Origin: Streptomyces buecherae
GTDB lineage: Bacteria > Actinomycetota > Actinomycetes > Streptomycetales > Streptomycetaceae
Assembly (NCBI RefSeq): GCF_014295035.1
Contig: NZ_CP060404.1
Coordinates: forward strand, 972,001 to 1,036,000
Direction: 5' to 3'
DNA length: 64,000 nucleotides
Below the pieces are notes generated by a model. It was given only the letters and a program-made list of their open reading frames with translations, made no database searches and was not told where the DNA came from. Below, piece by piece: positions 1 through 64,000 of the stretch. The number at the start of each line of letters is the position of its first letter. Position 1 is the stretch's first letter. A program made the translations under genes and the position numbers.

Positions 1-275
1 TCGAAGTAGGCGACGTGCGGGTCCTCACCGCGCCACTGGAAGATCCCGCCGAACTTCTTCACCCAACAATCGCTGGCGAGGACCTTGTTAAGCGCCCCGC
101 TCTCCTCCAACACCGGTATGAGGGGGTGCGCGAAGGACTCCCCGATGTGCTCCCGGGGGAAGTGCTCCTTCTCCATGACGGCGACACTCAGTCCCCCCTG
201 CTTCATGAGGAGCGCCGCGAGGGTCGAGCCGCCAGGCCCACCACCCATGATGACCACGTCGTAATAGGGCTTCAT
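1..275 (-). CDS. FAD-dependent halogenase, N-terminal fragment (runs off the window)
   Basis: Only the first 91 codons are in the window, with the ATG at 275-273. The protein begins MKPYYDVVIMGGGPGGS, a Rossmann FAD-binding motif (GGGPGG). It continues with FPREHIGES and KKFGG, which match flavin-dependent halogenases acting on phenolic or carrier-bound aromatic substrates. The diagnostic halogenase WxWxIP motif would lie outside the window, so a related FAD monooxygenase or reductase is possible. A purine-rich GAGAGG lies about 9 bases upstream of the ATG. Codon use is unusual for its neighbours (TAT, ATA, GGA, CTT, TTG all appear), suggesting transfer from a lower-GC source. It may chlorinate the hydroxyphenyl product of the cluster at 3839-25325, but 3.5 kb and the lack of the shared operator separate them. 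Confidence 0.72.
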   Translation of the reverse strand, partial: MKPYYDVVIMGGGPGGSTLAALLMKQGGLSVAVMEKEHFPREHIGESFAHPLIPVLEESGALNKVLASDCWVKKFGGIFQWRGEDPHVAYF

Positions 276-3200
276 TCGGTCATGCCTCTCTTACGGTTCT
301 CAGGTGCTCGTACGGGATACCGGCCGCGCGCGCCGCGCGCGCCGGTCCCCGCCGACGGCGGCAGGCCGCACGGCGGGTGGTCAGCCAACGGGCAGGGCGG
401 AGCCCGACCCGAGCCGGGCGCGCCGACTCCCGTGGCGCGCCACGGCCCGACCGCCCCACGGTGGGGCGGGGCGGCCCGCAGCGCCCGCGCCCGCGTCGGG
501 CTCGACGGGCGCGGCGAGGCCAACGGGTCGCGCGGGCGCGTCCGTTGGCCGCTGTACGGCCGGCCGCCGCCACCGTCGGCACGCGGTCCGCCCGGCCGGA
601 TGGCGACCCGGGCCGGGGCGGTGGTCGGACGCGGGGCGTCGTACGGAATGGCGATGATGACCCCCTTGGTCTCGTGTTCTCTCAGCCACGGGCCTGTGGG
701 CGGCGCGGTGGGCTACGCCGCGGGAGCGGCCGAGTATCGGGCGCGCCCTCCCCGTGCGTCGGGAGGCGGGCGGCCCGGGAGGGCGGGGCGGGGCGGCCGA
801 GGGAGTCGGCCCGGACGGGACGGCTGGAACGGTCGGGAGTTGCGCCGTCGGCCACGGGCCCGGGGACGTGAGCACGCCGATGTGCACGGCCCAAGGGGTT
901 GCGTGGTGGAAGCGGGGGCAGGACGGCGAACGGTTCGGGAACGCGGCCGGAGGGACGGACGGAGCCGCGGGGCGGGCTCAACGAGAGCCGTGCACCGCGA
1001 GGTTGGCGCCGGGGTCGGGTCGCCGAGGTGGGAGGGGCGACGAGCGACCACCGGTACGGCGACGCGCGGCCGGCGCCGGAGGGGGTCGGAGGGACGGACA
1101 ACGGGTGTGCCACGGCGCCACAGCGAACCGACACGGTTCCCGCCGGCGCGACGGAGCCCGACCGGGGACCACGGGCGCGCCGCGCGAGCGTTCTCGCTCG
1201 TCCGTCAGCGGCCGGGCGTCGCGGGCCCACGGAGCCGGGTGCCAACGATGTCAGCGAAGCGTCAGACGGCGCGACCGCCGCCGGGATCGCGATCGGGGCG
1301 CGCGGCGAGGGCAGCCGTGAGGCTCGTGGGGCATCCCTTCTCGATTGACTGGCGCATAACTTTATGCTCAACAAATGGGTACCACACTTTTCTGCGCTGC
1401 GGGAGGACCATTCGTCAATTCACCGCCCCACGACGTCGATTCGATCGAGTTCCGATGAGTCCCAGTGAACGCAATGCTACTGCGCCCGGGTCACGGTGCG
1501 CGTTGCAGCTTCTTGCCACTACCGGGGAGCGGAATTCCCGCCCCCATATTCGGCACCTAGGTGACACATCCCGGCCACGACTCAACCAGGCCAACAGGAA
1601 CGGAACATTCAGCTTCCACCGCGCCAGTTCGGCCACGCCCGGGAGAGCGCGATCCCGCCGCCCCACCGGCGGGAAGTGATCGGCCGTGCCCCGCCTCGTC
1701 GCGAACATCTCGATGGCACGCACCACGCGGTTCCGCAACCCCGCGTATAAAGCGGAATCCTCCGCCTTCCCTGTGGATTGACGATGGTGAGCGGAATTCC
1801 CCTTTCCGGGAAGAAAAACCTGCGCGATGATGACCGGTTCGGGTAGCGCACACGGACCGATACGTTCCGGCGCCGGCCCGCCCCGGCTTGGTCCGCTCCC
1901 CCTCCGGGGCGCCGCCGGCGACGCGGGTGGTGGGCGAACGCCTCCGAGCCCCGGCGCGGCCAGCGCGAACGGCACGTACCGAGCGGCGCGGCGCCCGGGT
2001 GGCGCGTATGGGCCGGTAGGGCGTACGGGCGGCGCCGGCACGGTGCGGCCCATGGGCGACGGGGCGGACTCGTACGGGAGGGGCGGTCCGGCGGGGCCTG
2101 CCGGCTGGCCCCGGCCGGTCGCTTCGGGGGCAGCGGAGTTCCTTCCGGCGCGCGAACGGGGCGATTGCGTGGTTTCCACACCTCATTCCGCTCCGCTTTT
2201 CGGGAGCGGGCGATACCCACGCCGTATCGCGCGGCCGAGAGGGGCAGTCATTCCACGAGCCGCCAACGGCGGCCCCATACGCCCCTCGCGTGCAGCACTC
2301 TCAGTGCGGCGCGCGGACGAGCGCTACTCGAATTCGCTTCGCGGTGTGAGAGATGTGGTGTGGCGGCGCTCGGTACGCACGCTTCTCTTCGTACGGGCGG
2401 CGAATCGGGTGGCCGGCAGAGCGGCGCGCACGCGAACGAATGAAGGCGCGTCACCGTGATCAGCCCGCCGAAGGGAAACCCAGCGAGAGGGGCGAACGCC
2501 CCTTGGTGGGAATTCGCGTCGGCCTCGATTCGGTGGCGTCGTTCACGTCACTTCCGCTGCCGCCTCTCGGGCCTCGACCATCGCATTCCCTCTCGGGAAC
2601 TGACTGTATGGACCACCCGGTGTCGCGCTCACTGCGCTCGATCGCCGTTCGGTATCGGGCGGGTGGCATCCCCGTTGCGCGCGGCGTACTCATGGGCGCG
2701 CTCGCCGCCGTACCGCCTGACGGCGCGCGAGGCTACCCCGCGTAACCCTTCGGACGCGGTGCGGAAGGGCCCGCCGGGCCGGGCTCGCACCGGGCGCGGC
2801 AACGCGACCGCGAGGCTCGCGATCCTTCCGCGCGCTCCCTCCGGGCCAGCGGCGCAGAGCCTTTCGGTAAGCGCGAGGCCCCCGATGTGGTGCCGGTATC
2901 CGCGTCTACTCATCCCTGCGCGGCCCGCGCACGAAAAGCCAGCCGGGCTCCCAATCCCCCGCAATGCGGCTCCCGTTCGACGCCGTCCGACATCGGCAGG
3001 GCCGGTCGCCTCCGGGGCGCGCACCGCGACATAGCCCTTTCCTGGGCGCATCGCGGGCATCGCCCCGCATCGTGGGTTACCCGACTCATCACAATGGCCG
3101 CGCGCACCCGAAGAAACGTGCGAAGGAAATATCGAAAGAGCACGCCACACCGCGCGGCGAAGGACGCACGTCGGGCGAACAGCCAGCCCGTTTCCCGGGC

Positions 3201-3838
3201 GTGACGTGCACGCGAACTCGCGCCCACCACACGGGTTCTCCGGTGTGCGCGTGTCGATGCCCGGCCCCGGAAACCCCGTACCTATACGTCGGATACCGAA
3301 CGCGTTATCCGGACTTCCCACGCGGATTCGGAGGAATCCGCGAGATGGGCACGAGAGCGACCTCCTCCGGATGATCCACCCGCCGCTTCCCCCGATACCG
3401 AATAAGCCCTCGCCGCCCCGGAGTTCTCGCCACTCCCGCCGCCGCCCGGTGGGCCCGTGGTGGCGAGCGGCGGCAGGCGGCAGGCGGCCGTCGGGCGCCG
3501 CGCGTCGTGACGTGCCGGCCGGGGAGGTGGCGGCGCACCGCGCGGCTGGCGGTCCCGGGCGTGCAGGCCCGCAGCGTATGTGCGGGCCGCTGCCGCTGTG
3601 CGGGCTGCTGCCGCGCTCCAGGTGCGGCGGGAGTACGGCCAGTTCGTCAGGGGCATCCGCGCCGGCGCGGCCGTTCGGGCGGCCCATGGTCACGTGCGCG
3701 GCCGGTCTCCTCCACACGTCGCACGACGCGCTGACCCGGCATGAGCCGGCGCCGGACGCGACGGCGTCCGGCGCGTCGATGCGCAGGCCCTACCGGGGCG
3801 GGATCGACGGGCCGAGGGCCGGCCCCACCGGGTCCCCC
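276..3838. other. Gene-free stretch of about 3.5 kb
   Basis: Many long open frames exist on both strands, but all are Arg/Pro/Gly/Ala-rich shadow frames with no recognisable domain, no consistent third-position GC bias and poor start sites. GC is extreme at 300-1300, with a GC-only inverted repeat near 320-350, and noticeably lower at 1340-1850 and 2160-3400. A near-perfect palindrome GCATAA-CT-TTATGC lies at 1354-1367. I see no RNA gene, transposase remnant or clear repeat family. The stretch may be a long regulatory spacer or decayed DNA at the edge of the cluster. Confidence 0.6.
1354..1367. promoter_or_regulatory. AT-rich palindrome GCATAA-CT-TTATGC
   Basis: A 6-bp inverted repeat with a 2-base centre in the AT-richest part of the gene-free stretch. 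It resembles a regulator binding site, but no adjacent gene start can be assigned to it. It could be chance. Confidence 0.25.
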
Positions 3839-4441
3839 TCAGCGGGACGCGGTGGCGGACCACTCCGGGGATCGGCCGAGCGATGTCAGGACGAGGTCGA
3901 GGGCCGATCCGTCCGGGCGGGCGGGCAGCGCCGGCCGGAAGAGGGCCCCGGGGCCGGTGCGCCCTTCGTCGTCCGGCACGCGCTGCGCGATGGCCCCCGC
4001 GGCCCGTACGGTCTCCTCGTCCAGATCGAGGGGCACTCCCAGCGCGCGGGCCACGTCCCAGCCGTGGACGACGTAGTCCAGGAAGTGGAAGCCGATGGCG
4101 AGGGACGCGGGGAAGCGTCGGGTGGCGCTGATCTCGGGCAGGAGGAACTCGGCGCTGAGCACGCCGGGGCGGGCGAAGGCGTGCAGCACCGTCTCGGCGG
4201 CGGCGCAGTACGTCGCCAGCGGGTCGTCACCGAGTTCGCTGGGCTGCCAGTCGGCCAGGTCGGTTCCGCCACCGGTGGCCGCGGCGGCGAACCCGTGGTG
4301 CTGGCCGGCCATGTGAGCCACCAGCTCGCGCAGCGTCCACTTAGCGCACGGGGTCGGCCGGTCCCAGTCGCGCGCGGACGCCTGGCCAAGCACGCGCACG
4401 GTCTCCAGGACAGCCGTCCGGTCGAGCTTGCGGATATCCAT
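3839..4441 (-). CDS. TIGR03083/TIGR03086-type (mycothiol-dependent isomerase N-terminal/DinB-like) protein
   Basis: A 200-residue protein beginning MDIRKLDRTAVLETVRVLGQ. The pattern PCAKWTLRELVAHMAGQH near residue 40, and FLDYVVHGWDVARALG near residue 140, are typical of the actinobacterial TIGR03083/TIGR03086 family. These four-helix-bundle proteins are related to mycothiol-dependent maleylpyruvate isomerase. The conserved histidines of AHMAGQH and VHGWD are probable metal ligands. The start at 4441 is preceded by AGGGGG with good spacing. An in-frame ATG further upstream (4480) would abut the operator at 4481-4500 and is less likely. The gene lies downstream of hpgT on the same strand but has its own operator. 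A thiol-transfer or detoxification role is inference only. Confidence 0.75.
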   Translation of the reverse strand: MDIRKLDRTAVLETVRVLGQASARDWDRPTPCAKWTLRELVAHMAGQHHGFAAAATGGGTDLADWQPSELGDDPLATYCAAAETVLHAFARPGVLSAEFLLPEISATRRFPASLAIGFHFLDYVVHGWDVARALGVPLDLDEETVRAAGAIAQRVPDDEGRTGPGALFRPALPARPDGSALDLVLTSLGRSPEWSATASR

Positions 4442-4480
4442 CCTGCCCCCTTGGTCGAGCGGTTGCCTCGTGGAAAACAT

Positions 4481-4500
4481 TAGCACGACCGTACGTTTAG
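4481..4500 (+). promoter_or_regulatory. TetR-type operator, site A
   Basis: Sequence TAGCACGACCGTACGTTTAG, the best copy of a motif repeated in this cluster (core GCACGAYCGTGC). It lies 40-59 bases upstream of the start at 4441 and just past the hpgT stop. It is therefore placed to control the DinB-like gene. Binding by the TetR proteins encoded at 6921-7565 and 22999-23649 is inferred. Confidence 0.7.
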
Positions 4501-4551
4501 TTATGAGTGGCCGAACGGCCCGACCGCCGCCGGCCGGGCCCCGGCGCCGCC

Positions 4552-5892
4552 TCACGCGTCCGCCGTCGCCACCTGCGCCTCGATGAACCGGGCGAGCCGT
4601 CCCACCCCCTCGACGATCTCCTCGCGGCTCAACGCGCTGCACGAAAGGCGTAGTTGGTGCTCGCCGCCGCCGTCGAGGAAGAAGTCGGCCATCGGCGTCC
4701 ACAACACGCCGAAGTGGCGCGCCGACCGCTCCAGCGCCTTCGCGTCCGCGACGAACGGCACGTCCACGACGAGGAAGAAGCCGCCCGCCGGCTCGTTCCA
4801 CCGGACGCCCAGCGCCCGCCGCCGCTCGGCCGGAAAGTGCCGCGCCAACTCTTCGAGAACCGTGGACAAGTTGGTGCGGTAGTGGGCGATGGAGGCGGCG
4901 TTGGCCTCTCGCAGCCGACAGCCCGACTCCACGAGCAACCCGCCGATGACCGCCTGGCTGACGGCCGAGGTGTTGACGGTGGTCATGCTCTTGATCTTGG
5001 ACAGCTCGTCGGCGAGCAGCGAACGCCGCCCCGCCGGGTCGATGACCTCCTGGTCGGCGACGACGTACCCGACCCGCGCGCCGGGCAGCGCGGTCTTGGC
5101 GAACGAGCCGAGGTGCAGCACCCGCCGCTGCCGGTCCAGGGCCTTGAGGGTGGGCCGGGCCGAGCCCGCGCGCACGAAGAAGCCGTACGGGTCGTCCTCC
5201 AGGATCAGCAGGTCCTCCTGGGCCGCCACCGCGAGGAGCCGGCCGCGGGCCTCGACGGTCATGCTCGCGCCCGACGGGTTGGCGAAGTCCGGCACGACGT
5301 ACAGGGCGCGCGGACGCCGGCCCGCCTCCCGGGTACGGCGCACGGCGGCCAGCACCTCGTCGGGGTCGGGGCCGTGCGCGCCCTCCGGGACGGGTTCGAC
5401 CGCGATGTCGAGCAGTCGGGCCGCGCCGGTGACGCCGACGTAGCAGGGCGAGCTGACGAGAAGGGTGTCGTCGGGCCGGGCGAACAGGGCCCGCAGGGTG
5501 ATGAGCATCGCCTCCTGACAGCCGGTCGTCACCACCACCGACTCCGGGCTCACGTGGATCCGCTCGTCGTTGGCCAGGGTGCGGGCGATCAGGTCGTGGA
5601 TCACGCCGTTGGTGCGCCCGTACTGGAAGAGTTGGGTGCGCACCCGCTCGGGCGACCAGCCAAGCTCGCCCTCCAGGTAGTCGGTGTAGGAGCGCAGGTA
5701 GTGCGGCAGGTCCGCGACCTCGAACGTCCCCTCGGCCGGTCGGCCGGGGGCGAAGGACAGCGCGTCGGGGAAGCGGGCGACGACCTCGTTCAGGAAGTTC
5801 ATCGCGTCGAGCAGCGGGTCGGTGAGCGAGGCGTGCAGGTCGCCAATGGCCAGCGGTTGTAAGGACGCCACGGGCGCGCTGGGTTCGGTCAC
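4552..5892 (-). CDS. hpgT: 4-hydroxyphenylglycine aminotransferase (HpgT)
   Basis: A 446-residue PLP fold-type I aminotransferase. The PLP lysine is K266 in GSFAKTALPGARVGY. FANPSG (N205) and EDDPYG (about 233-236) are the usual cofactor contacts. Segments such as SFAPGRP, QLFQYG, SSPCYVG and ELSKIKSM follow glycopeptide HpgT enzymes closely. HpgT converts 4-hydroxybenzoylformate to L-4-hydroxyphenylglycine, completing the pathway with HmaS (14510) and HmO (7742). The GTG start lies 3 bases after the stop of the esterase gene, so the two are co-transcribed behind the TetR gene. Codon 11 is TTA (5862-5860), making translation bldA-dependent in Streptomyces. Confidence 0.92.
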   Translation of the reverse strand: MTEPSAPVASLQPLAIGDLHASLTDPLLDAMNFLNEVVARFPDALSFAPGRPAEGTFEVADLPHYLRSYTDYLEGELGWSPERVRTQLFQYGRTNGVIHDLIARTLANDERIHVSPESVVVTTGCQEAMLITLRALFARPDDTLLVSSPCYVGVTGAARLLDIAVEPVPEGAHGPDPDEVLAAVRRTREAGRRPRALYVVPDFANPSGASMTVEARGRLLAVAAQEDLLILEDDPYGFFVRAGSARPTLKALDRQRRVLHLGSFAKTALPGARVGYVVADQEVIDPAGRRSLLADELSKIKSMTTVNTSAVSQAVIGGLLVESGCRLREANAASIAHYRTNLSTVLEELARHFPAERRRALGVRWNEPAGGFFLVVDVPFVADAKALERSARHFGVLWTPMADFFLDGGGEHQLRLSCSALSREEIVEGVGRLARFIEAQVATADA

Positions 5893-5895
5893 GGC

Positions 5896-6846
5896 TCAGT
5901 CCTTGGTCGCGGGGTCGGCGAGGGCGGTACGCAGGTACGCGGCCACCCTCGTGAGGGCGTGCCGGCCGGCGGGAACGGTGCCGGCCATGGCGAAGAAGCC
6001 GTGGGTGACGCCCGGGTAGCGGACGGCCTCGGCGCTCACCCCGCACTCCCGCAGCCGCGCGGCGTACCGCTCGCCCTCGTCGCGCAGCGGGTCGTACTCG
6101 GCGGTGATCACCAGCGCCGGGGGCAGGCCGGCGTGGTCGGTGGCGCGGAGCGGCGATGCCAGCGGGTGGTCCCCGTCCTCGGCGGCTGGCAGGTAGTTGT
6201 CCCAGTACCAGCGCACCGACTTGTCGTTGAAGAGCAGCGGGTCGGTGATCTCGCGGCGGGACGGGGTGTCGGCGCGGTGGTCGGTGTTGGGGTAGACGAG
6301 CACCTGGGCCCGCAGGTCGGGACCGCCGGCGTCGCGGGCCAGCAGGGTCACGGCGGCGGCCAGGTTGCCGCCCGCGCTGTCGCCGGCGACGGCCAGCCGA
6401 CCAGGGTCGCCACCGAAGCGCGGGGCGTGCTCGGCGGCCCAGCGCAGGCCGGCGAAGCAGTCGTGGGGCGCCGCCGGGAACGGGTGCTCGGGCGCGAGCC
6501 GGTAGCCGACGGCGACCGTGAGGCAGCCCGCCGCGTTGGCCAGGCTGCGGCAGATCGCGTCGCTGGTCTCCAAGGAGCCCAGCGTCCAGCCGCCGCCGTA
6601 GAAGTAGACGAGCACCGGTAACGGCCCCTCGCCCGCCGGGCGGTAGACGCGCACCGGCAGCGGGCCCGCCGGACCCGCCAGCGAGGCGTCGACGATCCGC
6701 TCGACCGGTTCGAGGTCGCCCGCCTCGGCCTGGATGGCGGCCAGGTCGGCCGCCCTGGCCTCGGCCAGCGTCATGGCGTACAGCGGGCGGACGTCCCGCG
6801 CGGCGCGCCGGTCGTACAGGGCCTGCGTGTGTGGCTCAAGGGGCAT
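5896..6846 (-). CDS. HSL-family alpha/beta hydrolase (esterase/lipase)
   Basis: A 316-residue hydrolase of the hormone-sensitive lipase family. The oxyanion-hole motif is YFYGGGW (HGGG-like, with Tyr for His), followed by YRLAPEHPFPAA, the nucleophile elbow GDSAGGN, an acidic residue near ITAEYDPLRDEG, and the catalytic His in GVTHGFF. The ATG at 6846 is chosen because the family N-terminus (MPLEPHTQALYD) begins there. The gene is the second of the operon TetR, esterase, hpgT. Codon 76 is TTA (6621-6619), a further bldA mark. It probably releases, deacylates or detoxifies a cluster product; the substrate cannot be read from sequence. Confidence 0.85.
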   Translation of the reverse strand: MPLEPHTQALYDRRAARDVRPLYAMTLAEARAADLAAIQAEAGDLEPVERIVDASLAGPAGPLPVRVYRPAGEGPLPVLVYFYGGGWTLGSLETSDAICRSLANAAGCLTVAVGYRLAPEHPFPAAPHDCFAGLRWAAEHAPRFGGDPGRLAVAGDSAGGNLAAAVTLLARDAGGPDLRAQVLVYPNTDHRADTPSRREITDPLLFNDKSVRWYWDNYLPAAEDGDHPLASPLRATDHAGLPPALVITAEYDPLRDEGERYAARLRECGVSAEAVRYPGVTHGFFAMAGTVPAGRHALTRVAAYLRTALADPATKD

Positions 6847-6920
6847 GGTCTCTCCGTGTCGTGGCAGCGGCCCGGGAGCGTGGGCCGTAAGGGCGCGGTG
6901 CGGTGCGGTCGCGGGGCGCG

Positions 6921-7565
6921 TCAGGGTGTGTCGGGGAGGAGCGTCGGGTCGGTGGCGACGCTGAGCAGGCGGTTGCGGATGCCGTTGGTCGCCCGTTGGT
7001 AGCAGGCGAAGTTGTGGTGCAGGACGGATTCGGCGTTGGCCGTCTCCAGCAGGGCGACGAGTTCGAAGGCGAGTTGGGGAATGTCGGTGTCCGTACGGAC
7101 CTCGCCGACCTCTCGGGCGTCGGCGATGACCCCCTCCAGCAGGGAGAACCAGTTGCCGTGCGCCGCGGTGACCGCGTCGCGCACCTTGCCCTCGCGCGCG
7201 TCGTACTCGGCCGAGACCGAGTAGAAGAAGCAGCCTCCGGGAAAGACGCGCTGTTCGGAGTAGGTGAGCCAGTTGACGCACAGGCGCCATATCTGGCCGA
7301 TGCCGGCGGGCAGATCGCGCGCCGGCCGCACCACGTGCTCGACGTAGATCTTGATCGCGGTGCGCACGGTGGCCAGTTGCAACTCCTCCTTCGAGCCGAA
7401 CAGGGCGAACACGCCGCTCTTGCTGAGCTGGAGCTCGCCGGCGAGCCGGCCGAGTGAGAGCCCCTCCAACCCTTCGACCGATGCGATGTTGACGGCTCGT
7501 TCGAGGACCAACCGCCGCGTCTGGTTGCCGCGTTCGATCCGTCCGTCCGGGTGCGTCGTCGTCAA
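6921..7565 (-). CDS. TetR-family transcriptional regulator (first of two paralogues)
   Basis: A 214-residue TetR/AcrR repressor. The N-terminal HTH spans roughly residues 15-60 (LGRLAGELQLSKSGVFALFG, then SKEEL). The ligand-binding half contains FPGGCFFYSVSAEYD, a segment typical of the YfiR/TetR_C subfamily. The start is TTG at 7565, supported by GAGGAGG six bases upstream. It heads an operon with the esterase and hpgT, 74 bases downstream, and diverges from hmO. Two operator copies lie in the shared promoter (7632-7651 and 7669-7688), so autoregulation is likely. It is strikingly similar throughout to the protein at 22999-23649. Confidence 0.9.
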   Translation of the reverse strand: MTTTHPDGRIERGNQTRRLVLERAVNIASVEGLEGLSLGRLAGELQLSKSGVFALFGSKEELQLATVRTAIKIYVEHVVRPARDLPAGIGQIWRLCVNWLTYSEQRVFPGGCFFYSVSAEYDAREGKVRDAVTAAHGNWFSLLEGVIADAREVGEVRTDTDIPQLAFELVALLETANAESVLHHNFACYQRATNGIRNRLLSVATDPTLLPDTP

Positions 7566-7631
7566 GGGAAACCTCCTCGATGCCTCCCACCGGGGCTGCC
7601 GCTGCGTCCCGCCGAGCGCCCACCCGACTAA

Positions 7632-7651
7632 GTGGACGACCGTGCGGACAT
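7632..7651 (+). promoter_or_regulatory. TetR-type operator, site B1
   Basis: GTGGACGACCGTGCGGACAT shares the GACGACCGTGCG core with the other sites. It lies 67 bases upstream of the TTG start of the TetR gene in the divergent promoter with hmO, and its left edge is 37 bp from that of site B2. Confidence 0.65.
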
Positions 7652-7668
7652 GTGGGAGAGTTCGGTTA

Positions 7669-7688
7669 GTGTACGCACGTGCGGTTAG
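7669..7688 (+). promoter_or_regulatory. TetR-type operator, site B2
   Basis: GTGTACGCACGTGCGGTTAG matches the consensus at the outer ACG, CG and CG positions and in the trailing TTAG, but has a divergent centre. It lies 54-73 bases upstream of the hmO start. Two tandem sites suggest each divergent gene has its own operator. Confidence 0.55.
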
Positions 7689-7741
7689 TTGGCGTACAGG
7701 GTCGCAGCACGCGAAGCGAGTGACGGCGGGGGGATGCGCCA

Positions 7742-8818
7742 GTGGAGTCGACGCTCTACGACTACGAGACCGCAGCCAGGGAGCGATTACCGCGTCCCGT
7801 ATGGGACTTCCTCGCCGGCGGCAGCGGGACCGAGTCGATGCTGGCCACCAGCCGCGAGGCGCTCGACCGGCTCACGCTGCGCCCGAGGTGCCTCGTCGAC
7901 GTCTCCGACTGCCGCCCCGACACCGCGCTCCTGGGCTCCCGGCTGCCGGCCCCGCTGGGCATCGCCCCCATGGCCTACCACCAACTGGCGCACTCGGAAG
8001 GCGAGTTGGCCACGGCACGGGCGGCCGGCGTGTCGGGCACACTGCTGACGGTCAGCATGTTCGCGAGCCGCACCCTGGAGGAGATCGCGGCGGTGGCCGG
8101 TGGCCCGCTGTGGCTCCAGCTCTACTGGCTGCGGCGGCGGGAGCCGATGGTCGATCTGATCCGGCGGGCCGAGCGGGCCGGCTACCGCGCGCTCGTCCTC
8201 ACGGTCGACGCGCCCCGGATCGCCCACCGCCCGCGCGACGTACGCAACGGCTTCGCCCTGCCGGCGGGCATCCGCGCGGCCAACGTCGACCCCGCGGTCA
8301 TGACGGCCACCCACAGCGCCGCCGCGGGCCAGTCCGCCATCGCGCGCCACGCCCGGGAACAGTTCGACTCCTCGATCACCTGGAAGGACCTGGCCTGGCT
8401 CAGGGAACGCACCGAACTGCCCCTGGTCCTGAAAGGCGTACTCACCGCCGAGGACGCCGAACTCGCCGTGCAATACGGCGTTGATGCCCTCGTCATCTCC
8501 AATCACGGCGGCCGACAACTCGATTTCGCGACGCCCGCACCGGACGCCCTGCCCGAGATCGCCGACGCCGTCGCCGGGCGCTGTCAACTCATCCTCGACG
8601 GAGCCATCCGCCACGGGGCGGACATCGCGAAGGCGCTGTGCCTGGGGGCCGACGCGGTGTTTGTGGGCCGCCCGGTCCTGTGGGGTCTGGCGCACTCCGG
8701 AAGCGACGGGGTCGCGGCCGTCCTGCGCACCCTCATGTGCGAGTTCGACGAGGTCATGGCCCTGATGGGGGCGCCTGACGTGCAGGCGTTCCACCGCTCG
8801 GGAATTGCGCGGAAATGA
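7742..8818 (+). CDS. hmo: 4-hydroxymandelate oxidase (HmO)
   Basis: A 358-residue FMN-dependent alpha-hydroxyacid oxidase of the glycolate oxidase/HmO family. FLAGGSGTE near residue 23, IAPMAYHQLAHSEGE near 74, K231 in VLKGV, the catalytic H255 with R258 in SNHGGRQL, and the phosphate-binding DGAIRHGADI and ALGADAVFVGRP-like segments are all present. It oxidises 4-hydroxymandelate to 4-hydroxybenzoylformate, the middle step to hydroxyphenylglycine. The GTG start follows GGCGGGGGG by about 8 bases. Codon 16 is TTA (7787-7789). It diverges from the TetR operon and is followed by a strong hairpin, so it is probably monocistronic. Confidence 0.93.
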   Translation: MESTLYDYETAARERLPRPVWDFLAGGSGTESMLATSREALDRLTLRPRCLVDVSDCRPDTALLGSRLPAPLGIAPMAYHQLAHSEGELATARAAGVSGTLLTVSMFASRTLEEIAAVAGGPLWLQLYWLRRREPMVDLIRRAERAGYRALVLTVDAPRIAHRPRDVRNGFALPAGIRAANVDPAVMTATHSAAAGQSAIARHAREQFDSSITWKDLAWLRERTELPLVLKGVLTAEDAELAVQYGVDALVISNHGGRQLDFATPAPDALPEIADAVAGRCQLILDGAIRHGADIAKALCLGADAVFVGRPVLWGLAHSGSDGVAAVLRTLMCEFDEVMALMGAPDVQAFHRSGIARK

Positions 8819-8852
8819 ACTGACAACCCCGGAGGGTCAACCATCCCGCATT

Positions 8853-8876
8853 CCCTTTCACCACCTGGTGAAAGGG
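8853..8876 (+). terminator. Hairpin terminator after hmO
   Basis: Perfect 11-bp inverted repeat, CCCTTTCACCA (8853-8863) and TGGTGAAAGGG (8866-8876), with a 2-base centre, 34 bases after the hmO stop. It is followed by AGTTTC rather than a long T tract, as is usual in actinomycetes. Confidence 0.75.
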
Positions 8877-8896
8877 AGTTTCGGGCTGCCCGCTTA

Positions 8897-8958
8897 TCAC
8901 TACCCAATCAAGCAAAGGGGTTCGCGGAGAACTTCGCTTGATTACTGAAAGGTAGTGA
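8897..8958 (+). promoter_or_regulatory. Two-tier inverted repeat upstream of the ligase gene
   Basis: Outer arms TCACTACC (8897-8904) and GGTAGTGA (8951-8958) enclose inner arms AATCAAGCAAAG (8906-8917) and CTTCGCTTGATT (8932-8943), which mismatch at one base pair. The element is 124-185 bases before the GTG at 9082, in an unusually AT-rich gap. It could be an mRNA leader structure or a large operator. It does not match the TetR motif or a riboswitch class I know. Confidence 0.5.
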
Positions 8959-9081
8959 GCAACGATGAATCTGCCGCCGGGTGGGGAAACATGGCGGCGC
9001 ACGCATCCGTATTCGCCAAAGGACGGCGTTGTCCCCTGGCGGCTCGGATAGTTCGACATCTGCTACAGGGGAGAGATTCCG

Positions 9082-10518
9082 GTGGGGGAAGCTGATAGAT
9101 CGGCGTCCGAACTGCCTGTTGGTGGTGGCGGGGAATGGGTCGATGACGTACTGCTCGGGGGCAGTGGGCAGGACGTCGCCCTCCACCTCGGCGGCCCGGT
9201 CAGCCGAGCGGAGTTGCGCCGGCTGGTCGCCGACGAGCAGCGGCGGCTGCGCGCCGCCGGCCTGGCGGCGGGCGGTTCGCTGGCCGTCCGACTGCCGCCG
9301 TCGTTGAGCTGTGTCGTCACCATGCTGGCCGGGTGGCGCTCCGGTGCCCAAGTGGCCTTGCTCGACTACCGGTTGACGCGTCACGAGGTGGACGAGGCGC
9401 TCGCGCTGCTCACCCCGCAGGTGGTCGCGGAGCCGACCGACCCGGTCACCGGCACGCTGCGCGGGTACGTCGACGTCCGCTCGCGGATCGCCACGCCGGC
9501 CACCGGCCGCCCGGCCGCCACGCCGCACGCCCTCCTCCAGTTGAGCTCCGGCTCGACCGGCCCGTCCAAGGTCATCGGCCGCACGGTCGAGAGCCTGCTG
9601 ACCGAACTCGACCGGTACGCACGGCTCGACGGCTACCCGGCCCGGGGCGAGCGCACCGTGGTGCTGGCCTCGATCGTGCACGTCCTCGGGCTCGTCGGCG
9701 GGTTGCTGAGCGGGCTCGCGGCCGGGTCGCAGGTCGTCCTGCCCCGGACCCACACGCTCGACGGCATCGTGCGGGCCGTCGCCACGGGAGAGGAGCCGAC
9801 GACCCTGCTCGGCGTCCCCTCGCAGGCCGCGATGCTCGCCGCGGCCGGGGCACCGCCGAGACTGCCGCGGCTGCGCCGGATGATCGTGGGCGGCGAGCTG
9901 GTCAAACCCGGCGTGCGGGAGCGCTTCACCCGCGCGTACGGCGCCGAACTCGGCGTCATGTACGGCATGACCGAGGTGGGCGTCATCGCGACCGACGTGA
10001 GCGGCGCGCACACCCCCGGGCTCGTTCCGGTGCACGGCATGCGGGTGCGGATCGAGGACGGCCAGATCCTGCTGGGCCTGCCGGCCAGCCCGTACGTGGG
10101 CCGCACCGATCGGACCCGGTTCGTCGACGGCTGGCTGCGCACGAGGGACGCGGGCGGCATCGACCCGGCCAGCGGGCTGCTCACGGTGCACGGCCGGCTG
10201 GACGCGCAGGTCTCCGTCGGCGGCCTCAAGGTGGACCTCGCCGAGGTGGAGGCCACCCTCGCGGCGCTGCCCGGCGTCATCGACGCGGTGGTGGTGCAGG
10301 GGACGGGCATCGAGGGCTTCGTGACCGTGCGCGAGCCCGGCGCGTTCGCGGCCCTCGCCGACGCGCTCGCCGCGCGCCTGGCCCCGTACAAGAGGCCACG
10401 CACGCTGCACCTGCTGCCCGCGCTCCCGCGCACCGCGACGGGCAAGCCGGTGCGCGACGCGGAGGCGCTGCGCGCCGCGGTGCGCGCGGCGGCCTCGGTC
10501 GGGGCGGCTCAGGCGTAG
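9082..10518 (+). CDS. Adenylate-forming acyl/aryl ligase (AMP-dependent synthetase)
   Basis: A 478-residue ANL-superfamily ligase, short for the family. The P-loop is LQLSSGSTGPSKVIGRT near residue 155. YGMTEVG near residue 295 is the A5-like motif, GWLRTRDAG gives the ATP-binding aspartate region, and TATGKPVR near the C-terminus carries the catalytic lysine. The GTG start has AGGGGAGAG 6-7 bases upstream. The gene ends 10 bases into the convergent PPTase gene. It likely loads an acid (hydroxyphenylglycine, its keto acid or a fatty acid) on the ACP at 11178. The substrate is not readable from sequence with confidence. Confidence 0.85.
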   Translation: MGEADRSASELPVGGGGEWVDDVLLGGSGQDVALHLGGPVSRAELRRLVADEQRRLRAAGLAAGGSLAVRLPPSLSCVVTMLAGWRSGAQVALLDYRLTRHEVDEALALLTPQVVAEPTDPVTGTLRGYVDVRSRIATPATGRPAATPHALLQLSSGSTGPSKVIGRTVESLLTELDRYARLDGYPARGERTVVLASIVHVLGLVGGLLSGLAAGSQVVLPRTHTLDGIVRAVATGEEPTTLLGVPSQAAMLAAAGAPPRLPRLRRMIVGGELVKPGVRERFTRAYGAELGVMYGMTEVGVIATDVSGAHTPGLVPVHGMRVRIEDGQILLGLPASPYVGRTDRTRFVDGWLRTRDAGGIDPASGLLTVHGRLDAQVSVGGLKVDLAEVEATLAALPGVIDAVVVQGTGIEGFVTVREPGAFAALADALAARLAPYKRPRTLHLLPALPRTATGKPVRDAEALRAAVRAAASVGAAQA

Positions 10519-11159
10519 TCGGCCGCGTCGACCCGGCGTACCCGGGTCCGGACGGCACCGGCCCGCACCGCTCCCACCCACGCCAGCCCCAGGACGTAGC
10601 GCCCCTCCCCCACGATGACCGCCGACGAGGTCAGGTGCGCGGCCCCCAGCAGGGGGCGCGGCGTCAGCGACGCGGCGGGCGGCCACCGCTCGGGCAGCGG
10701 CACCGGTCGGCTCATGCCGCCGCGCCGCAGCCCCTGGCCCCTCGCCTTGCCCACCGACTCCTTCTGCGTCCACAACCACAAGAAGGCCACCGACCGTTGC
10801 CGTTCGGGCAGGCCCGCGACCCACTCCGCCTCGGCGGGGTGCAGCCAGGACCGGGCCAGCGCGTCGGCGCGCAGCTCGCGCACCACCTCCACGTCCACCC
10901 CCACCGGGGTCCGGTCGGTCAAGGCGACGGCCAGTGCCCCGCGCGCATGAGCAAGGCTGACCCGCGGCGCCTCGGCGACCCCGCCGATGACGGGGCGACC
11001 GCCGGGTTCGTGGTCCAACCGAAGCCCGGACACCGGGACTCGCAGCGTCCGCGCCGCGGCCCGGAGCAACAGGGTGTGCGCCGTGCGGCGCTCGTCCCCG
11101 TCCGTCGTGCACCACAGCACCGTCACCGTGTCCGGGGCCGGCCCCGGGTGCCCATCCAT
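10509..11159 (-). CDS. Sfp-type 4'-phosphopantetheinyl transferase
   Basis: A 216-residue PPTase. The magnesium-binding GVDVE is at about residues 87-91 (D89, E91) and the signature WLWTQKESVGKA at about 128-139, with K133/E134 and K138. It would convert apo-ACP (11178) to holo-ACP by adding phosphopantetheine to a serine. The proposed start at 11159 is only 18 bases from the divergent ACP start and lacks a clear ribosome-binding site, so a longer N-terminus or leaderless translation is possible. Its 3' end overlaps the convergent ligase gene by 10 bases. It is inverted relative to the genes around it. Confidence 0.88.
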   Translation of the reverse strand: MDGHPGPAPDTVTVLWCTTDGDERRTAHTLLLRAAARTLRVPVSGLRLDHEPGGRPVIGGVAEAPRVSLAHARGALAVALTDRTPVGVDVEVVRELRADALARSWLHPAEAEWVAGLPERQRSVAFLWLWTQKESVGKARGQGLRRGGMSRPVPLPERWPPAASLTPRPLLGAAHLTSSAVIVGEGRYVLGLAWVGAVRAGAVRTRVRRVDAADYA

Positions 11160-11177
11160 GAAGAGGGAGTCAATCAA

Positions 11178-11441
11178 ATGTCCGCAGAGGTTGAGAAGTT
11201 CGTCATCGAGGCCCTCGACAACATGAACTACGACGTCACCGGCGTGACCGCCGAGACCCCGCTCGGCCCCTCCGGCCTGGACCTGGAGTCCCTCTCGGTG
11301 GCCGAGATCGCCATTCAGGTGGAGGACACCTACGGCGTGAAGTTCGACGAGGACGAGATGGAGTCCGTCGCCCTGCTGACCGTCGGCGGCCTGGTCAAGG
11401 AGATCGTCCAGCGGGCGTCGGCCGCGACCGCGACCAAGTGA
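11178..11441 (+). CDS. Discrete acyl carrier protein
   Basis: An 87-residue type II carrier protein. The phosphopantetheine serine is S38 in GLDLESLSVAEI, followed by an acidic helix (EDTYGVKFDEDEM) typical of ACPs. The ATG is preceded by GAGGGAG with 8-base spacing. It is the only carrier protein in the cluster, so both ligases and the ketosynthase presumably work on it. It is set between the divergent PPTase gene and a downstream ligase and probably starts a transcript running to hmaS. Confidence 0.93.
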   Translation: MSAEVEKFVIEALDNMNYDVTGVTAETPLGPSGLDLESLSVAEIAIQVEDTYGVKFDEDEMESVALLTVGGLVKEIVQRASAATATK

Positions 11442-11568
11442 GCCCCGCCCGCCGCTGACCCGCGCGACCCGACGTGCCCGCCCTCCCGGCCCAGGCGCCC
11501 TGCCGCCGGCCGGGAGCGGCGGCAGGTCGTACGCGATCCGTCCGATCGAGAAAGCGAAGACACCGGCA

Positions 11569-13218
11569 ATGAATCCCCAGAACGAGCGCGCGGAACTCGC
11601 GGCCGACCAGCGGTTGGGTGTCGGCAACGTCCTGACCACCCTCGTCGAGCGCGGCACCGGCCTGGCCGCGCCGACCCTGACCTTCGACACCCCGGTGGAC
11701 GGCCACCCCGCCTGGCAGGCCCTGTCGCTGGCCCAGCTCGGGCAGCGGGTGGCGGCCCGGGCCGCGGCGCTGCACGCGCTGGGCGTACGCCCCCGGGACC
11801 CGGTCGCCGTGTGGGTGGGTGCCGCGGCCGACCAGGTGCTCAGCTATCTGGCGCTGGTACGGCTCGGCGCGATCCCCGCGCTCGTCAACGGCCGGCTGCC
11901 CGCCGAGCAGGCGGGCGAGTACATCGCGCGGCTGCGGGCCGTGGGGGTGATCGCCGACGGCCCGCACCGCGAGGCGCTGTCCCAGGTCGGCTGCGCGACG
12001 GAACACCTGGCGGACCCGGCCACGTTGGGCGCGGGCGAGGCCGCCGCGGCGCCCGCGCCCTACCGGCACCACGGCAGCGAGCCCGTGGTGATCACCCACT
12101 CCTCGGGTACCACCGGCCTGCCCAAGGCGGTGACCCACTCGCACCACAGCCTGTTCGCGGCCATCCGGCACCGCCTCTCGCTGCCCAAGGGCCAGGGCCT
12201 CGACCGCATGTTGGGCGTCCTGCCGTCGGCGCACGCGGCCACCGTCATCGCCGTCAACCTCGCGCTGACCAACCGCAGCCAACTCGCCCTGCTCTCCCAA
12301 CAGGACGGCGGCCCGGTCCTGGACGCCGTCGAGCGCTGGCAGCCGCACAGCGTCCTCGGCTTCGCCACCACCTGGTCGGAGCTGGCCGGCGCGGACCTGG
12401 CGGCCCGCGACCTGGACTCCGTACGCACCTGGTGGAACACCGGCGACTGCGCGCACGAGGCGCACATCCGCAAGTTGGTCGCCGCCGGCGCGCGGGAGGC
12501 CGTCACCAGTGCGGGCCGGGTGCGCCGGCCCGGGTCGTTCTTCGTGGACGGCCTGGGCTCGTCGGAGATGGGCCACTCCCAGTTCTTCATCACCCACACG
12601 CCCGACACCAGCCGCTACGGGCGCTGCATCGGCAAGCCGCACGCCTTCTCGGACGTGGCCGTCGTCGATGACGCGGGCCACAAGCTCGGCCCGGGCCGGG
12701 TGGGCCAGTTGGCGATCAACGCGCCGACGCTCTCGCTCGGCTACTGGAACGACTCGGTGACCACTTACCGCACCCGCCGCGACGGCTACTTCCTCACCGG
12801 TGACCTCGTCTTCCACGACGCGGACGGCTACTACTACCACGTCGACCGGGCCGTGGACGCGGTGGACCTGGGCGACGGCAACCGGCTCTACACGATGCTG
12901 TGCGAGGAGCGGGTCCTCGCGGGCTGCGCCGACGTGTGGGAGTGCACCGTGGTCGCGGTGCCCAGCCAGGGGCGGGTCATCACCTCGGTGCTGCTCGTGC
13001 TCGACCCGGGGGCCGACCAGGAGGCCGACCGGGCGCCCGAGGTGCTCGCCGCCCTCGAACCGCACGTCGCCGACACCGTCGAGCGGGTCGTGGTGGTGAG
13101 CCCGGAGCGCATCCCGCTCGGGGCGACCGGCAAGGTGCGCAAGTTCCTGCTGCGCCAGCGCTTCCTGGACGGCGAGTTGCTGGGCCGGGAGAGCGTCGCC
13201 GGGCAGGTGACCGCGTGA
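11569..13218 (+). CDS. Second adenylate-forming acyl ligase
   Basis: A 549-residue AMP-dependent synthetase of usual length. The P-loop is THSSGTTGLPKAVTHSH near residue 180. Later come GLGSSEMGHSQF near 326, DGYFLTGDLV near 404, and IPLGATGKVRK near the C-terminus with the catalytic lysine. It resembles acyl-CoA synthetases more than amino-acid adenylation domains, so a fatty acid or aryl acid is the likely substrate. The stop overlaps the ketosynthase GTG by 4 bases (GTGA), so the two are translationally coupled. Its ATG follows a GAGAAAG-GAAG purine tract. Confidence 0.85.
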   Translation: MNPQNERAELAADQRLGVGNVLTTLVERGTGLAAPTLTFDTPVDGHPAWQALSLAQLGQRVAARAAALHALGVRPRDPVAVWVGAAADQVLSYLALVRLGAIPALVNGRLPAEQAGEYIARLRAVGVIADGPHREALSQVGCATEHLADPATLGAGEAAAAPAPYRHHGSEPVVITHSSGTTGLPKAVTHSHHSLFAAIRHRLSLPKGQGLDRMLGVLPSAHAATVIAVNLALTNRSQLALLSQQDGGPVLDAVERWQPHSVLGFATTWSELAGADLAARDLDSVRTWWNTGDCAHEAHIRKLVAAGAREAVTSAGRVRRPGSFFVDGLGSSEMGHSQFFITHTPDTSRYGRCIGKPHAFSDVAVVDDAGHKLGPGRVGQLAINAPTLSLGYWNDSVTTYRTRRDGYFLTGDLVFHDADGYYYHVDRAVDAVDLGDGNRLYTMLCEERVLAGCADVWECTVVAVPSQGRVITSVLLVLDPGADQEADRAPEVLAALEPHVADTVERVVVVSPERIPLGATGKVRKFLLRQRFLDGELLGRESVAGQVTA

Positions 13219-14513
13219 GCGCGGACACCGGGCGGGCGCGGCCCGTCGTCACCGGGCTCGGCACCTTCACCCCGCTGGGCCGTGGCGCCGACAAGCTCTT
13301 CGACGCGCTGTGCCGGGGCGCGTCCGGGCTGCGCAGGCCGCCGCCTGGCCACCTCCTGGACGGCACCGTGGGCGCGGCGGGCATCGCCCCGGAGATCGCG
13401 GCGCGCGAGGTGCTGCCGCCCAGCGAGGGGCGGCTGGTCGACCGGTACGTCCTGATGGCCATGGCCGCCGCCGACGACGCGGTCGCCGACGCCGGCCTCA
13501 CCGTCGGCCGGGACGTGGACCCGCACCGGGTCGCGGTGGTCATCTCCAGCGGCGCCGGCGGGCTGACCACCTACGAGGAGCAGACCCGGGCACGGGCCGA
13601 GCGCGGCCCGACCGCGGTCAGCCCCTACCTGCTGCCCGGCATGCTGCCGAACATGGCCGCCGCCCGCATCGCCATCAAGTACGGGGCGCGCGGCTGGAGT
13701 TCGGCCATCGCCACCGCCTGCTCGGCCGGCGCCCACGCGGTGGCCGAGGCCGCGCGGCTGATCCGCTACGGCGAGGCCGACGTCGTGATCTGCGGCGGCG
13801 CCGAGGCCCCGCTCAACCCGACGTCGGCGCTGGCCTTCGCGCACGCCCGGGCCCTTGCCAGCGGCTGGGACGACCCGGAGCGAGCCAGCCGGCCCTTCGA
13901 CCGGCGGCGCAACGGCTTCGTGCTGGCCGAGGGCGCGGGCGTGCTGGTCGTGGAGCGGGCCGAACACGCGGACGCGCGGGGCGCGGCGGGCTACGCCGAC
14001 CTCGTCGGCTGGGGCGCGACCACCGACGCGTACCGGCCGACGGCGCCCCGGCCCGACGGCGAGGGGGCGGCGCACAGCATGCGCGGCGCGCTGGCCACGG
14101 CCGGGCTCACGCCGGCCGACGTCGGCTACGTCAACGCGCACGGCACGGCCACCAAGCTGGGTGACATCGCGGAGACCAAGGCGGTGCGGGCGGTCTTCGG
14201 GGACCGTTCGCCGGCCGTCAGCAGCACGAAGTCGATGACCGGTCACCTGCTCGGCGGCTCCGGCGCGGTGGAGGCGGTCGTCTGCGCCCTCGCCCTGACC
14301 CGGGGCGCGCTGCCGCCCACCCACAACCTGGACGAGGTGGACCCGCGCTGCGACCTGGACCACGTGCGGGGCGCGGCCCGGCGGCAGCGCGTCGAGGCCG
14401 TGATCTCCAACTCGTTCGCCTTCGGCGGCCACAACGTCAGCCTGCTCCTCGCCACCGCGAGCACCCGGAAGAAGCACCCGGCCACGACCTCAGAGAAGGG
14501 CTCACCCGCGTGA
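13215..14513 (+). CDS. FabF-type beta-ketoacyl-ACP synthase (ketosynthase)
   Basis: A 432-residue condensing enzyme with an intact Cys-His-His triad: C169 in IATACSAGAHA, H309 in NAHGTATKLGD, and H344 with K339 in STKSMTGHLLGGSG. It catalyses decarboxylative Claisen condensation of malonyl-ACP with an acyl thioester. No chain-length factor partner is present, so it acts like KASII rather than an aromatic type II PKS pair. It is coupled by GTGA overlaps to the ligase upstream and to hmaS downstream. This ties chain building directly to hydroxyphenylglycine supply. A self-resistance role as a duplicated KASII is an alternative. Confidence 0.92.
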   Translation: MSADTGRARPVVTGLGTFTPLGRGADKLFDALCRGASGLRRPPPGHLLDGTVGAAGIAPEIAAREVLPPSEGRLVDRYVLMAMAAADDAVADAGLTVGRDVDPHRVAVVISSGAGGLTTYEEQTRARAERGPTAVSPYLLPGMLPNMAAARIAIKYGARGWSSAIATACSAGAHAVAEAARLIRYGEADVVICGGAEAPLNPTSALAFAHARALASGWDDPERASRPFDRRRNGFVLAEGAGVLVVERAEHADARGAAGYADLVGWGATTDAYRPTAPRPDGEGAAHSMRGALATAGLTPADVGYVNAHGTATKLGDIAETKAVRAVFGDRSPAVSSTKSMTGHLLGGSGAVEAVVCALALTRGALPPTHNLDEVDPRCDLDHVRGAARRQRVEAVISNSFAFGGHNVSLLLATASTRKKHPATTSEKGSPA

Positions 14514-15574
14514 ACATCGGAGCTGTGGACCACGTCGAGTTCTACGTCGGGGACGCGCAACAGTCGGCCTTCTACCTCTGCACCGCGTTCGGGTTCCGCC
14601 TCTGTGGCCAGTCGGGGCCCGAGACCGGCCGGCCCGACCAACGCTCCCTGTTACTGCGCCAGGGAGGCATCGACGTCCTGCTCACCTCGGCGCTGACCCC
14701 GGGCCACCCGGTGGCCGAGTACGTGGCCCGGCACGGCGACGGCGTGGCCAACATCGCCTTCGCGGTGGACGACGCGGCCCGGGCGTTCGCGACGGCCACC
14801 GAGCGGGGAGCGGTCGCCGTCGAGGAACCCGCCTCGCACCGGCGGGGCGACACGGAGGTGGTGACCGCCGCCGTGCTCGGCTTCGGCGACGTCATCCACC
14901 GGTTGGTGCAACGCACCGGCGACCGCACCGACTTCCTCCCCGGCACGCTGGACATCTTCGCCGAGGACCCGGACCCCAGCCAGCAGTTGCTGACCACCGT
15001 GGACCACGCGGCGATCTGCGTGCCGGCGGGCCGACTCGGGCCCACCGTCGCCTTCTACGAGCGGGTCTTCGGCTTCCGCCAGATCTTCGAGGAGTTCATC
15101 GAGGTCGGCGAGCAGGCCATGGACTCCAAGGTGGTGCAGAGCCCGTCCGGCCAGGTCACCTTCACCATCATCGAGCCGGTGCCCGACCGCCGGCCCGGCC
15201 AGATCGACACCTTCCTGGCCAGCCACGGCGGCGCCGGCGTGCAGCACCTGGCGCTGCTCACCGACGACATCGTGGCCACCGTGCCCGCCCTGAGCGCCCG
15301 CGGCGTCAGGTTCCTGGACACGCCCGACGCGTACTACGACGACCTGACCGGCCGCCTCGGCAGCCCCGACCTGCGCGTCGAGGACCTGCGGCGCACGGGC
15401 GTCCTGGTGGACCAGGACCACTGGGGTCAGGTCTTCCAGATCTTCACCCAGTCCCCGCACGTGCGGAAGACCTTCTTCTGGGAGGTCATCGACCGGCACG
15501 GCGCCCGCACCTTCGGCAGCGGCAACATCAAGGCCCTCTACGAGGCCGTGGCCCGCGCCGAGGTCACGGCCTGA
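14510..15574 (+). CDS. hmaS: 4-hydroxymandelate synthase (HmaS)
   Basis: A 354-residue non-haem iron dioxygenase of the HPPD/HmaS family. It consists of two vicinal-oxygen-chelate domains with iron ligands H166 (TVDHAAIC), H246 (GVQHLAL) and E325 (FFWEVIDR). The C-terminal FGSGNIKALYEAV matches 4-hydroxymandelate synthases of glycopeptide clusters rather than HPPD. It converts 4-hydroxyphenylpyruvate to 4-hydroxymandelate, the committed step to hydroxyphenylglycine. The start is GTG, overlapping the ketosynthase stop. Codon 48 is TTA (14651-14653). No dedicated prephenate dehydrogenase is in the window, so the substrate must come from primary metabolism. Confidence 0.94.
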   Translation: MNIGAVDHVEFYVGDAQQSAFYLCTAFGFRLCGQSGPETGRPDQRSLLLRQGGIDVLLTSALTPGHPVAEYVARHGDGVANIAFAVDDAARAFATATERGAVAVEEPASHRRGDTEVVTAAVLGFGDVIHRLVQRTGDRTDFLPGTLDIFAEDPDPSQQLLTTVDHAAICVPAGRLGPTVAFYERVFGFRQIFEEFIEVGEQAMDSKVVQSPSGQVTFTIIEPVPDRRPGQIDTFLASHGGAGVQHLALLTDDIVATVPALSARGVRFLDTPDAYYDDLTGRLGSPDLRVEDLRRTGVLVDQDHWGQVFQIFTQSPHVRKTFFWEVIDRHGARTFGSGNIKALYEAVARAEVTA

Positions 15575-15664
15575 ACCGGCCCGCCACGCCCCGGCAGCGC
15601 CCCGCCGACCCCACCGCGCCCGGACCCGCACCCGCACCCGCACCCGTCGTACGTTAGGAATCCC

Positions 15665-16582
15665 GTGACTGTTCAGGACGCAGCCGAGTTCACGCTGACC
15701 GACGAGGAGCACGCCCTCCTGCCGTCGGACGAGGACGTCGCCGCCTACGCCGAACACGGCTGGTACTTGTCAAAGAAGCTGTTCACCGACGAGGAGACCG
15801 ACCTCCTGGTCTCGGCGAGCGAGCGCTTCTACGGCGGCCACCGCGACCGGAGACTACCCGTCCGGCCGCCCAGGCTGGCGTACTGGGAGCCGGCGGACGG
15901 CCCCGTACAGCGGCACAACGACTACATCCACTACGAGGACGACACGATCGGCCGCGTCCTGCGCAAGCCGCTGCTGGGCGCGGTGGCGGCGCGCCTGGCC
16001 CGGGCGGAGGCGATCCGGGTCTTCCAGTCCACGCTGATCTACAAGCCGCCGGTGGCCGGTGAGCCGTCGAACGTCGTGCCCTGGCACTTCGACCGGCACT
16101 ACTGGGCCACCTCCACCTCCGAGCGGATGCTGACCGCGTTCATCCCCTTCCACGACTGCGACGAGGAGATGGGCACGATCACGATGGTGGACGGCAGCCA
16201 CCGGTGGCGCGAGACCGCGGCCAACGACGCGACCTCGCTGCACTTCGCCGACCGCGACCGCGACGAGCTGGAGGCCATGTTGGAGGAGAACGCCCGCTAC
16301 AACGGCGTGCGGGTGCGCAAGGTCCCGATGCGCATACCCAGGGGCCACGTCAGCTTCCACCACTGCCGCACCTACCACGGCAGCGGCCCGAACGTGAGCG
16401 ACCGCCCCCGACGGGCCGTCTCCCTCCACCTCCAGGACACCGAGAACCGCTACCGCGCCTTCACCCGCTCGGACGGCACGCCCGTCTCGTACAACCACGA
16501 CGTGCTGGTGCGCAGGACGGCCGACGGCAGGCCCGACTACGGCGACTCGGAGTTCCTGCCGCTGCTGTGGAGCAGCCGCTGA
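15665..16582 (+). CDS. PhyH-family Fe(II)/2-oxoglutarate dioxygenase
   Basis: A 305-residue phytanoyl-CoA dioxygenase-like enzyme. The facial triad is H141-x-D143 in VPWHFDRHYW and distal H238 in CRTYHGSGPN, with the 2-oxoglutarate-binding arginine in RPRRAVSLH. The intact aspartate argues for hydroxylation or desaturation, because halogenating members replace it by Ala or Gly. The GTG start follows TTAGGA by about 7 bases. It lies 90 bases after hmaS on the same strand, probably in the same transcript. It is likely a tailoring enzyme acting on the aryl or acyl part of the product. Confidence 0.88.
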   Translation: MTVQDAAEFTLTDEEHALLPSDEDVAAYAEHGWYLSKKLFTDEETDLLVSASERFYGGHRDRRLPVRPPRLAYWEPADGPVQRHNDYIHYEDDTIGRVLRKPLLGAVAARLARAEAIRVFQSTLIYKPPVAGEPSNVVPWHFDRHYWATSTSERMLTAFIPFHDCDEEMGTITMVDGSHRWRETAANDATSLHFADRDRDELEAMLEENARYNGVRVRKVPMRIPRGHVSFHHCRTYHGSGPNVSDRPRRAVSLHLQDTENRYRAFTRSDGTPVSYNHDVLVRRTADGRPDYGDSEFLPLLWSSR

Positions 16583-16722
16583 CGCGCGCCGTCGGGCGGG
16601 GCGGCGCCGGCCCCGCCCGCGCGCCGGAACGGCCGCCCCGCACCGACGCCCCCAGGCCATCGCGAGATCGCAGCACCACGACGTGACGAAACGCCGCACC
16701 CAACGAGGAGAGAGCTGAACCG

Positions 16723-16761
16723 ATGCGGAATCCGTCCCCCACTCCCGAGGCGCGCGCGTGA
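16723..16761 (+). CDS. Putative 12-residue leader peptide coupled to the hydrolase gene
   Basis: ATG-started reading frame encoding MRNPSPTPEARA. It has GAGGAGAGAG upstream, and its TGA overlaps the GTG of the next gene as GTGA. The ribosome-binding site of the tiny frame is better than anything directly before the hydrolase GTG, so translation of the hydrolase may depend on it. No homologue can be expected for so short a peptide; it may simply be a coupling device or chance. Confidence 0.4.
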   Translation: MRNPSPTPEARA

Positions 16762-17624
16762 GCCGCGCGGCGCCGCTCGTCGGCGCGGCCCTGAACGCGC
16801 TGGCGCGCCCGGCGCCCGAGCTGGCCGGGCGGGCGGCGTACGCGCTGTTCCGCCATCCGCTGCGGCGCGGCAAGGTGCTGCCGCGCGAGCGCGCCGTCCA
16901 CGAGCGGGCCGCCGTCGAGGAGTTGGTGGTGGCCGGCAAGCGGGTGCGGTGCTATCGCTGGGGAGACGGCGGCGCGCCCGTGCTGATGCTGCACGGGTGG
17001 CAGTCCCGGGCCTCGCGGTACGCCGGGTTCGTGCCGCGCCTTGAGGCGCTGGGGCTGACGGGGCTGTCCTTCGACGCGCCGGGCCACGGCGCGTCGGCGG
17101 GGCGCGACACGACCGTGCTGGAGTACCGGGAGATCATCGGCCAACTCCAGGAGCGGTACGGCAGGTTCCACGCGATCGTCGCCCACTCGCTCGGTGCCAC
17201 CAGCGCGTTCCTGGCGCTACGCGGCGGCGCGCGGGCCGAGCGGCTGGTGACGGTCGCGGCGGTGCGGGACTTCGACCACTTCCCCGACGCGTTCGCCCGG
17301 CTGCTCGGGCTGTCGCCGAGCCTGCGGCAGGACCTGCGCGAGCGGATCGAGCACCGACTGTTCGGGCACGTGGCCGACCCGTGGGCGCTGTTCGACGCGG
17401 TGCGGGCGGCCACGGAGATCGACGTGCCGGTGCGCCTGATCCACGACGCGGACGACGACCTGGTCCCCCTCGCGCAGGCGCACGCGCTGCGCGCGGCGTA
17501 CGGGGCGCGGGCGGAGTTGGTCGTCACCCGTGGCCTCGGCCATCGGAAGGTGCTGGGCGAGCCGGCCGTGATCGACAGCGCGCTGGAGTTCATCGGGCCG
17601 GCCGCCCGGCGGACCACCCTTTAA
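16758..17624 (+). CDS. Alpha/beta hydrolase, cluster paralogue 1
   Basis: A 288-residue alpha/beta hydrolase. YRWGDG at 66-71 is followed by HGWQSRASRYA (79-89), DAPGHG (106-111), the nucleophile S144 in AHSLGA, an acidic residue near D233 in HDADDD and H262 in GLGHRKVLG. The same landmarks occur at the same spacing in the proteins at 21260 and 23782, so the three arose by duplication. It could act as a discrete thioesterase, lactonase or esterase. The GTG start is fixed by coupling to the 12-residue frame upstream. No TetR operator lies before it, so it probably belongs to the ACP-to-dioxygenase transcript. Confidence 0.85.
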   Translation: MSRAAPLVGAALNALARPAPELAGRAAYALFRHPLRRGKVLPRERAVHERAAVEELVVAGKRVRCYRWGDGGAPVLMLHGWQSRASRYAGFVPRLEALGLTGLSFDAPGHGASAGRDTTVLEYREIIGQLQERYGRFHAIVAHSLGATSAFLALRGGARAERLVTVAAVRDFDHFPDAFARLLGLSPSLRQDLRERIEHRLFGHVADPWALFDAVRAATEIDVPVRLIHDADDDLVPLAQAHALRAAYGARAELVVTRGLGHRKVLGEPAVIDSALEFIGPAARRTTL

Positions 17625-17629
17625 ATTGA

Positions 17630-17649
17630 ACGCACGATCGTTTAGTTTT
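17630..17649 (+). promoter_or_regulatory. TetR-type operator, site C
   Basis: ACGCACGATCGTTTAGTTTT carries the palindromic centre ACGATCGT of the family motif. It lies just after the stop of the first hydrolase and 97-116 bases before the MFS transporter ATG, downstream of an AT-rich TTTAAATTGA. The placement rules out the earlier in-frame start at 17626 as the transporter start. Confidence 0.65.
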
Positions 17650-17745
17650 ATCGGGCGTCGGCGGCGCCTCGATGACCGCAGCGGCGCTCCGATGACCGCC
17701 GCGCGTCCGACGACCACCGCGCGTTCGATGGCGAAGGGACCCCGC

Positions 17746-19212
17746 ATGACCACCGCCTCACCCCACTCACCAGACGCCAGCCCGCCACCGGAGGCGGCGC
17801 CGCGCGACGAGCGGCTTCGGCCGGGCTCCGCCCAGGCGGCGGCCACGGCCAGGCTCGCGCTGCTCGTCGCGTCGGGGGCCACGTTCCTCGCGGTACTCGA
17901 CACCACGATCGTCAACATCGCCTTCGCCGACCTGCGGGCGGACTTCACCGACGCCTCGCTGTCCCAACTGACCTGGGTCATCACGGCGTACACGGTGGTC
18001 TTCGCCGCGCTGCTCGCGGTCGCCGGGCGCACCGCCGACGTGCTCGGGCGCAAGAAGCTCTTCGTCTGGTCCACCGTGCTGTTCACCCTCGCCTCCGTGC
18101 TGAGCGGGCTCGCGGTGGGCGTGCCGATGCTCGTGGCCGCCCGCGCGCTGCAGGGCGTGGCGGCGGCGGGGATGATCCCCTCGGCGCTCGGCCTGGTGCT
18201 CCAGCACACGCCGGCGGAGCGCCGACAGGTCGCCGTCGGCGTCTGGGGCGCGGTCGGCAGCATGGCCGCCGCCGTCGGCCCGAGCCTGGGCGGCCTGCTG
18301 GTGGACGCGTGGGGGTGGCGCAGCGTCTTCCTGATCAACCTGCCGATCGGGCTCGCCATCGCGGCCGTCGCGGTGCGCCTCACCGGCGACGCGCCCAGCG
18401 GGCGCCGGCTGCCCGACCCGGTGGGCACCGCGGCCCTGGCGCTCGGCATCGGCGGCATCGTGTTCGGCGTGACGCAGGGGACGGAGTGGGGCTGGGGCAG
18501 CGGCCGGGTGCTGGCCCTGCTGGCGGCCGGCGCCGTCCTCCTCGCCGCGGCCCTGCTGGTCTCCCGGCGGCACGCCGCGCCCGCCGTCGAGTGGGACCTG
18601 TGGCGCAGCCGCGCCTTCGCCGCCACCAACGTGGCCTCGCTGCTGTTCGGCGCGGCCATGTACGCCTATCTCCTGAGCACCCTGCTGTTCCTCAACGCCG
18701 TCTGGGGCTACTCGGAGTTGAAGGCGGGCCTCGCGGTGACGCCGGGCGCCTTCGCCGCCGCCGTCGGCGCCACGGTGGTCGGGCGCCGGGTGGGACCGCG
18801 GGCCCAGTGGGCCGCCGTGGCCATCGGCTCCGCGCTCTTCGCCGCCTCCTGCGCCGCGATGTACCTGCTGCTGGGGACCGAGCGCGCCTACCTGACCCTG
18901 TGGCTGCCCATCGGCGTCCTGGCGGGGCTCGGCATCGGGGCGGCCCTGACCGCGATCTCCAACGCGGCCACGGCGTCGCTGGAACCCCACCGTTTCGCCT
19001 CCGGCTCCGGCCTGCTGATGACGACACGCCAGGTCGGCGGCGCGCTGGGGATCGCCGCCCTGGCCGCGATCCTGGAGCGCCACGGCCCCCGGGACGACCA
19101 GGGCTACCTGCACGTGTTCCTGGCCTGCGCGGTCGGCTCGGTGGCCGCCATGGCCGTCGCGCCCACGATCCGCGCCCGGGCCACGGGGCACCGTCCACAC
19201 CCGGAGCGCTAG
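17746..19212 (+). CDS. MFS drug exporter, DHA2 (14-TM) type
   Basis: A 488-residue multidrug transporter with about 14 hydrophobic segments. LDTTIVNIAF in the first helix is the DHA2 motif, GRTADVLGRKK is the MFS loop 2-3 motif A, and GPSLGGLLVDAWGWRSVFLI is the family motif C/D1 region. The ATG at 17746 is chosen because GAAGGGA lies six bases upstream and because earlier starts overlap operator site C. It likely exports the product. It is followed after 43 bases by the desaturase gene, probably in one operon controlled by site C. Confidence 0.9.
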   Translation: MTTASPHSPDASPPPEAAPRDERLRPGSAQAAATARLALLVASGATFLAVLDTTIVNIAFADLRADFTDASLSQLTWVITAYTVVFAALLAVAGRTADVLGRKKLFVWSTVLFTLASVLSGLAVGVPMLVAARALQGVAAAGMIPSALGLVLQHTPAERRQVAVGVWGAVGSMAAAVGPSLGGLLVDAWGWRSVFLINLPIGLAIAAVAVRLTGDAPSGRRLPDPVGTAALALGIGGIVFGVTQGTEWGWGSGRVLALLAAGAVLLAAALLVSRRHAAPAVEWDLWRSRAFAATNVASLLFGAAMYAYLLSTLLFLNAVWGYSELKAGLAVTPGAFAAAVGATVVGRRVGPRAQWAAVAIGSALFAASCAAMYLLLGTERAYLTLWLPIGVLAGLGIGAALTAISNAATASLEPHRFASGSGLLMTTRQVGGALGIAALAAILERHGPRDDQGYLHVFLACAVGSVAAMAVAPTIRARATGHRPHPER

Positions 19213-19255
19213 CGGGCGACCCCCGCCGCGCCCGCGACGCGAGGAAGCGAGCACC

Positions 19256-20227
19256 ATGCCACCCATCGACCGATCCGACCGCACCGCGGCCCGCGCCGAG
19301 CACGCGCTGCTCGCCGAGCTCCAACCGGTGGTGGAGCACAACCTCCACCGCCATCTCGACGTGGCCAGGGAGTGGTTCCCGCACGAGTACATCCCCTGGA
19401 GCGCGGGCCGGGAGTTCGACGGGCCGCTCGGCGGGCGCCCGTGGACGGCGGACGAGGCCACGCTGCCCGAGGTGGCCCGCCTCTCGCTCGTGGTCAACCT
19501 GCTGACCGAGGACAACCTGCCCGGCTACCACTTCGCGGTGGCCGAGTTCGGCAAGGACGGCCCCTGGGGCACCTGGGTCGACCGCTGGACGGCCGAGGAG
19601 GCCCGGCACGGCGCGGCCCTGCGGGACTACCTGCTGGTGACCCGCGCCGTGGACCCCAGGGCCCTGGAGCGCGCCCGGATGGCGCACATGTCGGCCGGCT
19701 ACACCCGGCCCGACGGCTACAGCGCCCTGCACGCCATCGCGTACGCCGCCTTCCAGGAGCTGGCCACCCGCATCTCGCACCGCAACACCGGCCAGGCCAG
19801 CGGCGATCCGGTCTGCGACGCGCTGCTGGCCAGGATCGCCACGGACGAGAACCTGCACATGGTCTTCTACCGCAACCTGGTCGAGGCCGCGTTCGAACTG
19901 GCCCCGGACACCGCCATGGGGGTCGTACGCGACGTCGTCGTCGGCTTCGAGATGCCCGGCTCGACGATCAAGGACTTCGGGCGCAAGTCCGCGGAGATCG
20001 CCCTGGCCGGCATCTACGACCTGCGGCTGCACCGGGACCACGTGGTCCTGCCGATCCTGCGCAAGCTGCGCGTCTTCGAGCGGTCGGGCCTCGGACCGGC
20101 CGGCGAGGCCGCCCGGGAGGAACTCGAAGCCTTCCTCACGCGGTTGGAGGCCAAGGCGACCTCCTTCACCACGCGGCGCGAGGGCATCCGGGCGGCGCGC
20201 GCCAAGCGCGCGACGACCACTGTCTGA
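19256..20227 (+). CDS. Acyl-ACP desaturase (soluble di-iron, DesA-type)
   Basis: A 323-residue soluble stearoyl-ACP-desaturase homologue. The di-iron ligands are visible as E85, E115 with H118 (WTAEEARHG), E167, and E197 with H200 (TDENLH). These enzymes introduce a cis double bond in an ACP-bound acyl chain using ferredoxin and oxygen. In this context it may desaturate the acyl part of the product or supply an unsaturated starter. GAGGAAG precedes the ATG by 6-7 bases. It is the last gene of the exporter operon and ends at a perfect hairpin shared with the convergent gene. Confidence 0.9.
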   Translation: MPPIDRSDRTAARAEHALLAELQPVVEHNLHRHLDVAREWFPHEYIPWSAGREFDGPLGGRPWTADEATLPEVARLSLVVNLLTEDNLPGYHFAVAEFGKDGPWGTWVDRWTAEEARHGAALRDYLLVTRAVDPRALERARMAHMSAGYTRPDGYSALHAIAYAAFQELATRISHRNTGQASGDPVCDALLARIATDENLHMVFYRNLVEAAFELAPDTAMGVVRDVVVGFEMPGSTIKDFGRKSAEIALAGIYDLRLHRDHVVLPILRKLRVFERSGLGPAGEAAREELEAFLTRLEAKATSFTTRREGIRAARAKRATTTV

Positions 20228-20233
20228 CCGGCC

Positions 20234-20271
20234 CCGTTGGCGGCGCACCCGCGCGGGTGCGCCGCCAACGG
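20234..20271. terminator. Perfect 38-base palindrome, bidirectional terminator
   Basis: Two perfectly complementary 19-base arms (20234-20252 and 20253-20271) without a spacer lie between the convergent desaturase and Imm51-like genes. The palindrome ends directly against the latter's stop codon. GC is very high, so the hairpin is very stable in both directions. Confidence 0.85.
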
Positions 20272-20649
20272 TCAGTCGAACCAGTCCGGGTCCGCCGCCT
20301 CCAGGTACGCGGCCAGCACGGCCGGATCGCGGTGGGCCTCGCTCAGCAGCGCGCCCAGGCGGCGCAGCGCGCCCGCGTCCGTGCCGTGCGCGGCGAACAT
20401 GCCCGCCTCACAGTCGTACGCGACGCGCTCCGCCAACTCCGGGGCGCGCGAGCGTATCGCGGAACGGGCGACGGCCTCCCAGTCGTACCCGCCGCCCTCG
20501 TGACCGCGCTCGCCGAAGGCCGCGGCGGTGGAGACCATGTGGTCGTCGCTCAGGATCAGCCCGTAACTGCCCGGCGCGGAGTCGTACTCCAGGAACATCA
20601 GCGGAGCGAAGCTCTCGCGGTCGGTCGGCTCGGTCGGCTCAGTGCTCAT
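20272..20649 (-). CDS. Imm51-like small acidic protein
   Basis: A 125-residue acidic protein. The segment ILSDDHMVSTAAAFGERGHE, followed at once by GGGYDWEAVARSAI, resembles the immunity protein 51 (Imm51) family, members of which neutralise polymorphic toxins. No toxin gene is near, so it is an orphan or was recruited for another function. The start at 20649 gives MSTEPTEPTDRESF. It is convergent with the desaturase operon and lacks the shared operator, so it may not belong to the cluster pathway. Confidence 0.6.
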   Translation of the reverse strand: MSTEPTEPTDRESFAPLMFLEYDSAPGSYGLILSDDHMVSTAAAFGERGHEGGGYDWEAVARSAIRSRAPELAERVAYDCEAGMFAAHGTDAGALRRLGALLSEAHRDPAVLAAYLEAADPDWFD

Positions 20650-20925
20650 GTGGGCATCGTAGGCAGGGGGTACGACAACGCCGGCGCCTCGCGAGTAGGC
20701 GCGGGCCGCGAGTGGGGGTCAGCCGATCGAGCGCCCCGGCAACCCCCCACCCGCGCCCCTACCGCGCGGGGCTCGCCCCCCGGTCGAGCCCCGCGCGGGC
20801 GGCTCCCCCGCCCCGTACGCGCGCGCCCGCCCACCGCGCCCGCTCGACGCCGGCCGGCGCGCCGTGGTCGCGGGCCCCCTCGGGCGTCCGCACCGCGACC
20901 GCGCCCCGGGCGTGTCCGACCGCGC

Positions 20926-21090
20926 TCACCGTGGCGTCGCCGGCTCGGGCCGCGCGAGGTGGCCGCCGCGGGCGTCCGCGAGGAGTTGGGCGTCGATCAC
21001 GGAGTCGAGGTGGTCCTTGAGCCACTGGTTCGGGCCCGGCGGGCGAACCGACTCCTGGTCCGCTCGGGGACAGGGCTGCGCGAGCGCCAT
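20926..21090 (-). CDS. Putative 54-residue small protein under TetR operator D
   Basis: Frame starting MALAQPCPRADQESV at 21090 with GGAGGG five bases upstream, ending at 20926. It contains QWLKDHLDSVIDAQLLADA, which could form one amphipathic helix. Its start lies 49 bases downstream of operator D, the arrangement seen at other cluster genes. An in-frame earlier start at 21144 would overlap the operator. I recognise no family. It could be a real small protein or the start of a decayed gene, since 20650-20925 downstream is rich in shadow frames. Confidence 0.45.
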   Translation of the reverse strand: MALAQPCPRADQESVRPPGPNQWLKDHLDSVIDAQLLADARGGHLARPEPATPR

Positions 21091-21138
21091 CTCGCCCTCC
21101 AGGGATGAGAGTTGACCGGTCGTACGGAGACTGAATAC

Positions 21139-21158
21139 TAGCACGACCGTGCGTTCTC
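21139..21158 (+). promoter_or_regulatory. TetR-type operator, site D
   Basis: TAGCACGACCGTGCGTTCTC matches site A at 16 of 20 positions and contains the near-perfect palindrome GCACGACCGTGC. It is followed by TTTTATAA. It lies upstream of the small frame ending at 20926 and 101 bases before the alternative hydrolase start, in a divergent region shared with site E. Confidence 0.7.
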
Positions 21159-21201
21159 TTTTATAACCCGTGACGCCTTACCGCCGCCGAGTGGAGTAAA
21201 T

Positions 21202-21221
21202 ATAAGCGAACGATCGTGCTA
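21202..21221 (-). promoter_or_regulatory. TetR-type operator, site E
   Basis: Read on the minus strand it is TAGCACGATCGTTCGCTTAT, with the palindrome centre ACGATCGT. It sits 38 bases before the ATG of the second hydrolase, overlapping an AT-rich block (AGTAAATATAA) that may be the promoter. Confidence 0.7.
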
Positions 21222-21259
21222 GCATCTCGTTCACTGTGATCGCATCGGGAAGGCGTGCC

Positions 21260-22123
21260 ATGGACCATGCGACGCCCCGCGTCGAGGCGCCCCTCAGCGA
21301 CGAGGGACAGCGCCTGTTCGACCTCTTCCGCCGGCCCCAGGGGCGCAGCAGGCCGCGACCCGGCGAGCGCGCGGCCATGGAGGGCGCGCGGTGGGGCCGG
21401 CTGACCGTGGGCGACACCGCGGTGGCCACCTACCGGTGGGGCGACGGCGCACGCCCGGTGCTGTTGGTGCACGGCTGGGAGTCGCGCGCCTCGCGGTACG
21501 CCAAGGTCGTCACCCGCCTGCTCGAACTGGGTTACAGCCCGCTGGCCTTCGACGCACCGGGGCACGGTGAGTCCGACGGCGACAGTACGACGTTGATCGA
21601 GTACCGCGACGCCATCGGCCAACTCCACGAGGCACACGGCCCGTTCGAGGCCGTGGTCGCGCACTCCTTCGGCGTCACCGCCTCCTTCCTCGCCCTGCGC
21701 GACGGGGTGCGCGCGCGGCGGGTGGTGGCGATCAGCTCGGTGCCGGACTTCGGCTACGTGGTCGACGCGTTCTGCGCCCACACGGGGCTGACGCCGCGTC
21801 TGCGGGACGAGTTGCGGCACCGGATCGAGCGGGACCTGTACCCGGGCGAGGCCGACCTGTGGGCGCGCTTCTCGGTCCTGACCGGGGTCGCCGACCCGCG
21901 CCCACCGCTCCTGTTGGTGCACGACGAGGACGACGAGGCGGTCGGCCCCGAGCAGGCGCGGCGCATCGCGGCGGCGTACGGCGAGCGGGCGCGGACGCTC
22001 ACCACCCGCAGGTTCGGCCACCGGCGCATCCTCGGCTCGCCCCAACTCGTGGCGGCCGTCGGCGACTTCGTGAGCACGGGCGCCGTCAGCGGCGGGCTTC
22101 CGGGCGCGGAGGCGGCGCGGTGA
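21260..22123 (+). CDS. Alpha/beta hydrolase, cluster paralogue 2
   Basis: A 287-residue hydrolase with YRWGDG, HGWESRASRYA, DAPGHGES, nucleophile Ser136 in AHSFGV, an acidic HDEDDE segment and FGHRRILG with the catalytic histidine. Spacing matches the other two cluster copies residue for residue through the elbow. ATG at 21260 is preferred over GTG at 21236 because GGGAAGG lies six bases upstream and the GTG nearly touches operator E. The stop overlaps the reductase GTG (GTGA), so the pair is coupled. Function is inferred as thioesterase/esterase. Confidence 0.85.
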   Translation: MDHATPRVEAPLSDEGQRLFDLFRRPQGRSRPRPGERAAMEGARWGRLTVGDTAVATYRWGDGARPVLLVHGWESRASRYAKVVTRLLELGYSPLAFDAPGHGESDGDSTTLIEYRDAIGQLHEAHGPFEAVVAHSFGVTASFLALRDGVRARRVVAISSVPDFGYVVDAFCAHTGLTPRLRDELRHRIERDLYPGEADLWARFSVLTGVADPRPPLLLVHDEDDEAVGPEQARRIAAAYGERARTLTTRRFGHRRILGSPQLVAAVGDFVSTGAVSGGLPGAEAAR

Positions 22124-22899
22124 GCGGCCTGCTCGCGGGCAAGCGCGTCCTGGTGACCGGCGTCCTGCTTGAGTCCTCGATCGCCTTCCACACCGCCCGG
22201 CTGTGCCAGGAACAGGGCGCCGACGTGGTGCTCACCGGCCACGGGCGGCTCAGCCTGGTCGAGCGGATCGCCCGCCGGCTCCCCGAGCCCGCTCCGCTGA
22301 TCGAACTCGACGTCCAGAACCAGGCCCACCTGGACGGCCTCGCGGACCGGGTACGGGAGTCGGCGACCGGCGACGCACGCCTGGACGGCGTGGTGCACTC
22401 GATCGCCTTCGCGCCGCCCGACGCGCTCGGTGGCGACTTCCTCGCCACCCCGTGGAGTTCGGTGGCCACCGCGGTCGAGGTGTCCGCGTACTCGCTCAAG
22501 GCCCTGGCCATGGCCACACTGCCGCTGATGCGGGAGCGCGGCGGGGCGATCGTGGGGCTGGACTTCGACGCGCGGACGGCGTGGCCCGCGTACGACTGGA
22601 TGGGCGTGGCCAAGGCCGCGCTCGAGTCGACCTCGCGCTACCTCGCCCGCGACCTCGGCCCGCACGGCATCCGCTGCAACCTGGTGGCGGCCGGGCCGAT
22701 CAAGACGATGGCGGCCCGGTCCATTCCGGGGTTCGAGACGTTCCGCGAGGTGTGGCGCACGCGCGCGCCGCTCGACTGGGACCTGTCCGACCCCGAACCG
22801 ACCGCCCGCGCGGTCGTCGCGCTGCTCTCGGACTGGTTCCCCCGCACGACGGGCGAGATCGTGCACGTGGACGGCGGGGTGCACGCCATCGGAGCGTAG
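22120..22899 (+). CDS. InhA/FabI-type enoyl-ACP reductase
   Basis: A 259-residue member of the InhA/FabI branch of the SDR superfamily. It has the atypical nucleotide motif GVLLESSIAFHTA, LDGVVHSIAFAP, GLDFDARTAWPAYDWMGVAK with Y158 and K165 (the same numbers as in mycobacterial InhA), and NLVAAGPIKTMA. It reduces trans-2-enoyl-ACP with NADH. Placed with a hydrolase under operator E, it could reduce the pathway's acyl chain. It could equally be a drug-insensitive duplicate protecting the host FAS. The GTG start overlaps the hydrolase stop. Confidence 0.9.
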   Translation: MSGLLAGKRVLVTGVLLESSIAFHTARLCQEQGADVVLTGHGRLSLVERIARRLPEPAPLIELDVQNQAHLDGLADRVRESATGDARLDGVVHSIAFAPPDALGGDFLATPWSSVATAVEVSAYSLKALAMATLPLMRERGGAIVGLDFDARTAWPAYDWMGVAKAALESTSRYLARDLGPHGIRCNLVAAGPIKTMAARSIPGFETFREVWRTRAPLDWDLSDPEPTARAVVALLSDWFPRTTGEIVHVDGGVHAIGA

Positions 22900-22914
22900 A
22901 GCTGTCGGGACGTG

Positions 22915-22995
22915 ACGCGCGGCGGCCGAGCGCACGGCGACGGCGGCCCACCCCCGTGGTGCGGGCCGCCGCGCCGGCTCGGCGTCGCCGTGGGT
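22915..22995. terminator. GC-rich composite hairpin between convergent genes
   Basis: GGCGGCCC (near 22942) pairs with GGGCCGCC about 15 bases later, inside longer imperfect arms (GAGCGCACGGCGACG against CGTCGCCGTGGGTGCGC). It separates the enoyl reductase gene from the convergent TetR gene and could terminate both. Confidence 0.6.
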
Positions 22996-22998
22996 GCG

Positions 22999-23649
22999 CT
23001 ACGGCGCCTCGGGGAGCAGCGCGGGGTCGGTGACCACCGCGCGCAGGCGGCTGGCGATCGCCTTGGCCGCCATGTCGTAGTACGTGGACTCGTCGTGCAG
23101 GACCGACTCCGCGTTGGCCATCTCCAGGAGCGCCACGATCTCGAAGACGAGCTGCGGGACGTCGGCGTCGGCCGCGATCTCACCGGCCTGTTGGGCCTCG
23201 CGCACGGTCTGTTCGAGATAGGCGAACCAGTTGGTGCGGGCGGCGGCGAGGGTGTCGTGGACCTTGCCCTCGCGGGCGCCGTACTCGGCGGATACCGAGT
23301 AGAAGAAGCAGCCGCCGGGGAAGACCCGCTCCCGGGAGTAGGTGAGCCATCCGGTGCACACCCGCCACAGCCGGTCCACGCCGGGCGGCAGGTCGCGGGC
23401 CGGCTGGACGACGTGCTCCAGGTAGACCTTGATGGCCGCCCGCACGGTGGCCAGTTGCAGGTCCTCCTTGGAGCCGAACAGGGCGAACACGCCGCTCTTG
23501 CTCAGCTTGAGTTCGCTCGCGAGGCGGCCCAGCGAGAGCCCTTCGAGGCCCTCGACGGAGGCGATCTCCACCGTGCGCTTCAGAATCGTCTGACGGGTCT
23601 GGTTCCCGCGCGCGATCCGCCCGTCGGTATGTGTCGCCGTCGCTGCCAT
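22999..23649 (-). CDS. TetR-family transcriptional regulator (second paralogue)
   Basis: A 216-residue TetR protein very similar to the one at 6921-7565. Shared blocks include EGLEGLSLGRLA, LSKSGVFALFGSKE, FPGGCFFYSVSAEY and ALLEMANAESVLH (ALLETANAESVLH in the first). The recognition helices are nearly identical, so both should bind the same DNA motif, while ligand-pocket residues differ more. ATG start at 23649. Operator F lies about 92 bases upstream, consistent with autoregulation or cross-regulation. Confidence 0.9.
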   Translation of the reverse strand: MAATATHTDGRIARGNQTRQTILKRTVEIASVEGLEGLSLGRLASELKLSKSGVFALFGSKEDLQLATVRAAIKVYLEHVVQPARDLPPGVDRLWRVCTGWLTYSRERVFPGGCFFYSVSAEYGAREGKVHDTLAAARTNWFAYLEQTVREAQQAGEIAADADVPQLVFEIVALLEMANAESVLHDESTYYDMAAKAIASRLRAVVTDPALLPEAP

Positions 23650-23740
23650 GCCCGCGTCTACCTACTTTCCGGTGCCGGACCCTCGTGGTCACCAGAGCCG
23701 CGCACGTGCTGGTGGGGGGACCGCCCAGTGTAGCCAATGT

Positions 23741-23760
23741 GCGGACGATCGTGCGGTTTG
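23741..23760 (+). promoter_or_regulatory. TetR-type operator, site F
   Basis: GCGGACGATCGTGCGGTTTG contains GGACGATCGTGCG. It lies between the third hydrolase stop (23782) and the second TetR start (23649), so it probably serves the TetR gene. Confidence 0.65.
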
Positions 23761-23781
23761 CGTCACACGGGCCCGCGCCCC

Positions 23782-24675
23782 TCAGTCCGCGGACGCCGTC
23801 CGCGCCCGCGCCGTGCCGATCGCGCTCGGGCCGTGCTCGACGAAGTCCAGCACCGTGCGCACCACGTCGGCGTCGCCCAGGATGCGCCGGTGCCCGAGGT
23901 CCCGCGTGATGATCAACTGGGCCCGCTCGCCGAACGCCGCGGCGATCCGGCGCCCCTGGGAGACGTCGATCCGCGTGTCGCCCTCGTCGTGGACCACCAG
24001 CAGCGGCGCGTGCACGGAGCCGACCGCGTGCGTCACCGAGAAGGGCGTCCGCTCGCTCGGCACGTCGGGGAAGAGCCGCCGGTCGACCTGGTGGCGCAAC
24101 CGCTCCGTGAGCTGGTCGCGGAGCCGGAGTTCGGAGCTGAACTCCTCGATGAGGAAGTCGAAGTCGCACACCCCGCTGACGGTCACGATCCGCTCGGCGC
24201 GCACGCCGTGGTGCAGCGCGTAGAACGAGCCCAACACACCCAGCGAGTGGGCCACCAGGCCCTCGAACGTGCCGTACCGGTCGTGCAGGGCGGTGACGAT
24301 GGCGCGGTAGTCGAGGATGGTGGTGCTGCGACCGGTCGCGTCGCCGTGGCCGGGCGCGTCGAAGGTGATGACGCTGTAGCCCCGCTCCAGGAGCCCGGGG
24401 ACGAACTCGGACAGCCGCGACCCGCGCGACTGCCAGCCGTGCACCAACAGCACCGGCCGGGTCCCGTCGCCCCACCGGTAGGTCACCGCGCGCCCGCTGT
24501 CGACCGCCAGGTGTTCCACCGTCGCCGTCGCGAACAGCTCGCGCTCGAGGCCCCGCAGCTTGCTCCGCGCGAACGGCATGTGGAAAAGGCGGAACGCACC
24601 GGCACCCGCCAGCCGCCCGGAGACCCGGGAGACGACGTTGAGGGTGGTGCTCGCGACTGCCTCGATGGGCTGCAT
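23782..24675 (-). CDS. Alpha/beta hydrolase, cluster paralogue 3
   Basis: A 297-residue hydrolase with YRWGDG at 66-71, HGWQSRGSR, DAPGHG, nucleophile S144 in AHSLGV, an acidic HDEGDT segment and LGHRRILG. It aligns without gaps to paralogue 1 from about residue 60 to the nucleophile elbow. ATG at 24675. It is transcribed divergently from the small protein gene at 24819, with operator G between them, and lies upstream of the second TetR gene on the same strand. Its substrate is unknown. Three copies suggest distinct release or editing steps. Confidence 0.85.
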   Translation of the reverse strand: MQPIEAVASTTLNVVSRVSGRLAGAGAFRLFHMPFARSKLRGLERELFATATVEHLAVDSGRAVTYRWGDGTRPVLLVHGWQSRGSRLSEFVPGLLERGYSVITFDAPGHGDATGRSTTILDYRAIVTALHDRYGTFEGLVAHSLGVLGSFYALHHGVRAERIVTVSGVCDFDFLIEEFSSELRLRDQLTERLRHQVDRRLFPDVPSERTPFSVTHAVGSVHAPLLVVHDEGDTRIDVSQGRRIAAAFGERAQLIITRDLGHRRILGDADVVRTVLDFVEHGPSAIGTARARTASAD

Positions 24676-24713
24676 CCCGCTACTCCTCGATCGACGCCTG
24701 GAGCCTGCTACGT

Positions 24714-24733
24714 TAGCACGACCGTCCGTGCAG
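24714..24733 (+). promoter_or_regulatory. TetR-type operator, site G
   Basis: TAGCACGACCGTCCGTGCAG carries the common left half TAGCACGACCGT. It lies in the divergent promoter between the third hydrolase (start 24675) and the gene starting at 24819. Confidence 0.68.
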
Positions 24734-24818
24734 TTTTATGCCCGAGCGCCCACCCGGCGTCCGCTCGGGCGAGGGGCCGCCCAGCGGCTCAGCAGCCGAG
24801 AAGGCCAAGGAGGCCGCC

Positions 24819-25325
24819 GTGTCGAGCACCATCTGGTTCGCGCCGTGGAAGCCCGGCCCGGCCGACCTCCCCCGGTCGGCGGGGGCGGGGGGCGGCCCGG
24901 TCCTCGTGAGCGTGACCGAGTTCACCGCCCACCGACCGTGGACCGCGCCCGGCGTGGCCCTGGCGGGGCTGGCCCTGCGCCGGTCCTGGGACGGGTTGGA
25001 GGGCGCGGTGGGCCTGTGGCTGTGGGCGGCCTCCGACGTGGCGCGCCCCCGCTCGGGCTCGGTCTCCGTCTGGCGCGACGCGCGGGCCCTGAACGGTTTC
25101 GTGGCCCGCCACGACCACGTACGGATCATGCGCGCGTACCGGGACCGGGGCACCCTGCGCTCGACCAGTTGGCGGGCCACCACCTTCGAGCACGACGCCA
25201 CCCTGCGGGCCGCCCGCTCCCTGCTCACCGGGGAGTCGCCCTGGCCCACCCAGGAAGCGACGACCGACCCCGGGGCCGCGGGGCCGACCCACCCGGGCCA
25301 GTGCTCCGGCCGGGCCGACGCCTGA
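24819..25325 (+). CDS. Small protein of the DUF3291/spheroidene-monooxygenase-like type
   Basis: A 168-residue protein. SVTEFTAHRPWTAPGVALAG, WLWAASDVARPRSGSVSVW and FVARHDHVRIMRAYRDRGTLRSTSW suggest a ferredoxin-like alpha/beta barrel as in DUF3291 or CrtA-like proteins. I recognise the fold pattern only weakly. GTG at 24819 is chosen because AAGGAGG lies five bases upstream. The earlier ATG at 24738 would leave only four bases after operator G. It is the last gene with the shared operator and is followed by a strong hairpin, marking the right edge of the cluster. Confidence 0.6.
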   Translation: MSSTIWFAPWKPGPADLPRSAGAGGGPVLVSVTEFTAHRPWTAPGVALAGLALRRSWDGLEGAVGLWLWAASDVARPRSGSVSVWRDARALNGFVARHDHVRIMRAYRDRGTLRSTSWRATTFEHDATLRAARSLLTGESPWPTQEATTDPGAAGPTHPGQCSGRADA

Positions 25326-25400
25326 CGCGGGCCGGCTCCTCGGCGGCGGACTCGGTCGGCCTTGGCGCCGGGACCGGTCGCGGGGTTACGGGCACACGCC

Positions 25401-25437
25401 CGAGCGGCGCCCGACGGGGTACGTCGGGCGCCGCTCG
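25401..25437. terminator. 15-bp stem hairpin, bidirectional terminator
   Basis: CGAGCGGCGCCCGAC (25401-25415) and its exact complement (25423-25437) flank a 7-base loop. It lies between the convergent cluster-edge gene and the GAPDH gene. Confidence 0.85.
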
Positions 25438-25488
25438 TGAGGGCTGTGCGAGATGGCGGGGCGCGGGATGGCGCGCCGCCGGGTGGGG

Positions 25489-26934
25489 CTAGACCTGCGG
25501 GGCCGGGTAGGTCGGGTACTCCACCCCGGAGACGTGCTGGACGACCCGGATGACCTGGCACGAGTAGCCGAACTCGTTGTCGTACCAGAGGTAGAGGATG
25601 GCGTCGTCGCCCTCGACCTTGGTGGCGCCGGCGTCGACGATCGAGGCGTGGCGCGAGCCGATGAAGTCGCTGGAGACCGCGTCGGGGGCGCTGATGAAGT
25701 CGATCTGACGCTTGAGCGGCGAGGTCAGCGACACGTTGCGCAGGTAGTCCAGGACCTCCTCGCGGGTGGTCTCGCGCGCCAGTCGCAGGCTCAGGATCGC
25801 GATCGACACGTCCGGCACCGGGACGCGGATCGAGCTGCCGGTGATCCGCGCGTTGAGGTCGGGCAGCGCCTTGGCGACGGCCGAGGCGGCGCCGGTCTCG
25901 GTGATGACCATGTTGAGCGCGGCGGAACGACCACGTCGGTCGGACTTGTGGTAGTTGTCCAGCAGGTTCTGGTCGTTGGTGAACGAGTGGACGGTCTCCA
26001 CGTGGCCGCGCAGCACGCCGTACTCGTCCGCCATCGCCTTCAGCGGCGGGACGATCGCGTTGGTGGTGCACGACGCGCAGGACAGGATCCGCTCGTCCGG
26101 CTTGACCGTGTCGTGGTTGACGCCGTGCACGATGTTGGGGACGTCGCCCTTGCCCGGCGCGGTCAGCACGACCTTGGCGACGCCGGGGCGCAGGTGCTGC
26201 GAGAGGCCCGCGCGGTCGCGCCACTTGCCCGTGTTGTCCACGAGGATGGCGTCCTTGATGCCGTACGCCGTGTAGTCCACCGAGGACGGGTCGTCGGCGT
26301 AGATCAGCTTGATCTCGTTGCCGTTGGCGATGATCTTGCTGTTCGCCTCGTCAACGGTGATCGTGCCCTGGAACTGGCCGTGGATGGAGTCCCGGCGCAG
26401 CAGCGACGCGCGCTTGACGATGTCCTGGCCCGCTCCCTTGCGGACCACGATGGCGCGCAGCCGCAGGCCGTTGCCCGAGCCGGCCTTCTCGATGAGGAGG
26501 CGGGCGATGAGGCGGCCGATGCGGCCGAAGCCGTAGAGGACGACGTCGCGCGGCTCCCGGCACTCGATCTTGTTGTCGCCGGTGGCCCCGGCGACGGCTT
26601 CAGCGGTGAACTCCGCCACCGACAGACCACGGTCGTCGGTGCGGTACAGCGCGGCGAGCATGCCGATGTCGATCTGGGAAGGGCCGAGATCGAGCGCGGC
26701 GAGCGCCTGGAGGAACGGCAGCGTCTCGGTGACCGAGAGCTCCTCACCGGCGATCTGCCGAGCGAATCGATGCGTCTTCAGGATGCTGACGACCGATTTG
26801 TTCACCAGGGAGCGGCTGTGCAGCAGGACGGTGACGTCCCGCTCGCGCTGCAGCTTCCCGATGATCGGGATCATCGACTCCGCGATCTCCTCGCGGTTCT
26901 TCCAGTCAGTGAACGAGTCCTCATTGACAGTCAC
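25489..26934 (-). CDS. Glyceraldehyde-3-phosphate dehydrogenase, N-terminally extended form
   Basis: A 481-residue GAPDH, about 140 residues longer than the usual enzyme. The extra N-terminus (about 1-125) is helical and of unknown role. The NAD-binding YGFGRIGRL begins near residue 134, the catalytic cysteine is in SCASCTTNAI, and the C-terminal WYDNEFGYS is conserved. This extended type is known in Streptomyces as a second GAPDH beside the glycolytic one. The start is GTG in GTGACTGTCAATGAG. It is convergent with the cluster and appears not to be part of it. Confidence 0.92.
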   Translation of the reverse strand: MTVNEDSFTDWKNREEIAESMIPIIGKLQRERDVTVLLHSRSLVNKSVVSILKTHRFARQIAGEELSVTETLPFLQALAALDLGPSQIDIGMLAALYRTDDRGLSVAEFTAEAVAGATGDNKIECREPRDVVLYGFGRIGRLIARLLIEKAGSGNGLRLRAIVVRKGAGQDIVKRASLLRRDSIHGQFQGTITVDEANSKIIANGNEIKLIYADDPSSVDYTAYGIKDAILVDNTGKWRDRAGLSQHLRPGVAKVVLTAPGKGDVPNIVHGVNHDTVKPDERILSCASCTTNAIVPPLKAMADEYGVLRGHVETVHSFTNDQNLLDNYHKSDRRGRSAALNMVITETGAASAVAKALPDLNARITGSSIRVPVPDVSIAILSLRLARETTREEVLDYLRNVSLTSPLKRQIDFISAPDAVSSDFIGSRHASIVDAGATKVEGDDAILYLWYDNEFGYSCQVIRVVQHVSGVEYPTYPAPQV

Positions 26935-27866
26935 AGATTTATCTTTCGAGCTAGGCGGTGCTCACATGTTAGCCCTCCGCCGTTTGGCTGGTTCATTCGG
27001 TGCTAGTGACATGCGCCATGCCGCCGCGCAGCCGCCTCTCGCGTACGGCGTACGGGGCGCGTACGGCGTACCAGGCTGGTGAGAGCGCCACACTCGGGCC
27101 GGCCGGGGCTCTCGCCGCAGCGGCCGGCGGTGCGCCTGAGGTGCGCGCGGTGCGCGCGGTGCGCGCGCGAAGCCTGGGGCGACCGGTTTCGGTTGGTCGC
27201 CGGCGCTCGGGTACGTGGGGTGGGCTCGGGCGGCGGGTCGAGGGCGCCGGGGCACTGGTCCCCAAGCGGGAAGTCCGCGTCCGGCGCCACGGAGACGCCG
27301 CCGTTGGTACCCAGCACGAAAAGCGTGCCAGGCCGAGCGGCGGGGGCCGTGCGACTGAGGCTTCCGATGACCTGGGGCAGGACGCCGACCTTGCTCGTCA
27401 TGGCGTGAGCCCTTCCTCGTCGACGGCCCCGACCCTGGGCAGAAGACTCGGGGAGGGGGCCCGAAACGCCACCGCGCCGCTGACGTCCATCGGGTACGGC
27501 GCCGAGCCCGCCCAGCAGCCGGTGGCTCCCCACGTGCCGCGGATCACCGGGCAGCAGCGACTCCGCCGGTGCTCCCCTCCGCCGTCCCCACGCCGTACGC
27601 GATCGACCGCGGAGCCGTCGTCTCCCGCATCGGTCACCCCACCAACTACGCTCCCCCACAAGGACATTGCCGGCTGTAGCCGGATGTCGGGCGCGGCGGG
27701 ACGGCCTGGTGCGGTGACCGGTGGCGGTCACGACGCCGGGCGGCCCGCCGGGCGCGGCGCCGCCCCGACGGCGGGTGCCTGCCGTCGGGGGCGCGGCCCG
27801 GGCGTGCGCGGGGCGCGCCCGGGTGCCGGGCGCGCCCCGGCTGGCGCCGCGCGCGGGGGCGGGTGC
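26935..27866. other. Mostly gene-free stretch between GAPDH and LuxR-type regulator
   Basis: An AT-rich patch directly upstream of the GAPDH start (26935-27000) probably holds its promoter. The rest is GC-rich. One minus-strand frame starting at 27401 has a good GGAAGGG site and begins MTSKVGVLPQVIGSL, then degenerates into Arg/Ala/His-rich sequence ending at 27003. It may be a decayed gene. No other support for coding was seen. Confidence 0.5.
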
Positions 27867-28721
27867 TCAGGAGCCGCCGGGTACCGAGGGCAGGAGTCCC
27901 AGCTCCACGGCCCGAGCGCCGGCCTGGAAGCGCGAGTTGGCCCCCAGCTCGCGGATGATCTCGGCGACGTACCGGCGGTAGGTACGCACCGAGATGCTGA
28001 GCCCCCGGGCCGCCGCCTCGTCGGTGCGTCCCGAGCTGAGGGCCAGCAGTATCTGGCGGGCCGTGTCGCTGCGCACGTGGTCGCTGAGCCGCCGGTAGTC
28101 GGCGAGGGTGGGGCTGTTCGTCCAGGAGACCTGGAAGAGCGCCCGCAGGTTGCGCAGTACGTCGGGGGCGCGCACCACGGCGAGGCCGCCGATCGACGGG
28201 CCGGTGCGCGACCAGGCCACGCCCACGGTCCCGTCGGCGAGCACCGCTTCGTGCAGCGACTCGCGGACCAGGCGCACGCGCACGTCGGGCGCGTAGGTGT
28301 CGAGCAGTTCCATGAAGAAACGGTGCTCCAGCAGGGCCATCCCGGCCAGCAGCCGGACCTCGACGCCCCGCGTAGCGGCCTGTCCGAGTCGCGGGACGAG
28401 CCGGGCGGCTTCGCCGTCGCCGCATTCGGAGAGGATGACGACCAGCGACCGCTCCGCCGCGTCGATCGCGCGGGCCACGGCCCCGGCGCCCTCGGCGGGG
28501 TCCAGTGTGGCCAGGAGTTGTTCGTCGGCATCGCGTCGATCGGCGACGGATTCGAAGAGTCCGCGGGTCCGCACCGCCGTTCGCTCTCGCCCAGCGGCGG
28601 GCATTCGGCCCGCCGTGGGTAATTCCGCGCCGCCGGGACGCCGTGGGCCGGGAACGGTGGGGTCAGGGCCTCCGGAGGAATCCGTAGCGCCGTTGACTTC
28701 ATTGACAGAGATGCTTGGCAC
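27867..28721 (-). CDS. LuxR-type HTH regulator
   Basis: A 284-residue regulator. The C-terminal HTH is ALSSGRTDEAAARGLSISVR with TYRRYVAEIIRELGA following (about residues 222-260), as in LuxR/NarL-type proteins. The middle part (AERSLVVILSECGDGEAARL, then GVEVRLLAGMALLEHRFFMELL) resembles the phospholipase-D-like sensor region common in Streptomyces orphan LuxR proteins. The GTG at 28721 follows AGGGGGAG with good spacing; longer frames upstream have no comparable site. No cognate kinase is adjacent. Confidence 0.8.
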   Translation of the reverse strand: MPSISVNEVNGATDSSGGPDPTVPGPRRPGGAELPTAGRMPAAGRERTAVRTRGLFESVADRRDADEQLLATLDPAEGAGAVARAIDAAERSLVVILSECGDGEAARLVPRLGQAATRGVEVRLLAGMALLEHRFFMELLDTYAPDVRVRLVRESLHEAVLADGTVGVAWSRTGPSIGGLAVVRAPDVLRNLRALFQVSWTNSPTLADYRRLSDHVRSDTARQILLALSSGRTDEAAARGLSISVRTYRRYVAEIIRELGANSRFQAGARAVELGLLPSVPGGS

Positions 28722-29782
28722 AGCTCCCCCTAAAACATGGCCATTTCTTCGCCGCAACGTTCCGTTGCCGAGGTAGGGCCACCGTCTCGGACGCATTCCG
28801 GGGTGCGGGGTCCCATGAAGAGAAGGGGCGCGAGTTGACCGGCCGCCCGGTTTTCGCATTGCGGCAGGACCACGTTCACACTTCCCCCGCTCCGCACGCA
28901 TGCCATTCACGGAGAGCACGACCGGTAGTTGCCGTGACCATTTCCGCAAACCCCCTCACCATGGCGGCGACGCTACTCAGCGAATATATGAAAAGTCAAA
29001 TACTTCGCCGCGCGGCAGAAATACCTGCCGAATAACATGCGATCGGGCAGCTCGAATAGCCGCCGACACACCACACCGCAAGGCGTTCGATCATCCGGCG
29101 CAATCGCTCGCGACGCGGCGTTCACGGCATTCACGACAGGCCCGCCGAGCACGACGGGGCAGCTCCGTACGTGCTTACGTGAGTGGACGCGTAGGACGAC
29201 TCCCATTGGCTCGAAGGGCACGTTCCGAGAATTTCCCCCGTCAACTGGCGAAAGATCGGGAACACCGATGACCATCCGGTTCGCGGAGCACGTTCCGGCC
29301 GCCTCGCTTTCCGTAACCAGGCCGCGTGGAAGACGCCCCGCCCGGGGCGTCCGAGTGGCGTTCAATTGCACTCTGCCGAGCCCGCTCCCATGGAAACAAG
29401 GGTGGGATAAGGGCCGAAAATGCGCCTACCAAACTGCCCGAACGGGCGCTGAAACCCACCCGTTGCGAGGAATGACGCCGAGCTGGGTTCCGCTTTTTGC
29501 CCGAACCGGGCAGCCAGGGCGGGGGAACGGACACAGTCCCCCTCCGAAAAGAGAGTGACATACCTCACACTCGCCAGGGCCCTCCCCGCTGAGCTGGGCT
29601 TTTGTCAAAACGGACGGTGACAGAAAGCTGTCACAAACTGTCACCGCAGCGGACTGACCACCACACCGCGCGCCACACGGTGCTCACACACCACTCACGA
29701 GCCGCCCGTTCGACGCCCGTTCCCAGGCCCCGCGCTTCCGCCCGCGGCACCCGACCCGGGCCCGGGTCGGATACCGGAAGGC
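28722..29782. other. Gene-free stretch of about 1.1 kb with regulatory repeats
   Basis: Contains an AT-rich patch at 28970-29035 with a short hairpin (CGGCAG at 29013-29018 and CTGCCG at 29025-29030) and the CTGTCAC repeat cluster at 29616-29645. Open frames here are short or lack usable starts and domains. I see no supported gene. Confidence 0.5.
29616..29645. promoter_or_regulatory. Triple CTGTCAC element upstream of the AraC gene
   Basis: GGTGACAG (29616-29623), CTGTCAC (29628-29634) and CTGTCACC (29638-29645) form one inverted and one direct repetition within 30 bases. The first and third are exact inverted repeats. The element lies about 140 bases before the AraC-type gene and could be an autoregulatory operator. 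Confidence 0.5.
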
Positions 29783-30655
29783 GTGAGTGCCTCACACATC
29801 AAGCCGCACCCTCGGTGCCCGCACGGCAGCGGGACCGACCTCGACCACGCGGTGGTCGAGCGGTCCGTGGAGCGCGCCGCGGGCACCTCCGACCTCGCTC
29901 CGCCACCGGCGGGCCCGCCGCCGCACGTCCTCGTGGTGCACACGGGGCGCTCGACCAACCTGCGCTGGTCGGCGGACGGCACCCCGCGCAGGGAGCGGTT
30001 CCACATGGGCGAGGCGCTGGTCAACCCGGCCCACTGGGCGTCGCGACCGCGCTGGCAGGACGATGTGGAACTGCTGCTCCTGGGCATCGAACCCGAGTGG
30101 CTGGAGAAGCTGGCGGCCGAGGGCGGGGCCACCGGCAAGGTCGAGCTGGTCCCGCGCTACCACTTCACCGATCCCCTGCTGCGGACGCTGCTGGAGCGGC
30201 TGGTGGCCGAGTACGCCGGCCCCGGCCCCGTGGACCCGTTGTACGCGCAGTCGCTGGTGCAGGCCGCCGCGGCGGTGGTGTTGCGCGTCGCGGGCCAGGG
30301 CGGGTCCGCCACGGCCCGGGCCGGCGGCCTGACGCCGCGCCGGCTGGCCGAGGTGGTGGACTTCATCCACGCGCACCTGGCCCGCCGGGTCACGCTGGCG
30401 GAGCTGGCCGCCGTGGCGGGGGTGAGCGAGTCGCACTTCACCCGGGCCTTCAAGGCGTCGACCGGCGACTCCCCCCACCAGTACGTGCTCCAGCGGCGCC
30501 TTGAGCACGCGCGGCGCGAGCTCGTACGGACCGACCGGCCGATCGCGGAGATCGCGGCCGAGGCGGGGTTCGCCGACCAGAGCCACCTGACCCGGACCAT
30601 GCGCCGGCACGACGGAGCCACGCCGCGCCTCCTGCGCCACGACGGGGGCCGCTGA
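29783..30655 (+). CDS. AraC-family transcriptional regulator
   Basis: A 290-residue regulator with an N-terminal cupin-like sensor region (about 40-150; GRSTNLRWSADG, FHMGEALVNPAHWAS) and a C-terminal pair of HTHs (about 190-285). The first is VTLAELAAVAGVSESHFTRA and the second IAEIAAEAGFADQSHLTRTM. The GTG start has GGAAGG upstream and sits in a small palindrome GTGAG-TGC-CTCAC. The downstream SDR gene on the same strand, 182 bases away, is a plausible target. Confidence 0.9.
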   Translation: MSASHIKPHPRCPHGSGTDLDHAVVERSVERAAGTSDLAPPPAGPPPHVLVVHTGRSTNLRWSADGTPRRERFHMGEALVNPAHWASRPRWQDDVELLLLGIEPEWLEKLAAEGGATGKVELVPRYHFTDPLLRTLLERLVAEYAGPGPVDPLYAQSLVQAAAAVVLRVAGQGGSATARAGGLTPRRLAEVVDFIHAHLARRVTLAELAAVAGVSESHFTRAFKASTGDSPHQYVLQRRLEHARRELVRTDRPIAEIAAEAGFADQSHLTRTMRRHDGATPRLLRHDGGR

Positions 30656-30837
30656 CCCCGCCCGCCCGCGTCGTGGCAGCGGGTCGTCGTCGGCCCGGGC
30701 GCGCGGTCGTGAGTGGTTCGTTCCACCGATGAGCGGAACGTTCAAGATCGATCCGTGCGGTCGCGGCGAGGCTGGGGGCGTGGCACGGTCGGCATCCACC
30801 GGCCTGTCCCTCCCAGCCACTCCCCCAGGAGGCCGTC

Positions 30838-31602
30838 ATGGTCAACACCCCGGACACGACACTCAACGGCAAGGTCGCCTTCGTCGGCGGCGCCTCGCGC
30901 AACCTCGGCGGGCTGATCAGCACCACGCTGGGCGCCTCGGGCGCCCGCGTCGCCGTGCACTACAACAGCGCGTCCTCGCGGGCATCGGCCGAGGAGGTCG
31001 CCGAGCGGATCAACGCCGGCGCGGGCGAGGCGTTCACCCTCCAGGCCGACCTGACCCGGGTGAGCGAGGTCGAGCGGGCCTTCGACGAGGTCCTTGGGCG
31101 CTTCGGCACGCTCGACATCAGCGTCAACACCGCCGGCATGGTGCTCAAGAAGCCACTGACGGAGATCACCGAGGAGGAGTACGACCGGATGTTCGCGGTC
31201 AACTCCAAGGCCGCGTTCTTCGTCATGCGCGAGGCGGCCCGCCGCATCGCGGACGGCGGCAAGATCATCACGATCCTCACCTCGCTGCTCGCCGCGTACA
31301 CCGGCCTGTACTCGTCGTACGCGGGCAGCAAGGCCCCGGTCGAGCACTTCGCACGGGCCCTGTCGAAGGAGTTGTTCGGCCGGAACATCTCGGTCAACAA
31401 CCTCGCCCCCGGGCCGATGGACACCCCGTTCTTCTACCCCGCCGAGGACGAGGACGCCATCGCCTTCCACAAGTCCTCCGCCATGAACGGCGACCTCACG
31501 AAGATCGAGGACATCGTGCCCTGGGTGCGGCTGCTGCTCACCGACGGCTGGTGGGCCAACGGCCAGACCCTCTTCCTCAACGGCGGCTACACCACCCGCT
31601 GA
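30838..31602 (+). CDS. Short-chain dehydrogenase/reductase (SDR)
   Basis: A 254-residue classical SDR. The glycine motif is modified to GGASRNLGG, and NTAG, the catalytic Y in YSSYAGSKA with its lysine, and NNLAPGPMDTPF are all present. It is 3-oxoacyl-ACP-reductase-like, but the substrate is unknown. AGGAGG lies about 7 bases before the ATG. It follows the AraC-type gene and converges with the LysR gene. Confidence 0.88.
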   Translation: MVNTPDTTLNGKVAFVGGASRNLGGLISTTLGASGARVAVHYNSASSRASAEEVAERINAGAGEAFTLQADLTRVSEVERAFDEVLGRFGTLDISVNTAGMVLKKPLTEITEEEYDRMFAVNSKAAFFVMREAARRIADGGKIITILTSLLAAYTGLYSSYAGSKAPVEHFARALSKELFGRNISVNNLAPGPMDTPFFYPAEDEDAIAFHKSSAMNGDLTKIEDIVPWVRLLLTDGWWANGQTLFLNGGYTTR

Positions 31603-31657
31603 CCGATCGACGCCCGGCCCGGGAACGCGGCGGCCCAGGACACGCGCGCCTCCCGGG

Positions 31658-32569
31658 TCAACCGGGCCCCGCCCCGCCGGGGTCGGCGGGCGCCGGGCGG
31701 GGGGCGCGGGTCCGGTAGTGGTCGGCGGCGATGCGGACGAAGGAGCGTACGAGCGGCGTGGGGCGCTCCGCCCGCCAGGCGATGACCAACCGGCTCGGCG
31801 GCGCGTCGGTCAGCGGGACCACCGTGAGCCCCGCGGGCAGGGCGTGGCCGAGCGGAGCCAGGCCCACCGAGCCGCTCCACAGCACGGACTGCAGGCACTC
31901 GTGGACGGTGCGCACGACGGGGCCCGGCCGACGCCGTTCCGGCTCGCTCGTCGCGGCCCAGAACGCCTGCCACGCCGGGTCGGTGCCGTCCGGGAAGCGG
32001 AACCACGGGCGGTCGGCGACGTCGGCCAGGCACACCTGGTCGCGGCCGGCCAGCGGGTCGTCGGCGCGCAGGACCACTCCGACCGGGTCCGAGCCCAGCA
32101 CGTGGGTGGCGATGCCGTCGCTCGCGAACGGCGCCCGGGTCAGGGCCACGTCCACGAGGCCGGCGCGCAGCCCGGCCGTCGGATCGGCGAAGTCGGCCTC
32201 GCGGACGGCGACGCGTACACCGGGGTGCCGGTCCCGGAACGCGGCGGCCAGCGCCGCGCCGGTCTGCTCGACGCTGTCGGCGAGGGTGCCCAGCGTCACG
32301 GTGGCCGCCCCGGCCGCGGCGACCACCCGGGCGCGGGCCCGTTCGGCCTGTGCCAGCAGGGCCCGCGCCTCCTCGTACAGCAGCGCGCCGGCGGGGGTGA
32401 GGGCCACGCCGCCGGGCGAGCGGCGCAGCAGGGCGCAGCCGAGGTCGGTCTCCAACCGCTGGATGGCCCGGCTCAGCGGGGGCTGGGTCATCTGGAGGCG
32501 CGCGGCGGCCCTGCCGAAGTGGAGTTCCTCGGCCACCGACACGAAGTAGCGCAACGTGCGTAGCTCCAT
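31658..32569 (-). CDS. LysR-family transcriptional regulator
   Basis: A 303-residue LysR protein. The N-terminal winged HTH (MELRTLRYFVSVAEELHFGR, then AAARLQMTQPPLSRAIQRLE) is canonical. The effector-binding domain follows from about residue 90. ATG start at 32569. It is divergent from the MBL-fold gene starting at 32724, the usual arrangement between a LysR regulator and its target. Confidence 0.92.
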   Translation of the reverse strand: MELRTLRYFVSVAEELHFGRAAARLQMTQPPLSRAIQRLETDLGCALLRRSPGGVALTPAGALLYEEARALLAQAERARARVVAAAGAATVTLGTLADSVEQTGAALAAAFRDRHPGVRVAVREADFADPTAGLRAGLVDVALTRAPFASDGIATHVLGSDPVGVVLRADDPLAGRDQVCLADVADRPWFRFPDGTDPAWQAFWAATSEPERRRPGPVVRTVHECLQSVLWSGSVGLAPLGHALPAGLTVVPLTDAPPSRLVIAWRAERPTPLVRSFVRIAADHYRTRAPRPAPADPGGAGPG

Positions 32570-32723
32570 CAGCGGCGACGATACCCGTACGGCATGGGGC
32601 ATGCCCGATCGGTGTTGGACGCCCCGGTGGGCGAGGCGGTGGACTGGGTCGGGCCGGAACCGCCGGCCGACCGCGTCCGCGACCCGGGCGCCCCCGTCAC
32701 CGCCCCGCACCCCAGGAGTCCCC

Positions 32724-33626
32724 GTGTCCGATGCCGTGTTGTCCGCCTCGTCCGAGCCCCTCGTCCATGTCGCGGGCGCCCGGGAGATCGCCCGGGATGT
32801 GCTGGTCATCCCGGACCGGCGGGTGCGACTGGTGCCCAACATCGGCCTGATCGGCGGCGAGCACTCGGTGCTGGTGGTCGACACGGGCCTGGGGCCGGGC
32901 AACGCGCGACGGGTGCTGGACTTCGCGCTCGACTACGCCGGGGGGCGCGAGCTGTACCTGACGACCACGCACTTCCACCCGGAACACGCCTACGGGGCGC
33001 AGGTCTTCGCCGGGGCGGCGACGTACCTGGTCAACCGGGCCCAGGCCGAGGACCTCACGGTGAAGGGCGCCGGTTACCTGGAGATGTTCCGGGGGCTCGG
33101 CGAGCCCGTGGCGCGCCAGCTCGCCGGCGTCGAACTCCCCCGGCCCGACGTCGTCTACGGCCAGGCCCACCGCCTGGACCTGGGCGGCCGGGTGGTGCAC
33201 CTGCAGGCCACGGGCCGGGCCCACAGCAGGGGCGACCAGGTGGTGACGGTGCCGGACGTGGGGGTGATGTTCACCGGGGACCTGGTGGAGGCCCGGCAGT
33301 TCGCGATCTTCCCGTGGTTCCCGCCGCACGACATCGACGTGTCGGGCACCCGTTGGCTGGCGGTCGTGCGGCGCCTGGCGGCCGAGGCGCCGCGCGTCGT
33401 GGTCCCCGGCCACGGCGAGGTCGGCGGCCCGCGACTGCTGGCCGACGTGCGTGACTACCTGCAACTCCTGTGGGACGAGACGTGGATGCGGCGCGCCGGG
33501 GCCGCCAGCGAGCAGACGCACGTCGAGGAGATCGAGGCGCTGATGGTCCAGCGGCACCCGGACTGGTCCGGCCGCGAGTGGATTGCGAAGGGCGTCGCGT
33601 GCCTGTGCGCCGAGCACACCGGCTGA
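32724..33626 (+). CDS. Metallo-beta-lactamase-fold hydrolase
   Basis: A 300-residue MBL-superfamily protein. The metal motif is TTHFHPEHAYG (HxHxEH, with Glu where Asp is usual), then GRAHSRGD, the bridging Asp in MFTGDLVE and the final His in VPGHGEVGG. These indicate a dinuclear metal hydrolase of the quinoprotein-relay/B3-like type. GTG start with CAGGAG upstream. It is divergent from the LysR gene, which probably regulates it. Confidence 0.88.
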   Translation: MSDAVLSASSEPLVHVAGAREIARDVLVIPDRRVRLVPNIGLIGGEHSVLVVDTGLGPGNARRVLDFALDYAGGRELYLTTTHFHPEHAYGAQVFAGAATYLVNRAQAEDLTVKGAGYLEMFRGLGEPVARQLAGVELPRPDVVYGQAHRLDLGGRVVHLQATGRAHSRGDQVVTVPDVGVMFTGDLVEARQFAIFPWFPPHDIDVSGTRWLAVVRRLAAEAPRVVVPGHGEVGGPRLLADVRDYLQLLWDETWMRRAGAASEQTHVEEIEALMVQRHPDWSGREWIAKGVACLCAEHTG

Positions 33627-33759
33627 CCGCCGCGTACGCCCCCGGGCGCGGGTCGCGGGGCCGCTCGTTGGGCGCCCCCGCAACCACGCGGTGACGGGCT
33701 GTTCTACAGTGCCAAGGTCAGTACCGTCACCTGGTGGCCCGAAAAGGAAAAAACGGATT

Positions 33760-35739
<1,980 letters not shown>

Positions 35740-35776
35740 GCCAGCCCGCGAGCCGCTGACCCGGGTCCGACCGCCG

Positions 35777-35823
35777 CGCCGCCCCGCGAGCCCCTCCCAC
35801 CGGAGGGCGCCCGCGGGGCGGCG
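35777..35823. terminator. Hairpin terminator after htpG
   Basis: CGCCGCCCCGCG (35777-35788) pairs with CGCGGGGCGGCG (35812-35823). A nested small stem (CCCTCC with GGAGGG) lies in the loop. It starts 38 bases after the htpG stop. Confidence 0.75.
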
Positions 35824-35871
35824 TCGTGTACCGGCTCGCGTCGGACGGGGCGGATGGTCGACCCTACGGGG

Positions 35872-36333
35872 ATGAGCCAGCCCAGAATCCGCGTCGCCGC
35901 CTACGTGCTCCGCCACCGCGCCGCCCGCCCGGAACTCCTGGTCTTCGACCACGTCGGCCTGCCGGAGGCCGGCACCCAGGTCCCGGCGGGCGGGGTCCGG
36001 CCGGGCGAGAGCTTCGAGGAGGCGGCGCTGCGCGAGGTCGCCGAGGAGACGGGGCTGCGGACGGCCACCGCCGTCCGCGAGCTCGCCGTCGAGGACAAGC
36101 CACACCCCGAGACCGGGCAGCCGCGCAGGACCACCTTCCTCCTGCTGCGCGCACCGGCCGACGCCCCCGACGCCTGGCGGCACCACGTCACGGGCACCGA
36201 CACGGACGCGGGCCTCACGTTCGCGTGCCGCTTCCTGCCGCTCCCCCTGGCCCGGCCGCTGGCCGACGACCAGGACGCCTGGCTGGGCCGCGTCGACCCG
36301 CGGCTGGCGACCGCGCCGGGGGGCGGGCGGTAG
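35872..36333 (+). CDS. NUDIX hydrolase
   Basis: A 153-residue NUDIX-fold protein. The NUDIX box is at about 41-63, reading GGVRPGESFEEAALREVAEE followed by TGL, with all metal-binding glutamates. These enzymes hydrolyse nucleoside diphosphates linked to another group; the substrate is unknown. ATG at 35872 begins MSQPRIRVAAYVLRH, the usual start of the fold. An ATG 18 bases earlier (35854) is possible. Confidence 0.88.
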   Translation: MSQPRIRVAAYVLRHRAARPELLVFDHVGLPEAGTQVPAGGVRPGESFEEAALREVAEETGLRTATAVRELAVEDKPHPETGQPRRTTFLLLRAPADAPDAWRHHVTGTDTDAGLTFACRFLPLPLARPLADDQDAWLGRVDPRLATAPGGGR

Positions 36334-36363
36334 GGGCGGGGTCCGTGCGCGGCCCTGGGCGCG

Positions 36364-37332
36364 TCAGTCGGCGGTGCAGTGCTTCTGCGCGTCCTTGCGT
36401 ACCGTGCGGCCGGTGAACTCCTCCAGGATGGCGATGTTCTCCGGCGCGTAGTTCGTCGCGGTGATCTTGTCGGCGTCGGGGCCGCCGACCACGCCCGTGT
36501 AGGGCGCCGACTTCTCCAACCAGTACGCCGTGCGCAGGAACTGGGTGAGCACCAGCTCGCGCAGCTTGGGCTCGGCCTTGATTTTTGCCCAGTAGTCGGG
36601 GTGCTTGGTCTTGGCCACCCGCAGGTAGAGCAGCAGGTAGCGCAGGTTGGTGGCGGCGATGTCGCGGGCGTTGCTGGCGCCGACGCCCTTGATGTACTCG
36701 TGGACGACCGTCACGGCCGGCAGACCGGTCAGCCCGGCGTTCTGCTCGGCCAGCACGCCCTGCAGGCGGTAGGTGCCCTGCGTGGCGTCGCGCAGGTAGG
36801 TGTTGTCCATGGAGGCGGTGAGCCGGTCCTTGATCAGCGGCAGGATCTCCTTGCGCGGGAACCCGCCGTGCACGGGGACCTGTGTCGCCTGCTGCGAGCC
36901 GTTGATCCAGGCCGCGATGGACACGTCCCACTTCGTCCGGGACGGGTCGAGGTCCCACATGTGGGTCTCCTCGTGGATGGCCACCATCATCGACTCGGCG
37001 AAGCCCTCGAAGCTGCGCTTGTTGACGAACTGGTCCCAGTACTTGTCCTTGGCCTGGGCGATGGCCAGCTTCTCGCCGCTGGGCCAGCGGCGCTGGTACA
37101 TGGCCTGGAGGGTGCGCATCCAGTTCGACGCGTTGAAGGCGGCCCGCAGGTCGCTGACGTCGGCCTGCGGGTTCGACGGCTCGGAGTAGCAGAAGGGTTC
37201 GGCGGCGCCGGCGGGGCGGGCGGGGGCCGGCTGCCCCGAGGGGGCGGGGGCCGCCGAGGCCACGTAGCCCGATCCCAGGGACAGGGCGAGACAGCCGGTC
37301 AGCAGGCGGAGGGACCATCGTCCACGGCTCAC
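36364..37332 (-). CDS. Secreted protein with HExxH zinc-protease-like motif
   Basis: A 322-residue protein with an N-terminal signal peptide (RWSLRLLTGCLALSLGSGYV, cleavage probably near ASA-AP) and a Pro/Ala-rich linker. The mature part contains VAIHEETHMWD near residue 120 (HEETH fits the zincin HExxH motif) and a second His in VVHEYIKGV. I do not recognise the family. It may be a secreted metallopeptidase or only a helical protein with a chance motif. GTG start at 37332. It converges with the NUDIX gene, 30 bases apart. Confidence 0.65.
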   Translation of the reverse strand: MSRGRWSLRLLTGCLALSLGSGYVASAAPAPSGQPAPARPAGAAEPFCYSEPSNPQADVSDLRAAFNASNWMRTLQAMYQRRWPSGEKLAIAQAKDKYWDQFVNKRSFEGFAESMMVAIHEETHMWDLDPSRTKWDVSIAAWINGSQQATQVPVHGGFPRKEILPLIKDRLTASMDNTYLRDATQGTYRLQGVLAEQNAGLTGLPAVTVVHEYIKGVGASNARDIAATNLRYLLLYLRVAKTKHPDYWAKIKAEPKLRELVLTQFLRTAYWLEKSAPYTGVVGGPDADKITATNYAPENIAILEEFTGRTVRKDAQKHCTAD

Positions 37333-37735
37333 GGGGACACCTCGTCTCAGAACGGACGGTAGGGGGACGGCAGGTTCCGCACGCCGGGCCGCGCGGCGCC
37401 GGGCCGCGCCGGACCGGCGCGCGTTTGTCGTGGACACAACGTATGACCGACGCGCGCCCGCGCCTACTTCCATGGCGTCATAACACCCGGGAAGGGTTCG
37501 GCCCCCGCCGGGGAGCGCCGACGCCGGGCCGCGCGGCGGGGCCGCCGGTCGGCCGGCCAGGGTGGCCGGGAGGGATCGCCCTGCAACCATCTCGCAACCT
37601 CGCGCCCAGTTAGCTGGTGTCGCCCGCGGGCCGGTGCGGCGACCACCGGCCGCGGCGCACGCGCGGCGACGGGGCGCGCGCCTGGGGAGTCGGCACTGCG
37701 GGTGGACGGTACGGCGATGAGGTGGGGAGGGCGGG
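37333..37735. other. Intergenic region between secreted protein and DUF779 gene
   Basis: Divergent promoter region of about 400 bases, GC-rich, with one more balanced patch around 37420-37490. Only short shadow frames are open. Nothing specific recognised. Confidence 0.5.
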
Positions 37736-38125
37736 ATGGGCGACGCGTACGGCGTCTCGCGCATCGCACTGACCGACGCGGCACGGGAGTTGCTGCGGCG
37801 GCTCACCCGCGTGCACGGGCCGCTGATGTTCCACCAGTCGGGCGGCTGTTGCGACGGCAGCTCGCCCATGTGCTACCCGCGGGGCGAGTTCCGCACCGGC
37901 GACTCCGACGTGCTGCTCGCCTCGCTCGCGGTGGACGGGCTCGCCGAACGGATCGACTTCTGGATGGCGGGCCCGCAGTTCGAGCGCTGGCGCCACACGC
38001 ACCTGACGGTGGACGTGGTGCCGGGGCGGGGCAGCGGGTTCTCGGTGGAGGCCCCCGAGGGCGTGCGGTTCCTGATCCGCTCGCGGCTCTTCACCGACGA
38101 GGAGCAGGCCCTCCTCGACGGGTGA
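37736..38125 (+). CDS. DUF779 family protein
   Basis: A 129-residue protein of the DUF779 family. The conserved signature FHQSGGCCDGSSPMCYPRGE has three cysteines and is followed by GDSDVLLA and a WMAGPQFERWRHTHLTVDVVPG segment. DUF779 genes often sit beside aldehyde dehydrogenase genes, but none is here. The cysteines may bind metal. ATG after GGGCGGG at 37736. Confidence 0.88.
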   Translation: MGDAYGVSRIALTDAARELLRRLTRVHGPLMFHQSGGCCDGSSPMCYPRGEFRTGDSDVLLASLAVDGLAERIDFWMAGPQFERWRHTHLTVDVVPGRGSGFSVEAPEGVRFLIRSRLFTDEEQALLDG

Positions 38126-38211
38126 CTCGGCCGCGATCCGGCACCGGGCGGCGGCCCGGTGCCGCCACGACGGCGGCTGGCGCGGACGGTGCGTCAGCCG
38201 CTTCGCCGCCG

Positions 38212-38248
38212 GCGGGCCGGCCGCTCACGCGGCGAACGGCCGGCCCGC
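38212..38248. terminator. 12-bp stem hairpin between convergent genes
   Basis: GCGGGCCGGCCG (38212-38223) and its exact complement (38237-38248) with a 13-base loop, between the DUF779 and GGDEF/EAL genes. Confidence 0.65.
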
Positions 38249-38370
38249 TGGCCGGGCGGGCGCGCCCGCCCCGCCCGTACGGCCCTCCGTCGCCCGGCCC
38301 TTCGCGCGGCGACGGCGCGGAGGCCGCCGCGAGCACGGGGCGGCTCGCCCCGGGGCCGGCCGCCGGGGTG

Positions 38371-40902
38371 TCAGCCGCTGGCCACGTCCGTCAGGGCGAG
38401 TTCGTGCAGCCGGTCCGGCGGGCCCGGCCGCGCGTAGTACCAGCCCTGGGCCGTGTCGCAGCCGAGCATCCGCAGGTGCTCCGCCTGCGAGCCGGTCTCC
38501 ACGCCCTCCACCGTCACGGCCAGGTCGAGCGTGTGGGCCAGCGAGACGATGCCCTCCACGATCTTCACGTCCACCGGGTCGGCCGGAGCGCGCTGCATGC
38601 CCAGTGTGAAGGACCGATCCAGCTTGAGCGTGCTCACCGGAAGGCGGCGCAGGTACGCGAGGTTGGAGTAGCCCGTCCCGAAGTCGTCCAGGGCGATGTC
38701 CACGCCGAGGTCGGCGAGTTGCCGCAGCGGGCGCAGGGCCTCCTCGTCCGCGCCGATCAGGTCGTTCTCGGTCACCTCAAGGCACAGCGCCGCGGGGTCG
38801 AGGCCCGCCTCGTCGAGCACCGCGACGGTGTCGGATACCAGGTCGGGGTAGCGCAGTTGGCACGGCGACAGGTTGACGTTGACCCGCAGCGGCTCGCCGT
38901 CGTCGCCCGCGTCCCGCCAGGCCCGGGCCTGCCGGGCGGCCTCGGCGAGCACCCAGCGGCCGAGCGGCACGATCAGCCCGGTGTTCTCGGCGAGGGTGAT
39001 GAACTGGTCGGGGCCGAGCACCCCGTGGACCGGATGCAGCCAGCGCACGAGGGCCTCGGCGCCGCGTACGGTGCCGTCCTCCAGGCGCACCAGCGGTTGG
39101 TACTCGATGAAGAACTCGCCCTTCTCCAGCGCGGCGGGCAGCCCGTTGGTGAGGCTGTGCCGGGCGATGACGCGGGCGTCGGACGCGGCGTCGGCGACCT
39201 CGTACCGGTTGCCGCCCGCCGCCTTCGCCCGGTACATCGCGATGTCCACGCTGCGCATCACGGCGGCCCGGGTGGTCTCGCCGCGGGTTCCGCTGGCGAC
39301 CCCGATGCTGGCGCGCACCAACAGGTCCCGGTCCTTGATCCGGACCGGCTCGGCCAGCGCCCGCAGCATCCGCTCGGCGAGGTCGATGGCGTCGCGCTGG
39401 GCGGTGGGCCCGGCGGTGAGGGCGAAGAACTCGTCACCGCCGGGGCGGGCGACGATCTGGGAGGGCGAGGTCAGGCACCCCTGCAACCGTTCGGCGACGG
39501 CGATCAGCAGGTGGTCGCCGACGATGTGGCCGAGGCTGTCGTTGACGGCGCGGAAGCCGTCCAGGTCGAGGTAGCACATGCCGAACCGGGCCGCCTCGTC
39601 CGCCCCGCGCCCCGCGCCCGGCACGCGACCGCCCGCCTCGCGGTCGGTGGCCGGCTCGTCGGGCGGGCCCGGGGGCCGCGCGAAGTCGCCGGGCCCGTAG
39701 GCCGCCCCGGGCGCGGGCGCGGCGGCGCCGTTCGTCCCCCGGCGCCACGGTCGCCGCTCGTCGGCGGCCGGGCCGTGCTCGTCGGGTACGGGGGCGTGGT
39801 CGGTGGCGGCCGGGCTGGACGACCCCGGTATCGCCTCGGCCTCCGCCTCCGCCAGGGCCGCGGCCTCCCAGCCGGCCCCGGCCGGGTGGTCGCGGTCCGC
39901 GTCGGCGGTGTGGGGCTCGGCGAACCCGGTGGACTCGGCGGCGGCCGGGCCCGCGATCACCGCGTCGAGGCGCTCGAAGAACAGCGTGCGGTTGGGCAGG
40001 CCGGTCAGCTCGTCGTGGGTGGCCTCGTAGCGCAGGCGGTCACGCAGCCGGCGCTGCTCGGTGATGTCCTCCATCAGGGCGAGTTGGTACTGCGGCTTGC
40101 CGTGCGCGTCCCGCAGCAGGGTGACGGTGAGGTTGGTCCACAGCACGCTGCCGTCGCCCCGGTAGTACGGCTTCTCCATCCGGAAGTGCTCGCGCTGACC
40201 GGTGATCAGCTCGCGGTAGATCTCCATCGCGGCCGGGGCGTCCTCCGGGTGCGCCCAGTCCACCACGTTCTCGCCCAGCAGGTGGTCGCCCGGCCGGCCG
40301 AACATCCGGGCCACGGCGTCGTTGACCAGCAACACCTGACCGTTGAGGTCCGCCACGCCGACGCCGATGACCGCCCCGTCGAAGACCGCCTGGAAGCGGG
40401 CCTCGCTGTCGTGCAGGGCCTGTTCCGCGGCGGCGCGCGCGGCCAGCGCCTCCCGGGAGACCGACTCCTGCTCGCCCTTGGCCCGCTCACTCAGCGCGTG
40501 CGCGAAGCCGGCGGCGAGCGCGTGCTGGAGCCTGGCGCACCGGGCCCGGCTCTCCTCCGCCGGCATCGGTCGCCTGGGCGGGCAGTACAGCACCAGGTAG
40601 GCGTCGAGCACGCCGAGCGTGACCGGCAGCCCGCCCGCGACGTCGCACCGGGCCGCGACGAGCGCCTGGCCCACCTCGTAGGCGGGTTGGGTGTTCAACG
40701 GCATGGTGCGCAGCGCGTCCCGCAACCGGCGCGCGAGGGGCACCAGGTGCTCCACGAACTCGCCCTCGGGCATGGAGATCGCCGTGGACGGGCGAATGGC
40801 CCGACTCCAGATCCTGGCGAAGCGTCGGAGCCGATCGTCCTCGCTCTCCGGCCCCGTACTGTACGGCTCCGCGTCCTGTGTCCCGCTCGGCCTCGCGGTC
40901 AC
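38371..40902 (-). CDS. PAS-GGDEF-EAL cyclic di-GMP enzyme
   Basis: An 843-residue cytoplasmic protein. An N-terminal helical region of about 170 residues is followed by a PAS domain (about 175-300; VFDGAVIGVGVADLNGQVLL), then GGDEF (about 300-590) and EAL (about 600-840). GGDEF is intact (RPGGDEFFAL) and so is EAL (GAEALVRWLHP, with ENDLIG and DDFGTGYSNL). Both synthesis and hydrolysis of c-di-GMP are possible, as in Streptomyces CdgA or RmdA types. An insertion of over 100 Pro/Ala/acid-rich residues splits the GGDEF domain after NRTLFFERLDAVI. The GTG at 40902 overlaps the stop of a 10-residue upstream frame (MERAAVRREA). Confidence 0.9.
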   Translation of the reverse strand: MTARPSGTQDAEPYSTGPESEDDRLRRFARIWSRAIRPSTAISMPEGEFVEHLVPLARRLRDALRTMPLNTQPAYEVGQALVAARCDVAGGLPVTLGVLDAYLVLYCPPRRPMPAEESRARCARLQHALAAGFAHALSERAKGEQESVSREALAARAAAEQALHDSEARFQAVFDGAVIGVGVADLNGQVLLVNDAVARMFGRPGDHLLGENVVDWAHPEDAPAAMEIYRELITGQREHFRMEKPYYRGDGSVLWTNLTVTLLRDAHGKPQYQLALMEDITEQRRLRDRLRYEATHDELTGLPNRTLFFERLDAVIAGPAAAESTGFAEPHTADADRDHPAGAGWEAAALAEAEAEAIPGSSSPAATDHAPVPDEHGPAADERRPWRRGTNGAAAPAPGAAYGPGDFARPPGPPDEPATDREAGGRVPGAGRGADEAARFGMCYLDLDGFRAVNDSLGHIVGDHLLIAVAERLQGCLTSPSQIVARPGGDEFFALTAGPTAQRDAIDLAERMLRALAEPVRIKDRDLLVRASIGVASGTRGETTRAAVMRSVDIAMYRAKAAGGNRYEVADAASDARVIARHSLTNGLPAALEKGEFFIEYQPLVRLEDGTVRGAEALVRWLHPVHGVLGPDQFITLAENTGLIVPLGRWVLAEAARQARAWRDAGDDGEPLRVNVNLSPCQLRYPDLVSDTVAVLDEAGLDPAALCLEVTENDLIGADEEALRPLRQLADLGVDIALDDFGTGYSNLAYLRRLPVSTLKLDRSFTLGMQRAPADPVDVKIVEGIVSLAHTLDLAVTVEGVETGSQAEHLRMLGCDTAQGWYYARPGPPDRLHELALTDVASG

Positions 40903-41562
40903 GCCTCGCGCCTCACTGCGGCCCGCTCCATCAGTACTCTCCAGATCTCCCGGGGGGTGTGGTCCGGCTCCGCGCACCGTTGCTGAGCAGACATTACTGA
41001 TCGCCCGTTCGAAGGGAAGACGCAAACGGAAATCCACGATCCGCATCTGGCCGCGGGCCAGGGGGAATTCTGCCGTGCCCAGCGTGGTCGCGTCGCCTGG
41101 TGCGCGTGTGAAGTGGGCCTGATGAGGTAGAGGAGGCTCACAGGTACGGACGTGGCGTACCAATGCAGCGCCGTGGCCGAGGTGTTTCGATGTGCGGCCA
41201 TTTTCCGTCGTACGTCCGTTCCCGCTGTGGCGCCTTACCGCCACCTCGCCGCCCGTCGCACTCTGGTGCGCGGGGTTCCGGAGCGCCGCGGGGCGCCCGG
41301 GCGCTCCGCCCGTACGCGCCGGAGCGCGACCCCGCGCAACCGCCGTTCCACACAACACGCCGCCCGTGCGCCGGCGTTGCGGTCGGGTGCCACCGCCCCG
41401 GCCGGCGGGGGCGGCGAGGGGCAGGCGCGGGCTGGGGCGACGCGCGTGCGGCGGGGCGCGGTGAGGCGCGCGGCGGTTCACGGTGGGGCGGGACCGGGGC
41501 TCTCGCGGGGCTTGCGGCGTGCGGTGCTTGCGGTGAGCAACTCGTCTCGACGGGCGGGTCGT
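40903..41562. other. Intergenic region upstream of the GGDEF/EAL gene
   Basis: About 660 bases between the GGDEF/EAL start and the end of the flavoenzyme gene. An AT-richer patch at 40975-41060 probably holds the promoter. The rest is GC-rich, with shadow frames only. Confidence 0.5.
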
Positions 41563-44142
41563 TCAGTCCTCGGTGGTACGCCGCGCCGCGCCGCCCGTCG
41601 CGGCCTCGTCGCGCGCGTCGGGGGTCGAGTGCGGGGCGGCGCCCGGGGGCCACGGTGCGCCGGCCAGGTGCTGGGCCACCGCGGTGGCGAGCGCGCGGGC
41701 CCGGGCCGCGGCGTGACGCGGGCCCGTGCGGCGGCCGGGGCCGGCGGGGTGGGGCAGGCCGCCGACGGCGAACACGCCGGGGTGTGAGGTGCGGCCTTCG
41801 GCGTCGACGGCCGGGCGCCCGAGGTCGGCGGCGACGGCCAGGCCCGCGGCTGCGGCCAGCTCGTTCTCCGGGACCCAGGAGCCGCAGAACACCACGGCCG
41901 CGCAGTCGAGTTGGGCCATCGCGCCGTCGGCGCGGCGCAGCCGCACGCCCGTGACGCGCCCGCCGGCGCCGGTCAGTTCGGTCACGGCGGCGTCGCCGAG
42001 CACGGGGACGCCCCAGCCGAGCCTGGTCAGCGCGCGCCACGGCGACGGGCCGAGCGACGGCGCGCCGACCAGCGCGACGGGCCGGGTGCCGGCCTGCCGC
42101 AGGGCGTCCGCCACCCGGTAGCCGGCGTCGTCCGCCGACCCGACGACCACGGCGGTGGCACCGAGGAGTTGGCCGGGTTCGTCGAACGCGCGCAGCGCAC
42201 CCTCGCCGGTGAAGACGCCCTCTCCGCGCGCGCCCGGCACCCCGCGCGCGGCGCGCGGGCGCTCCCTGGCGCCGGTGGCCAGCACGACGGCCCGCGCGGT
42301 GATCAGCTCGCGCCCGCCGGGCCCGGTAGCCGCCAGGGTCAGCGGGCCCGCCCAGCCGGTGACGGTCCAGCCGGTGCGCACCAGGGCCCCGGCGCCGGTG
42401 GCCGCGTCGAGCAGGCGCCGCGCCGCCTCCCGGCCGGCCGGGGCACGGCGCGGGGCGCGGGGGTCGGGCCAGGCGCCGCAGGCCCACGGCGCGTAGCGCA
42501 GCACGCCACCGGCCGAGGGCTGTTGCTCAAGCACCTCCACCCGGCCGACCCCGGTCGCGGCCAGCGCGCCCGCGGCGGCGAGGCCGGCCGCGCCCGCGCC
42601 GACCACCAGCACGTCCACGCCCCGCTCGACCGGCCCGACGGCGTCCGCGTCGTCGGGCGCGGTCGCGGGCGCGGGGCGGGTGGCGGCGGTGTCGTCGCCA
42701 GTGGCGGCGGTCGGTGGTCGGGCCTCGCACAGGGCCCGTACCGCCGCGGCGCACCGGGTGCCCTGGCACCGGCCGGCCGCCACCCGGGTGCGCCGGCGCA
42801 GCCCGTCCAGGCCGGCCGGTGGCACCGTGCTGGCCAGCGCGTCCCGCACCTCGCCCCGGGTGACCCGCTCGCAGGGGCAGATGACGGTGCCGTACTCCGG
42901 GTCGGCGGCGATGAGTTCGGGGCGCTCGAAGGGGCGCGGCGACGCGTCGCCGAGGGCGGGCATCCGCACCGGCGGCAGTTCGCGCGGGGCGCCGAGGGTC
43001 AGGCCGCCGGCGGCGAGGAGTCCGACGACGTGGGCGGCGATGGCCAGGGAGCCGGTCAGGCCGGTGGAGCGGATGCCGCCGACCGTGACGTAGCGCTGCT
43101 CGGGGTGCGCGTGGATCTGGTAGTCGTCGTGCTCGGTGGCGGCGCGCAGCCCGGCGTAGACCGCGGTGACCTCCTCGGCGAGCAGTTCGGGCAGGACGCG
43201 CGCGCCGTGCGCGCGCAGGAACGCCAGCCCCGCCTCGGTGGACTGGGTCGCGCTCTTGTCGGCCAGGTCCTCGGCGGTGGGGCCGAGCAGTACGTTGCCG
43301 AAGACGGTCGGCGCGACGAGCACGCCCTTGCCGAGTGCCGTGGGGACCGGGAGCACGATGTGGCGCACCAGGCGGTGGGCGCTCTTGTCGAAGACCATGA
43401 GTTGGCCGCGGCGTGGGGTGACCGTGAAGGCGTCGTGCCCGAGCAGCCGGTCGATCTCGTCGGAGCGCAGGCCCGCGGCGTTGACCAGGTGGCGGGCGCG
43501 CAGCGTCCCGCGGTCGGTGAGGATCTCGTGCCAGGGCCGGCCGCCGCTCCCCCGGTCCCGCTGGCCGCCGACGCCGTGCACCCGGCAGCCGAGGTGCAGG
43601 TCGACTCCGGCGCGTACGGCCTGCGTGGCGTAGCCGATGACCGTGGTCCACGGGCAGATGACGCTCTCATCCGGCACCTCGAGGGCGCCGAGCGCCCCCG
43701 GGCCCAGGTGGGGTTCGCGGCGGCGCAGCTCGGCGGCGTCGAGCAGGCGGGTGGCGTGGTAGCCGTTGCGCTCGGCCTTGGCGGCGAGCTGGGGCAGGGC
43801 GGCGAGTTGCTCCGCGTCCCAGGCCACGAGCAGCGCGCCGACCCGGCGCACCGGGATGCCCGCCTCGGCGGCGTACCCGGACAGCAGCCGGTACCCGTCG
43901 CGCACCAGGCGGGCCTCCAGGGTGCCGGGGGTGGCGTCGAAGCCGGTGTGCAGGATCGCGGTGTTGGCCTTGGACGTGCCCTTGCCGACGTCGTCCGCCG
44001 CCTCCACGAGCGCCACCCGCAGCGGGTGGCGGGCCAGTTCGCGCGCGATGGCGCAGCCGACGACCCCGGCGCCGACGATCGCGACGTCGTACCCGGTCTC
44101 GTGCGCGTCGCGCGGCAGTCGGCCGGTGGTCGTGACGGTCAT
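41563..44142 (-). CDS. Tripartite flavoenzyme: GlpA/DAO-type oxidoreductase, BFD-like [2Fe-2S] domain and FAD/NAD(P) oxidoreductase
   Basis: An 859-residue fusion. Residues 1-390 form a DAO/GlpD-like FAD domain (VAIVGAGVVGCAIARELAR, GTSKANTAILHTGFDA). Residues about 410-470 form a BFD-like iron-sulphur domain with cysteines in VICPCERV and RCQGTRC. Residues about 505-840 form a second FAD/NAD(P)-binding module (VLVVGAGAAGLAAAGALA, LATGARERP). This combines in one chain what GlpA/GlpB-like or opine/sarcosine-type oxidases do with several. Downstream of an FGGY kinase, it probably oxidises a polyol phosphate such as glycerol-3-phosphate. ATG at 44142. Confidence 0.85.
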   Translation of the reverse strand: MTVTTTGRLPRDAHETGYDVAIVGAGVVGCAIARELARHPLRVALVEAADDVGKGTSKANTAILHTGFDATPGTLEARLVRDGYRLLSGYAAEAGIPVRRVGALLVAWDAEQLAALPQLAAKAERNGYHATRLLDAAELRRREPHLGPGALGALEVPDESVICPWTTVIGYATQAVRAGVDLHLGCRVHGVGGQRDRGSGGRPWHEILTDRGTLRARHLVNAAGLRSDEIDRLLGHDAFTVTPRRGQLMVFDKSAHRLVRHIVLPVPTALGKGVLVAPTVFGNVLLGPTAEDLADKSATQSTEAGLAFLRAHGARVLPELLAEEVTAVYAGLRAATEHDDYQIHAHPEQRYVTVGGIRSTGLTGSLAIAAHVVGLLAAGGLTLGAPRELPPVRMPALGDASPRPFERPELIAADPEYGTVICPCERVTRGEVRDALASTVPPAGLDGLRRRTRVAAGRCQGTRCAAAVRALCEARPPTAATGDDTAATRPAPATAPDDADAVGPVERGVDVLVVGAGAAGLAAAGALAATGVGRVEVLEQQPSAGGVLRYAPWACGAWPDPRAPRRAPAGREAARRLLDAATGAGALVRTGWTVTGWAGPLTLAATGPGGRELITARAVVLATGARERPRAARGVPGARGEGVFTGEGALRAFDEPGQLLGATAVVVGSADDAGYRVADALRQAGTRPVALVGAPSLGPSPWRALTRLGWGVPVLGDAAVTELTGAGGRVTGVRLRRADGAMAQLDCAAVVFCGSWVPENELAAAAGLAVAADLGRPAVDAEGRTSHPGVFAVGGLPHPAGPGRRTGPRHAAARARALATAVAQHLAGAPWPPGAAPHSTPDARDEAATGGAARRTTED

Positions 44143-44333
44143 GCGGTCCCTCGCTGGTCGCTGGTGCCGGGCGCGCGTGGCCGGCCGTTCGCCCTCGCCC
44201 GGGATGCCCTCGCGGGCGGCTCACTGGGCGGGGGCCCGGCCGGCTCGCACGGTCAGGCTACGGGGCGCGGGCTGCGGGGCGGCGGGGCGCGACGGTGCGG
44301 GTGGGCCGGCCGGGGCGCGTGGTGGCCAGGCGG

Positions 44334-45770
44334 TTACGGGGTGCGGGCCAGCAGCGTGGCCACGGCCGCGCGGAAGGTCGCGCGTCGCTCGGCGGCCCGC
44401 TCCGCGGGGATGCGGGGCTCGTAGACCGCGGCGGGCCGCCAGGCGGGGAGCGCCTCGGGCACGGTCAGCCGGGGGTCGAGGCCGAGCCTGGCCACCGCGC
44501 CGACGCCCAGCGCGGTGGCGTCCGGCAGCGCCGACACCTCGACGGGGCGTTGCAGCAGGTCGGCCTGGGCCTGCATGAGCAGGGCCGACCGGGTCAGGCC
44601 GCCGTCCACGCGGAGCGCTTCGAGCGGCGCCCCGAGGTCGGCCGCGGCGGCGTCGGCGATCTCGGCGACCTGGGCCGCGATGCCCTCGCACAGCGCGCGG
44701 ACCAGGTGCCCGGGCCCGGTGTCGAGGCCGAGCCCGGTGAGCGTGCCGCGCGCGTCGCCGCGCCACCAGGGCGCGGCGAGGCCCGCCAGCGCGGGCACGA
44801 AGGTCACGCCGCCGGTGTCCGGTACGGTGCCGCCGACCCGGTCGATGTCGTGGGCGCCGGCGAGCACGCCGAGTTCGGTGAGCCAGCGCACGGCGGAGGC
44901 GGCGGCGAACACCTGGCCGTCCAGGCAGTAGTCGGCCCGCCCGCCAAGCCGCCAGGCCACGCAGCTCACCAGCCCCGACGCGCCGCGCCTGGGGCGGTCG
45001 CCGGTCGGCGCGAGCAGGAAGGCGCCGGTGCCGTAGGTGCACTTGGCGACGCCCGGCTCGGTGACGCTCTGGGCGAGCAGCGCCGCCTGCTGGTCCACCA
45101 GCAGCCCGGTCAGCGGCACCTCGGCGCCGAAGGCGGTGGTGCCGCCCACGTGGCCGTCGGCGTCCACGATCTCGGGCAGTTGCTCCCGCGCGAGCCCGAA
45201 GACCTCCAGGGCGGTCCTGGACCAGGTGAGGCTGTCCAGGTCCAGGAGCCCGGTGCGGCCGGCGGTCGCCGCGTCGGTGACGAAGGCACCGGTCAGCCGG
45301 TGCACCAGCCAGGCGTCGCTGGTGGTCACGACGCCGTCGCGGGTCAGGTGCCGGCGCAGCCAGGCCATCTTGGGCGCGGCGAAGTACGGGTCGAGCGGCA
45401 GCCCGGTGATCTGCCGTACGGTCGCGGCGTGTTCGGCCAGTTCCGCGCAGAGCGGTTCGGCGCGGCGGTCCTGCCACACGATGGCGTCGGTCAGCGGCTC
45501 CCCCGTGGCGGGGTCCCAGGCCAGCACGGTCTCGCCCTGGTTGGCGAGTCCCACGGCCACCACCGGCTCGCCCGCGTCGGCCAGCGCCCGGCGCCCGGCG
45601 TCCAGCACCGACGCCAGCAGGGCCCGCGGGTCGGCCTCGGCCAGCCCGCCCGCCGCGTACCGGGGGCGCAGCTCCGCGTACGCCGTGCCGATCACGCCCC
45701 GCTCCGGGCAGATGACCAGCGCCTTGGTCCCGGAAGTCCCCTGGTCCACGGCGAGTACGGGCCCGCTCAT
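44334..45770 (-). CDS. FGGY-family carbohydrate kinase, glycerol-kinase-like
   Basis: A 478-residue FGGY kinase. The N-terminal phosphate-binding motif VLAVDQGTSGTKALV, IVWQDRR, KCTYGTGAFLL and the C-terminal LRVDGGLTRSALLMQAQADL are typical of glycerol kinases. It phosphorylates a polyol or sugar with ATP. It lies 191 bases upstream of the flavoenzyme gene on the same strand, suggesting a kinase-then-oxidase pathway as in glycerol use. ATG at 45770. The long AT-containing region upstream probably holds its regulated promoter. Confidence 0.88.
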   Translation of the reverse strand: MSGPVLAVDQGTSGTKALVICPERGVIGTAYAELRPRYAAGGLAEADPRALLASVLDAGRRALADAGEPVVAVGLANQGETVLAWDPATGEPLTDAIVWQDRRAEPLCAELAEHAATVRQITGLPLDPYFAAPKMAWLRRHLTRDGVVTTSDAWLVHRLTGAFVTDAATAGRTGLLDLDSLTWSRTALEVFGLAREQLPEIVDADGHVGGTTAFGAEVPLTGLLVDQQAALLAQSVTEPGVAKCTYGTGAFLLAPTGDRPRRGASGLVSCVAWRLGGRADYCLDGQVFAAASAVRWLTELGVLAGAHDIDRVGGTVPDTGGVTFVPALAGLAAPWWRGDARGTLTGLGLDTGPGHLVRALCEGIAAQVAEIADAAAADLGAPLEALRVDGGLTRSALLMQAQADLLQRPVEVSALPDATALGVGAVARLGLDPRLTVPEALPAWRPAAVYEPRIPAERAAERRATFRAAVATLLARTP

Positions 45771-46456
45771 CGCTCGCCGCCGCTCACTGGCCTACCACTC
45801 ACTGGCGCACCTCGCCCTTCGCCGGTGTGATCACGTCCGCGTCCTGCCGCAGTGTCGACGCCCGGTGGCGGGTCAGGCAACCGTGCGGGTCAAACGGTCC
45901 CCGGCGGCGGTGCCGTGGAGTGCCGCGGGCCGGTCGGGGACGCGGGCGGTGTGGGCGAGGGCGCGCGAGCGAGGGTGGCGTGGTGCGCGCCCGCCCGTCG
46001 CCTTCGTGAACGATGTTCGCGTGGTGGCGAGTTGTGCGGGCATTCGTCCGCGAACTCCGCGCGGGGCGCCCGTCGGCGCCTTCTCGCCGGCCTGGCCCGC
46101 CGCTGGTTGATTAATCAAGCGTCGAGTTCTCGAATTTCCTCGCACTATCCACATAACGCCACCACAAGTGGGCCGCGTGCGCCCTTCGGACGGAAATGCG
46201 CGCGCCCAGTCGGCCATCGCGTGGCGGGATTCCGCCCGCTTTCGACAATCTGACGGCCCGTAGGTTTTCCCGATCACTGGATTAGCGGGCCTCTTCCCTG
46301 TACGAATGCCATCCGAGTGTCAGAACATCAGGCAGACCGCCGCTCCGGCACGGTGTCCGACCGCGGACCGTACGGCTGTTCGCCGCCCCGTAGCCGTACC
46401 GCGCGCCGACCACGCCGGTGTGGCAGCCGCCGCACACCACGCACCCTGAAGGACCG
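45771..46456. other. Gene-free promoter region upstream of the kinase operon
   Basis: About 690 bases with shadow frames only. An AT-rich patch at 46100-46320 includes the palindrome TTGATTAATCAA (46107-46118), a candidate operator for the kinase/flavoenzyme operon, though it lies 337 bases from its start. Nothing else recognised. Confidence 0.5.
46107..46118. promoter_or_regulatory. Perfect palindrome TTGATTAATCAA
   Basis: A 12-base AT-rich perfect palindrome in GC-rich surroundings, in the common upstream region of the kinase operon and the genes after 46457. It resembles operators of GntR- or AsnC-type regulators. No regulator gene is adjacent. Confidence 0.35.
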
Positions 46457-46633
46457 ATGACCCCCACGCCACGACCCGAGCACCGCCCCCGCGGCGCCCG
46501 GGCGCGCTCCTTCCGCACCTCCTCCGCGCCCCCGGGCCGGGGCACCTCGCCGGGGGCGCCCCGTGGCGACTGCGGGCCACCGGGGCCGGGCGAGGGGCCC
46601 GGGGCCCGGGCGTGTCGCGCGGTGGTGGCCTGA
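46457..46633 (+). CDS. Putative 58-residue basic small protein coupled to the next gene
   Basis: ATG with GAAGG seven bases upstream. The frame (MTPTPRPEHRPRGAR and on) is Arg/Pro/Gly-rich and ends in TGATG overlap with the ATG at 46633. The composition is that of a random high-GC frame, so this may be a coupling leader or not coding at all. Confidence 0.3.
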   Translation: MTPTPRPEHRPRGARARSFRTSSAPPGRGTSPGAPRGDCGPPGPGEGPGARACRAVVA

Positions 46634-47628
46634 TGGCCGACGAGGAGTTCCGCCCGGTCTACCACCCGGCGGGCCACGACAGCGGTCTGCGGAACGCGAT
46701 CCAGGACGTGCGCACGGGCCGCTGGGTGGCCATGCGCGACCTGCTCGCCTCGACCCCCGACTGGGGACTGTGGACCCAGCGCACCCAGGTGCTGGCGGCC
46801 ACGGCCGCGGGCACGGACGTGGTGCGGGCCTGGCGTTCGGAGGAGCCGGACAACGTCGCGGCGCTGGTGATGCACACCCGGGTGCTGGTGGAGCGCGCGG
46901 TGCGCGCGCACCGCGCGGGACACCGGCACACCAGGGAGTTATGGCAGGAGGCGTGGGAAGCCTGCCAGCTCACCGCCCACAACGCGCCCGCCGACCCGGT
47001 GCCGTGGGTGTGCCTGGTGGCGCTGGCCCAGTTGGACGAGGGGCAGCGGCTCGCCGAGCACCGGGCGCACCCGCCGGAGCCGATGCTCTTCCCCGGCCCG
47101 TGGGGGCTGTTGACGGAGGCGCACCGGCGCGACCCGTACAACCGCGAGGCGTACCACCGGATGCTCCAGTTCGTGCACGCCCGGCGCGGTGGCGGCTCGC
47201 TGTCCGAGGCGGTGAACTTCGCGCGCTGGGCGTCCTCGCGCGCCCCGGTCGGCCCCGCCGTGCACGCGCTGCCGCTGTACGTGCAGGTGGAGCGCTACCG
47301 CGAGGAGCGCGGCCACCAGCGCGCCCTTGACCTGCACTGGACCACCGACGAGGCGCTGCGGGACGCCGACCACGCCCTGCACTACTGGTTCGCCCACACC
47401 CCGCCCGAGCGGTGTTCGCTGCTCGACCTGAACTACCTGGCGCACGCGCTGTGGGCGGCCCTGCGCTTCACCGAGGCGGCGCCCGTCTTCGCGGCGCTCG
47501 GCCCGTACTACACACCGATGCCCTGGGCGAGCCGCGGCCAGGGCGCCGGCGGCCCGGACGCGGCCGAGGAGGTGTTCCTCCGCGCGCGCGGCCGGTGCCT
47601 GGCGGCGGCGCGGCGCTCGGGCCCCTGA
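46633..47628 (+). CDS. Actinobacterial hypothetical protein, helical/TPR-like
   Basis: A 331-residue soluble protein predicted all-helical, rich in Trp and His (DWGLWTQRTQVLAATAAGTD, LLTEAHRRDPYNREAYHRML, ALHYWFAHTPPERCSLLDLN). I recall similar conserved proteins of unknown function in Streptomyces. The helix spacing suggests TPR-like repeats. ATG at 46633 is chosen at the TGATG overlap; GTG at 46612 is a possible earlier start. It lies 169 bases before the permease gene. Confidence 0.75.
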   Translation: MADEEFRPVYHPAGHDSGLRNAIQDVRTGRWVAMRDLLASTPDWGLWTQRTQVLAATAAGTDVVRAWRSEEPDNVAALVMHTRVLVERAVRAHRAGHRHTRELWQEAWEACQLTAHNAPADPVPWVCLVALAQLDEGQRLAEHRAHPPEPMLFPGPWGLLTEAHRRDPYNREAYHRMLQFVHARRGGGSLSEAVNFARWASSRAPVGPAVHALPLYVQVERYREERGHQRALDLHWTTDEALRDADHALHYWFAHTPPERCSLLDLNYLAHALWAALRFTEAAPVFAALGPYYTPMPWASRGQGAGGPDAAEEVFLRARGRCLAAARRSGP

Positions 47629-47797
47629 CCGCCGGCGCGCCCGCCCCACCCCGCGACGCGCCCCGGCGCGAGCCCGGGCCCGACACGGTCCGCGCGCCCT
47701 GCTCCGCGCGCCCCCTCGGCGCTTCCCTCGTCCTCCCACCCCCGTACTCCCCCGTTCCCTACTCTCCCCCGTGTTCCCCCTTCGGAAGGTACGTGTC

Positions 47798-49336
47798 ATG
47801 GCCCCTACAAAATGGTCCCGTTCGGGCTCCGCCGCGCCGCACGAGGCGGCGCAGCGCGACGAGGAGCAACGGCTGCGCGAGCTGGGCTACCAACCGGTGC
47901 TGGCCCGCCGCATGGGGCACTTCGGAAACTTCGCGATCAGTTTCTCGGTCATTTCGGTGCTCTCCGGCTGTATGACGCTCTACGGCTTCGGCCTCGGCAC
48001 CGGCGGCCCCGCGGTGATGTTGTGGGGCTGGATCGGCGTCGGACTCTTCGTCCTGTTCGTCGGCCTCGCCCTGGCCGAGGTGACCAGCGCCTATCCCACG
48101 TCGGGCGCCCTGTATTACATGGCCGACCGCCTGGGTGGCCGTAAATGGGGCTGGTACACGGGATGGCTCAATCTCCTGGGTCTGCTCGGCGCCATCGCCG
48201 GAATCGACTACGGCGCTGCCCTGTTCACCGGCGCCGTACTCAACCTGCAATGGGGATTCGATCCGACGCCCGAGTCGACCATGCTGATCTTCGTCGCCAT
48301 CCTGCTCGTACACGCCACGCTGAACCTGTTCGGTGTGCGGCTGGTCAGCGTGCTCAACTCGATCAGCGTCTGGTGGCACCTGGCGGGCGTGGCCCTCATC
48401 GTCATCGTGCTCACGGTCGTCCCCGACCACCACCAGTCCGCCGACTTCGTCTTCACCGAGTTCGTCAACGACACCGGCTGGGACAACCCGCTGTACGTCA
48501 CCGCCATCGGCCTGCTCCTCGCCCAGTACACGTTCTCCGGCTACGACGCCTCGGCGCACCTGTCCGAGGAGACCTCGCACGCGTCGGTCTCCGCGGCGCG
48601 CGGCATCGTGCGCGCCATCTGGGTGTCGTGGATCGCCGGCTTCGTCCTGCTGGCCGGTCTGACGTTCGCCATCCAGGACTACGCCGGGGCGCAGAACAGC
48701 AGCACGGGGGTGCCGCCCGCGCAGATCATGCTGGACGCGCTCGGCAACACGGGCGCGGTGCTGCTGCTCCTCGTGGTGATCGTGGCCCAGTTGTTCTGCG
48801 GCAACGCCGAGGTCGCCGCCGCCAGCCGGATGGTGTTCGCCTTCAGCCGGGACGGCGCGCTCCCCGGCTCCGGGCTGTGGCGCCGGGTGAGCGCGCGCAC
48901 CCAGACGCCGGTGCACGCGGTCTGGCTCTCGGTCGCGGTCGCCTGCCTGCTCGCGCTGCCGTCGCTGTACTCCGAGACCGCCTACGGCGCCGTCACGGCC
49001 ATCAACGTCATCGGCATCACGCCCGCCTACGCCATCCCGATCTACCTGCGGCTGCGCGCCGGCGACCGGTTCGAGCCCGGCCCCTGGCACCTCGGGCGCT
49101 GGAGCAGGCCGGTGGGCTGGGTCGCGGTGTGCTGGGTGGCGATGGTCACGGTCCTGTTCTGCCTGCCCCAGTCCCGCCCGGTGACGGTGGACTCGATGAA
49201 CTACGCCGTGATCGCGCTGGCCGTCGTCCTCACGCTGGCCACCGTCTGGTGGTACGTGGCCCGCCGCTCCTACGGCACGCCGGCCGCCTACGGAACGGCC
49301 CGGGAGCAGGCGGAGATCGCCGAGGACATCGTCTGA
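47798..49336 (+). CDS. APC-family amino acid permease
   Basis: A 512-residue membrane protein with about 12 hydrophobic segments. RRMGHFGNFAISFSVISVLS at the first helix, LAEVTSAYPTSGALYYMADR, and YTFSGYDASAHLSEETSHAS in the middle are the hallmarks of the GABA/amino-acid permease (APC, ACT) branch. GGAAGG lies before the ATG at 47798. The substrate (GABA or another amino acid or amine) cannot be fixed. A nested inverted repeat follows the stop. Confidence 0.92.
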   Translation: MAPTKWSRSGSAAPHEAAQRDEEQRLRELGYQPVLARRMGHFGNFAISFSVISVLSGCMTLYGFGLGTGGPAVMLWGWIGVGLFVLFVGLALAEVTSAYPTSGALYYMADRLGGRKWGWYTGWLNLLGLLGAIAGIDYGAALFTGAVLNLQWGFDPTPESTMLIFVAILLVHATLNLFGVRLVSVLNSISVWWHLAGVALIVIVLTVVPDHHQSADFVFTEFVNDTGWDNPLYVTAIGLLLAQYTFSGYDASAHLSEETSHASVSAARGIVRAIWVSWIAGFVLLAGLTFAIQDYAGAQNSSTGVPPAQIMLDALGNTGAVLLLLVVIVAQLFCGNAEVAAASRMVFAFSRDGALPGSGLWRRVSARTQTPVHAVWLSVAVACLLALPSLYSETAYGAVTAINVIGITPAYAIPIYLRLRAGDRFEPGPWHLGRWSRPVGWVAVCWVAMVTVLFCLPQSRPVTVDSMNYAVIALAVVLTLATVWWYVARRSYGTPAAYGTAREQAEIAEDIV

Positions 49337-49342
49337 CCCACC

Positions 49343-49451
49343 CGCGCCCGCTCATCTCGTCCGCCCCCACCGCGCCCCGCCGCCAGCCCGCTCACCAGGC
49401 GGCGGGGCGCGCCCGCGCGCTCGTACGGCGGCCGTGAGATGAGCGGGCGCG
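49343..49451. repeat. Nested long inverted repeats after the permease gene
   Basis: Outer perfect 16-base arms at 49343-49358 and 49436-49451 (GCCCGCTCATCTC and complement) enclose an inner perfect 14-base stem at 49371-49384 and 49398-49411. It begins 7 bases after the permease stop and could be a terminator, but the outer repeat is unusually far apart for one. Confidence 0.75.
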
Positions 49452-49700
49452 GCGCGCTGGTGGCGTACGGCCGGTCTGGTACGCGCCGCGCCGGCTGGCC
49501 GCGCCGCTGGGAAGCGCCGGGCGTCGGCCACCGCGGGCCCGCGCGAGATGTCCGCAAAGAGGCTAGGAGCCGGCGGCGGCCCGCCCGAGAGTTGGGGCCG
49601 CCAGTACGGGGCGCCGGCGGGCGCGCCGCGGACCGGGGGCCCGCGCGCGACGGCCCGCGCCCGGCGCCCTGCCCCCGCGCAGGCCCGCGGAGTCGCCCCC
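49452..49700. other. GC-rich spacer without a recognised gene
   Basis: Only shadow frames. Nothing supported. Confidence 0.45.
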
Positions 49701-49851
49701 ATGACCAGCGAAGTCGCCACCGCGCACGGGCTGTTCGCCGCCCAACGCCGGGCCCGAGTTGGCCGCGTTCCCGCTGGAGGCCGCGGCGCTGCGGCGGGCC
49801 GCCGCGCCGGGCCGGCCGGCGCTGGCCGCCTACGGGGTGGGGAGCGAGTGA
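49701..49851 (+). pseudogene. Small gene remnant with one frameshift
   Basis: MTSEVATAHGLFAAQR runs in one frame from the ATG at 49701. After a +1 shift near 49750 the reading continues as PELAAFPLEAAALRRAAAPG, then RPALAAYGVGSE, and stops with TGA overlapping the GTG of the next remnant (GTGA). The two halves together read like one short protein. I do not recognise it. Consecutive frameshifts here point to decay or to assembly error. Confidence 0.4.
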
Positions 49852-50367
49852 GCACCGAGGCCGGCCCGGCCCACCCCCCGCCCGCGGGCACCTTCTTCCT
49901 GGCCGGGACGATGCGGGGCGCTCACGCCGGCGCCGAGGTGGCCGACCAGTCCTACCGCGCGGCGCTGGCCGCCCGCATCGCCGCGCGGCGGCCCGGCGCG
50001 GTGGTCCACGCCCCGGGCGCGCTGACGCGCGCGTGGCTGGCAGAGCACCCCGGCGCGCACGCCGCGCTCGCGGCGACGCCCTCCGTGCGCCGTGCCGGGC
50101 TCGCCCCGAACTGCTGGCGCTGACCGCGGCCTTCCATCGGCTCACCCGGCTCGCGGCCGAGAGCGAGGTGTGCGTGGCCTGGCTGCCCGGGCACGAGCCG
50201 AGCACGGGCACGGCGGCCGAGATGCTCAGCGCCCACCGCGCGGGGCGCACCGTACTGGCCGTCACCGCGATGCGCCAGACCCGGCGGTGCTCGCGTGCGC
50301 CACCGTCATCGTGCCGGACCTCGACGCGTTCGACGCCTGGCTCGCGCACCCGGAGGGCGGCGGATGA
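49848..50367 (+). pseudogene. Frameshifted nucleoside 2-deoxyribosyltransferase-like gene
   Basis: Three consecutive frames carry one protein. Frame one from the GTG at 49848 gives FFLAGTMRGAHAGAEVADQS to about 50100. Frame two gives ELLALTAAFHRLTRLAAESE and EPSTGTAAEMLSAHRAGRTV to about 50280. Frame three gives AVLACATVIVPDLDAFDAWL and ends TGA at 50367. Both junctions fit loss of one base. EPSTGTAAEML resembles the active-site strand and helix of nucleoside 2-deoxyribosyltransferase-like proteins. As the sequence stands, the gene is broken. Confidence 0.55.
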
Positions 50368-50619
50368 GCCGACCCGCGCCGCCGCCGGGTCCGGCCGCCG
50401 GCGGCGCGCGGGCTCGGCGGCGCACGCCCACCGCGGGCGGGACCCGCCGTCGCCGGGCCGTCGGCCGACCCGGGTCCTGTCTCACGCCTCACGCCGTATC
50501 AGGACACGACGGCGCCGCCGATCGGCGCACACCGGTCGCGAGCCCGCCGGTCACCGCATCCGGGTGAGCGGCCCGAGGGCTTGGTGGCAAAGTGCCGTCC
50601 GGCGGGTACCCGCAACGGC

Positions 50620-51156
50620 ATGATCAAGCGCGCACTGTGGCAGGGACTGATCGCCGGCACCGCCGGAGGCGTCGTGATGACCCTCGGCGAGAAAGTCGAA
50701 CAGACCATCACCGGCCGGCCCGACTCCCACGTACCCGCCCGGGTCCTCCAGCGCCTGACCGGCCTGCCCAAACGCTCCGGCAAGCAGCCTCTGTTGGCCA
50801 ATTGGGCCATGCACTTCGGCCAGGCCGCCCTCCTGGGTGTGCTGCGCTCGGTGATGGCCCAGTCCGGGCTGCGTGGGCCGGTCGCCTCGGCGAAGTTCAC
50901 CGTCGTACGCCTGACCAACGACCAGATCCTCGAAAACGCCACCGGAGTCGGCGCCCCGCCATCGACCTGGCCCCGGCGGGAACTCGTCATCGACGTACTG
51001 CACAAGAGTGTCTACGCCTTCACCACCGGCGTCATCGCCGACGCCCTCGCCCACCGAAGCGCCGGCCCCGGCCCAGGACAACGCCACGCCCACCTCCGCC
51101 CCGGCCGCCACCCCGACATCGGGCCCCTCCCCCGCCAGGACGCCTACGGCAGGTAG
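50620..51156 (+). CDS. Small membrane-associated protein of unknown function
   Basis: A 178-residue protein. The N-terminus has a Gly/Ala-rich hydrophobic helix (GLIAGTAGGVVMTLGEKVEQ), with further hydrophobic stretches near residues 65 (HFGQAALLGVLRSVMAQSG) and 135 (SVYAFTTGVIADALA). The C-terminal 35 residues are His/Pro/Arg-rich and may be read-through of a less constrained tail. It resembles DUF1440/YagU-like membrane proteins only loosely. ATG at 50620. It is followed by a perfect hairpin. Confidence 0.6.
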   Translation: MIKRALWQGLIAGTAGGVVMTLGEKVEQTITGRPDSHVPARVLQRLTGLPKRSGKQPLLANWAMHFGQAALLGVLRSVMAQSGLRGPVASAKFTVVRLTNDQILENATGVGAPPSTWPRRELVIDVLHKSVYAFTTGVIADALAHRSAGPGPGQRHAHLRPGRHPDIGPLPRQDAYGR

Positions 51157-51202
51157 CCCGGCTACCGCACGCCCCGCCGCGTCGCCAGGGGCCCGGCCGG
51201 CG

Positions 51203-51236
51203 CCGGGAAGCCGCGCGGTAACGCGCGGCTTCCCGG
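51203..51236. terminator. 15-bp stem with GTAA tetraloop
   Basis: CCGGGAAGCCGCGCG (51203-51217), loop GTAA (51218-51221, a GNRA tetraloop) and the exact complement (51222-51236). It lies between convergent genes and is a likely bidirectional terminator. Confidence 0.85.
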
Positions 51237-51395
51237 GTGCCCGGACTCCCGGCAGGCGGACGCCAGCGGCGGACCGGCCCGGCTCGCCGTCACGTCCCGG
51301 CCAGGCCAGGCGGCAGCGACGTGGCACACCGTGGGCGACCACGCCGCCGGGTCGAGGTCGCCGACGGCGTCCCGACCGCCCCCGGGCCTCCTGAA

Positions 51396-52310
51396 CTACT
51401 CCGCTGCGGCGACCTGAACCGTACGGTCCTCGGCGAGCGAGCGCCGCGCGGCGTCCAGCACGCGCACGATCTCGTAGCCGAAGTCCACGTCGCACGGGTG
51501 GTCCCGGCGGCCGTCGGTGACCATGGTCGCGAGCGCGTCGACCGCCTCGGCCGCGGCCACCGAGGCGGTGGTGAAGCCCCGGGGCAGGGTGTGCACGCCC
51601 TCCTCCCCGACGGCGGTGGTCACCACCTGGCGGGCGGCGGGTGGCACGGTCAGGCTCAGCGCGGCGGTGCCGGTGGCGCCCGTGGCGTGCCGGGTCGTCA
51701 GGTGCACGGTGTCGCCGCGTCCGGCCAGCGCCGTGACCTGTTCGACGGGGCCCAGGAGCGGGGCCAGGAGGGACAGGGCGTGCGGGCCGATGTCCCACAA
51801 CGCGCCCTCGCTCCGTCGCCAGTCGCCCGGGGCCGGGCGCTCTCGCGGGTCGTAGAGCGGGACGAGCCAGACGGCGGAGGCCGTGTGCCAGCCGCCGGTA
51901 CGCGCCGCCGCGTCGATCCACACGCGTTGCTCGGGTCGGAAGCGGCAGGTGAGGAAGGTCAGCGAGGCGACGTCGGAGGCGCGGACGGCCGCGCGGACCC
52001 GGGCGGCCTGCCCCGGGTCGACCGCCACCGGCTTCTCCAGCAACAGGTGGCGGCCCGCGCGCGCGGCGCGCTCGGCGAGGTCCGGCTGGACCGTGGGCGG
52101 GACGGCGAAGGCGACGGCGTCCACGTCCGCCACGAGCGCGTCGAAGCTGTCGTAGGCCGGCACCCCGAGCGCGTCGGCGGTCCGCGCGGTCCGCTCGGGC
52201 GACCGCCCCCACACCCCGGCGAGCACACCGCCCGCGCTGGCCCGCAGACCAGCACCGTGCGTGTCGCGCGCCCACGCGCCCGTGCCCACCAACCCGAACC
52301 GCAGACCCAT
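51396..52310 (-). CDS. Gfo/Idh/MocA-family oxidoreductase
   Basis: A 304-residue NAD(P)-dependent oxidoreductase. The Rossmann start FGLVGTGAWARDTHGAGL, LLEKPVAVD (the EKP motif) near residue 90, and GALWDIGPHALSLLAPLLG with the catalytic Asp/His near 170 are typical. Members oxidise or reduce sugars and related polyols; the substrate is unknown. ATG at 52310. No partner genes of a sugar pathway lie beside it. Confidence 0.92.
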   Translation of the reverse strand: MGLRFGLVGTGAWARDTHGAGLRASAGGVLAGVWGRSPERTARTADALGVPAYDSFDALVADVDAVAFAVPPTVQPDLAERAARAGRHLLLEKPVAVDPGQAARVRAAVRASDVASLTFLTCRFRPEQRVWIDAAARTGGWHTASAVWLVPLYDPRERPAPGDWRRSEGALWDIGPHALSLLAPLLGPVEQVTALAGRGDTVHLTTRHATGATGTAALSLTVPPAARQVVTTAVGEEGVHTLPRGFTTASVAAAEAVDALATMVTDGRRDHPCDVDFGYEIVRVLDAARRSLAEDRTVQVAAAE

Positions 52311-52468
52311 GTCAGCCCAGCCCCTTCCGCACCGCCGTCGTATCCGAACAGTGCCACCATGCCGCACCGGCCCCCACCGCGCCCGAACGCCCTCCGTCAC
52401 GATCACGGTGGGCCTGTCCGGCCACCTCACCCTCGACGGCGCCAAGGGCTGCCGTCAGGTCACAGAGG

Positions 52469-53872
52469 TCACGTTCGGGCCGCACACGTGCCGAGGACTC
52501 CCAGCTCCGCGAGCACCCAGCGCTGAGCCGGTGTCGGCCTGGCCGGGAAGTACAGGTAGCACACGCCGCCCGAGCCGCTCACCACCTTGCCGCTGGCGTT
52601 GTACCGCTTGGTCCGCAGCCAGATGTTCTCGAACTCGCGCCGCTGGTAGACCCGGCGCACCGCCTCGTTGGTCTCGCTGTTCGGGTCGTTGGCGACGACG
52701 TCGCCCCGCGCCGTGAAGCCGATGACGGTCATCAGGTGGCCCGCCGTGCCGTATCCGGCGCCGGTCAGCTCGCCGGGCAGGAAGGACTGCGAGGTGATCA
52801 GCGGGATGCCGGCGGCGATCAGCATCTCGGCGTCGGTGAGCGTGTCGAGGCGGGTCACCACGCCGGTCAGGTCGCGGTAGGTGGCCGCGTAGGCGGCGTT
52901 GAAGGGCCAGTTGCCGCAGCCCTCGTACTGGTAGTCGAAGGTGAACCGGGCCGCGTGGCAGACCTGCGGATCGGCGTAGTCGGGGTTGACCCAGGCGAGG
53001 TCCGCCCGGCTGGGCCTGCGGCCCCAGTACTCGATGATCATCTGCGACGAGGTCGGGCTGCACCACGCCTCGCCGCCGTTGTCGTACTCCGGGTACTGGC
53101 CCTTGTGGACCTCCTGCGAGTACCTCGGCACGGTCAGCTCGCGGCCGGTGGCCATGTCCGGTTCGGAGGCGGGCACCGTGAACCGGTCGGGCACGTCCGA
53201 GCCCATCGCCCCCACCCGCCACACCAGCGGCGTCAGCGCGGTGCCGGGGCGGCGGTGGAGGGTCAGCCGCAGCCGGTACGCCGCGATCCGCAGCCCCGCG
53301 CCGGCCGGGTCCGCGTCGACGGCCAGCGTGTCGGTGGCCACCGTGCTCTTGCCGTCCCGCTGGCCGTCCACGGAGGTGCGCCGGATGTCCTGGTCGCCCG
53401 CGGCCCAGCGGCCCATCACGTACCAGGGGCTGAGCCCGCCGTCGGTGTAGGTCACCCGCAGCTCGACCTGGAGCCAGGTGCCCTGGGGGGTGTGCGCGTT
53501 CCAGGAGGCGATGACCTCGCCCGCCGGGGTGGGCAGCGTGTGCACCGGCCCGGTCCAGGTGGCGTACTCCCAGGGGGCCGTGGTGCCGGTGTGCGGGTCG
53601 GCGTACTCGGTCGTGCCGGCCGGCTCGGCGATCACGATGCCGGGCCGCGCCCCGTCCCGCACCCGCACGCCCCGCACGGCGCCGGAGCGCCAGTCCGCGC
53701 CGCTGGTCCAGGCCCGGTTGTCCACGGTGGAGCCGGCGCGGGCCCCTGTCGCGTTCGGGACGCCCGGGGCGCCGGCGGGCGCCGCGCCACGCGCCGGGGA
53801 GACGGCGGCGAGCCCGGCGGTCACGCCGAGCGCGGCGGTCAGGAGGGTACGGCGTGGGGTGGGTCTGCTCAT
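52469..53872 (-). CDS. Secreted C39-like cysteine peptidase family protein
   Basis: A 467-residue secreted protein. The N-terminus (SRPTPRRTLLTAALGVTAGL) has a twin-arginine-like signal ending near ARG-AAP. The middle (about 50-270) is beta-rich. The C-terminal domain is peptidase_C39-like, with the nucleophile region GEAWCSPTSSQMIIEYWG, the histidine in GHLMTVIGF and VVANDPNS. Such proteins are common in Streptomyces and presumably cleave peptides outside the cell. ATG at 53872. Confidence 0.88.
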   Translation of the reverse strand: MSRPTPRRTLLTAALGVTAGLAAVSPARGAAPAGAPGVPNATGARAGSTVDNRAWTSGADWRSGAVRGVRVRDGARPGIVIAEPAGTTEYADPHTGTTAPWEYATWTGPVHTLPTPAGEVIASWNAHTPQGTWLQVELRVTYTDGGLSPWYVMGRWAAGDQDIRRTSVDGQRDGKSTVATDTLAVDADPAGAGLRIAAYRLRLTLHRRPGTALTPLVWRVGAMGSDVPDRFTVPASEPDMATGRELTVPRYSQEVHKGQYPEYDNGGEAWCSPTSSQMIIEYWGRRPSRADLAWVNPDYADPQVCHAARFTFDYQYEGCGNWPFNAAYAATYRDLTGVVTRLDTLTDAEMLIAAGIPLITSQSFLPGELTGAGYGTAGHLMTVIGFTARGDVVANDPNSETNEAVRRVYQRREFENIWLRTKRYNASGKVVSGSGGVCYLYFPARPTPAQRWVLAELGVLGTCAART

Positions 53873-54051
53873 GGTGAAAGGCCCCCAGTCATCCGATACG
53901 ACGGCAGGTGCACGACAGATGGCCCCACTATGACCGCTGTGCCCGGCCGGGGGCCAGTGATGTGCGGTACGGCGCGTCACCGCTCGGGCACGCCCGCGTG
54001 ACCGGCGGCCCGCACGCGGCGCGGACGCGCCCCCGCCCGTAGGGTGTCCCG

Positions 54052-54657
54052 GTGATCGACCGCACCGACCCCTCCCTCGCCGACCTCGCCGAACGGCTGC
54101 GCGCCCTGCCGCCGTCGCTGGGGCCGGTGCGGCTGGTCGCGGTGGACGGGCACGCCGGGTCGGGCAAGACGACCTTCGCGGCCCGCCTCGCCGCGGCGCT
54201 CGACGACGCGCCGGTGCTGCACACCGACGACCTGGCCAGCCACGCGGCGCTGTTCGACTGGCAGGCCCGGCTCATCGACGAGGTGCTGGAGCCGCTGGGG
54301 CGCGGCGCCGTCGCGGACTACGCCGTCTACGACTGGCACGCGCGCCGCTTCGCCGAACAGCACACGCTGCCGCCCGCACCGGTGGTGATCATCGAGGGCG
54401 TCGGGGCCGGCCGTCGGGAGGTGCGGCCGTACCTGGCGAGTCTGCTGTGGATGGAGTTGGCGGAGCGTGACTCCTGGCGCCGGGGGCAGCGGCGCGACGG
54501 GCCCGGGATGTCCGCCTTCTGGGCGGGGTGGTTCCCCGCCGAGCGCGCGCACTTCGCCGCCGACCCGTCGCGTCCGTACGCCGACGCGCTGGTCTGTCAG
54601 CCGGCCACGAGGTCCGAGGGGTATCGCGTACTACCGGGCCCCGGGGGCACCATCTGA
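54052..54657 (+). CDS. P-loop kinase, uridine-kinase-like
   Basis: A 201-residue NTPase. The Walker A motif is VDGHAGSGKTTFAARLA (about 32-48), HTDDLASHAALFDW holds the Asp-rich acceptor site, and VVIIEGVGAG is the Walker B-like strand. These match uridine-kinase-like proteins of actinobacteria. The acceptor substrate is unknown. The start is GTG at 54052. Confidence 0.85.
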   Translation: MIDRTDPSLADLAERLRALPPSLGPVRLVAVDGHAGSGKTTFAARLAAALDDAPVLHTDDLASHAALFDWQARLIDEVLEPLGRGAVADYAVYDWHARRFAEQHTLPPAPVVIIEGVGAGRREVRPYLASLLWMELAERDSWRRGQRRDGPGMSAFWAGWFPAERAHFAADPSRPYADALVCQPATRSEGYRVLPGPGGTI

Positions 54658-54744
54658 CCCACCGCCAGCCTCACTCTGCGTGACGCGCACCGGTCATGCC
54701 GGGGATCATGGCGACTTCCCACAAGACCCACCCCTCAACTCCGC

Positions 54745-54774
54745 TTGACCTGGGGGCCATACAGGTCTTACGTT
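54745..54774 (+). promoter_or_regulatory. Sigma-70/HrdB-like promoter of the candidate small RNA
   Basis: TTGACC (54745-54750) and TACGTT (54769-54774) separated by 18 bases. Transcription would start near 54781. Confidence 0.5.
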
Positions 54775-54780
54775 CTCAAT

Positions 54781-54850
54781 GTGCGGCTCGTACGGGTCGC
54801 CCGCAGACACGAAGCCCCCGATTGTTCCCCCGTGATCGGGGGCTTCGTTC
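54781..54850 (+). ncRNA. Candidate small RNA of about 70 nt
   Basis: A promoter-like pair lies directly upstream, and a strong intrinsic terminator (54811-54846) ends the unit. The interval between has no start codon with a ribosome-binding site. It lies alone between the kinase gene and the EccA-like gene, 309 bases before the latter. It could instead be a short attenuated leader. No family assigned. Confidence 0.45.
54811..54846 (+). terminator. Intrinsic terminator, 12-bp stem
   Basis: GAAGCCCCCGAT (54811-54822) and ATCGGGGGCTTC (54835-54846) with a 12-base loop, followed by GTTCT. One of the clearest Rho-independent-type hairpins in the window. Confidence 0.85.
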
Positions 54851-55159
54851 TGCCCTCCGCGCCGCGATTTGCGCGCTTTGCGAGACTTCACACTCACGCT
54901 GGGTAACCGGTTCCGGAATCGCCTTCCGCACATCGCGAAACGACCCGCCACCAACCGAATCACGCCCTTCCCCAACGAACAGCCGTGCGCACCCTTCGGC
55001 CGACACCGTCTTCGCAGGTACGATGCCCATCAGTGCCGCCGGCGGGCGGACGCACCAGCGCACTGGTCAATCCCCGGTCGCGGCACGGCGGTTCGGCGAA
55101 GCGGCGACCGGGCACCCGCTCGGCGCCACACCACGGGGGCTCGGTTTGTGGGGGATGGG

Positions 55160-57055
55160 ATGGATTTCGGCATCCAGGGCTCGCACGCCCCGGCCGAGCT
55201 AGCCTGGCTGCGCGGCGTGGACGCGTACACCATGGGCGCGTACCCGCAGGCCGAGGAGGAGTTCCGGACCGCGGTCGAACTCGACCCCGGCATGGCGGAC
55301 GGCTGGCTCGGCCTGCACGCCCTGCGTGCCGACACCGCCACCGCGCTGCTGCGCATGTACCGGCACCGCGACCGGTTCGGCGAGCAGCGCGCCCGGCACC
55401 GACGCTCGCTCAACTCCTGGTACTGGCTCGGCTGGTGGGTGCAGCCGGTCCTGGAAAGCGGTCGCGACCTGCTCCTGGCGCACGCCTCGCACTGGCTCGA
55501 CGGCCGACACGTCCCCGAGCTGGACCGCGCGCTGGCGGGCTGCCCGCCCGTCGAGGCCGACCCGCAGGCCCGCTTCCTGCACGCCTGCCGGGCCTACCTG
55601 GTCAAGGACTGGGAGCAACTCGTACGGCACACCGAGCCGCTGCTCCAGGACCCGCTCCTCGGCATCGAGGCCGGCCTGTTCGGCGGCATGGCCCGGGTCC
55701 GCCTCGAGATGTACAGCCAGGCCGAGCCGCTGCTGTCCGCGGCGTTGATGCGCTGCCGCAGCGAGCAGCCGCAGCGCAAGGAGTTGCGGTACTGGCTGGC
55801 GCGCGCCCACGAGGGCATCGGGCGCAGCGCGGCGGCCCTGCCGCTGTACCGGGCGGTGCACCGCATCGACGCGACGTTCATGGACACCGCCGCCCGGCTC
55901 GCCGCCATCGCGGAGTCCGACGGCTTCGACGACGGACCCGACCTGGCCCCGGTCTCACTGGCCGGCGCCGGCCAGGACACCGCCGACGGGTTCGACGGCG
56001 GCGACGCCGAACCGGTGCCGACGGCCGACCCGCCCGAGGGCCGCGAGCTGCGCCCCGGCCCCGAGGCCCCGCTCGGCACCGGTCCCCGGCCCACCGACGG
56101 GCCGCGCGACCGCGTCGTCGCGCCGCGCCAGTCCGACGCCGACCTGCCGACCGGTCCGGCCGATCCGCAGCTCCTCGCCGACACCCTGGGCGAGCTGGAC
56201 CGGATGGTCGGCCTGGAGCCGGTCAAGCGTCAGGTGCGGGCGCTGTCCGCGCAGTTACGCATGGCCCGGCTGCGGACCGGACAGGGGCTGCCGGTGCAGC
56301 CGCCGAAGCGGCACTTCGTCTTCTCCGGCCCGTCCGGTACCGGAAAGACCACCGTGGCGCGCATCCTGGGCCGGGTCTTCTACGCGCTCGGGCTGCTCGG
56401 CGGCGACCACCTGGTGGAGGCCGGCCGGGCCGACCTGGTCGGGGAGTACCTGGGCCAGACGGCGGTCAAGGCCAACGAGCTGATCGACTCGGCGCTGGGT
56501 GGCGTGCTCTTCGTCGACGAGGCGTACAGCCTCTCTAACTCCGGCTACACCAAGGGCGACGCGTACGGCGACGAGGCCCTCCAGGTGCTGCTCAAGCGCG
56601 CCGAGGACAACCGGGACCGACTGGTGGTCATCCTCGCCGGCTACCCCGAGGGCATGGACCGGCTGCTCGCCGCCAACCCCGGCCTCGGCTCCCGCTTCAC
56701 CACCCGGGTGGACTTCCCGAGCTACCGGCCGCAGGAGCTGACCGCCATCGGCGAGGTGCTGGCCGCCGAGAACGGGGACCGCTGGGACGAGGAGGCCGTC
56801 GAGGAGCTGCGCAGCATCAGCGGCCACGTCGTCGACCAGGGGTGGATCGACGAGCTGGGCAACGGACGCTTCCTGCGCACCCTGTACGAGAAGAGCTGCG
56901 CCTACCGCGACCTGCGGCTCTCCGGCTGGAGCGGCACCCCGGGCCGCGACGACCTGGCCACCTTGCGGTTGCCGGACCTCATGCAGGCGTACGGCGAGGT
57001 CCTCTCCGGCCGCGGCCCGACCGACCGCGACCGCAAGGACCCCCCGTTCGGCTGA
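55160..57055 (+). CDS. EccA/CbxX-type AAA+ ATPase with N-terminal TPR region
   Basis: A 631-residue protein. An N-terminal helical/TPR region (about 1-270; GAYPQAEEEFRTAVELDPGM) is followed by an acidic linker and a CbxX/CfqX AAA+ domain (about 350-620). The Walker A motif is FSGPSGTGKTTVARILG, Walker B is GGVLFVDEAYSL, and sensor and arginine-finger regions follow (GLGSRFTTRVDFP). This architecture is that of type VII secretion EccA. No other ESX gene is nearby, so its role here is open. ATG at 55160 (MDFGIQGSHAPAELAWL); longer in-frame starts lack a good site. Confidence 0.9.
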   Translation: MDFGIQGSHAPAELAWLRGVDAYTMGAYPQAEEEFRTAVELDPGMADGWLGLHALRADTATALLRMYRHRDRFGEQRARHRRSLNSWYWLGWWVQPVLESGRDLLLAHASHWLDGRHVPELDRALAGCPPVEADPQARFLHACRAYLVKDWEQLVRHTEPLLQDPLLGIEAGLFGGMARVRLEMYSQAEPLLSAALMRCRSEQPQRKELRYWLARAHEGIGRSAAALPLYRAVHRIDATFMDTAARLAAIAESDGFDDGPDLAPVSLAGAGQDTADGFDGGDAEPVPTADPPEGRELRPGPEAPLGTGPRPTDGPRDRVVAPRQSDADLPTGPADPQLLADTLGELDRMVGLEPVKRQVRALSAQLRMARLRTGQGLPVQPPKRHFVFSGPSGTGKTTVARILGRVFYALGLLGGDHLVEAGRADLVGEYLGQTAVKANELIDSALGGVLFVDEAYSLSNSGYTKGDAYGDEALQVLLKRAEDNRDRLVVILAGYPEGMDRLLAANPGLGSRFTTRVDFPSYRPQELTAIGEVLAAENGDRWDEEAVEELRSISGHVVDQGWIDELGNGRFLRTLYEKSCAYRDLRLSGWSGTPGRDDLATLRLPDLMQAYGEVLSGRGPTDRDRKDPPFG

Positions 57056-57072
57056 GCCCGTGGCCCAGGGGT

Positions 57073-57110
57073 GACGCGGGCCCCGGCGGCCGGCCGCCGG
57101 GGCCGGCGTC
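57073..57110. terminator. Bidirectional hairpin between convergent genes
   Basis: A perfect 26-base palindrome of G and C (57079-57104) extended by GACGC/GCGTC arms. It overlaps the stop codon of the convergent CorC-like gene. Confidence 0.85.
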
Positions 57111-58164
57111 AGGGGCGGACCGTGGCGTGTGAGCCCGGCCGGTGCGCGGGGTCGCGGACCTCGCCCACCAACTCCTCCAGCACGTCCTCCATCGCCACCA
57201 GGCCGAGCACCCGGCCCGACGCGTCGCTGACCGCCGCCAGGTGGGCCGCCGCCCTGCGCATCACCGTCAGGGCGTCGTCCAACGGCAGTTCGGCCCGCAG
57301 CGTCTGGATGGGCCGCCACACGTGCTGCGGCACGGCGCGCTCGGGCTCCTCCAGTTCCAGCACGTCCTTCACGTGCAGATAGCCCATGAAGGCGCCGCCC
57401 GGGCCGCGCACCGGGAAGCGCGAGTAGCCGGTGCGTACGGTCAGCTCCTCGACCTGGCGGGGCGTCACGGCCGGGTCCACCGTCACCAGGCCCGCCGGGT
57501 CGAGCAGGACGTCGGTGACCGGGCGGGTGCCCAGTTCGAGGGCGTCCGCCAGGCGCTCCTGCTCGTCGGGGGCGAGCAGGCCGGCCTGCCGGGAGTCAGC
57601 GATCAGGTGGGTGAGCTGCTCGCTGGTGAACACCGCCTCCACCTCGTCCCTTGGCTCCACCCGGAACAGCCGCAGCACCAGGTGGGCGCAGGCCCCGAAC
57701 AGGGCGGTCACCGGCCGGCACAGCCGGGCGAAGGCGACGAGCCCCGGGGCCAGCCACAGCGCGGTCAGCTCCGGCGCGGCCATGGCCAGGTTCTTCGGCA
57801 CCATCTCGCCGATGACCAGGTGCAGGCAGACCACGGCGGCCAGCGCGATGGCGTAGCCGATCGGGTGGATGAGCTGGTGCGGGAGGTGGACGGCGTGGAA
57901 GCCGGGCTCCAGGAGGCGGGCGACCGTCGGCTCGGCCACCGCGCCGAGCGTCAGCGAGCACACGGTGATGCCGAACTGCGCGGCGGCCATCATCTGCGGC
58001 AGGTTCTCCAGCCCCTGGAGCACGGTGCGCGCCCGGCTGGAGCCGGCCGCCGCCTGGGGCTCGATCTGGCTGCGCCGGACCGAGACCAGGGCGAACTCGG
58101 CGCCCACGAAGAAGCCGTTCGCGCACACCAGGAGCAGGGCGAACAGCAGTTGCAGCGCGCTCAT
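57109..58164 (-). CDS. CNNM/CorC-type DUF21-CBS membrane protein
   Basis: A 351-residue hemolysin-III/CorC-like protein. The DUF21 transmembrane domain (about 1-190; ANGFFVGAEFALVSVRRSQI) is followed by a CBS pair (about 200-340; DVLLDPAGLVTVDPAVTPRQ, LGLVAMEDVLEELVGEVRD). The C-terminal CorC_HlyC domain is missing or very short. Such proteins are linked to Mg/Co ion transport. Its ATG overlaps the stop of the sister gene upstream (ATGA), so the two probably form a heteromer. Confidence 0.92.
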   Translation of the reverse strand: MSALQLLFALLLVCANGFFVGAEFALVSVRRSQIEPQAAAGSSRARTVLQGLENLPQMMAAAQFGITVCSLTLGAVAEPTVARLLEPGFHAVHLPHQLIHPIGYAIALAAVVCLHLVIGEMVPKNLAMAAPELTALWLAPGLVAFARLCRPVTALFGACAHLVLRLFRVEPRDEVEAVFTSEQLTHLIADSRQAGLLAPDEQERLADALELGTRPVTDVLLDPAGLVTVDPAVTPRQVEELTVRTGYSRFPVRGPGGAFMGYLHVKDVLELEEPERAVPQHVWRPIQTLRAELPLDDALTVMRRAAAHLAAVSDASGRVLGLVAMEDVLEELVGEVRDPAHRPGSHATVRP

Positions 58165-59693
58165 CGGCCCGTCCCCCCGGCCGCCGCCCCACCCACGGGC
58201 GTACGGTCGTCAGCGGCCCGACCCGGCGCCCGTGCGGCCACCGGCGCGTCGACCGCCGCGCGGGCGGCGCCCGTCGCGACGGCGGCCTCCGACGGCCGGT
58301 CGGCGCCGGGCCGCCCGGCCACGCACAGCGCGGGGCTCAGCTCGGAGCGCGGGCCCGGCGCGGCGACCCGTACGGCCGCCGCCTGGCCGGTCCGTACGAC
58401 GCGGACCCGCTCGGCGCGGTGGTGGCCGACCTGGCGGACCGCGAGCCTCCAGCCACCGGGGAGTTCGGCGACGTCACCGGGGGCCGGGATGCGGCCGAGC
58501 AGCCCGGCCACCAGGCCGGCGGCCGTCTCGTACGGTCCCTCCGGGGCCACCAGGCCGATCCGCGCGAGGGTGTCCACGCGGCAGCTCCCGTCGGCCTCCC
58601 ACACCAGGCAGCCGTCGTCGCCGGCCACCTGGACCAGCTCGGGCTGGTCGGCCGTGTCGTGCTCGTCGCGCACCTCGCCGACCAGCTCCTCCACGATGTC
58701 CTCCAGCGTGATGACGCCGGCCGTCCCGCCGTACTCGTCCACGACCACGGCGATGGGCTGGTCGCGCAACTGCTTGAGCAGCGGCTGCACCGGCAGCGTC
58801 ATCGGCACCAGCAGCGGCGCCTGGGCGATGGCGTCGACCGGGGTGTGCAGCCGGTGGGCCGCGGGTATGGCGAGCGCGTCCTTGAGGTGCACCATGCCGA
58901 CCACCTCGTCGAGGCGGTCGCGGTAGACGGGGAAGCGGGACAGGCCAGTGGCGCGGGTCAGGTTCAGGACGTCCTGGGCGGTGGCCGTGGCCTGGAGGGC
59001 GCTGACCCGTACCCGGGGCGTCATGACGTGCTGCGCGGTCAGCCCGGCCAGCGAGAGCGTGCGTACGAACAGGTCGGCGGTGTCCTGCTCGATGGCGCCG
59101 GCCCGGGCCGAGTGCCGGGCGAGCGAGACGAGTTCGCCGGGCGTGCGGGCCGAGGCCAGCTCCTCGGTGGGCTCCACGCCAAGGGCCCGCACCAGGCGGT
59201 TGGCCACCGTGTTCAGCAGGGCGATCAGCGGTCGGAAGAAGCGGGCGAAGGCGTGCTGTGGGCCGGCCACGAAGCGGGCGACCTGGAGCGGGCGGGAGAC
59301 GGCCCAGTTCTTGGGCACCAGCTCGCCGATGACCATCTGCACGGCCGAGGCCACCAGCATGCCCACGGCCACGGCGAGGCCCGGCACGGCGCCGGAGGGG
59401 GCCCCGGTGGCGGTGAGCGGGCCGGTGAGCAGGTGTCCGAGGGCGGGTTCGGCGAGCATGCCGACGACCAACGAGGTGATGGTGATGCCCAGTTGGGTGC
59501 CGGAGAGCTGGAAGGAGAGCTCCCGCAGGGCCTCGACCACGGTGCGGGCCCGACGGTCGCCGTCGGCCGCGGCCCGTTCCGCCTCCGCCCGCTCCACCGT
59601 GACCAGGCCGAACTCGGCGGCGACGAAGAAGCCGTTGGCGAGGATGAGGAAGAACGCCGCGGCGAGCAGCGACAGGGAAACGGTGGGACTCAT
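58161..59693 (-). CDS. CNNM/CorC-type DUF21-CBS-CorC_HlyC membrane protein
   Basis: A 510-residue protein. It has the DUF21 transmembrane domain (about 1-200; ANGFFVAAEFGLVTVERAEA), a CBS pair (about 210-350; GMVHLKDALAIP, GVITLEDIVEELVGEVRDEH), the CorC_HlyC domain (about 360-440) and a Pro/Ala/Arg-rich tail. It is the first gene of a two-gene operon with its shorter sister. Divalent-cation transport is inferred from the family. ATG at 59693. Confidence 0.93.
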   Translation of the reverse strand: MSPTVSLSLLAAAFFLILANGFFVAAEFGLVTVERAEAERAAADGDRRARTVVEALRELSFQLSGTQLGITITSLVVGMLAEPALGHLLTGPLTATGAPSGAVPGLAVAVGMLVASAVQMVIGELVPKNWAVSRPLQVARFVAGPQHAFARFFRPLIALLNTVANRLVRALGVEPTEELASARTPGELVSLARHSARAGAIEQDTADLFVRTLSLAGLTAQHVMTPRVRVSALQATATAQDVLNLTRATGLSRFPVYRDRLDEVVGMVHLKDALAIPAAHRLHTPVDAIAQAPLLVPMTLPVQPLLKQLRDQPIAVVVDEYGGTAGVITLEDIVEELVGEVRDEHDTADQPELVQVAGDDGCLVWEADGSCRVDTLARIGLVAPEGPYETAAGLVAGLLGRIPAPGDVAELPGGWRLAVRQVGHHRAERVRVVRTGQAAAVRVAAPGPRSELSPALCVAGRPGADRPSEAAVATGAARAAVDAPVAARAPGRAADDRTPVGGAAAGGTGR

Positions 59694-59888
59694 GCCGCCG
59701 CCTCCCGGGGACGTGGAGAGGCGGCGCGGGTACTACAGGACGAACCGTCCATCGCTGGAGGAACTCACTCCTCGGATCGCAGGAGCCGCTTCGGCACGCG
59801 CGCGGCGCGTTCAGCCACCGAAAGGGCGGGGCGCGGGCGCGCCTTGGGCACCAGGGTAATCAAGGAGTGAGCGCCTCGGGCAGGGCCG

Positions 59889-60344
59889 TCAGCGCGTGTG
59901 GTCGCCCGTTCCGTGGGCCTCGCTCAGGGCCCGCAGCGTGCGCGCGTCCTCGATCGCCTGCGCCTTCGCGATGCCGGGCTGGATGCCGAGCGCGGGCATG
60001 CTGGTGCCGTCGGCGAGGTCGAGGAAGACCCAGGGATCACCCGGTCGCAGGTTGACCCGCAGGATCTCGGGCCACTCCAGGTGCCGGCGCGTGGTCAGGT
60101 TGGTGACGGTGACCCCGTCCGGCGCGGCGACGACCTTGGGCCGGGCGAGCAGCGCGAGCACGCCGCAGAAGAGCAGGCCGGTGAAGATGAAGCTGATCCG
60201 CTCCCCCGGGCTCAGGCCCGGCAGGGCCAGCGCGATGACCAGCAGCGTGATGAACAGCAGGACGCCGACCGCCAGCAGCACGACCCGGGTGCGGGTCGGC
60301 CGGAAGGTGATCGGCAGCTCGGGCAGGGGCGCGGGGGCGGACAC
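59889..60344 (-). CDS. Bacterial PH-domain membrane protein
   Basis: A 151-residue protein. Two hydrophobic helices (about 20-65; VVLLAVGVLLFITLLVIALA and FIFTGLLFCGVLALLA) are followed by a bacterial PH-like domain (GVTVTNLTTRRHLEWPEILR, then VNLRPGDPWVFLDLADG). It is widely kept beside hisG in Streptomyces. The start is GTG at 60344. Function unknown. Confidence 0.85.
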   Translation of the reverse strand: MSAPAPLPELPITFRPTRTRVVLLAVGVLLFITLLVIALALPGLSPGERISFIFTGLLFCGVLALLARPKVVAAPDGVTVTNLTTRRHLEWPEILRVNLRPGDPWVFLDLADGTSMPALGIQPGIAKAQAIEDARTLRALSEAHGTGDHTR

Positions 60345-60493
60345 TCGGCGGGCCTCTCAGATGTGCGGGGGGTGGTCACCGCGGGTGCGGCGACCGGGGG
60401 CGGCGGGGTGTCGGCCCCGCCGCCTCGCGGTCGGTCACCGGCCGGGCCCGGTCGGTCACCGGCCGGGCCTCGGCCCGCGGCGGGGCCGCGACG

Positions 60494-61342
60494 TCACAGC
60501 CGGCAGGCGTGGATGCCGGTGGTCAGGATCGCGCGGGCGCCCAGGTCGTACAGCTCGTCCATGATGCGCTGGGCCTCGTTGGAGGGGACCATCGAGCGGA
60601 CCGCGACCCAGCCCTCGTGGTGCAGCGGGGAGACGGTGGGCGACTCCAGGCCGGGGGTGAGGGCCACGGCGCGCTCCACGTGCTCCACGCGGATGTCGTA
60701 GTCCATCATCACGTACCGGCGGGCGACCAGGACGCCCTGCATGCGCCGGAGGAACTGCTGCACCTTGGGGTCGTCGACGGACTCCCCGGCGCGCCGGATG
60801 ACGACCGCCTCGGACTCCAGGATCGGCTCGCCGATGATCTCCAGGCCGGCGTTGCGCAGCGTGGTCCCGGTCTCCACCACGTCGGCGATGATCTCCGCGA
60901 CGCCGAGCTGGATGGCCGTCTCGACGGCGCCGTCGAGGTGGACGACGGCGGCGTCCACGCCGTTGTCGGCCAGGTGCTTGGTGACCAGGCCGGAGAAGGA
61001 GGTGGCGACGGTCATGCCGCCGAAGTCGCGCACGCTCTGGGCGGTGCCGGGGCGGGTGGCGTAGCGGAAGGTGGAGCCGGCGAAGCCGAGCTGCATGATC
61101 TCCTCGGCCTGCGAGCCGGAGTCCAGCAGCAGGTCGCGGCCGGTGATGCCGATGTCGAGGCGGCCGGAGCCGACGTAGACGGCGATGTCGCGCGGGCGCA
61201 GGAAGAAGAACTCGACCTCGTTGGCGCTGTCGACCAGGACCAGCTCCCGCCGGTCCTTGCGCTGCCGGTAGCCGGCCTCATGGAGCATCGCCGACGCAGG
61301 CTCGGACAGTGAACCCTTGTTGGGGACGGCGATGCGCAGCAT
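60494..61342 (-). CDS. hisG: ATP phosphoribosyltransferase (HisG)
   Basis: A 282-residue long-form HisG (with the C-terminal regulatory domain). It catalyses the first step of histidine synthesis, PRPP plus ATP to phosphoribosyl-ATP. MLRIAVPNKGSLSEP at the start, DIGITGRDLL, the PRPP-binding EIIADVVETGTTLRNAGLE, and the C-terminal LVARRYVMMDYDIR are diagnostic. It follows hisE on the same strand. Confidence 0.97.
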   Translation of the reverse strand: MLRIAVPNKGSLSEPASAMLHEAGYRQRKDRRELVLVDSANEVEFFFLRPRDIAVYVGSGRLDIGITGRDLLLDSGSQAEEIMQLGFAGSTFRYATRPGTAQSVRDFGGMTVATSFSGLVTKHLADNGVDAAVVHLDGAVETAIQLGVAEIIADVVETGTTLRNAGLEIIGEPILESEAVVIRRAGESVDDPKVQQFLRRMQGVLVARRYVMMDYDIRVEHVERAVALTPGLESPTVSPLHHEGWVAVRSMVPSNEAQRIMDELYDLGARAILTTGIHACRL

Positions 61343-61504
61343 GAGGTCAGCTTCCTTTACGCGGGAGGGAGGGCTTCGCGGATACGTGTCGTGCGTACGG
61401 GTCTCGCACGGGGCGGGGAGCGGAGGGGGAGCCGCGGCTGCCCGGGGTGTCCGGGCGGTGCCGCGCGGCGGACGCCGTCGTGGGGTCCGCCACGCGTGGC
61501 CGCG

Positions 61505-61777
61505 TCACAGATGAGCGTATACGTCGTCCAGGGAGATGCCGCGGGCGACCATCATCACCTGAACGTGGTACAGGAGCTGCGAGATCTCCTCGGCTGTGGC
61601 GTCGGCGCCCTCGTACTCGGCGGCCATCCACACCTCGGCGGCCTCTTCGACGACCTTCTTGCCGATGGCATGCACGCCCTTGCCCACGAGCTCGGCGGTG
61701 CGCGACGTGCTGGGGTCGCCGGTGGCGGCCTTGTGTTGGAGCTCGGTGAACAGCTCCTCGAATGTCTTGTTCGCCAT
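61505..61777 (-). CDS. hisE: Phosphoribosyl-ATP pyrophosphatase (HisE)
   Basis: A 90-residue MazG-like helical enzyme. It hydrolyses phosphoribosyl-ATP to phosphoribosyl-AMP, the second step of histidine synthesis. [28 protein letters not shown] (metal-binding glutamates) and [16 protein letters not shown] are the family signature. It lies between ribH and hisG. Confidence 0.96.
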
Positions 61778-61812
61778 GGTGCGACTTAGCCTACGGGGTG
61801 CCGGGCGCGGCT

Positions 61813-62298
61813 TCAGCGCCAGGGCTCGGAGATCGAGCGCAGGGTGGTGGCGGTGGCGACGGCGGCGGTGACCGCCTCGTGCCCCTTGTCCTCCTTGGAG
61901 CCCTCAAGCCCGGCCCGATCGAGTGCCTGCTGCTCGTCGTCGCAGGTCAGCACGCCGAAGCCGATGGGGACGCCGGTGTCGACGCTGACCTGGGTCAGGC
62001 CCTGGGTGACGCCCTGGCAGACGTACTCGAAGTGCGGGGTGCCGCCCCTGATGACGACGCCGAGCGCCACGATCGCGTCGTAGCCCCGGCCGGCGAGCAC
62101 CTTGGCGACCACCGGGAGTTCGAAGCTGCCCGGCACCCGCAGCAGGGTCGGCTCGTCGATGCCCAGCTCGGTCAGCGCGCGGAGCGCGCCGTCCACCAGG
62201 CCGTCCATCACCTGCTCGTGCCACTGTGCGGCGACGACGGCGACCCGCAGGTCACCGCAGTTCTTCACGGACAGTTCGGGGGCGCCTTGGCCGCTCAT
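61813..62298 (-). CDS. ribH: Lumazine synthase (RibH)
   Basis: A 161-residue 6,7-dimethyl-8-ribityllumazine synthase. [55 protein letters not shown] (with the catalytic His) and [16 protein letters not shown] are typical. It makes the last intermediate before riboflavin. It lies downstream of ribBA on the same strand, 121 bases apart. Confidence 0.97.
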
Positions 62299-62419
62299 GT
62301 CTCTCCTCGTGCGCTGTGCTGAACACTTGCTGAACGCTGTGCTGGTCGGTGTGCGCCCGGCGCCGTCGACCGGGTGTCGAGGCGGCCCGGACGCTTGGAC
62401 GCGGCGCGGGCCGGGTGGC

Positions 62420-63727
62420 TCACTGGTCGCAGGTGGTGACCGGCTCCCCGTCGAGCCAGGGCAGCTCGTGCCCCATCCGGTCGCGCTTGGTGCGCAGGTA
62501 CCGCAGGTTGTGCTCGCCGGCCTGGACCGGCATCGGCTCGCGCCCGGTGACGCGCAGGCCGTGCTCGGCCAGGGCCGCCGCCTTGTGCGGGTTGTTGGTC
62601 ATCAGCCGTACGGAGCGCACCCCGAGGTCGATGAGGATCTGCGCGCCGGCGGCGTAGTCCCGCGCGTCGGCGGGCAGGCCGAGCTCCAGGTTGGCGTCGA
62701 GGGTGTCCCGGCCGCGCTCCTGCAGTTCGTACGCGCGCAGCTTGGACAGCAGCCCGATGCCCCGGCCCTCGTGGCCGCGCAGGTAGAGCACGACGCCGCG
62801 GCCCTCGGCGGTGACGCGCTCCAGGGACGCCTGGAGCTGGGGGCCGCAGTCGCAGCGCTGGGAGCCGAAGATGTCGCCGGTCAGGCACTCGGAGTGGACG
62901 CGGACCAGCACGTCGTCGCCGTCGCCGAGGTCGCCCTGGACCAGGGCGATGTGCTCGATGCCGTCCACGGCGGAGCGGTAGCCGTACGCCCGGAAGTTGC
63001 CGAACGCGGTCGGCAGCCGGGTCTGGGCCTCGCGGCGCACGGTGGGCTCGGCCGCCGCGCGGTAGGCGACGAGGTCCTCGATGGAGATGATCGCCAGGCC
63101 GTTCTTGCGGGCGAAGGGCACCAGCTCGGGCAGGCGCAGCATGGCGCCGTCCTCGCCGGCGATCTCCACGATGGCGGCGGCGGGGCGCAGCCCGGCGAGC
63201 CGGGCCAGGTCCACGCCGGCCTCGGTGTGCCCGTTGCGGGTGAGCACGCCGCCGGGGCGGGCGCGCAGCGGGAAGACGTGGCCGGGGCGGACGAAGTCGG
63301 CCGGGGCGCTGTGCGGGTTGGCCAGCAGGCGGATGGTAACGGCCCGGTCGGCGGCGGAGATGCCGGTGCTGACGCCGTGCTCGGGGCCGGCGTCCACGGA
63401 GACGGTGAAGGCGGTGCGCATCGCCTCGGTGTTCTGCTCGACCATCTGCGGCAGGTCGAGCCGGTCGATGTCGGTGGCCTCCAGCGGTACGCAGATCAGC
63501 CCGCGGCACTCGCTCATCATGAACGCCACCAGCTCGGGGGTGGCCTTCTCGGCGGCGATGACGAGGTCGCCCTCGTTCTCCCGGTTCTCGTCGTCGACGA
63601 CGACCACGGGGCGGCCGGCGGCGATCTCGCTGATGGCCCGCTCGACCGGGTCGAGGGTCAGGTCGCCGTCGGACAGCCCGGCGAGGGCGGGGGCGTGCGG
63701 GCCGGGCCAGTTGAGTGAGGTGGTCAT
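62420..63727 (-). CDS. ribBA: Bifunctional DHBP synthase/GTP cyclohydrolase II (RibBA)
   Basis: A 435-residue fusion. The N-terminal RibB domain (about 22-225) has [16 protein letters not shown], and [14 protein letters not shown] with the catalytic His. The C-terminal RibA domain (about 230-425) has the zinc-binding [20 protein letters not shown] (cysteines in ECL, RCDC) and [10 protein letters not shown]. It supplies both precursors of riboflavin. The ATG at 63727 overlaps the pnuC stop (ATGA), so the genes are coupled. Confidence 0.97.
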
Positions 63728-64000
63728 GCGGGCGCTCCTTCCAGGGCGGGCGCGCCCGTGCGGGAGCGCAGCCACCAGTCGCGGGCACCCCACAGGGCGA
63801 GCGCGAGGTAGATCACGTAGACCAGGCCGGAGAAGGCCAGGCCGCTGCTGAAGGCGAGCGGGACGCCCACCAGGTCCACGAGCAGCCAGGCGAACCAGAA
63901 CTCGACCAGGCCGCGGGCCTGGGCGACCATCGCCGCGAGGGTGCCGACGAAGATGTACGCGTCGGGCCACGGGTTCCAGGACAGCTCGGGCACGGCGGTG
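63724..64000 (-). CDS. pnuC: PnuC-family nicotinamide riboside/riboflavin-precursor transporter, C-terminal part
   Basis: Only the last part of the gene lies in the window; the start is beyond 64000. The visible 90 or so residues ([56 protein letters not shown]) match the C-terminal helices of PnuC transporters, including the W and D/N substrate contacts. Position upstream of ribBA suggests import of a vitamin precursor. Confidence 0.88.

What the first reader, a model, noticed from the sequence alone, without database searches (positions are those of the whole stretch)
3839..25325. Unrecognised cluster combining a complete hydroxyphenylglycine pathway with stand-alone type II FAS-like enzymes and no NRPS
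HmaS, HmO and HpgT are all present, which normally serve NRPS products (glycopeptides, ramoplanin, CDA, nocardicin). Here there is no NRPS or modular PKS. Instead there is one discrete ACP, its own PPTase, two adenylate-forming ligases, a FabF-type ketosynthase, an InhA-type reductase, a desaturase, a PhyH dioxygenase, four hydrolases and an exporter. The ligase, ketosynthase and hmaS genes are joined by 4-base overlaps. The inference is a small aryl-acyl product made on a free ACP from hydroxyphenylglycine or its keto acid plus a fatty chain. I know no described product with this gene set.
Basis: partly seen in the sequence, partly recalled or inferred. Interest (0 to 1): 0.88.

Follow-up and report, generated by a model that had tools for sequence, protein, structure and literature searches.

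The report
Hydroxyphenylglycine diazo cluster without an NRPS
This bacterial gene cluster, with close copies in Streptomyces and Kitasatospora, sets genes predicted to make the amino acid 4-hydroxyphenylglycine beside a carrier protein, a predicted chain-extending enzyme and a close relative of enzymes that use nitrite to build nitrogen-nitrogen bonds, so it likely makes a small reactive diazo-type compound that the searched literature does not describe.

Summary
In detail: from 3839 to 25325 lie 4-hydroxyphenylglycine (Hpg) pathway homologues, a discrete ACP, a PPTase, two ANL enzymes, a FabF-type KS, PhyH and FabI/InhA; the nearest NRPS condensation domain is about 230 kb away. It is no chance grouping: Lig1, ACP, Lig2, KS, HmaS and PhyH occur together in 25 of 26 distinct loci chosen by Lig2 or KS. 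Relatives carry nitrous-acid genes in the cluster (CreE 8 of 25, CreD 6 of 25 loci). Lig1, ACP and Lig2 match the ligase, an ACP and the diazotase of avenalumic acid (ava) clusters in order (42%, 34%, 43%), but 3,4-AHBA starter genes are absent and the Hpg genes stand in their place. Best reading: an ava-like diazotization cluster re-fed with Hpg, likely making an Hpg-derived diazo (or N-N derived) small molecule. Not shown: product, amine attacked, enzyme order. The window's copy lacks TyrA, CreE and CreD, so nitrite would come in trans from two ANS pairs elsewhere in its genome.

The parts
3839..4441 (-). MDMPI/TIGR03086-type (mycothiol-dependent family) protein; conserved left member
   Evidence: Pfam 41.4 bits, TIGR03086 146.7 bits over cutoff 83; 65-72% in 6 relatives, L025-L029 and G023
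4552..5892 (-). HpgT-type aminotransferase (predicted 4-hydroxyphenylglycine transaminase)
   Evidence: Aminotran_1_2 87.6 bits; of the 20 best-scoring HpgT loci fetched, 3 are of this family and 13 of the other 17 have an HmO-type gene (>=49%) within 1.5 kb; in 16 of 25 core loci
5896..6846 (-). ABH3 alpha/beta hydrolase, candidate releasing enzyme
   Evidence: Abhydrolase_3 267 bits; in 18 of 25 core loci
6921..7565 (-). TetR regulator 1
   Evidence: TetR_C_13 105.7 bits
7742..8818 (+). HmO-type FMN-dependent 4-hydroxymandelate oxidase (predicted)
   Evidence: FMN_dh 424.8 bits; in 20 of 25 core loci
9082..10518 (+). Lig1: aryl-acid ligase of the AvaA1 type, predicted loader of the ACP (start codon uncertain)
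   Evidence: AMP-binding 112 bits; 40-42% to the ligase of ava-type loci L123-L125; Val, not Asp, at the amino-acid anchor position in 11 of 11 orthologues
10509..11126 (-). PPTase
   Evidence: ACPS PF01648 55.4 bits; in 13 of 25 core loci
11178..11441 (+). discrete acyl carrier protein
   Evidence: PP-binding 20.2 bits, just under the 20.8 cutoff; AcpM-like; attachment Ser kept in 14 of 14 family ACPs aligned, as ESL; 34-39% to an ava-type ACP
11569..13218 (+). Lig2: CreM/AvaA6-family ANL enzyme, predicted ATP-dependent nitrite-activating diazotase
   Evidence: NF058622 (AvaA6) 470 bits, cutoff 975, next family 160; PDB 8ztz 369, Tri17 9bq0/8tf7 285, 9xb8 250, then ligases at 116 or less; motif GD.(A/V)H..HI(R/K)
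13215..14513 (+). FabF-type ketosynthase
   Evidence: Pfam; Cys-His-His active site kept in 11 of 11 orthologues
14510..15574 (+). HmaS-type 4-hydroxymandelate synthase (predicted; also passes the HPPD model)
   Evidence: best PDB match 2r5v 330 bits, ahead of entries labelled HPPD at 308, 273 and 261; TIGR01263 376 bits over cutoff 277; metal-ligand motifs kept in 11 of 11
15665..16582 (+). PhyH Fe/2-oxoglutarate oxygenase, predicted to act on Hpg or a precursor
   Evidence: PhyH 80 bits; HxD kept in 11 of 11; also beside Hpg genes at L101, L102, L106 and L090, where no Lig2 was found
16758..17624 (+). alpha/beta hydrolase a
   Evidence: not found in L026 and L028
17626..19212 (+). MFS exporter (start may lie nearer 17860)
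   Evidence: MFS_1 154.6 bits
19256..20227 (+). acyl-ACP desaturase family protein (accessory)
   Evidence: FA_desaturase_2 220 bits; 83-89% in 5 relatives
21236..22123 (+). alpha/beta hydrolase b
   Evidence: 61-67% in 4 relatives
22120..22899 (+). FabI/InhA-type enoyl reductase, second copy in the genome; candidate self-protection
   Evidence: NF005908 427 bits over cutoff 299; other copy 68% identical at G000:C1:7068955; 82-85% in 4 relatives
22999..23649 (-). TetR regulator 2
23782..24675 (-). alpha/beta hydrolase c
   Evidence: 64-69% in 4 relatives
24738..25325 (+). conserved unknown protein, right edge of the shared block
   Evidence: no Pfam family; 56-64% in L025, L026, L028, not found in G023

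Best explanation
Window 3839-25325 is one copy of a conserved actinobacterial gene cluster that sets predicted 4-hydroxyphenylglycine (Hpg) genes beside a carrier protein, an AvaA1-like ligase, a predicted ketosynthase and a close relative of nitrite-using diazotases, and it likely makes a small Hpg-derived compound whose amine would be converted to a diazo (N-N) group. Proposed order, all inferred: HmaS, HmO and HpgT make Hpg from 4-hydroxyphenylpyruvate and PhyH modifies it or a precursor; Lig1 loads the aryl acid on the ACP activated by the cluster's PPTase; the ketosynthase adds one malonyl unit; the ABH3 hydrolase releases the chain; Lig2 adenylates nitrous acid and nitrosates the Hpg-derived amine, giving an alpha-diazo ketone/acid (an aryl analogue of 4-diazo-3-oxobutanoic acid) or a product of its cyclisation or N2 loss; the MFS protein exports it. 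In several relatives nitrous acid would come from in-cluster CreE/CreD; in this strain it would come in trans.
For: Lig2: AvaA6 model NF058622 470 bits versus about 160 for the next family; best solved relatives 8ztz, Tri17 (9bq0/8tf7, so named in PMC11705231) and 9xb8 at 250-369 bits against 116 or less for ordinary ligases. Ten homologues were scanned: seven (40-47% identical to Lig2) pass the AvaA6 cutoff at 1031-1115 bits, three do not (L023 413, L024 366 and the Lig2 orthologue L013 435); two further hits, L018 and L022, were not scanned. Motif GD.(A/V)H..HI(R/K) in 11 of 11 Lig2, 7 of 7 AvaA6 equivalogs, L023, Tri17, 8ztz and 9xb8; absent from L024 and 3 of 3 plain ligases. Nitrous-acid genes in the cluster of relatives: CreE-type gene in 8 of 25 core loci, CreD in 6 of 25; CreD of L025 and L119 passes the nitrosuccinate-lyase cutoff 650 at 691 and 727. 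CreD-level hits (>=475 bits): 9 of 11 cluster genomes versus 34 of 147 others (Fisher p 1.5e-4); leaving out those with CreD in the cluster, 4 of 6 versus 34 of 147 (p 0.03). The own genome holds two CreD equivalogs, 749 and 737 bits, each beside a CreE homologue. Synteny with ava-type L123: Lig1 42%, ACP 34%, Lig2 43%, CreE 54%, CreD 61%; subtypes also share the KS and CLF-position genes in the same order. 3,4-AHBA synthase genes were found in none of the loci compared nor in the own genome (AvaI homologue), leaving Hpg as the only amine the cluster itself is predicted to make.
Against: Lig2 is far below the AvaA6 equivalog cutoff (470 of 975), so its substrate differs; the CreM-family diazotizations in the passages of PMC11705231 that I read are of aryl amines (hydrazones and others for Tri17), none of an alpha-amino acid. 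CreE/CreD are not in the window; two cluster genomes (G154, G156) lack a CreD-level hit, and G155's is partial. The CreE-type genes have no curated-model hit; they are named from NAD_binding_9 and identity to the gene beside CreD in L123. HmaS also passes the HPPD model. Lig1 lacks the Asp that anchors an alpha-amine in NRPS A domains, so it may load a deaminated or already modified acid. HpgT and HmO were both missing from the 20-kb stretches L113, L115 and L117. G079 has a 3,4-AHBA-synthase-like gene (56%, partial) about 20 kb from its cluster, and G215 one elsewhere. The window copy lacks TyrA, the 324-aa protein and ACP2 that relatives keep, so it may be incomplete. The tree does not resolve where Lig2 branches.
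Confidence: 0.52

Rival explanations
1. Nitrite chemistry without a retained diazo: Lig2 nitrosates the Hpg-derived amine, but N2 is lost (deamination, lactone or tetronate formation) or the product is an N-nitroso/diazeniumdiolate or a pyrazole.
For: Same Lig2 and ANS evidence. In ava and cma the diazo group is made only to be removed (PMC10777205). PhyH and other oxygenase-like genes could prepare an N-OH.
Against: No homologue of the denitrifying reductase AvaA7 in the loci compared.
Confidence: 0.22
2. One reading: a plain aryl-acyl or aryl-lipid product on a free ACP, Lig2 being an ordinary acyl ligase.
For: Lig2 has the AMP-binding fold; desaturase and FabI point to fatty chains; CreE/CreD are missing in the window and in most of the 25 loci as far as read.
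Against: Lig2 scores 470 with the AvaA6 diazotase model against 160 for acyl-CoA ligases; CreE/CreD stand in the cluster of relatives; desaturase and FabI are not part of the shared core.
Confidence: 0.14
3. The diazotized amine is aromatic, installed on the ring by an unrecognised enzyme or supplied in trans.
For: The CreM-family diazotizations read about in PMC11705231 act on aryl amines; G079 and G215 hold a 3,4-AHBA-synthase-like gene outside the cluster.
Against: No 3,4-AHBA synthase genes in the loci compared; no AvaI homologue in 10 of the 11 first cluster genomes, the window's own among them; HpgT would give an alpha-amine.
Confidence: 0.08
4. In this particular strain the cluster is a decaying remnant that no longer makes the family product (not exclusive with the best explanation for the family).
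For: TyrA, CreE, CreD, the 324-aa protein with ACP2, the ferredoxin and the patatin-like gene are missing; 276-3838 shows no codon bias.
Against: The retained frames are open, core catalytic motifs are intact and coding bias is normal; two ANS pairs exist elsewhere.
Confidence: 0.2

Closest known systems
ava (avenalumic acid) and cma (p-coumaric acid) diazotization clusters
   Same: AvaA1-like ligase, ACP, AvaA6-like diazotase in one order; in relatives also the KS and CLF-position genes, CreE/CreD and an MFS gene; 72 of 134 ava-type clusters also lack in-cluster ANS genes (PMC10777205).
   Different: No 3,4-AHBA synthase (AvaH/I) and no AvaA7; Hpg genes and PhyH instead; an additional FabF-type KS; the window has no CLF.
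cre (cremeomycin) and tri (triacsin): CreM, Tri17
   Same: ANL enzyme that uses ATP and nitrite from the ANS pathway.
   Different: CreM acts on an aryl amine, Tri17 on a hydrazone; no Hpg pathway with this ACP-KS set in the passages read.
alazopeptin (AzpL)
   Same: nitrite-dependent diazotization for an aliphatic diazo product (PMC10777205, PMC11705231).
   Different: AzpL is a membrane protein presumed ATP-independent, not an ANL enzyme.
dob (4-diazo-3-oxobutanoic acid, Nocardia; PMC13061610)
   Same: Amino-acid-derived acyl on a carrier protein plus one malonyl extension giving a gamma-diazo-beta-keto acid is the product type proposed here.
   Different: dob makes the diazo by hydrazone oxidation with a type I PKS; here a discrete KS and direct nitrite use are predicted.
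Hpg units of NRPS clusters (glycopeptides, CDA)
   Same: HmaS, HmO, HpgT.
   Different: No condensation domain within about 225 kb; PhyH and Lig2 added.

Membership tests
CreM/AvaA6 ATP-dependent nitrite-activating ANL enzymes (for Lig2) | closest sequence relatives are nitrite-using ANL enzymes rather than acyl ligases | tested here: met
   of the solved relatives only Tri17 is named as nitrite-using in a paper I saw, 8ztz and 9xb8 are not
CreM/AvaA6 ATP-dependent nitrite-activating ANL enzymes (for Lig2) | AvaA6 equivalog cutoff (975 bits) | tested here: not met
   470 bits: same wider family, different substrate group
CreM/AvaA6 ATP-dependent nitrite-activating ANL enzymes (for Lig2) | shared GD.(A/V)H..HI(R/K) motif (found here, not a published signature) | tested here: met
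   11 of 11 orthologues; 0 of 3 plain ligases; homologue L024 also lacks it
CreM/AvaA6 ATP-dependent nitrite-activating ANL enzymes (for Lig2) | diazotization activity with ATP and nitrite | not testable with these tools
   needs enzyme assay
ava-type cluster | 3,4-AHBA synthase genes | tested here: not met
   no AvaH/AvaI homologue in the loci compared, no AvaI homologue in the own genome
ava-type cluster | KS-CLF pair (AvaA4/AvaA5) | tested here: not met
   absent from the window; present in subtypes such as L032, L109, L110
ava-type cluster | denitrifying reductase AvaA7 | tested here: not met
   no homologue; the L123 query is AvaA7 by NF058621, 513 bits over cutoff 400
ANS nitrous-acid pathway | CreE and CreD in the same cluster | tested here: not met
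   not in the window; CreE-type gene in 8 and CreD in 6 of 25 core loci; two pairs elsewhere in the own genome
Hpg biosynthesis | HmaS, HmO and HpgT homologues together | tested here: met
   HmaS also passes the HPPD model; activity not testable
Hpg NRPS cluster | NRPS condensation domain in the neighbourhood | tested here: not met
   nearest about 230 kb to the left
dob-type diazo cluster | type I PKS and hydrazine-forming enzymes | tested here: not met
   none seen among the cluster's Pfam hits; no dedicated search with dob proteins

The most novel reading that the evidence does not exclude
A widespread, undescribed class of clusters in which a CreM-family enzyme diazotizes the aliphatic alpha-amine of an Hpg-derived beta-ketoacyl chain: nitrite-dependent biosynthesis of aryl alpha-diazo ketones or acids (or the 4-hydroxypyrazoles or tetronates they collapse to) without any NRPS.
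Probability: 0.38. Interest if true: 0.87.

Novelty: new variant of a known kind. Interest (0 to 1): 0.73.

Why it matters
Fewer than 30 diazo natural products are reported, and of 469 predicted or known diazo clusters only 20 are linked to products (PMC13061610, passages). The 134 ava-type clusters of PMC10777205 were found by requiring 3,4-AHBA genes, so a search of that kind would miss this family. If right, it gives a conserved set of clusters with a defined starter amine (Hpg) and a soluble enzyme to test for direct diazotization of an aliphatic amine; the review PMC11705231 lists aliphatic diazo compounds as not yet accessible (passage). It would also give Hpg a role outside peptides. 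The ketosynthase marker is found in 69 of 394 genomes of the window's family, and 14 of the 15 new loci fetched from those hits hold the six-gene core, so the chemistry may be common.

Tried and rejected
Considered and rejected: (1) NRPS just outside the window: no condensation domain within about 225 kb. (2) HmaS as ordinary HPPD: nearer to 2r5v than to entries labelled HPPD and in one cluster with PhyH, KS and Lig2 in 25 of 25 core loci; but it passes the HPPD model, so this is not closed. (3) PhyH as a polyketide tailoring enzyme: it sits with Hpg genes at loci without Lig2. (4) Lig1 as an Hpg-specific NRPS-type A domain: Val at the anchor position, AvaA1-like. (5) A loose CreD count: at E<=1e-60, 101 of 150 genus genomes match because of PcaB-like lyases, so I set a bit threshold of 475 after seeing the list; the p-values are therefore post hoc and take no account of relatedness.

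Rows dropped: L033 (Budvicia, 33% over 89 residues) of the 9 loci; L120, the L025 record again, of the 16 stretches.

Led nowhere: AlphaFold of the 324-aa protein of relatives gave mean pLDDT 46 and was not used; it had no PDB match at E<=1. The Lig2 tree with plain-ligase outgroups is unresolved and full of long branches. Rfam and tRNA scans of the window were empty. Literature searches found no such cluster (open-access library only).


Full report
Where it lies. The window is positions 972001-1036000 of an 8.4-Mb single-contig genome. A codon-bias gene caller on the window plus 40 kb to the left and Pfam scans give the gene list in 'parts'. Position 276-3838 shows no codon bias. The closest NRPS condensation domain lies about 230 kb to the left.

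It is a conserved unit. A Lig2 query against one genome per species returned nine loci, eight of them close (L025-L032; L033, a weak partial match, was dropped). A genus sample of 150 genomes added G023 (83%) and G079 (63%) besides the window's own copy. In S. flavidovirens (L025), S. parvulus (L026), S. sp. WAC 04229 (L028) and G023 the order from the MDMPI gene to the right edge is kept, with exceptions: hydrolase a is not found in L026 and L028, TetR1 and the 24738 gene not in G023, and L025 has about 8 kb extra after the desaturase. A KS query in 394 genomes of the family gave 100 matches in 69 genomes (at most 4 candidates scored per genome); I fetched 16 of the 100. One (L120) is the L025 record again and one (L121) has only KS and ACP. 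Lig1, ACP, Lig2, KS, HmaS and PhyH are present together in 25 of the 26 distinct loci (11 chosen by Lig2, 15 by KS; thresholds 38% identity over 55% of length). In the 25, HmO is found in 20, ABH3 in 18, HpgT in 16, PPTase in 13, TyrA in 12, the MFS gene in 10; stretches of 20 kb cut some of these off. L113, L115 and L117 show neither HpgT nor HmO.

What the relatives add. Between PhyH and the hydrolase/exporter genes, L025-L028 and L030 carry a prephenate dehydrogenase, a flavoprotein of the CreE type (NAD_binding_9) and a lyase. The L025 lyase passes the curated nitrosuccinate-lyase cutoff (690.7, cutoff 650). G023 and L029 keep the dehydrogenase but not CreE/CreD. In the wider set the CreE-type gene is found in 8 of 25 and CreD in 6 of 25 loci, including L119 with CreD at 727 bits; L107 and L108 have the CreE-type gene without CreD in the stretch read. 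The CreE-type genes hit no NCBIfam model; the name rests on NAD_binding_9 and on 54% identity to the gene beside CreD in the ava-type locus L123. CreE and CreD make nitrous acid from aspartate (PMC10777205; part 1 of 4 of the text and passages read).

What Lig2 is. Its best curated model is the AvaA6 diazotase NF058622 (470 bits, cutoff 975; next best 160). Its best solved relatives are 8ztz, 9bq0/8tf7 and 9xb8 (250-369 bits), then a drop to 116 and below. The review PMC11705231 (passages read) names 9BQ0/8TF7 as Tri17, the nitrite-using N-nitrosylase of triacsin; what 8ztz and 9xb8 do I did not see. Of ten homologues scanned, seven (40-47% identical to Lig2) exceed the AvaA6 cutoff (1031-1115 bits) and three do not (L023, L024 and the orthologue L013). 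A motif GD.(A/V)H..HI(R/K) is in all 11 Lig2 orthologues, all 7 AvaA6 equivalogs, L023 and the three solved relatives, and in none of three plain ligases; L024 lacks it. The tree with these outgroups is unresolved and is not used as evidence.

The ava parallel. Three AvaA6-equivalog loci were fetched (L123-L125). L123 is an ava-type cluster by curated models: AvaA6 1062 bits, AvaA7 513 over 400, CreD 666 over 650, a 3-dehydroquinate synthase II-family gene and a DhnA-type aldolase gene related to 3,4-AHBA synthesis genes. Its ligase is 42% identical to Lig1, one ACP 34% to the window's ACP, its diazotase 43% to Lig2, the CreE-type gene 54% and CreD 61% to the L025 genes, and its KS and CLF-position genes 46% and 40% to genes standing between ACP2 and Lig2 in L032. 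So subtypes of this family keep the ava order ligase, ACP, ACP, KS, CLF, diazotase; three of them (L108, L109, L114) also have an AvaB-like gene. The window's subtype has no such KS-CLF pair and has the extra FabF-type KS. The 3,4-AHBA genes were found in none of the loci compared. An AvaI homologue is absent from the window's genome; of the 11 cluster genomes only G079 has one (56% over part of its length, about 20 kb from the cluster), and G215 of the wider set has one elsewhere (AvaH was not searched in whole genomes). The Hpg genes occupy that role.

Hpg unit. HmaS has the metal motifs and its best PDB match is 2r5v, ahead of entries labelled HPPD (308, 273 and 261 bits); that 2r5v is the A. 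orientalis hydroxymandelate synthase is recalled. It also passes the HPPD model TIGR01263 (376, cutoff 277), and no control with known HmaS was run on that model. Among the 20 best-scoring HpgT loci fetched from the longer list, 3 belong to this family and 13 of the other 17 have an HmO-type gene within 1.5 kb. PhyH stands beside Hpg genes at loci without a Lig2 orthologue: L101 and L102 (in L101 with two ATP-grasp ligases and a luciferase-like monooxygenase), L106 (with a larger KS-like gene further off, 30% to this KS) and L090 (only 1.5 kb either side read). So PhyH most likely acts on Hpg or a precursor.

Nitrous acid supply in this strain. CreE/CreD are not in the window. Counting hits of at least 475 bits (to exclude PcaB-like lyases at about 350-430), 9 of 11 cluster-bearing genomes have CreD (G155 partial) against 34 of 147 other genus genomes (p 1.5e-4). 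Leaving out those with CreD in the cluster, 4 of 6 against 34 of 147 (p 0.03). The threshold was set after seeing the list, and the genomes are related. G154 and G156 have none. The own genome carries two CreD equivalogs (749 and 737 bits), each beside a CreE homologue in other gene neighbourhoods. PMC10777205 reports that 72 of 134 ava-type clusters also lack in-cluster ANS genes.

Mechanism proposed. Shown: gene content, conservation, intact catalytic motifs, family placement of Lig2, ANS genes in relatives. Inferred: Hpg is the starter; Lig1 loads it or a modified form; KS adds malonyl; ABH3 releases; Lig2 diazotizes. Lig1 has Val where alpha-amino-acid A domains have the anchoring Asp, and the ava-type ligases have Ser; the anchor role of that Asp is recalled knowledge. 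This fits an aryl-acid ligase and leaves open that the amine is masked or already changed when loaded. A gamma-diazo-beta-keto acid would be the aryl analogue of the dob product (PMC13061610; outline, sections 7 and 8 and passages read); such compounds can close to 4-hydroxypyrazoles (recalled chemistry). FabI as a second copy and the mycothiol-type MDMPI protein may be self-protection; this is speculation.

Novelty. Eight full-text searches listed no paper that I recognised as joining Hpg genes with a diazotase or ANS genes; I judged from titles, abstract starts and term counts. The library holds open-access papers only, and no MIBiG comparison was possible. Filed as a new variant of a known kind: an ava-like diazotization cluster with a new starter pathway, failing the ava membership tests (AHBA genes, AvaA7, KS-CLF in the window).

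Noticed in passing
276-3838: About 3.5 kb without codon bias or recognisable genes; in six relatives this side carries a 324-aa protein with EXXH-type motifs by eye (no Pfam family) and an 86-aa ACP-like protein. The 324-aa protein has only a weak 27% match elsewhere in the own genome.
   Followed up: partly
22120-22899: FabI/InhA is a second copy (68% to a copy beside a FabG-like gene at genome 7.07 Mb) and is kept in four relatives: candidate resistant target.
   Followed up: partly
20272-20649 (-): Imm51 immunity-type gene lies where relatives have a ferredoxin and a patatin-like gene (the latter below the Pfam cutoff).
   Followed up: no
L078 (genome 2.660-2.680 Mb) and L079 (6.392-6.412 Mb): Two CreE/CreD pairs of the own genome in other neighbourhoods: one beside a polyprenyl synthetase and an amine oxidase, one beside a chorismate-binding/GATase fusion, an AMP ligase and an FAD monooxygenase. 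Possible further N-N clusters.
   Followed up: partly
L101:124-11047, L102, L106:6688-13321: Compact Hpg units with HmaS, PhyH, TyrA, HpgT and HmO but no Lig2; L101 with two ATP-grasp ligases and a luciferase-like monooxygenase, L106 with an EamA exporter. Possibly another orphan Hpg-derived metabolite family.
   Followed up: partly
L032, L116, L122: One subtype carries pyruvate-dehydrogenase-like E1 alpha/beta genes, then a flavohemoprotein (NO-inducible type) and a fused AccD/AccA gene, 87-93% conserved.
   Followed up: partly
L113, L115, L117: Another subtype carries E1 alpha/beta genes; in L115 also a stand-alone condensation-domain protein, a KAS III-like protein, a methyltransferase, a macrolide-type glycosyltransferase and an ABC exporter. 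No HpgT or HmO in the 20 kb read.
   Followed up: partly
genomes of genus g14: Some genomes hold several copies of the KS marker, at least four in G334 (only 4 candidates were scored per genome).
   Followed up: partly
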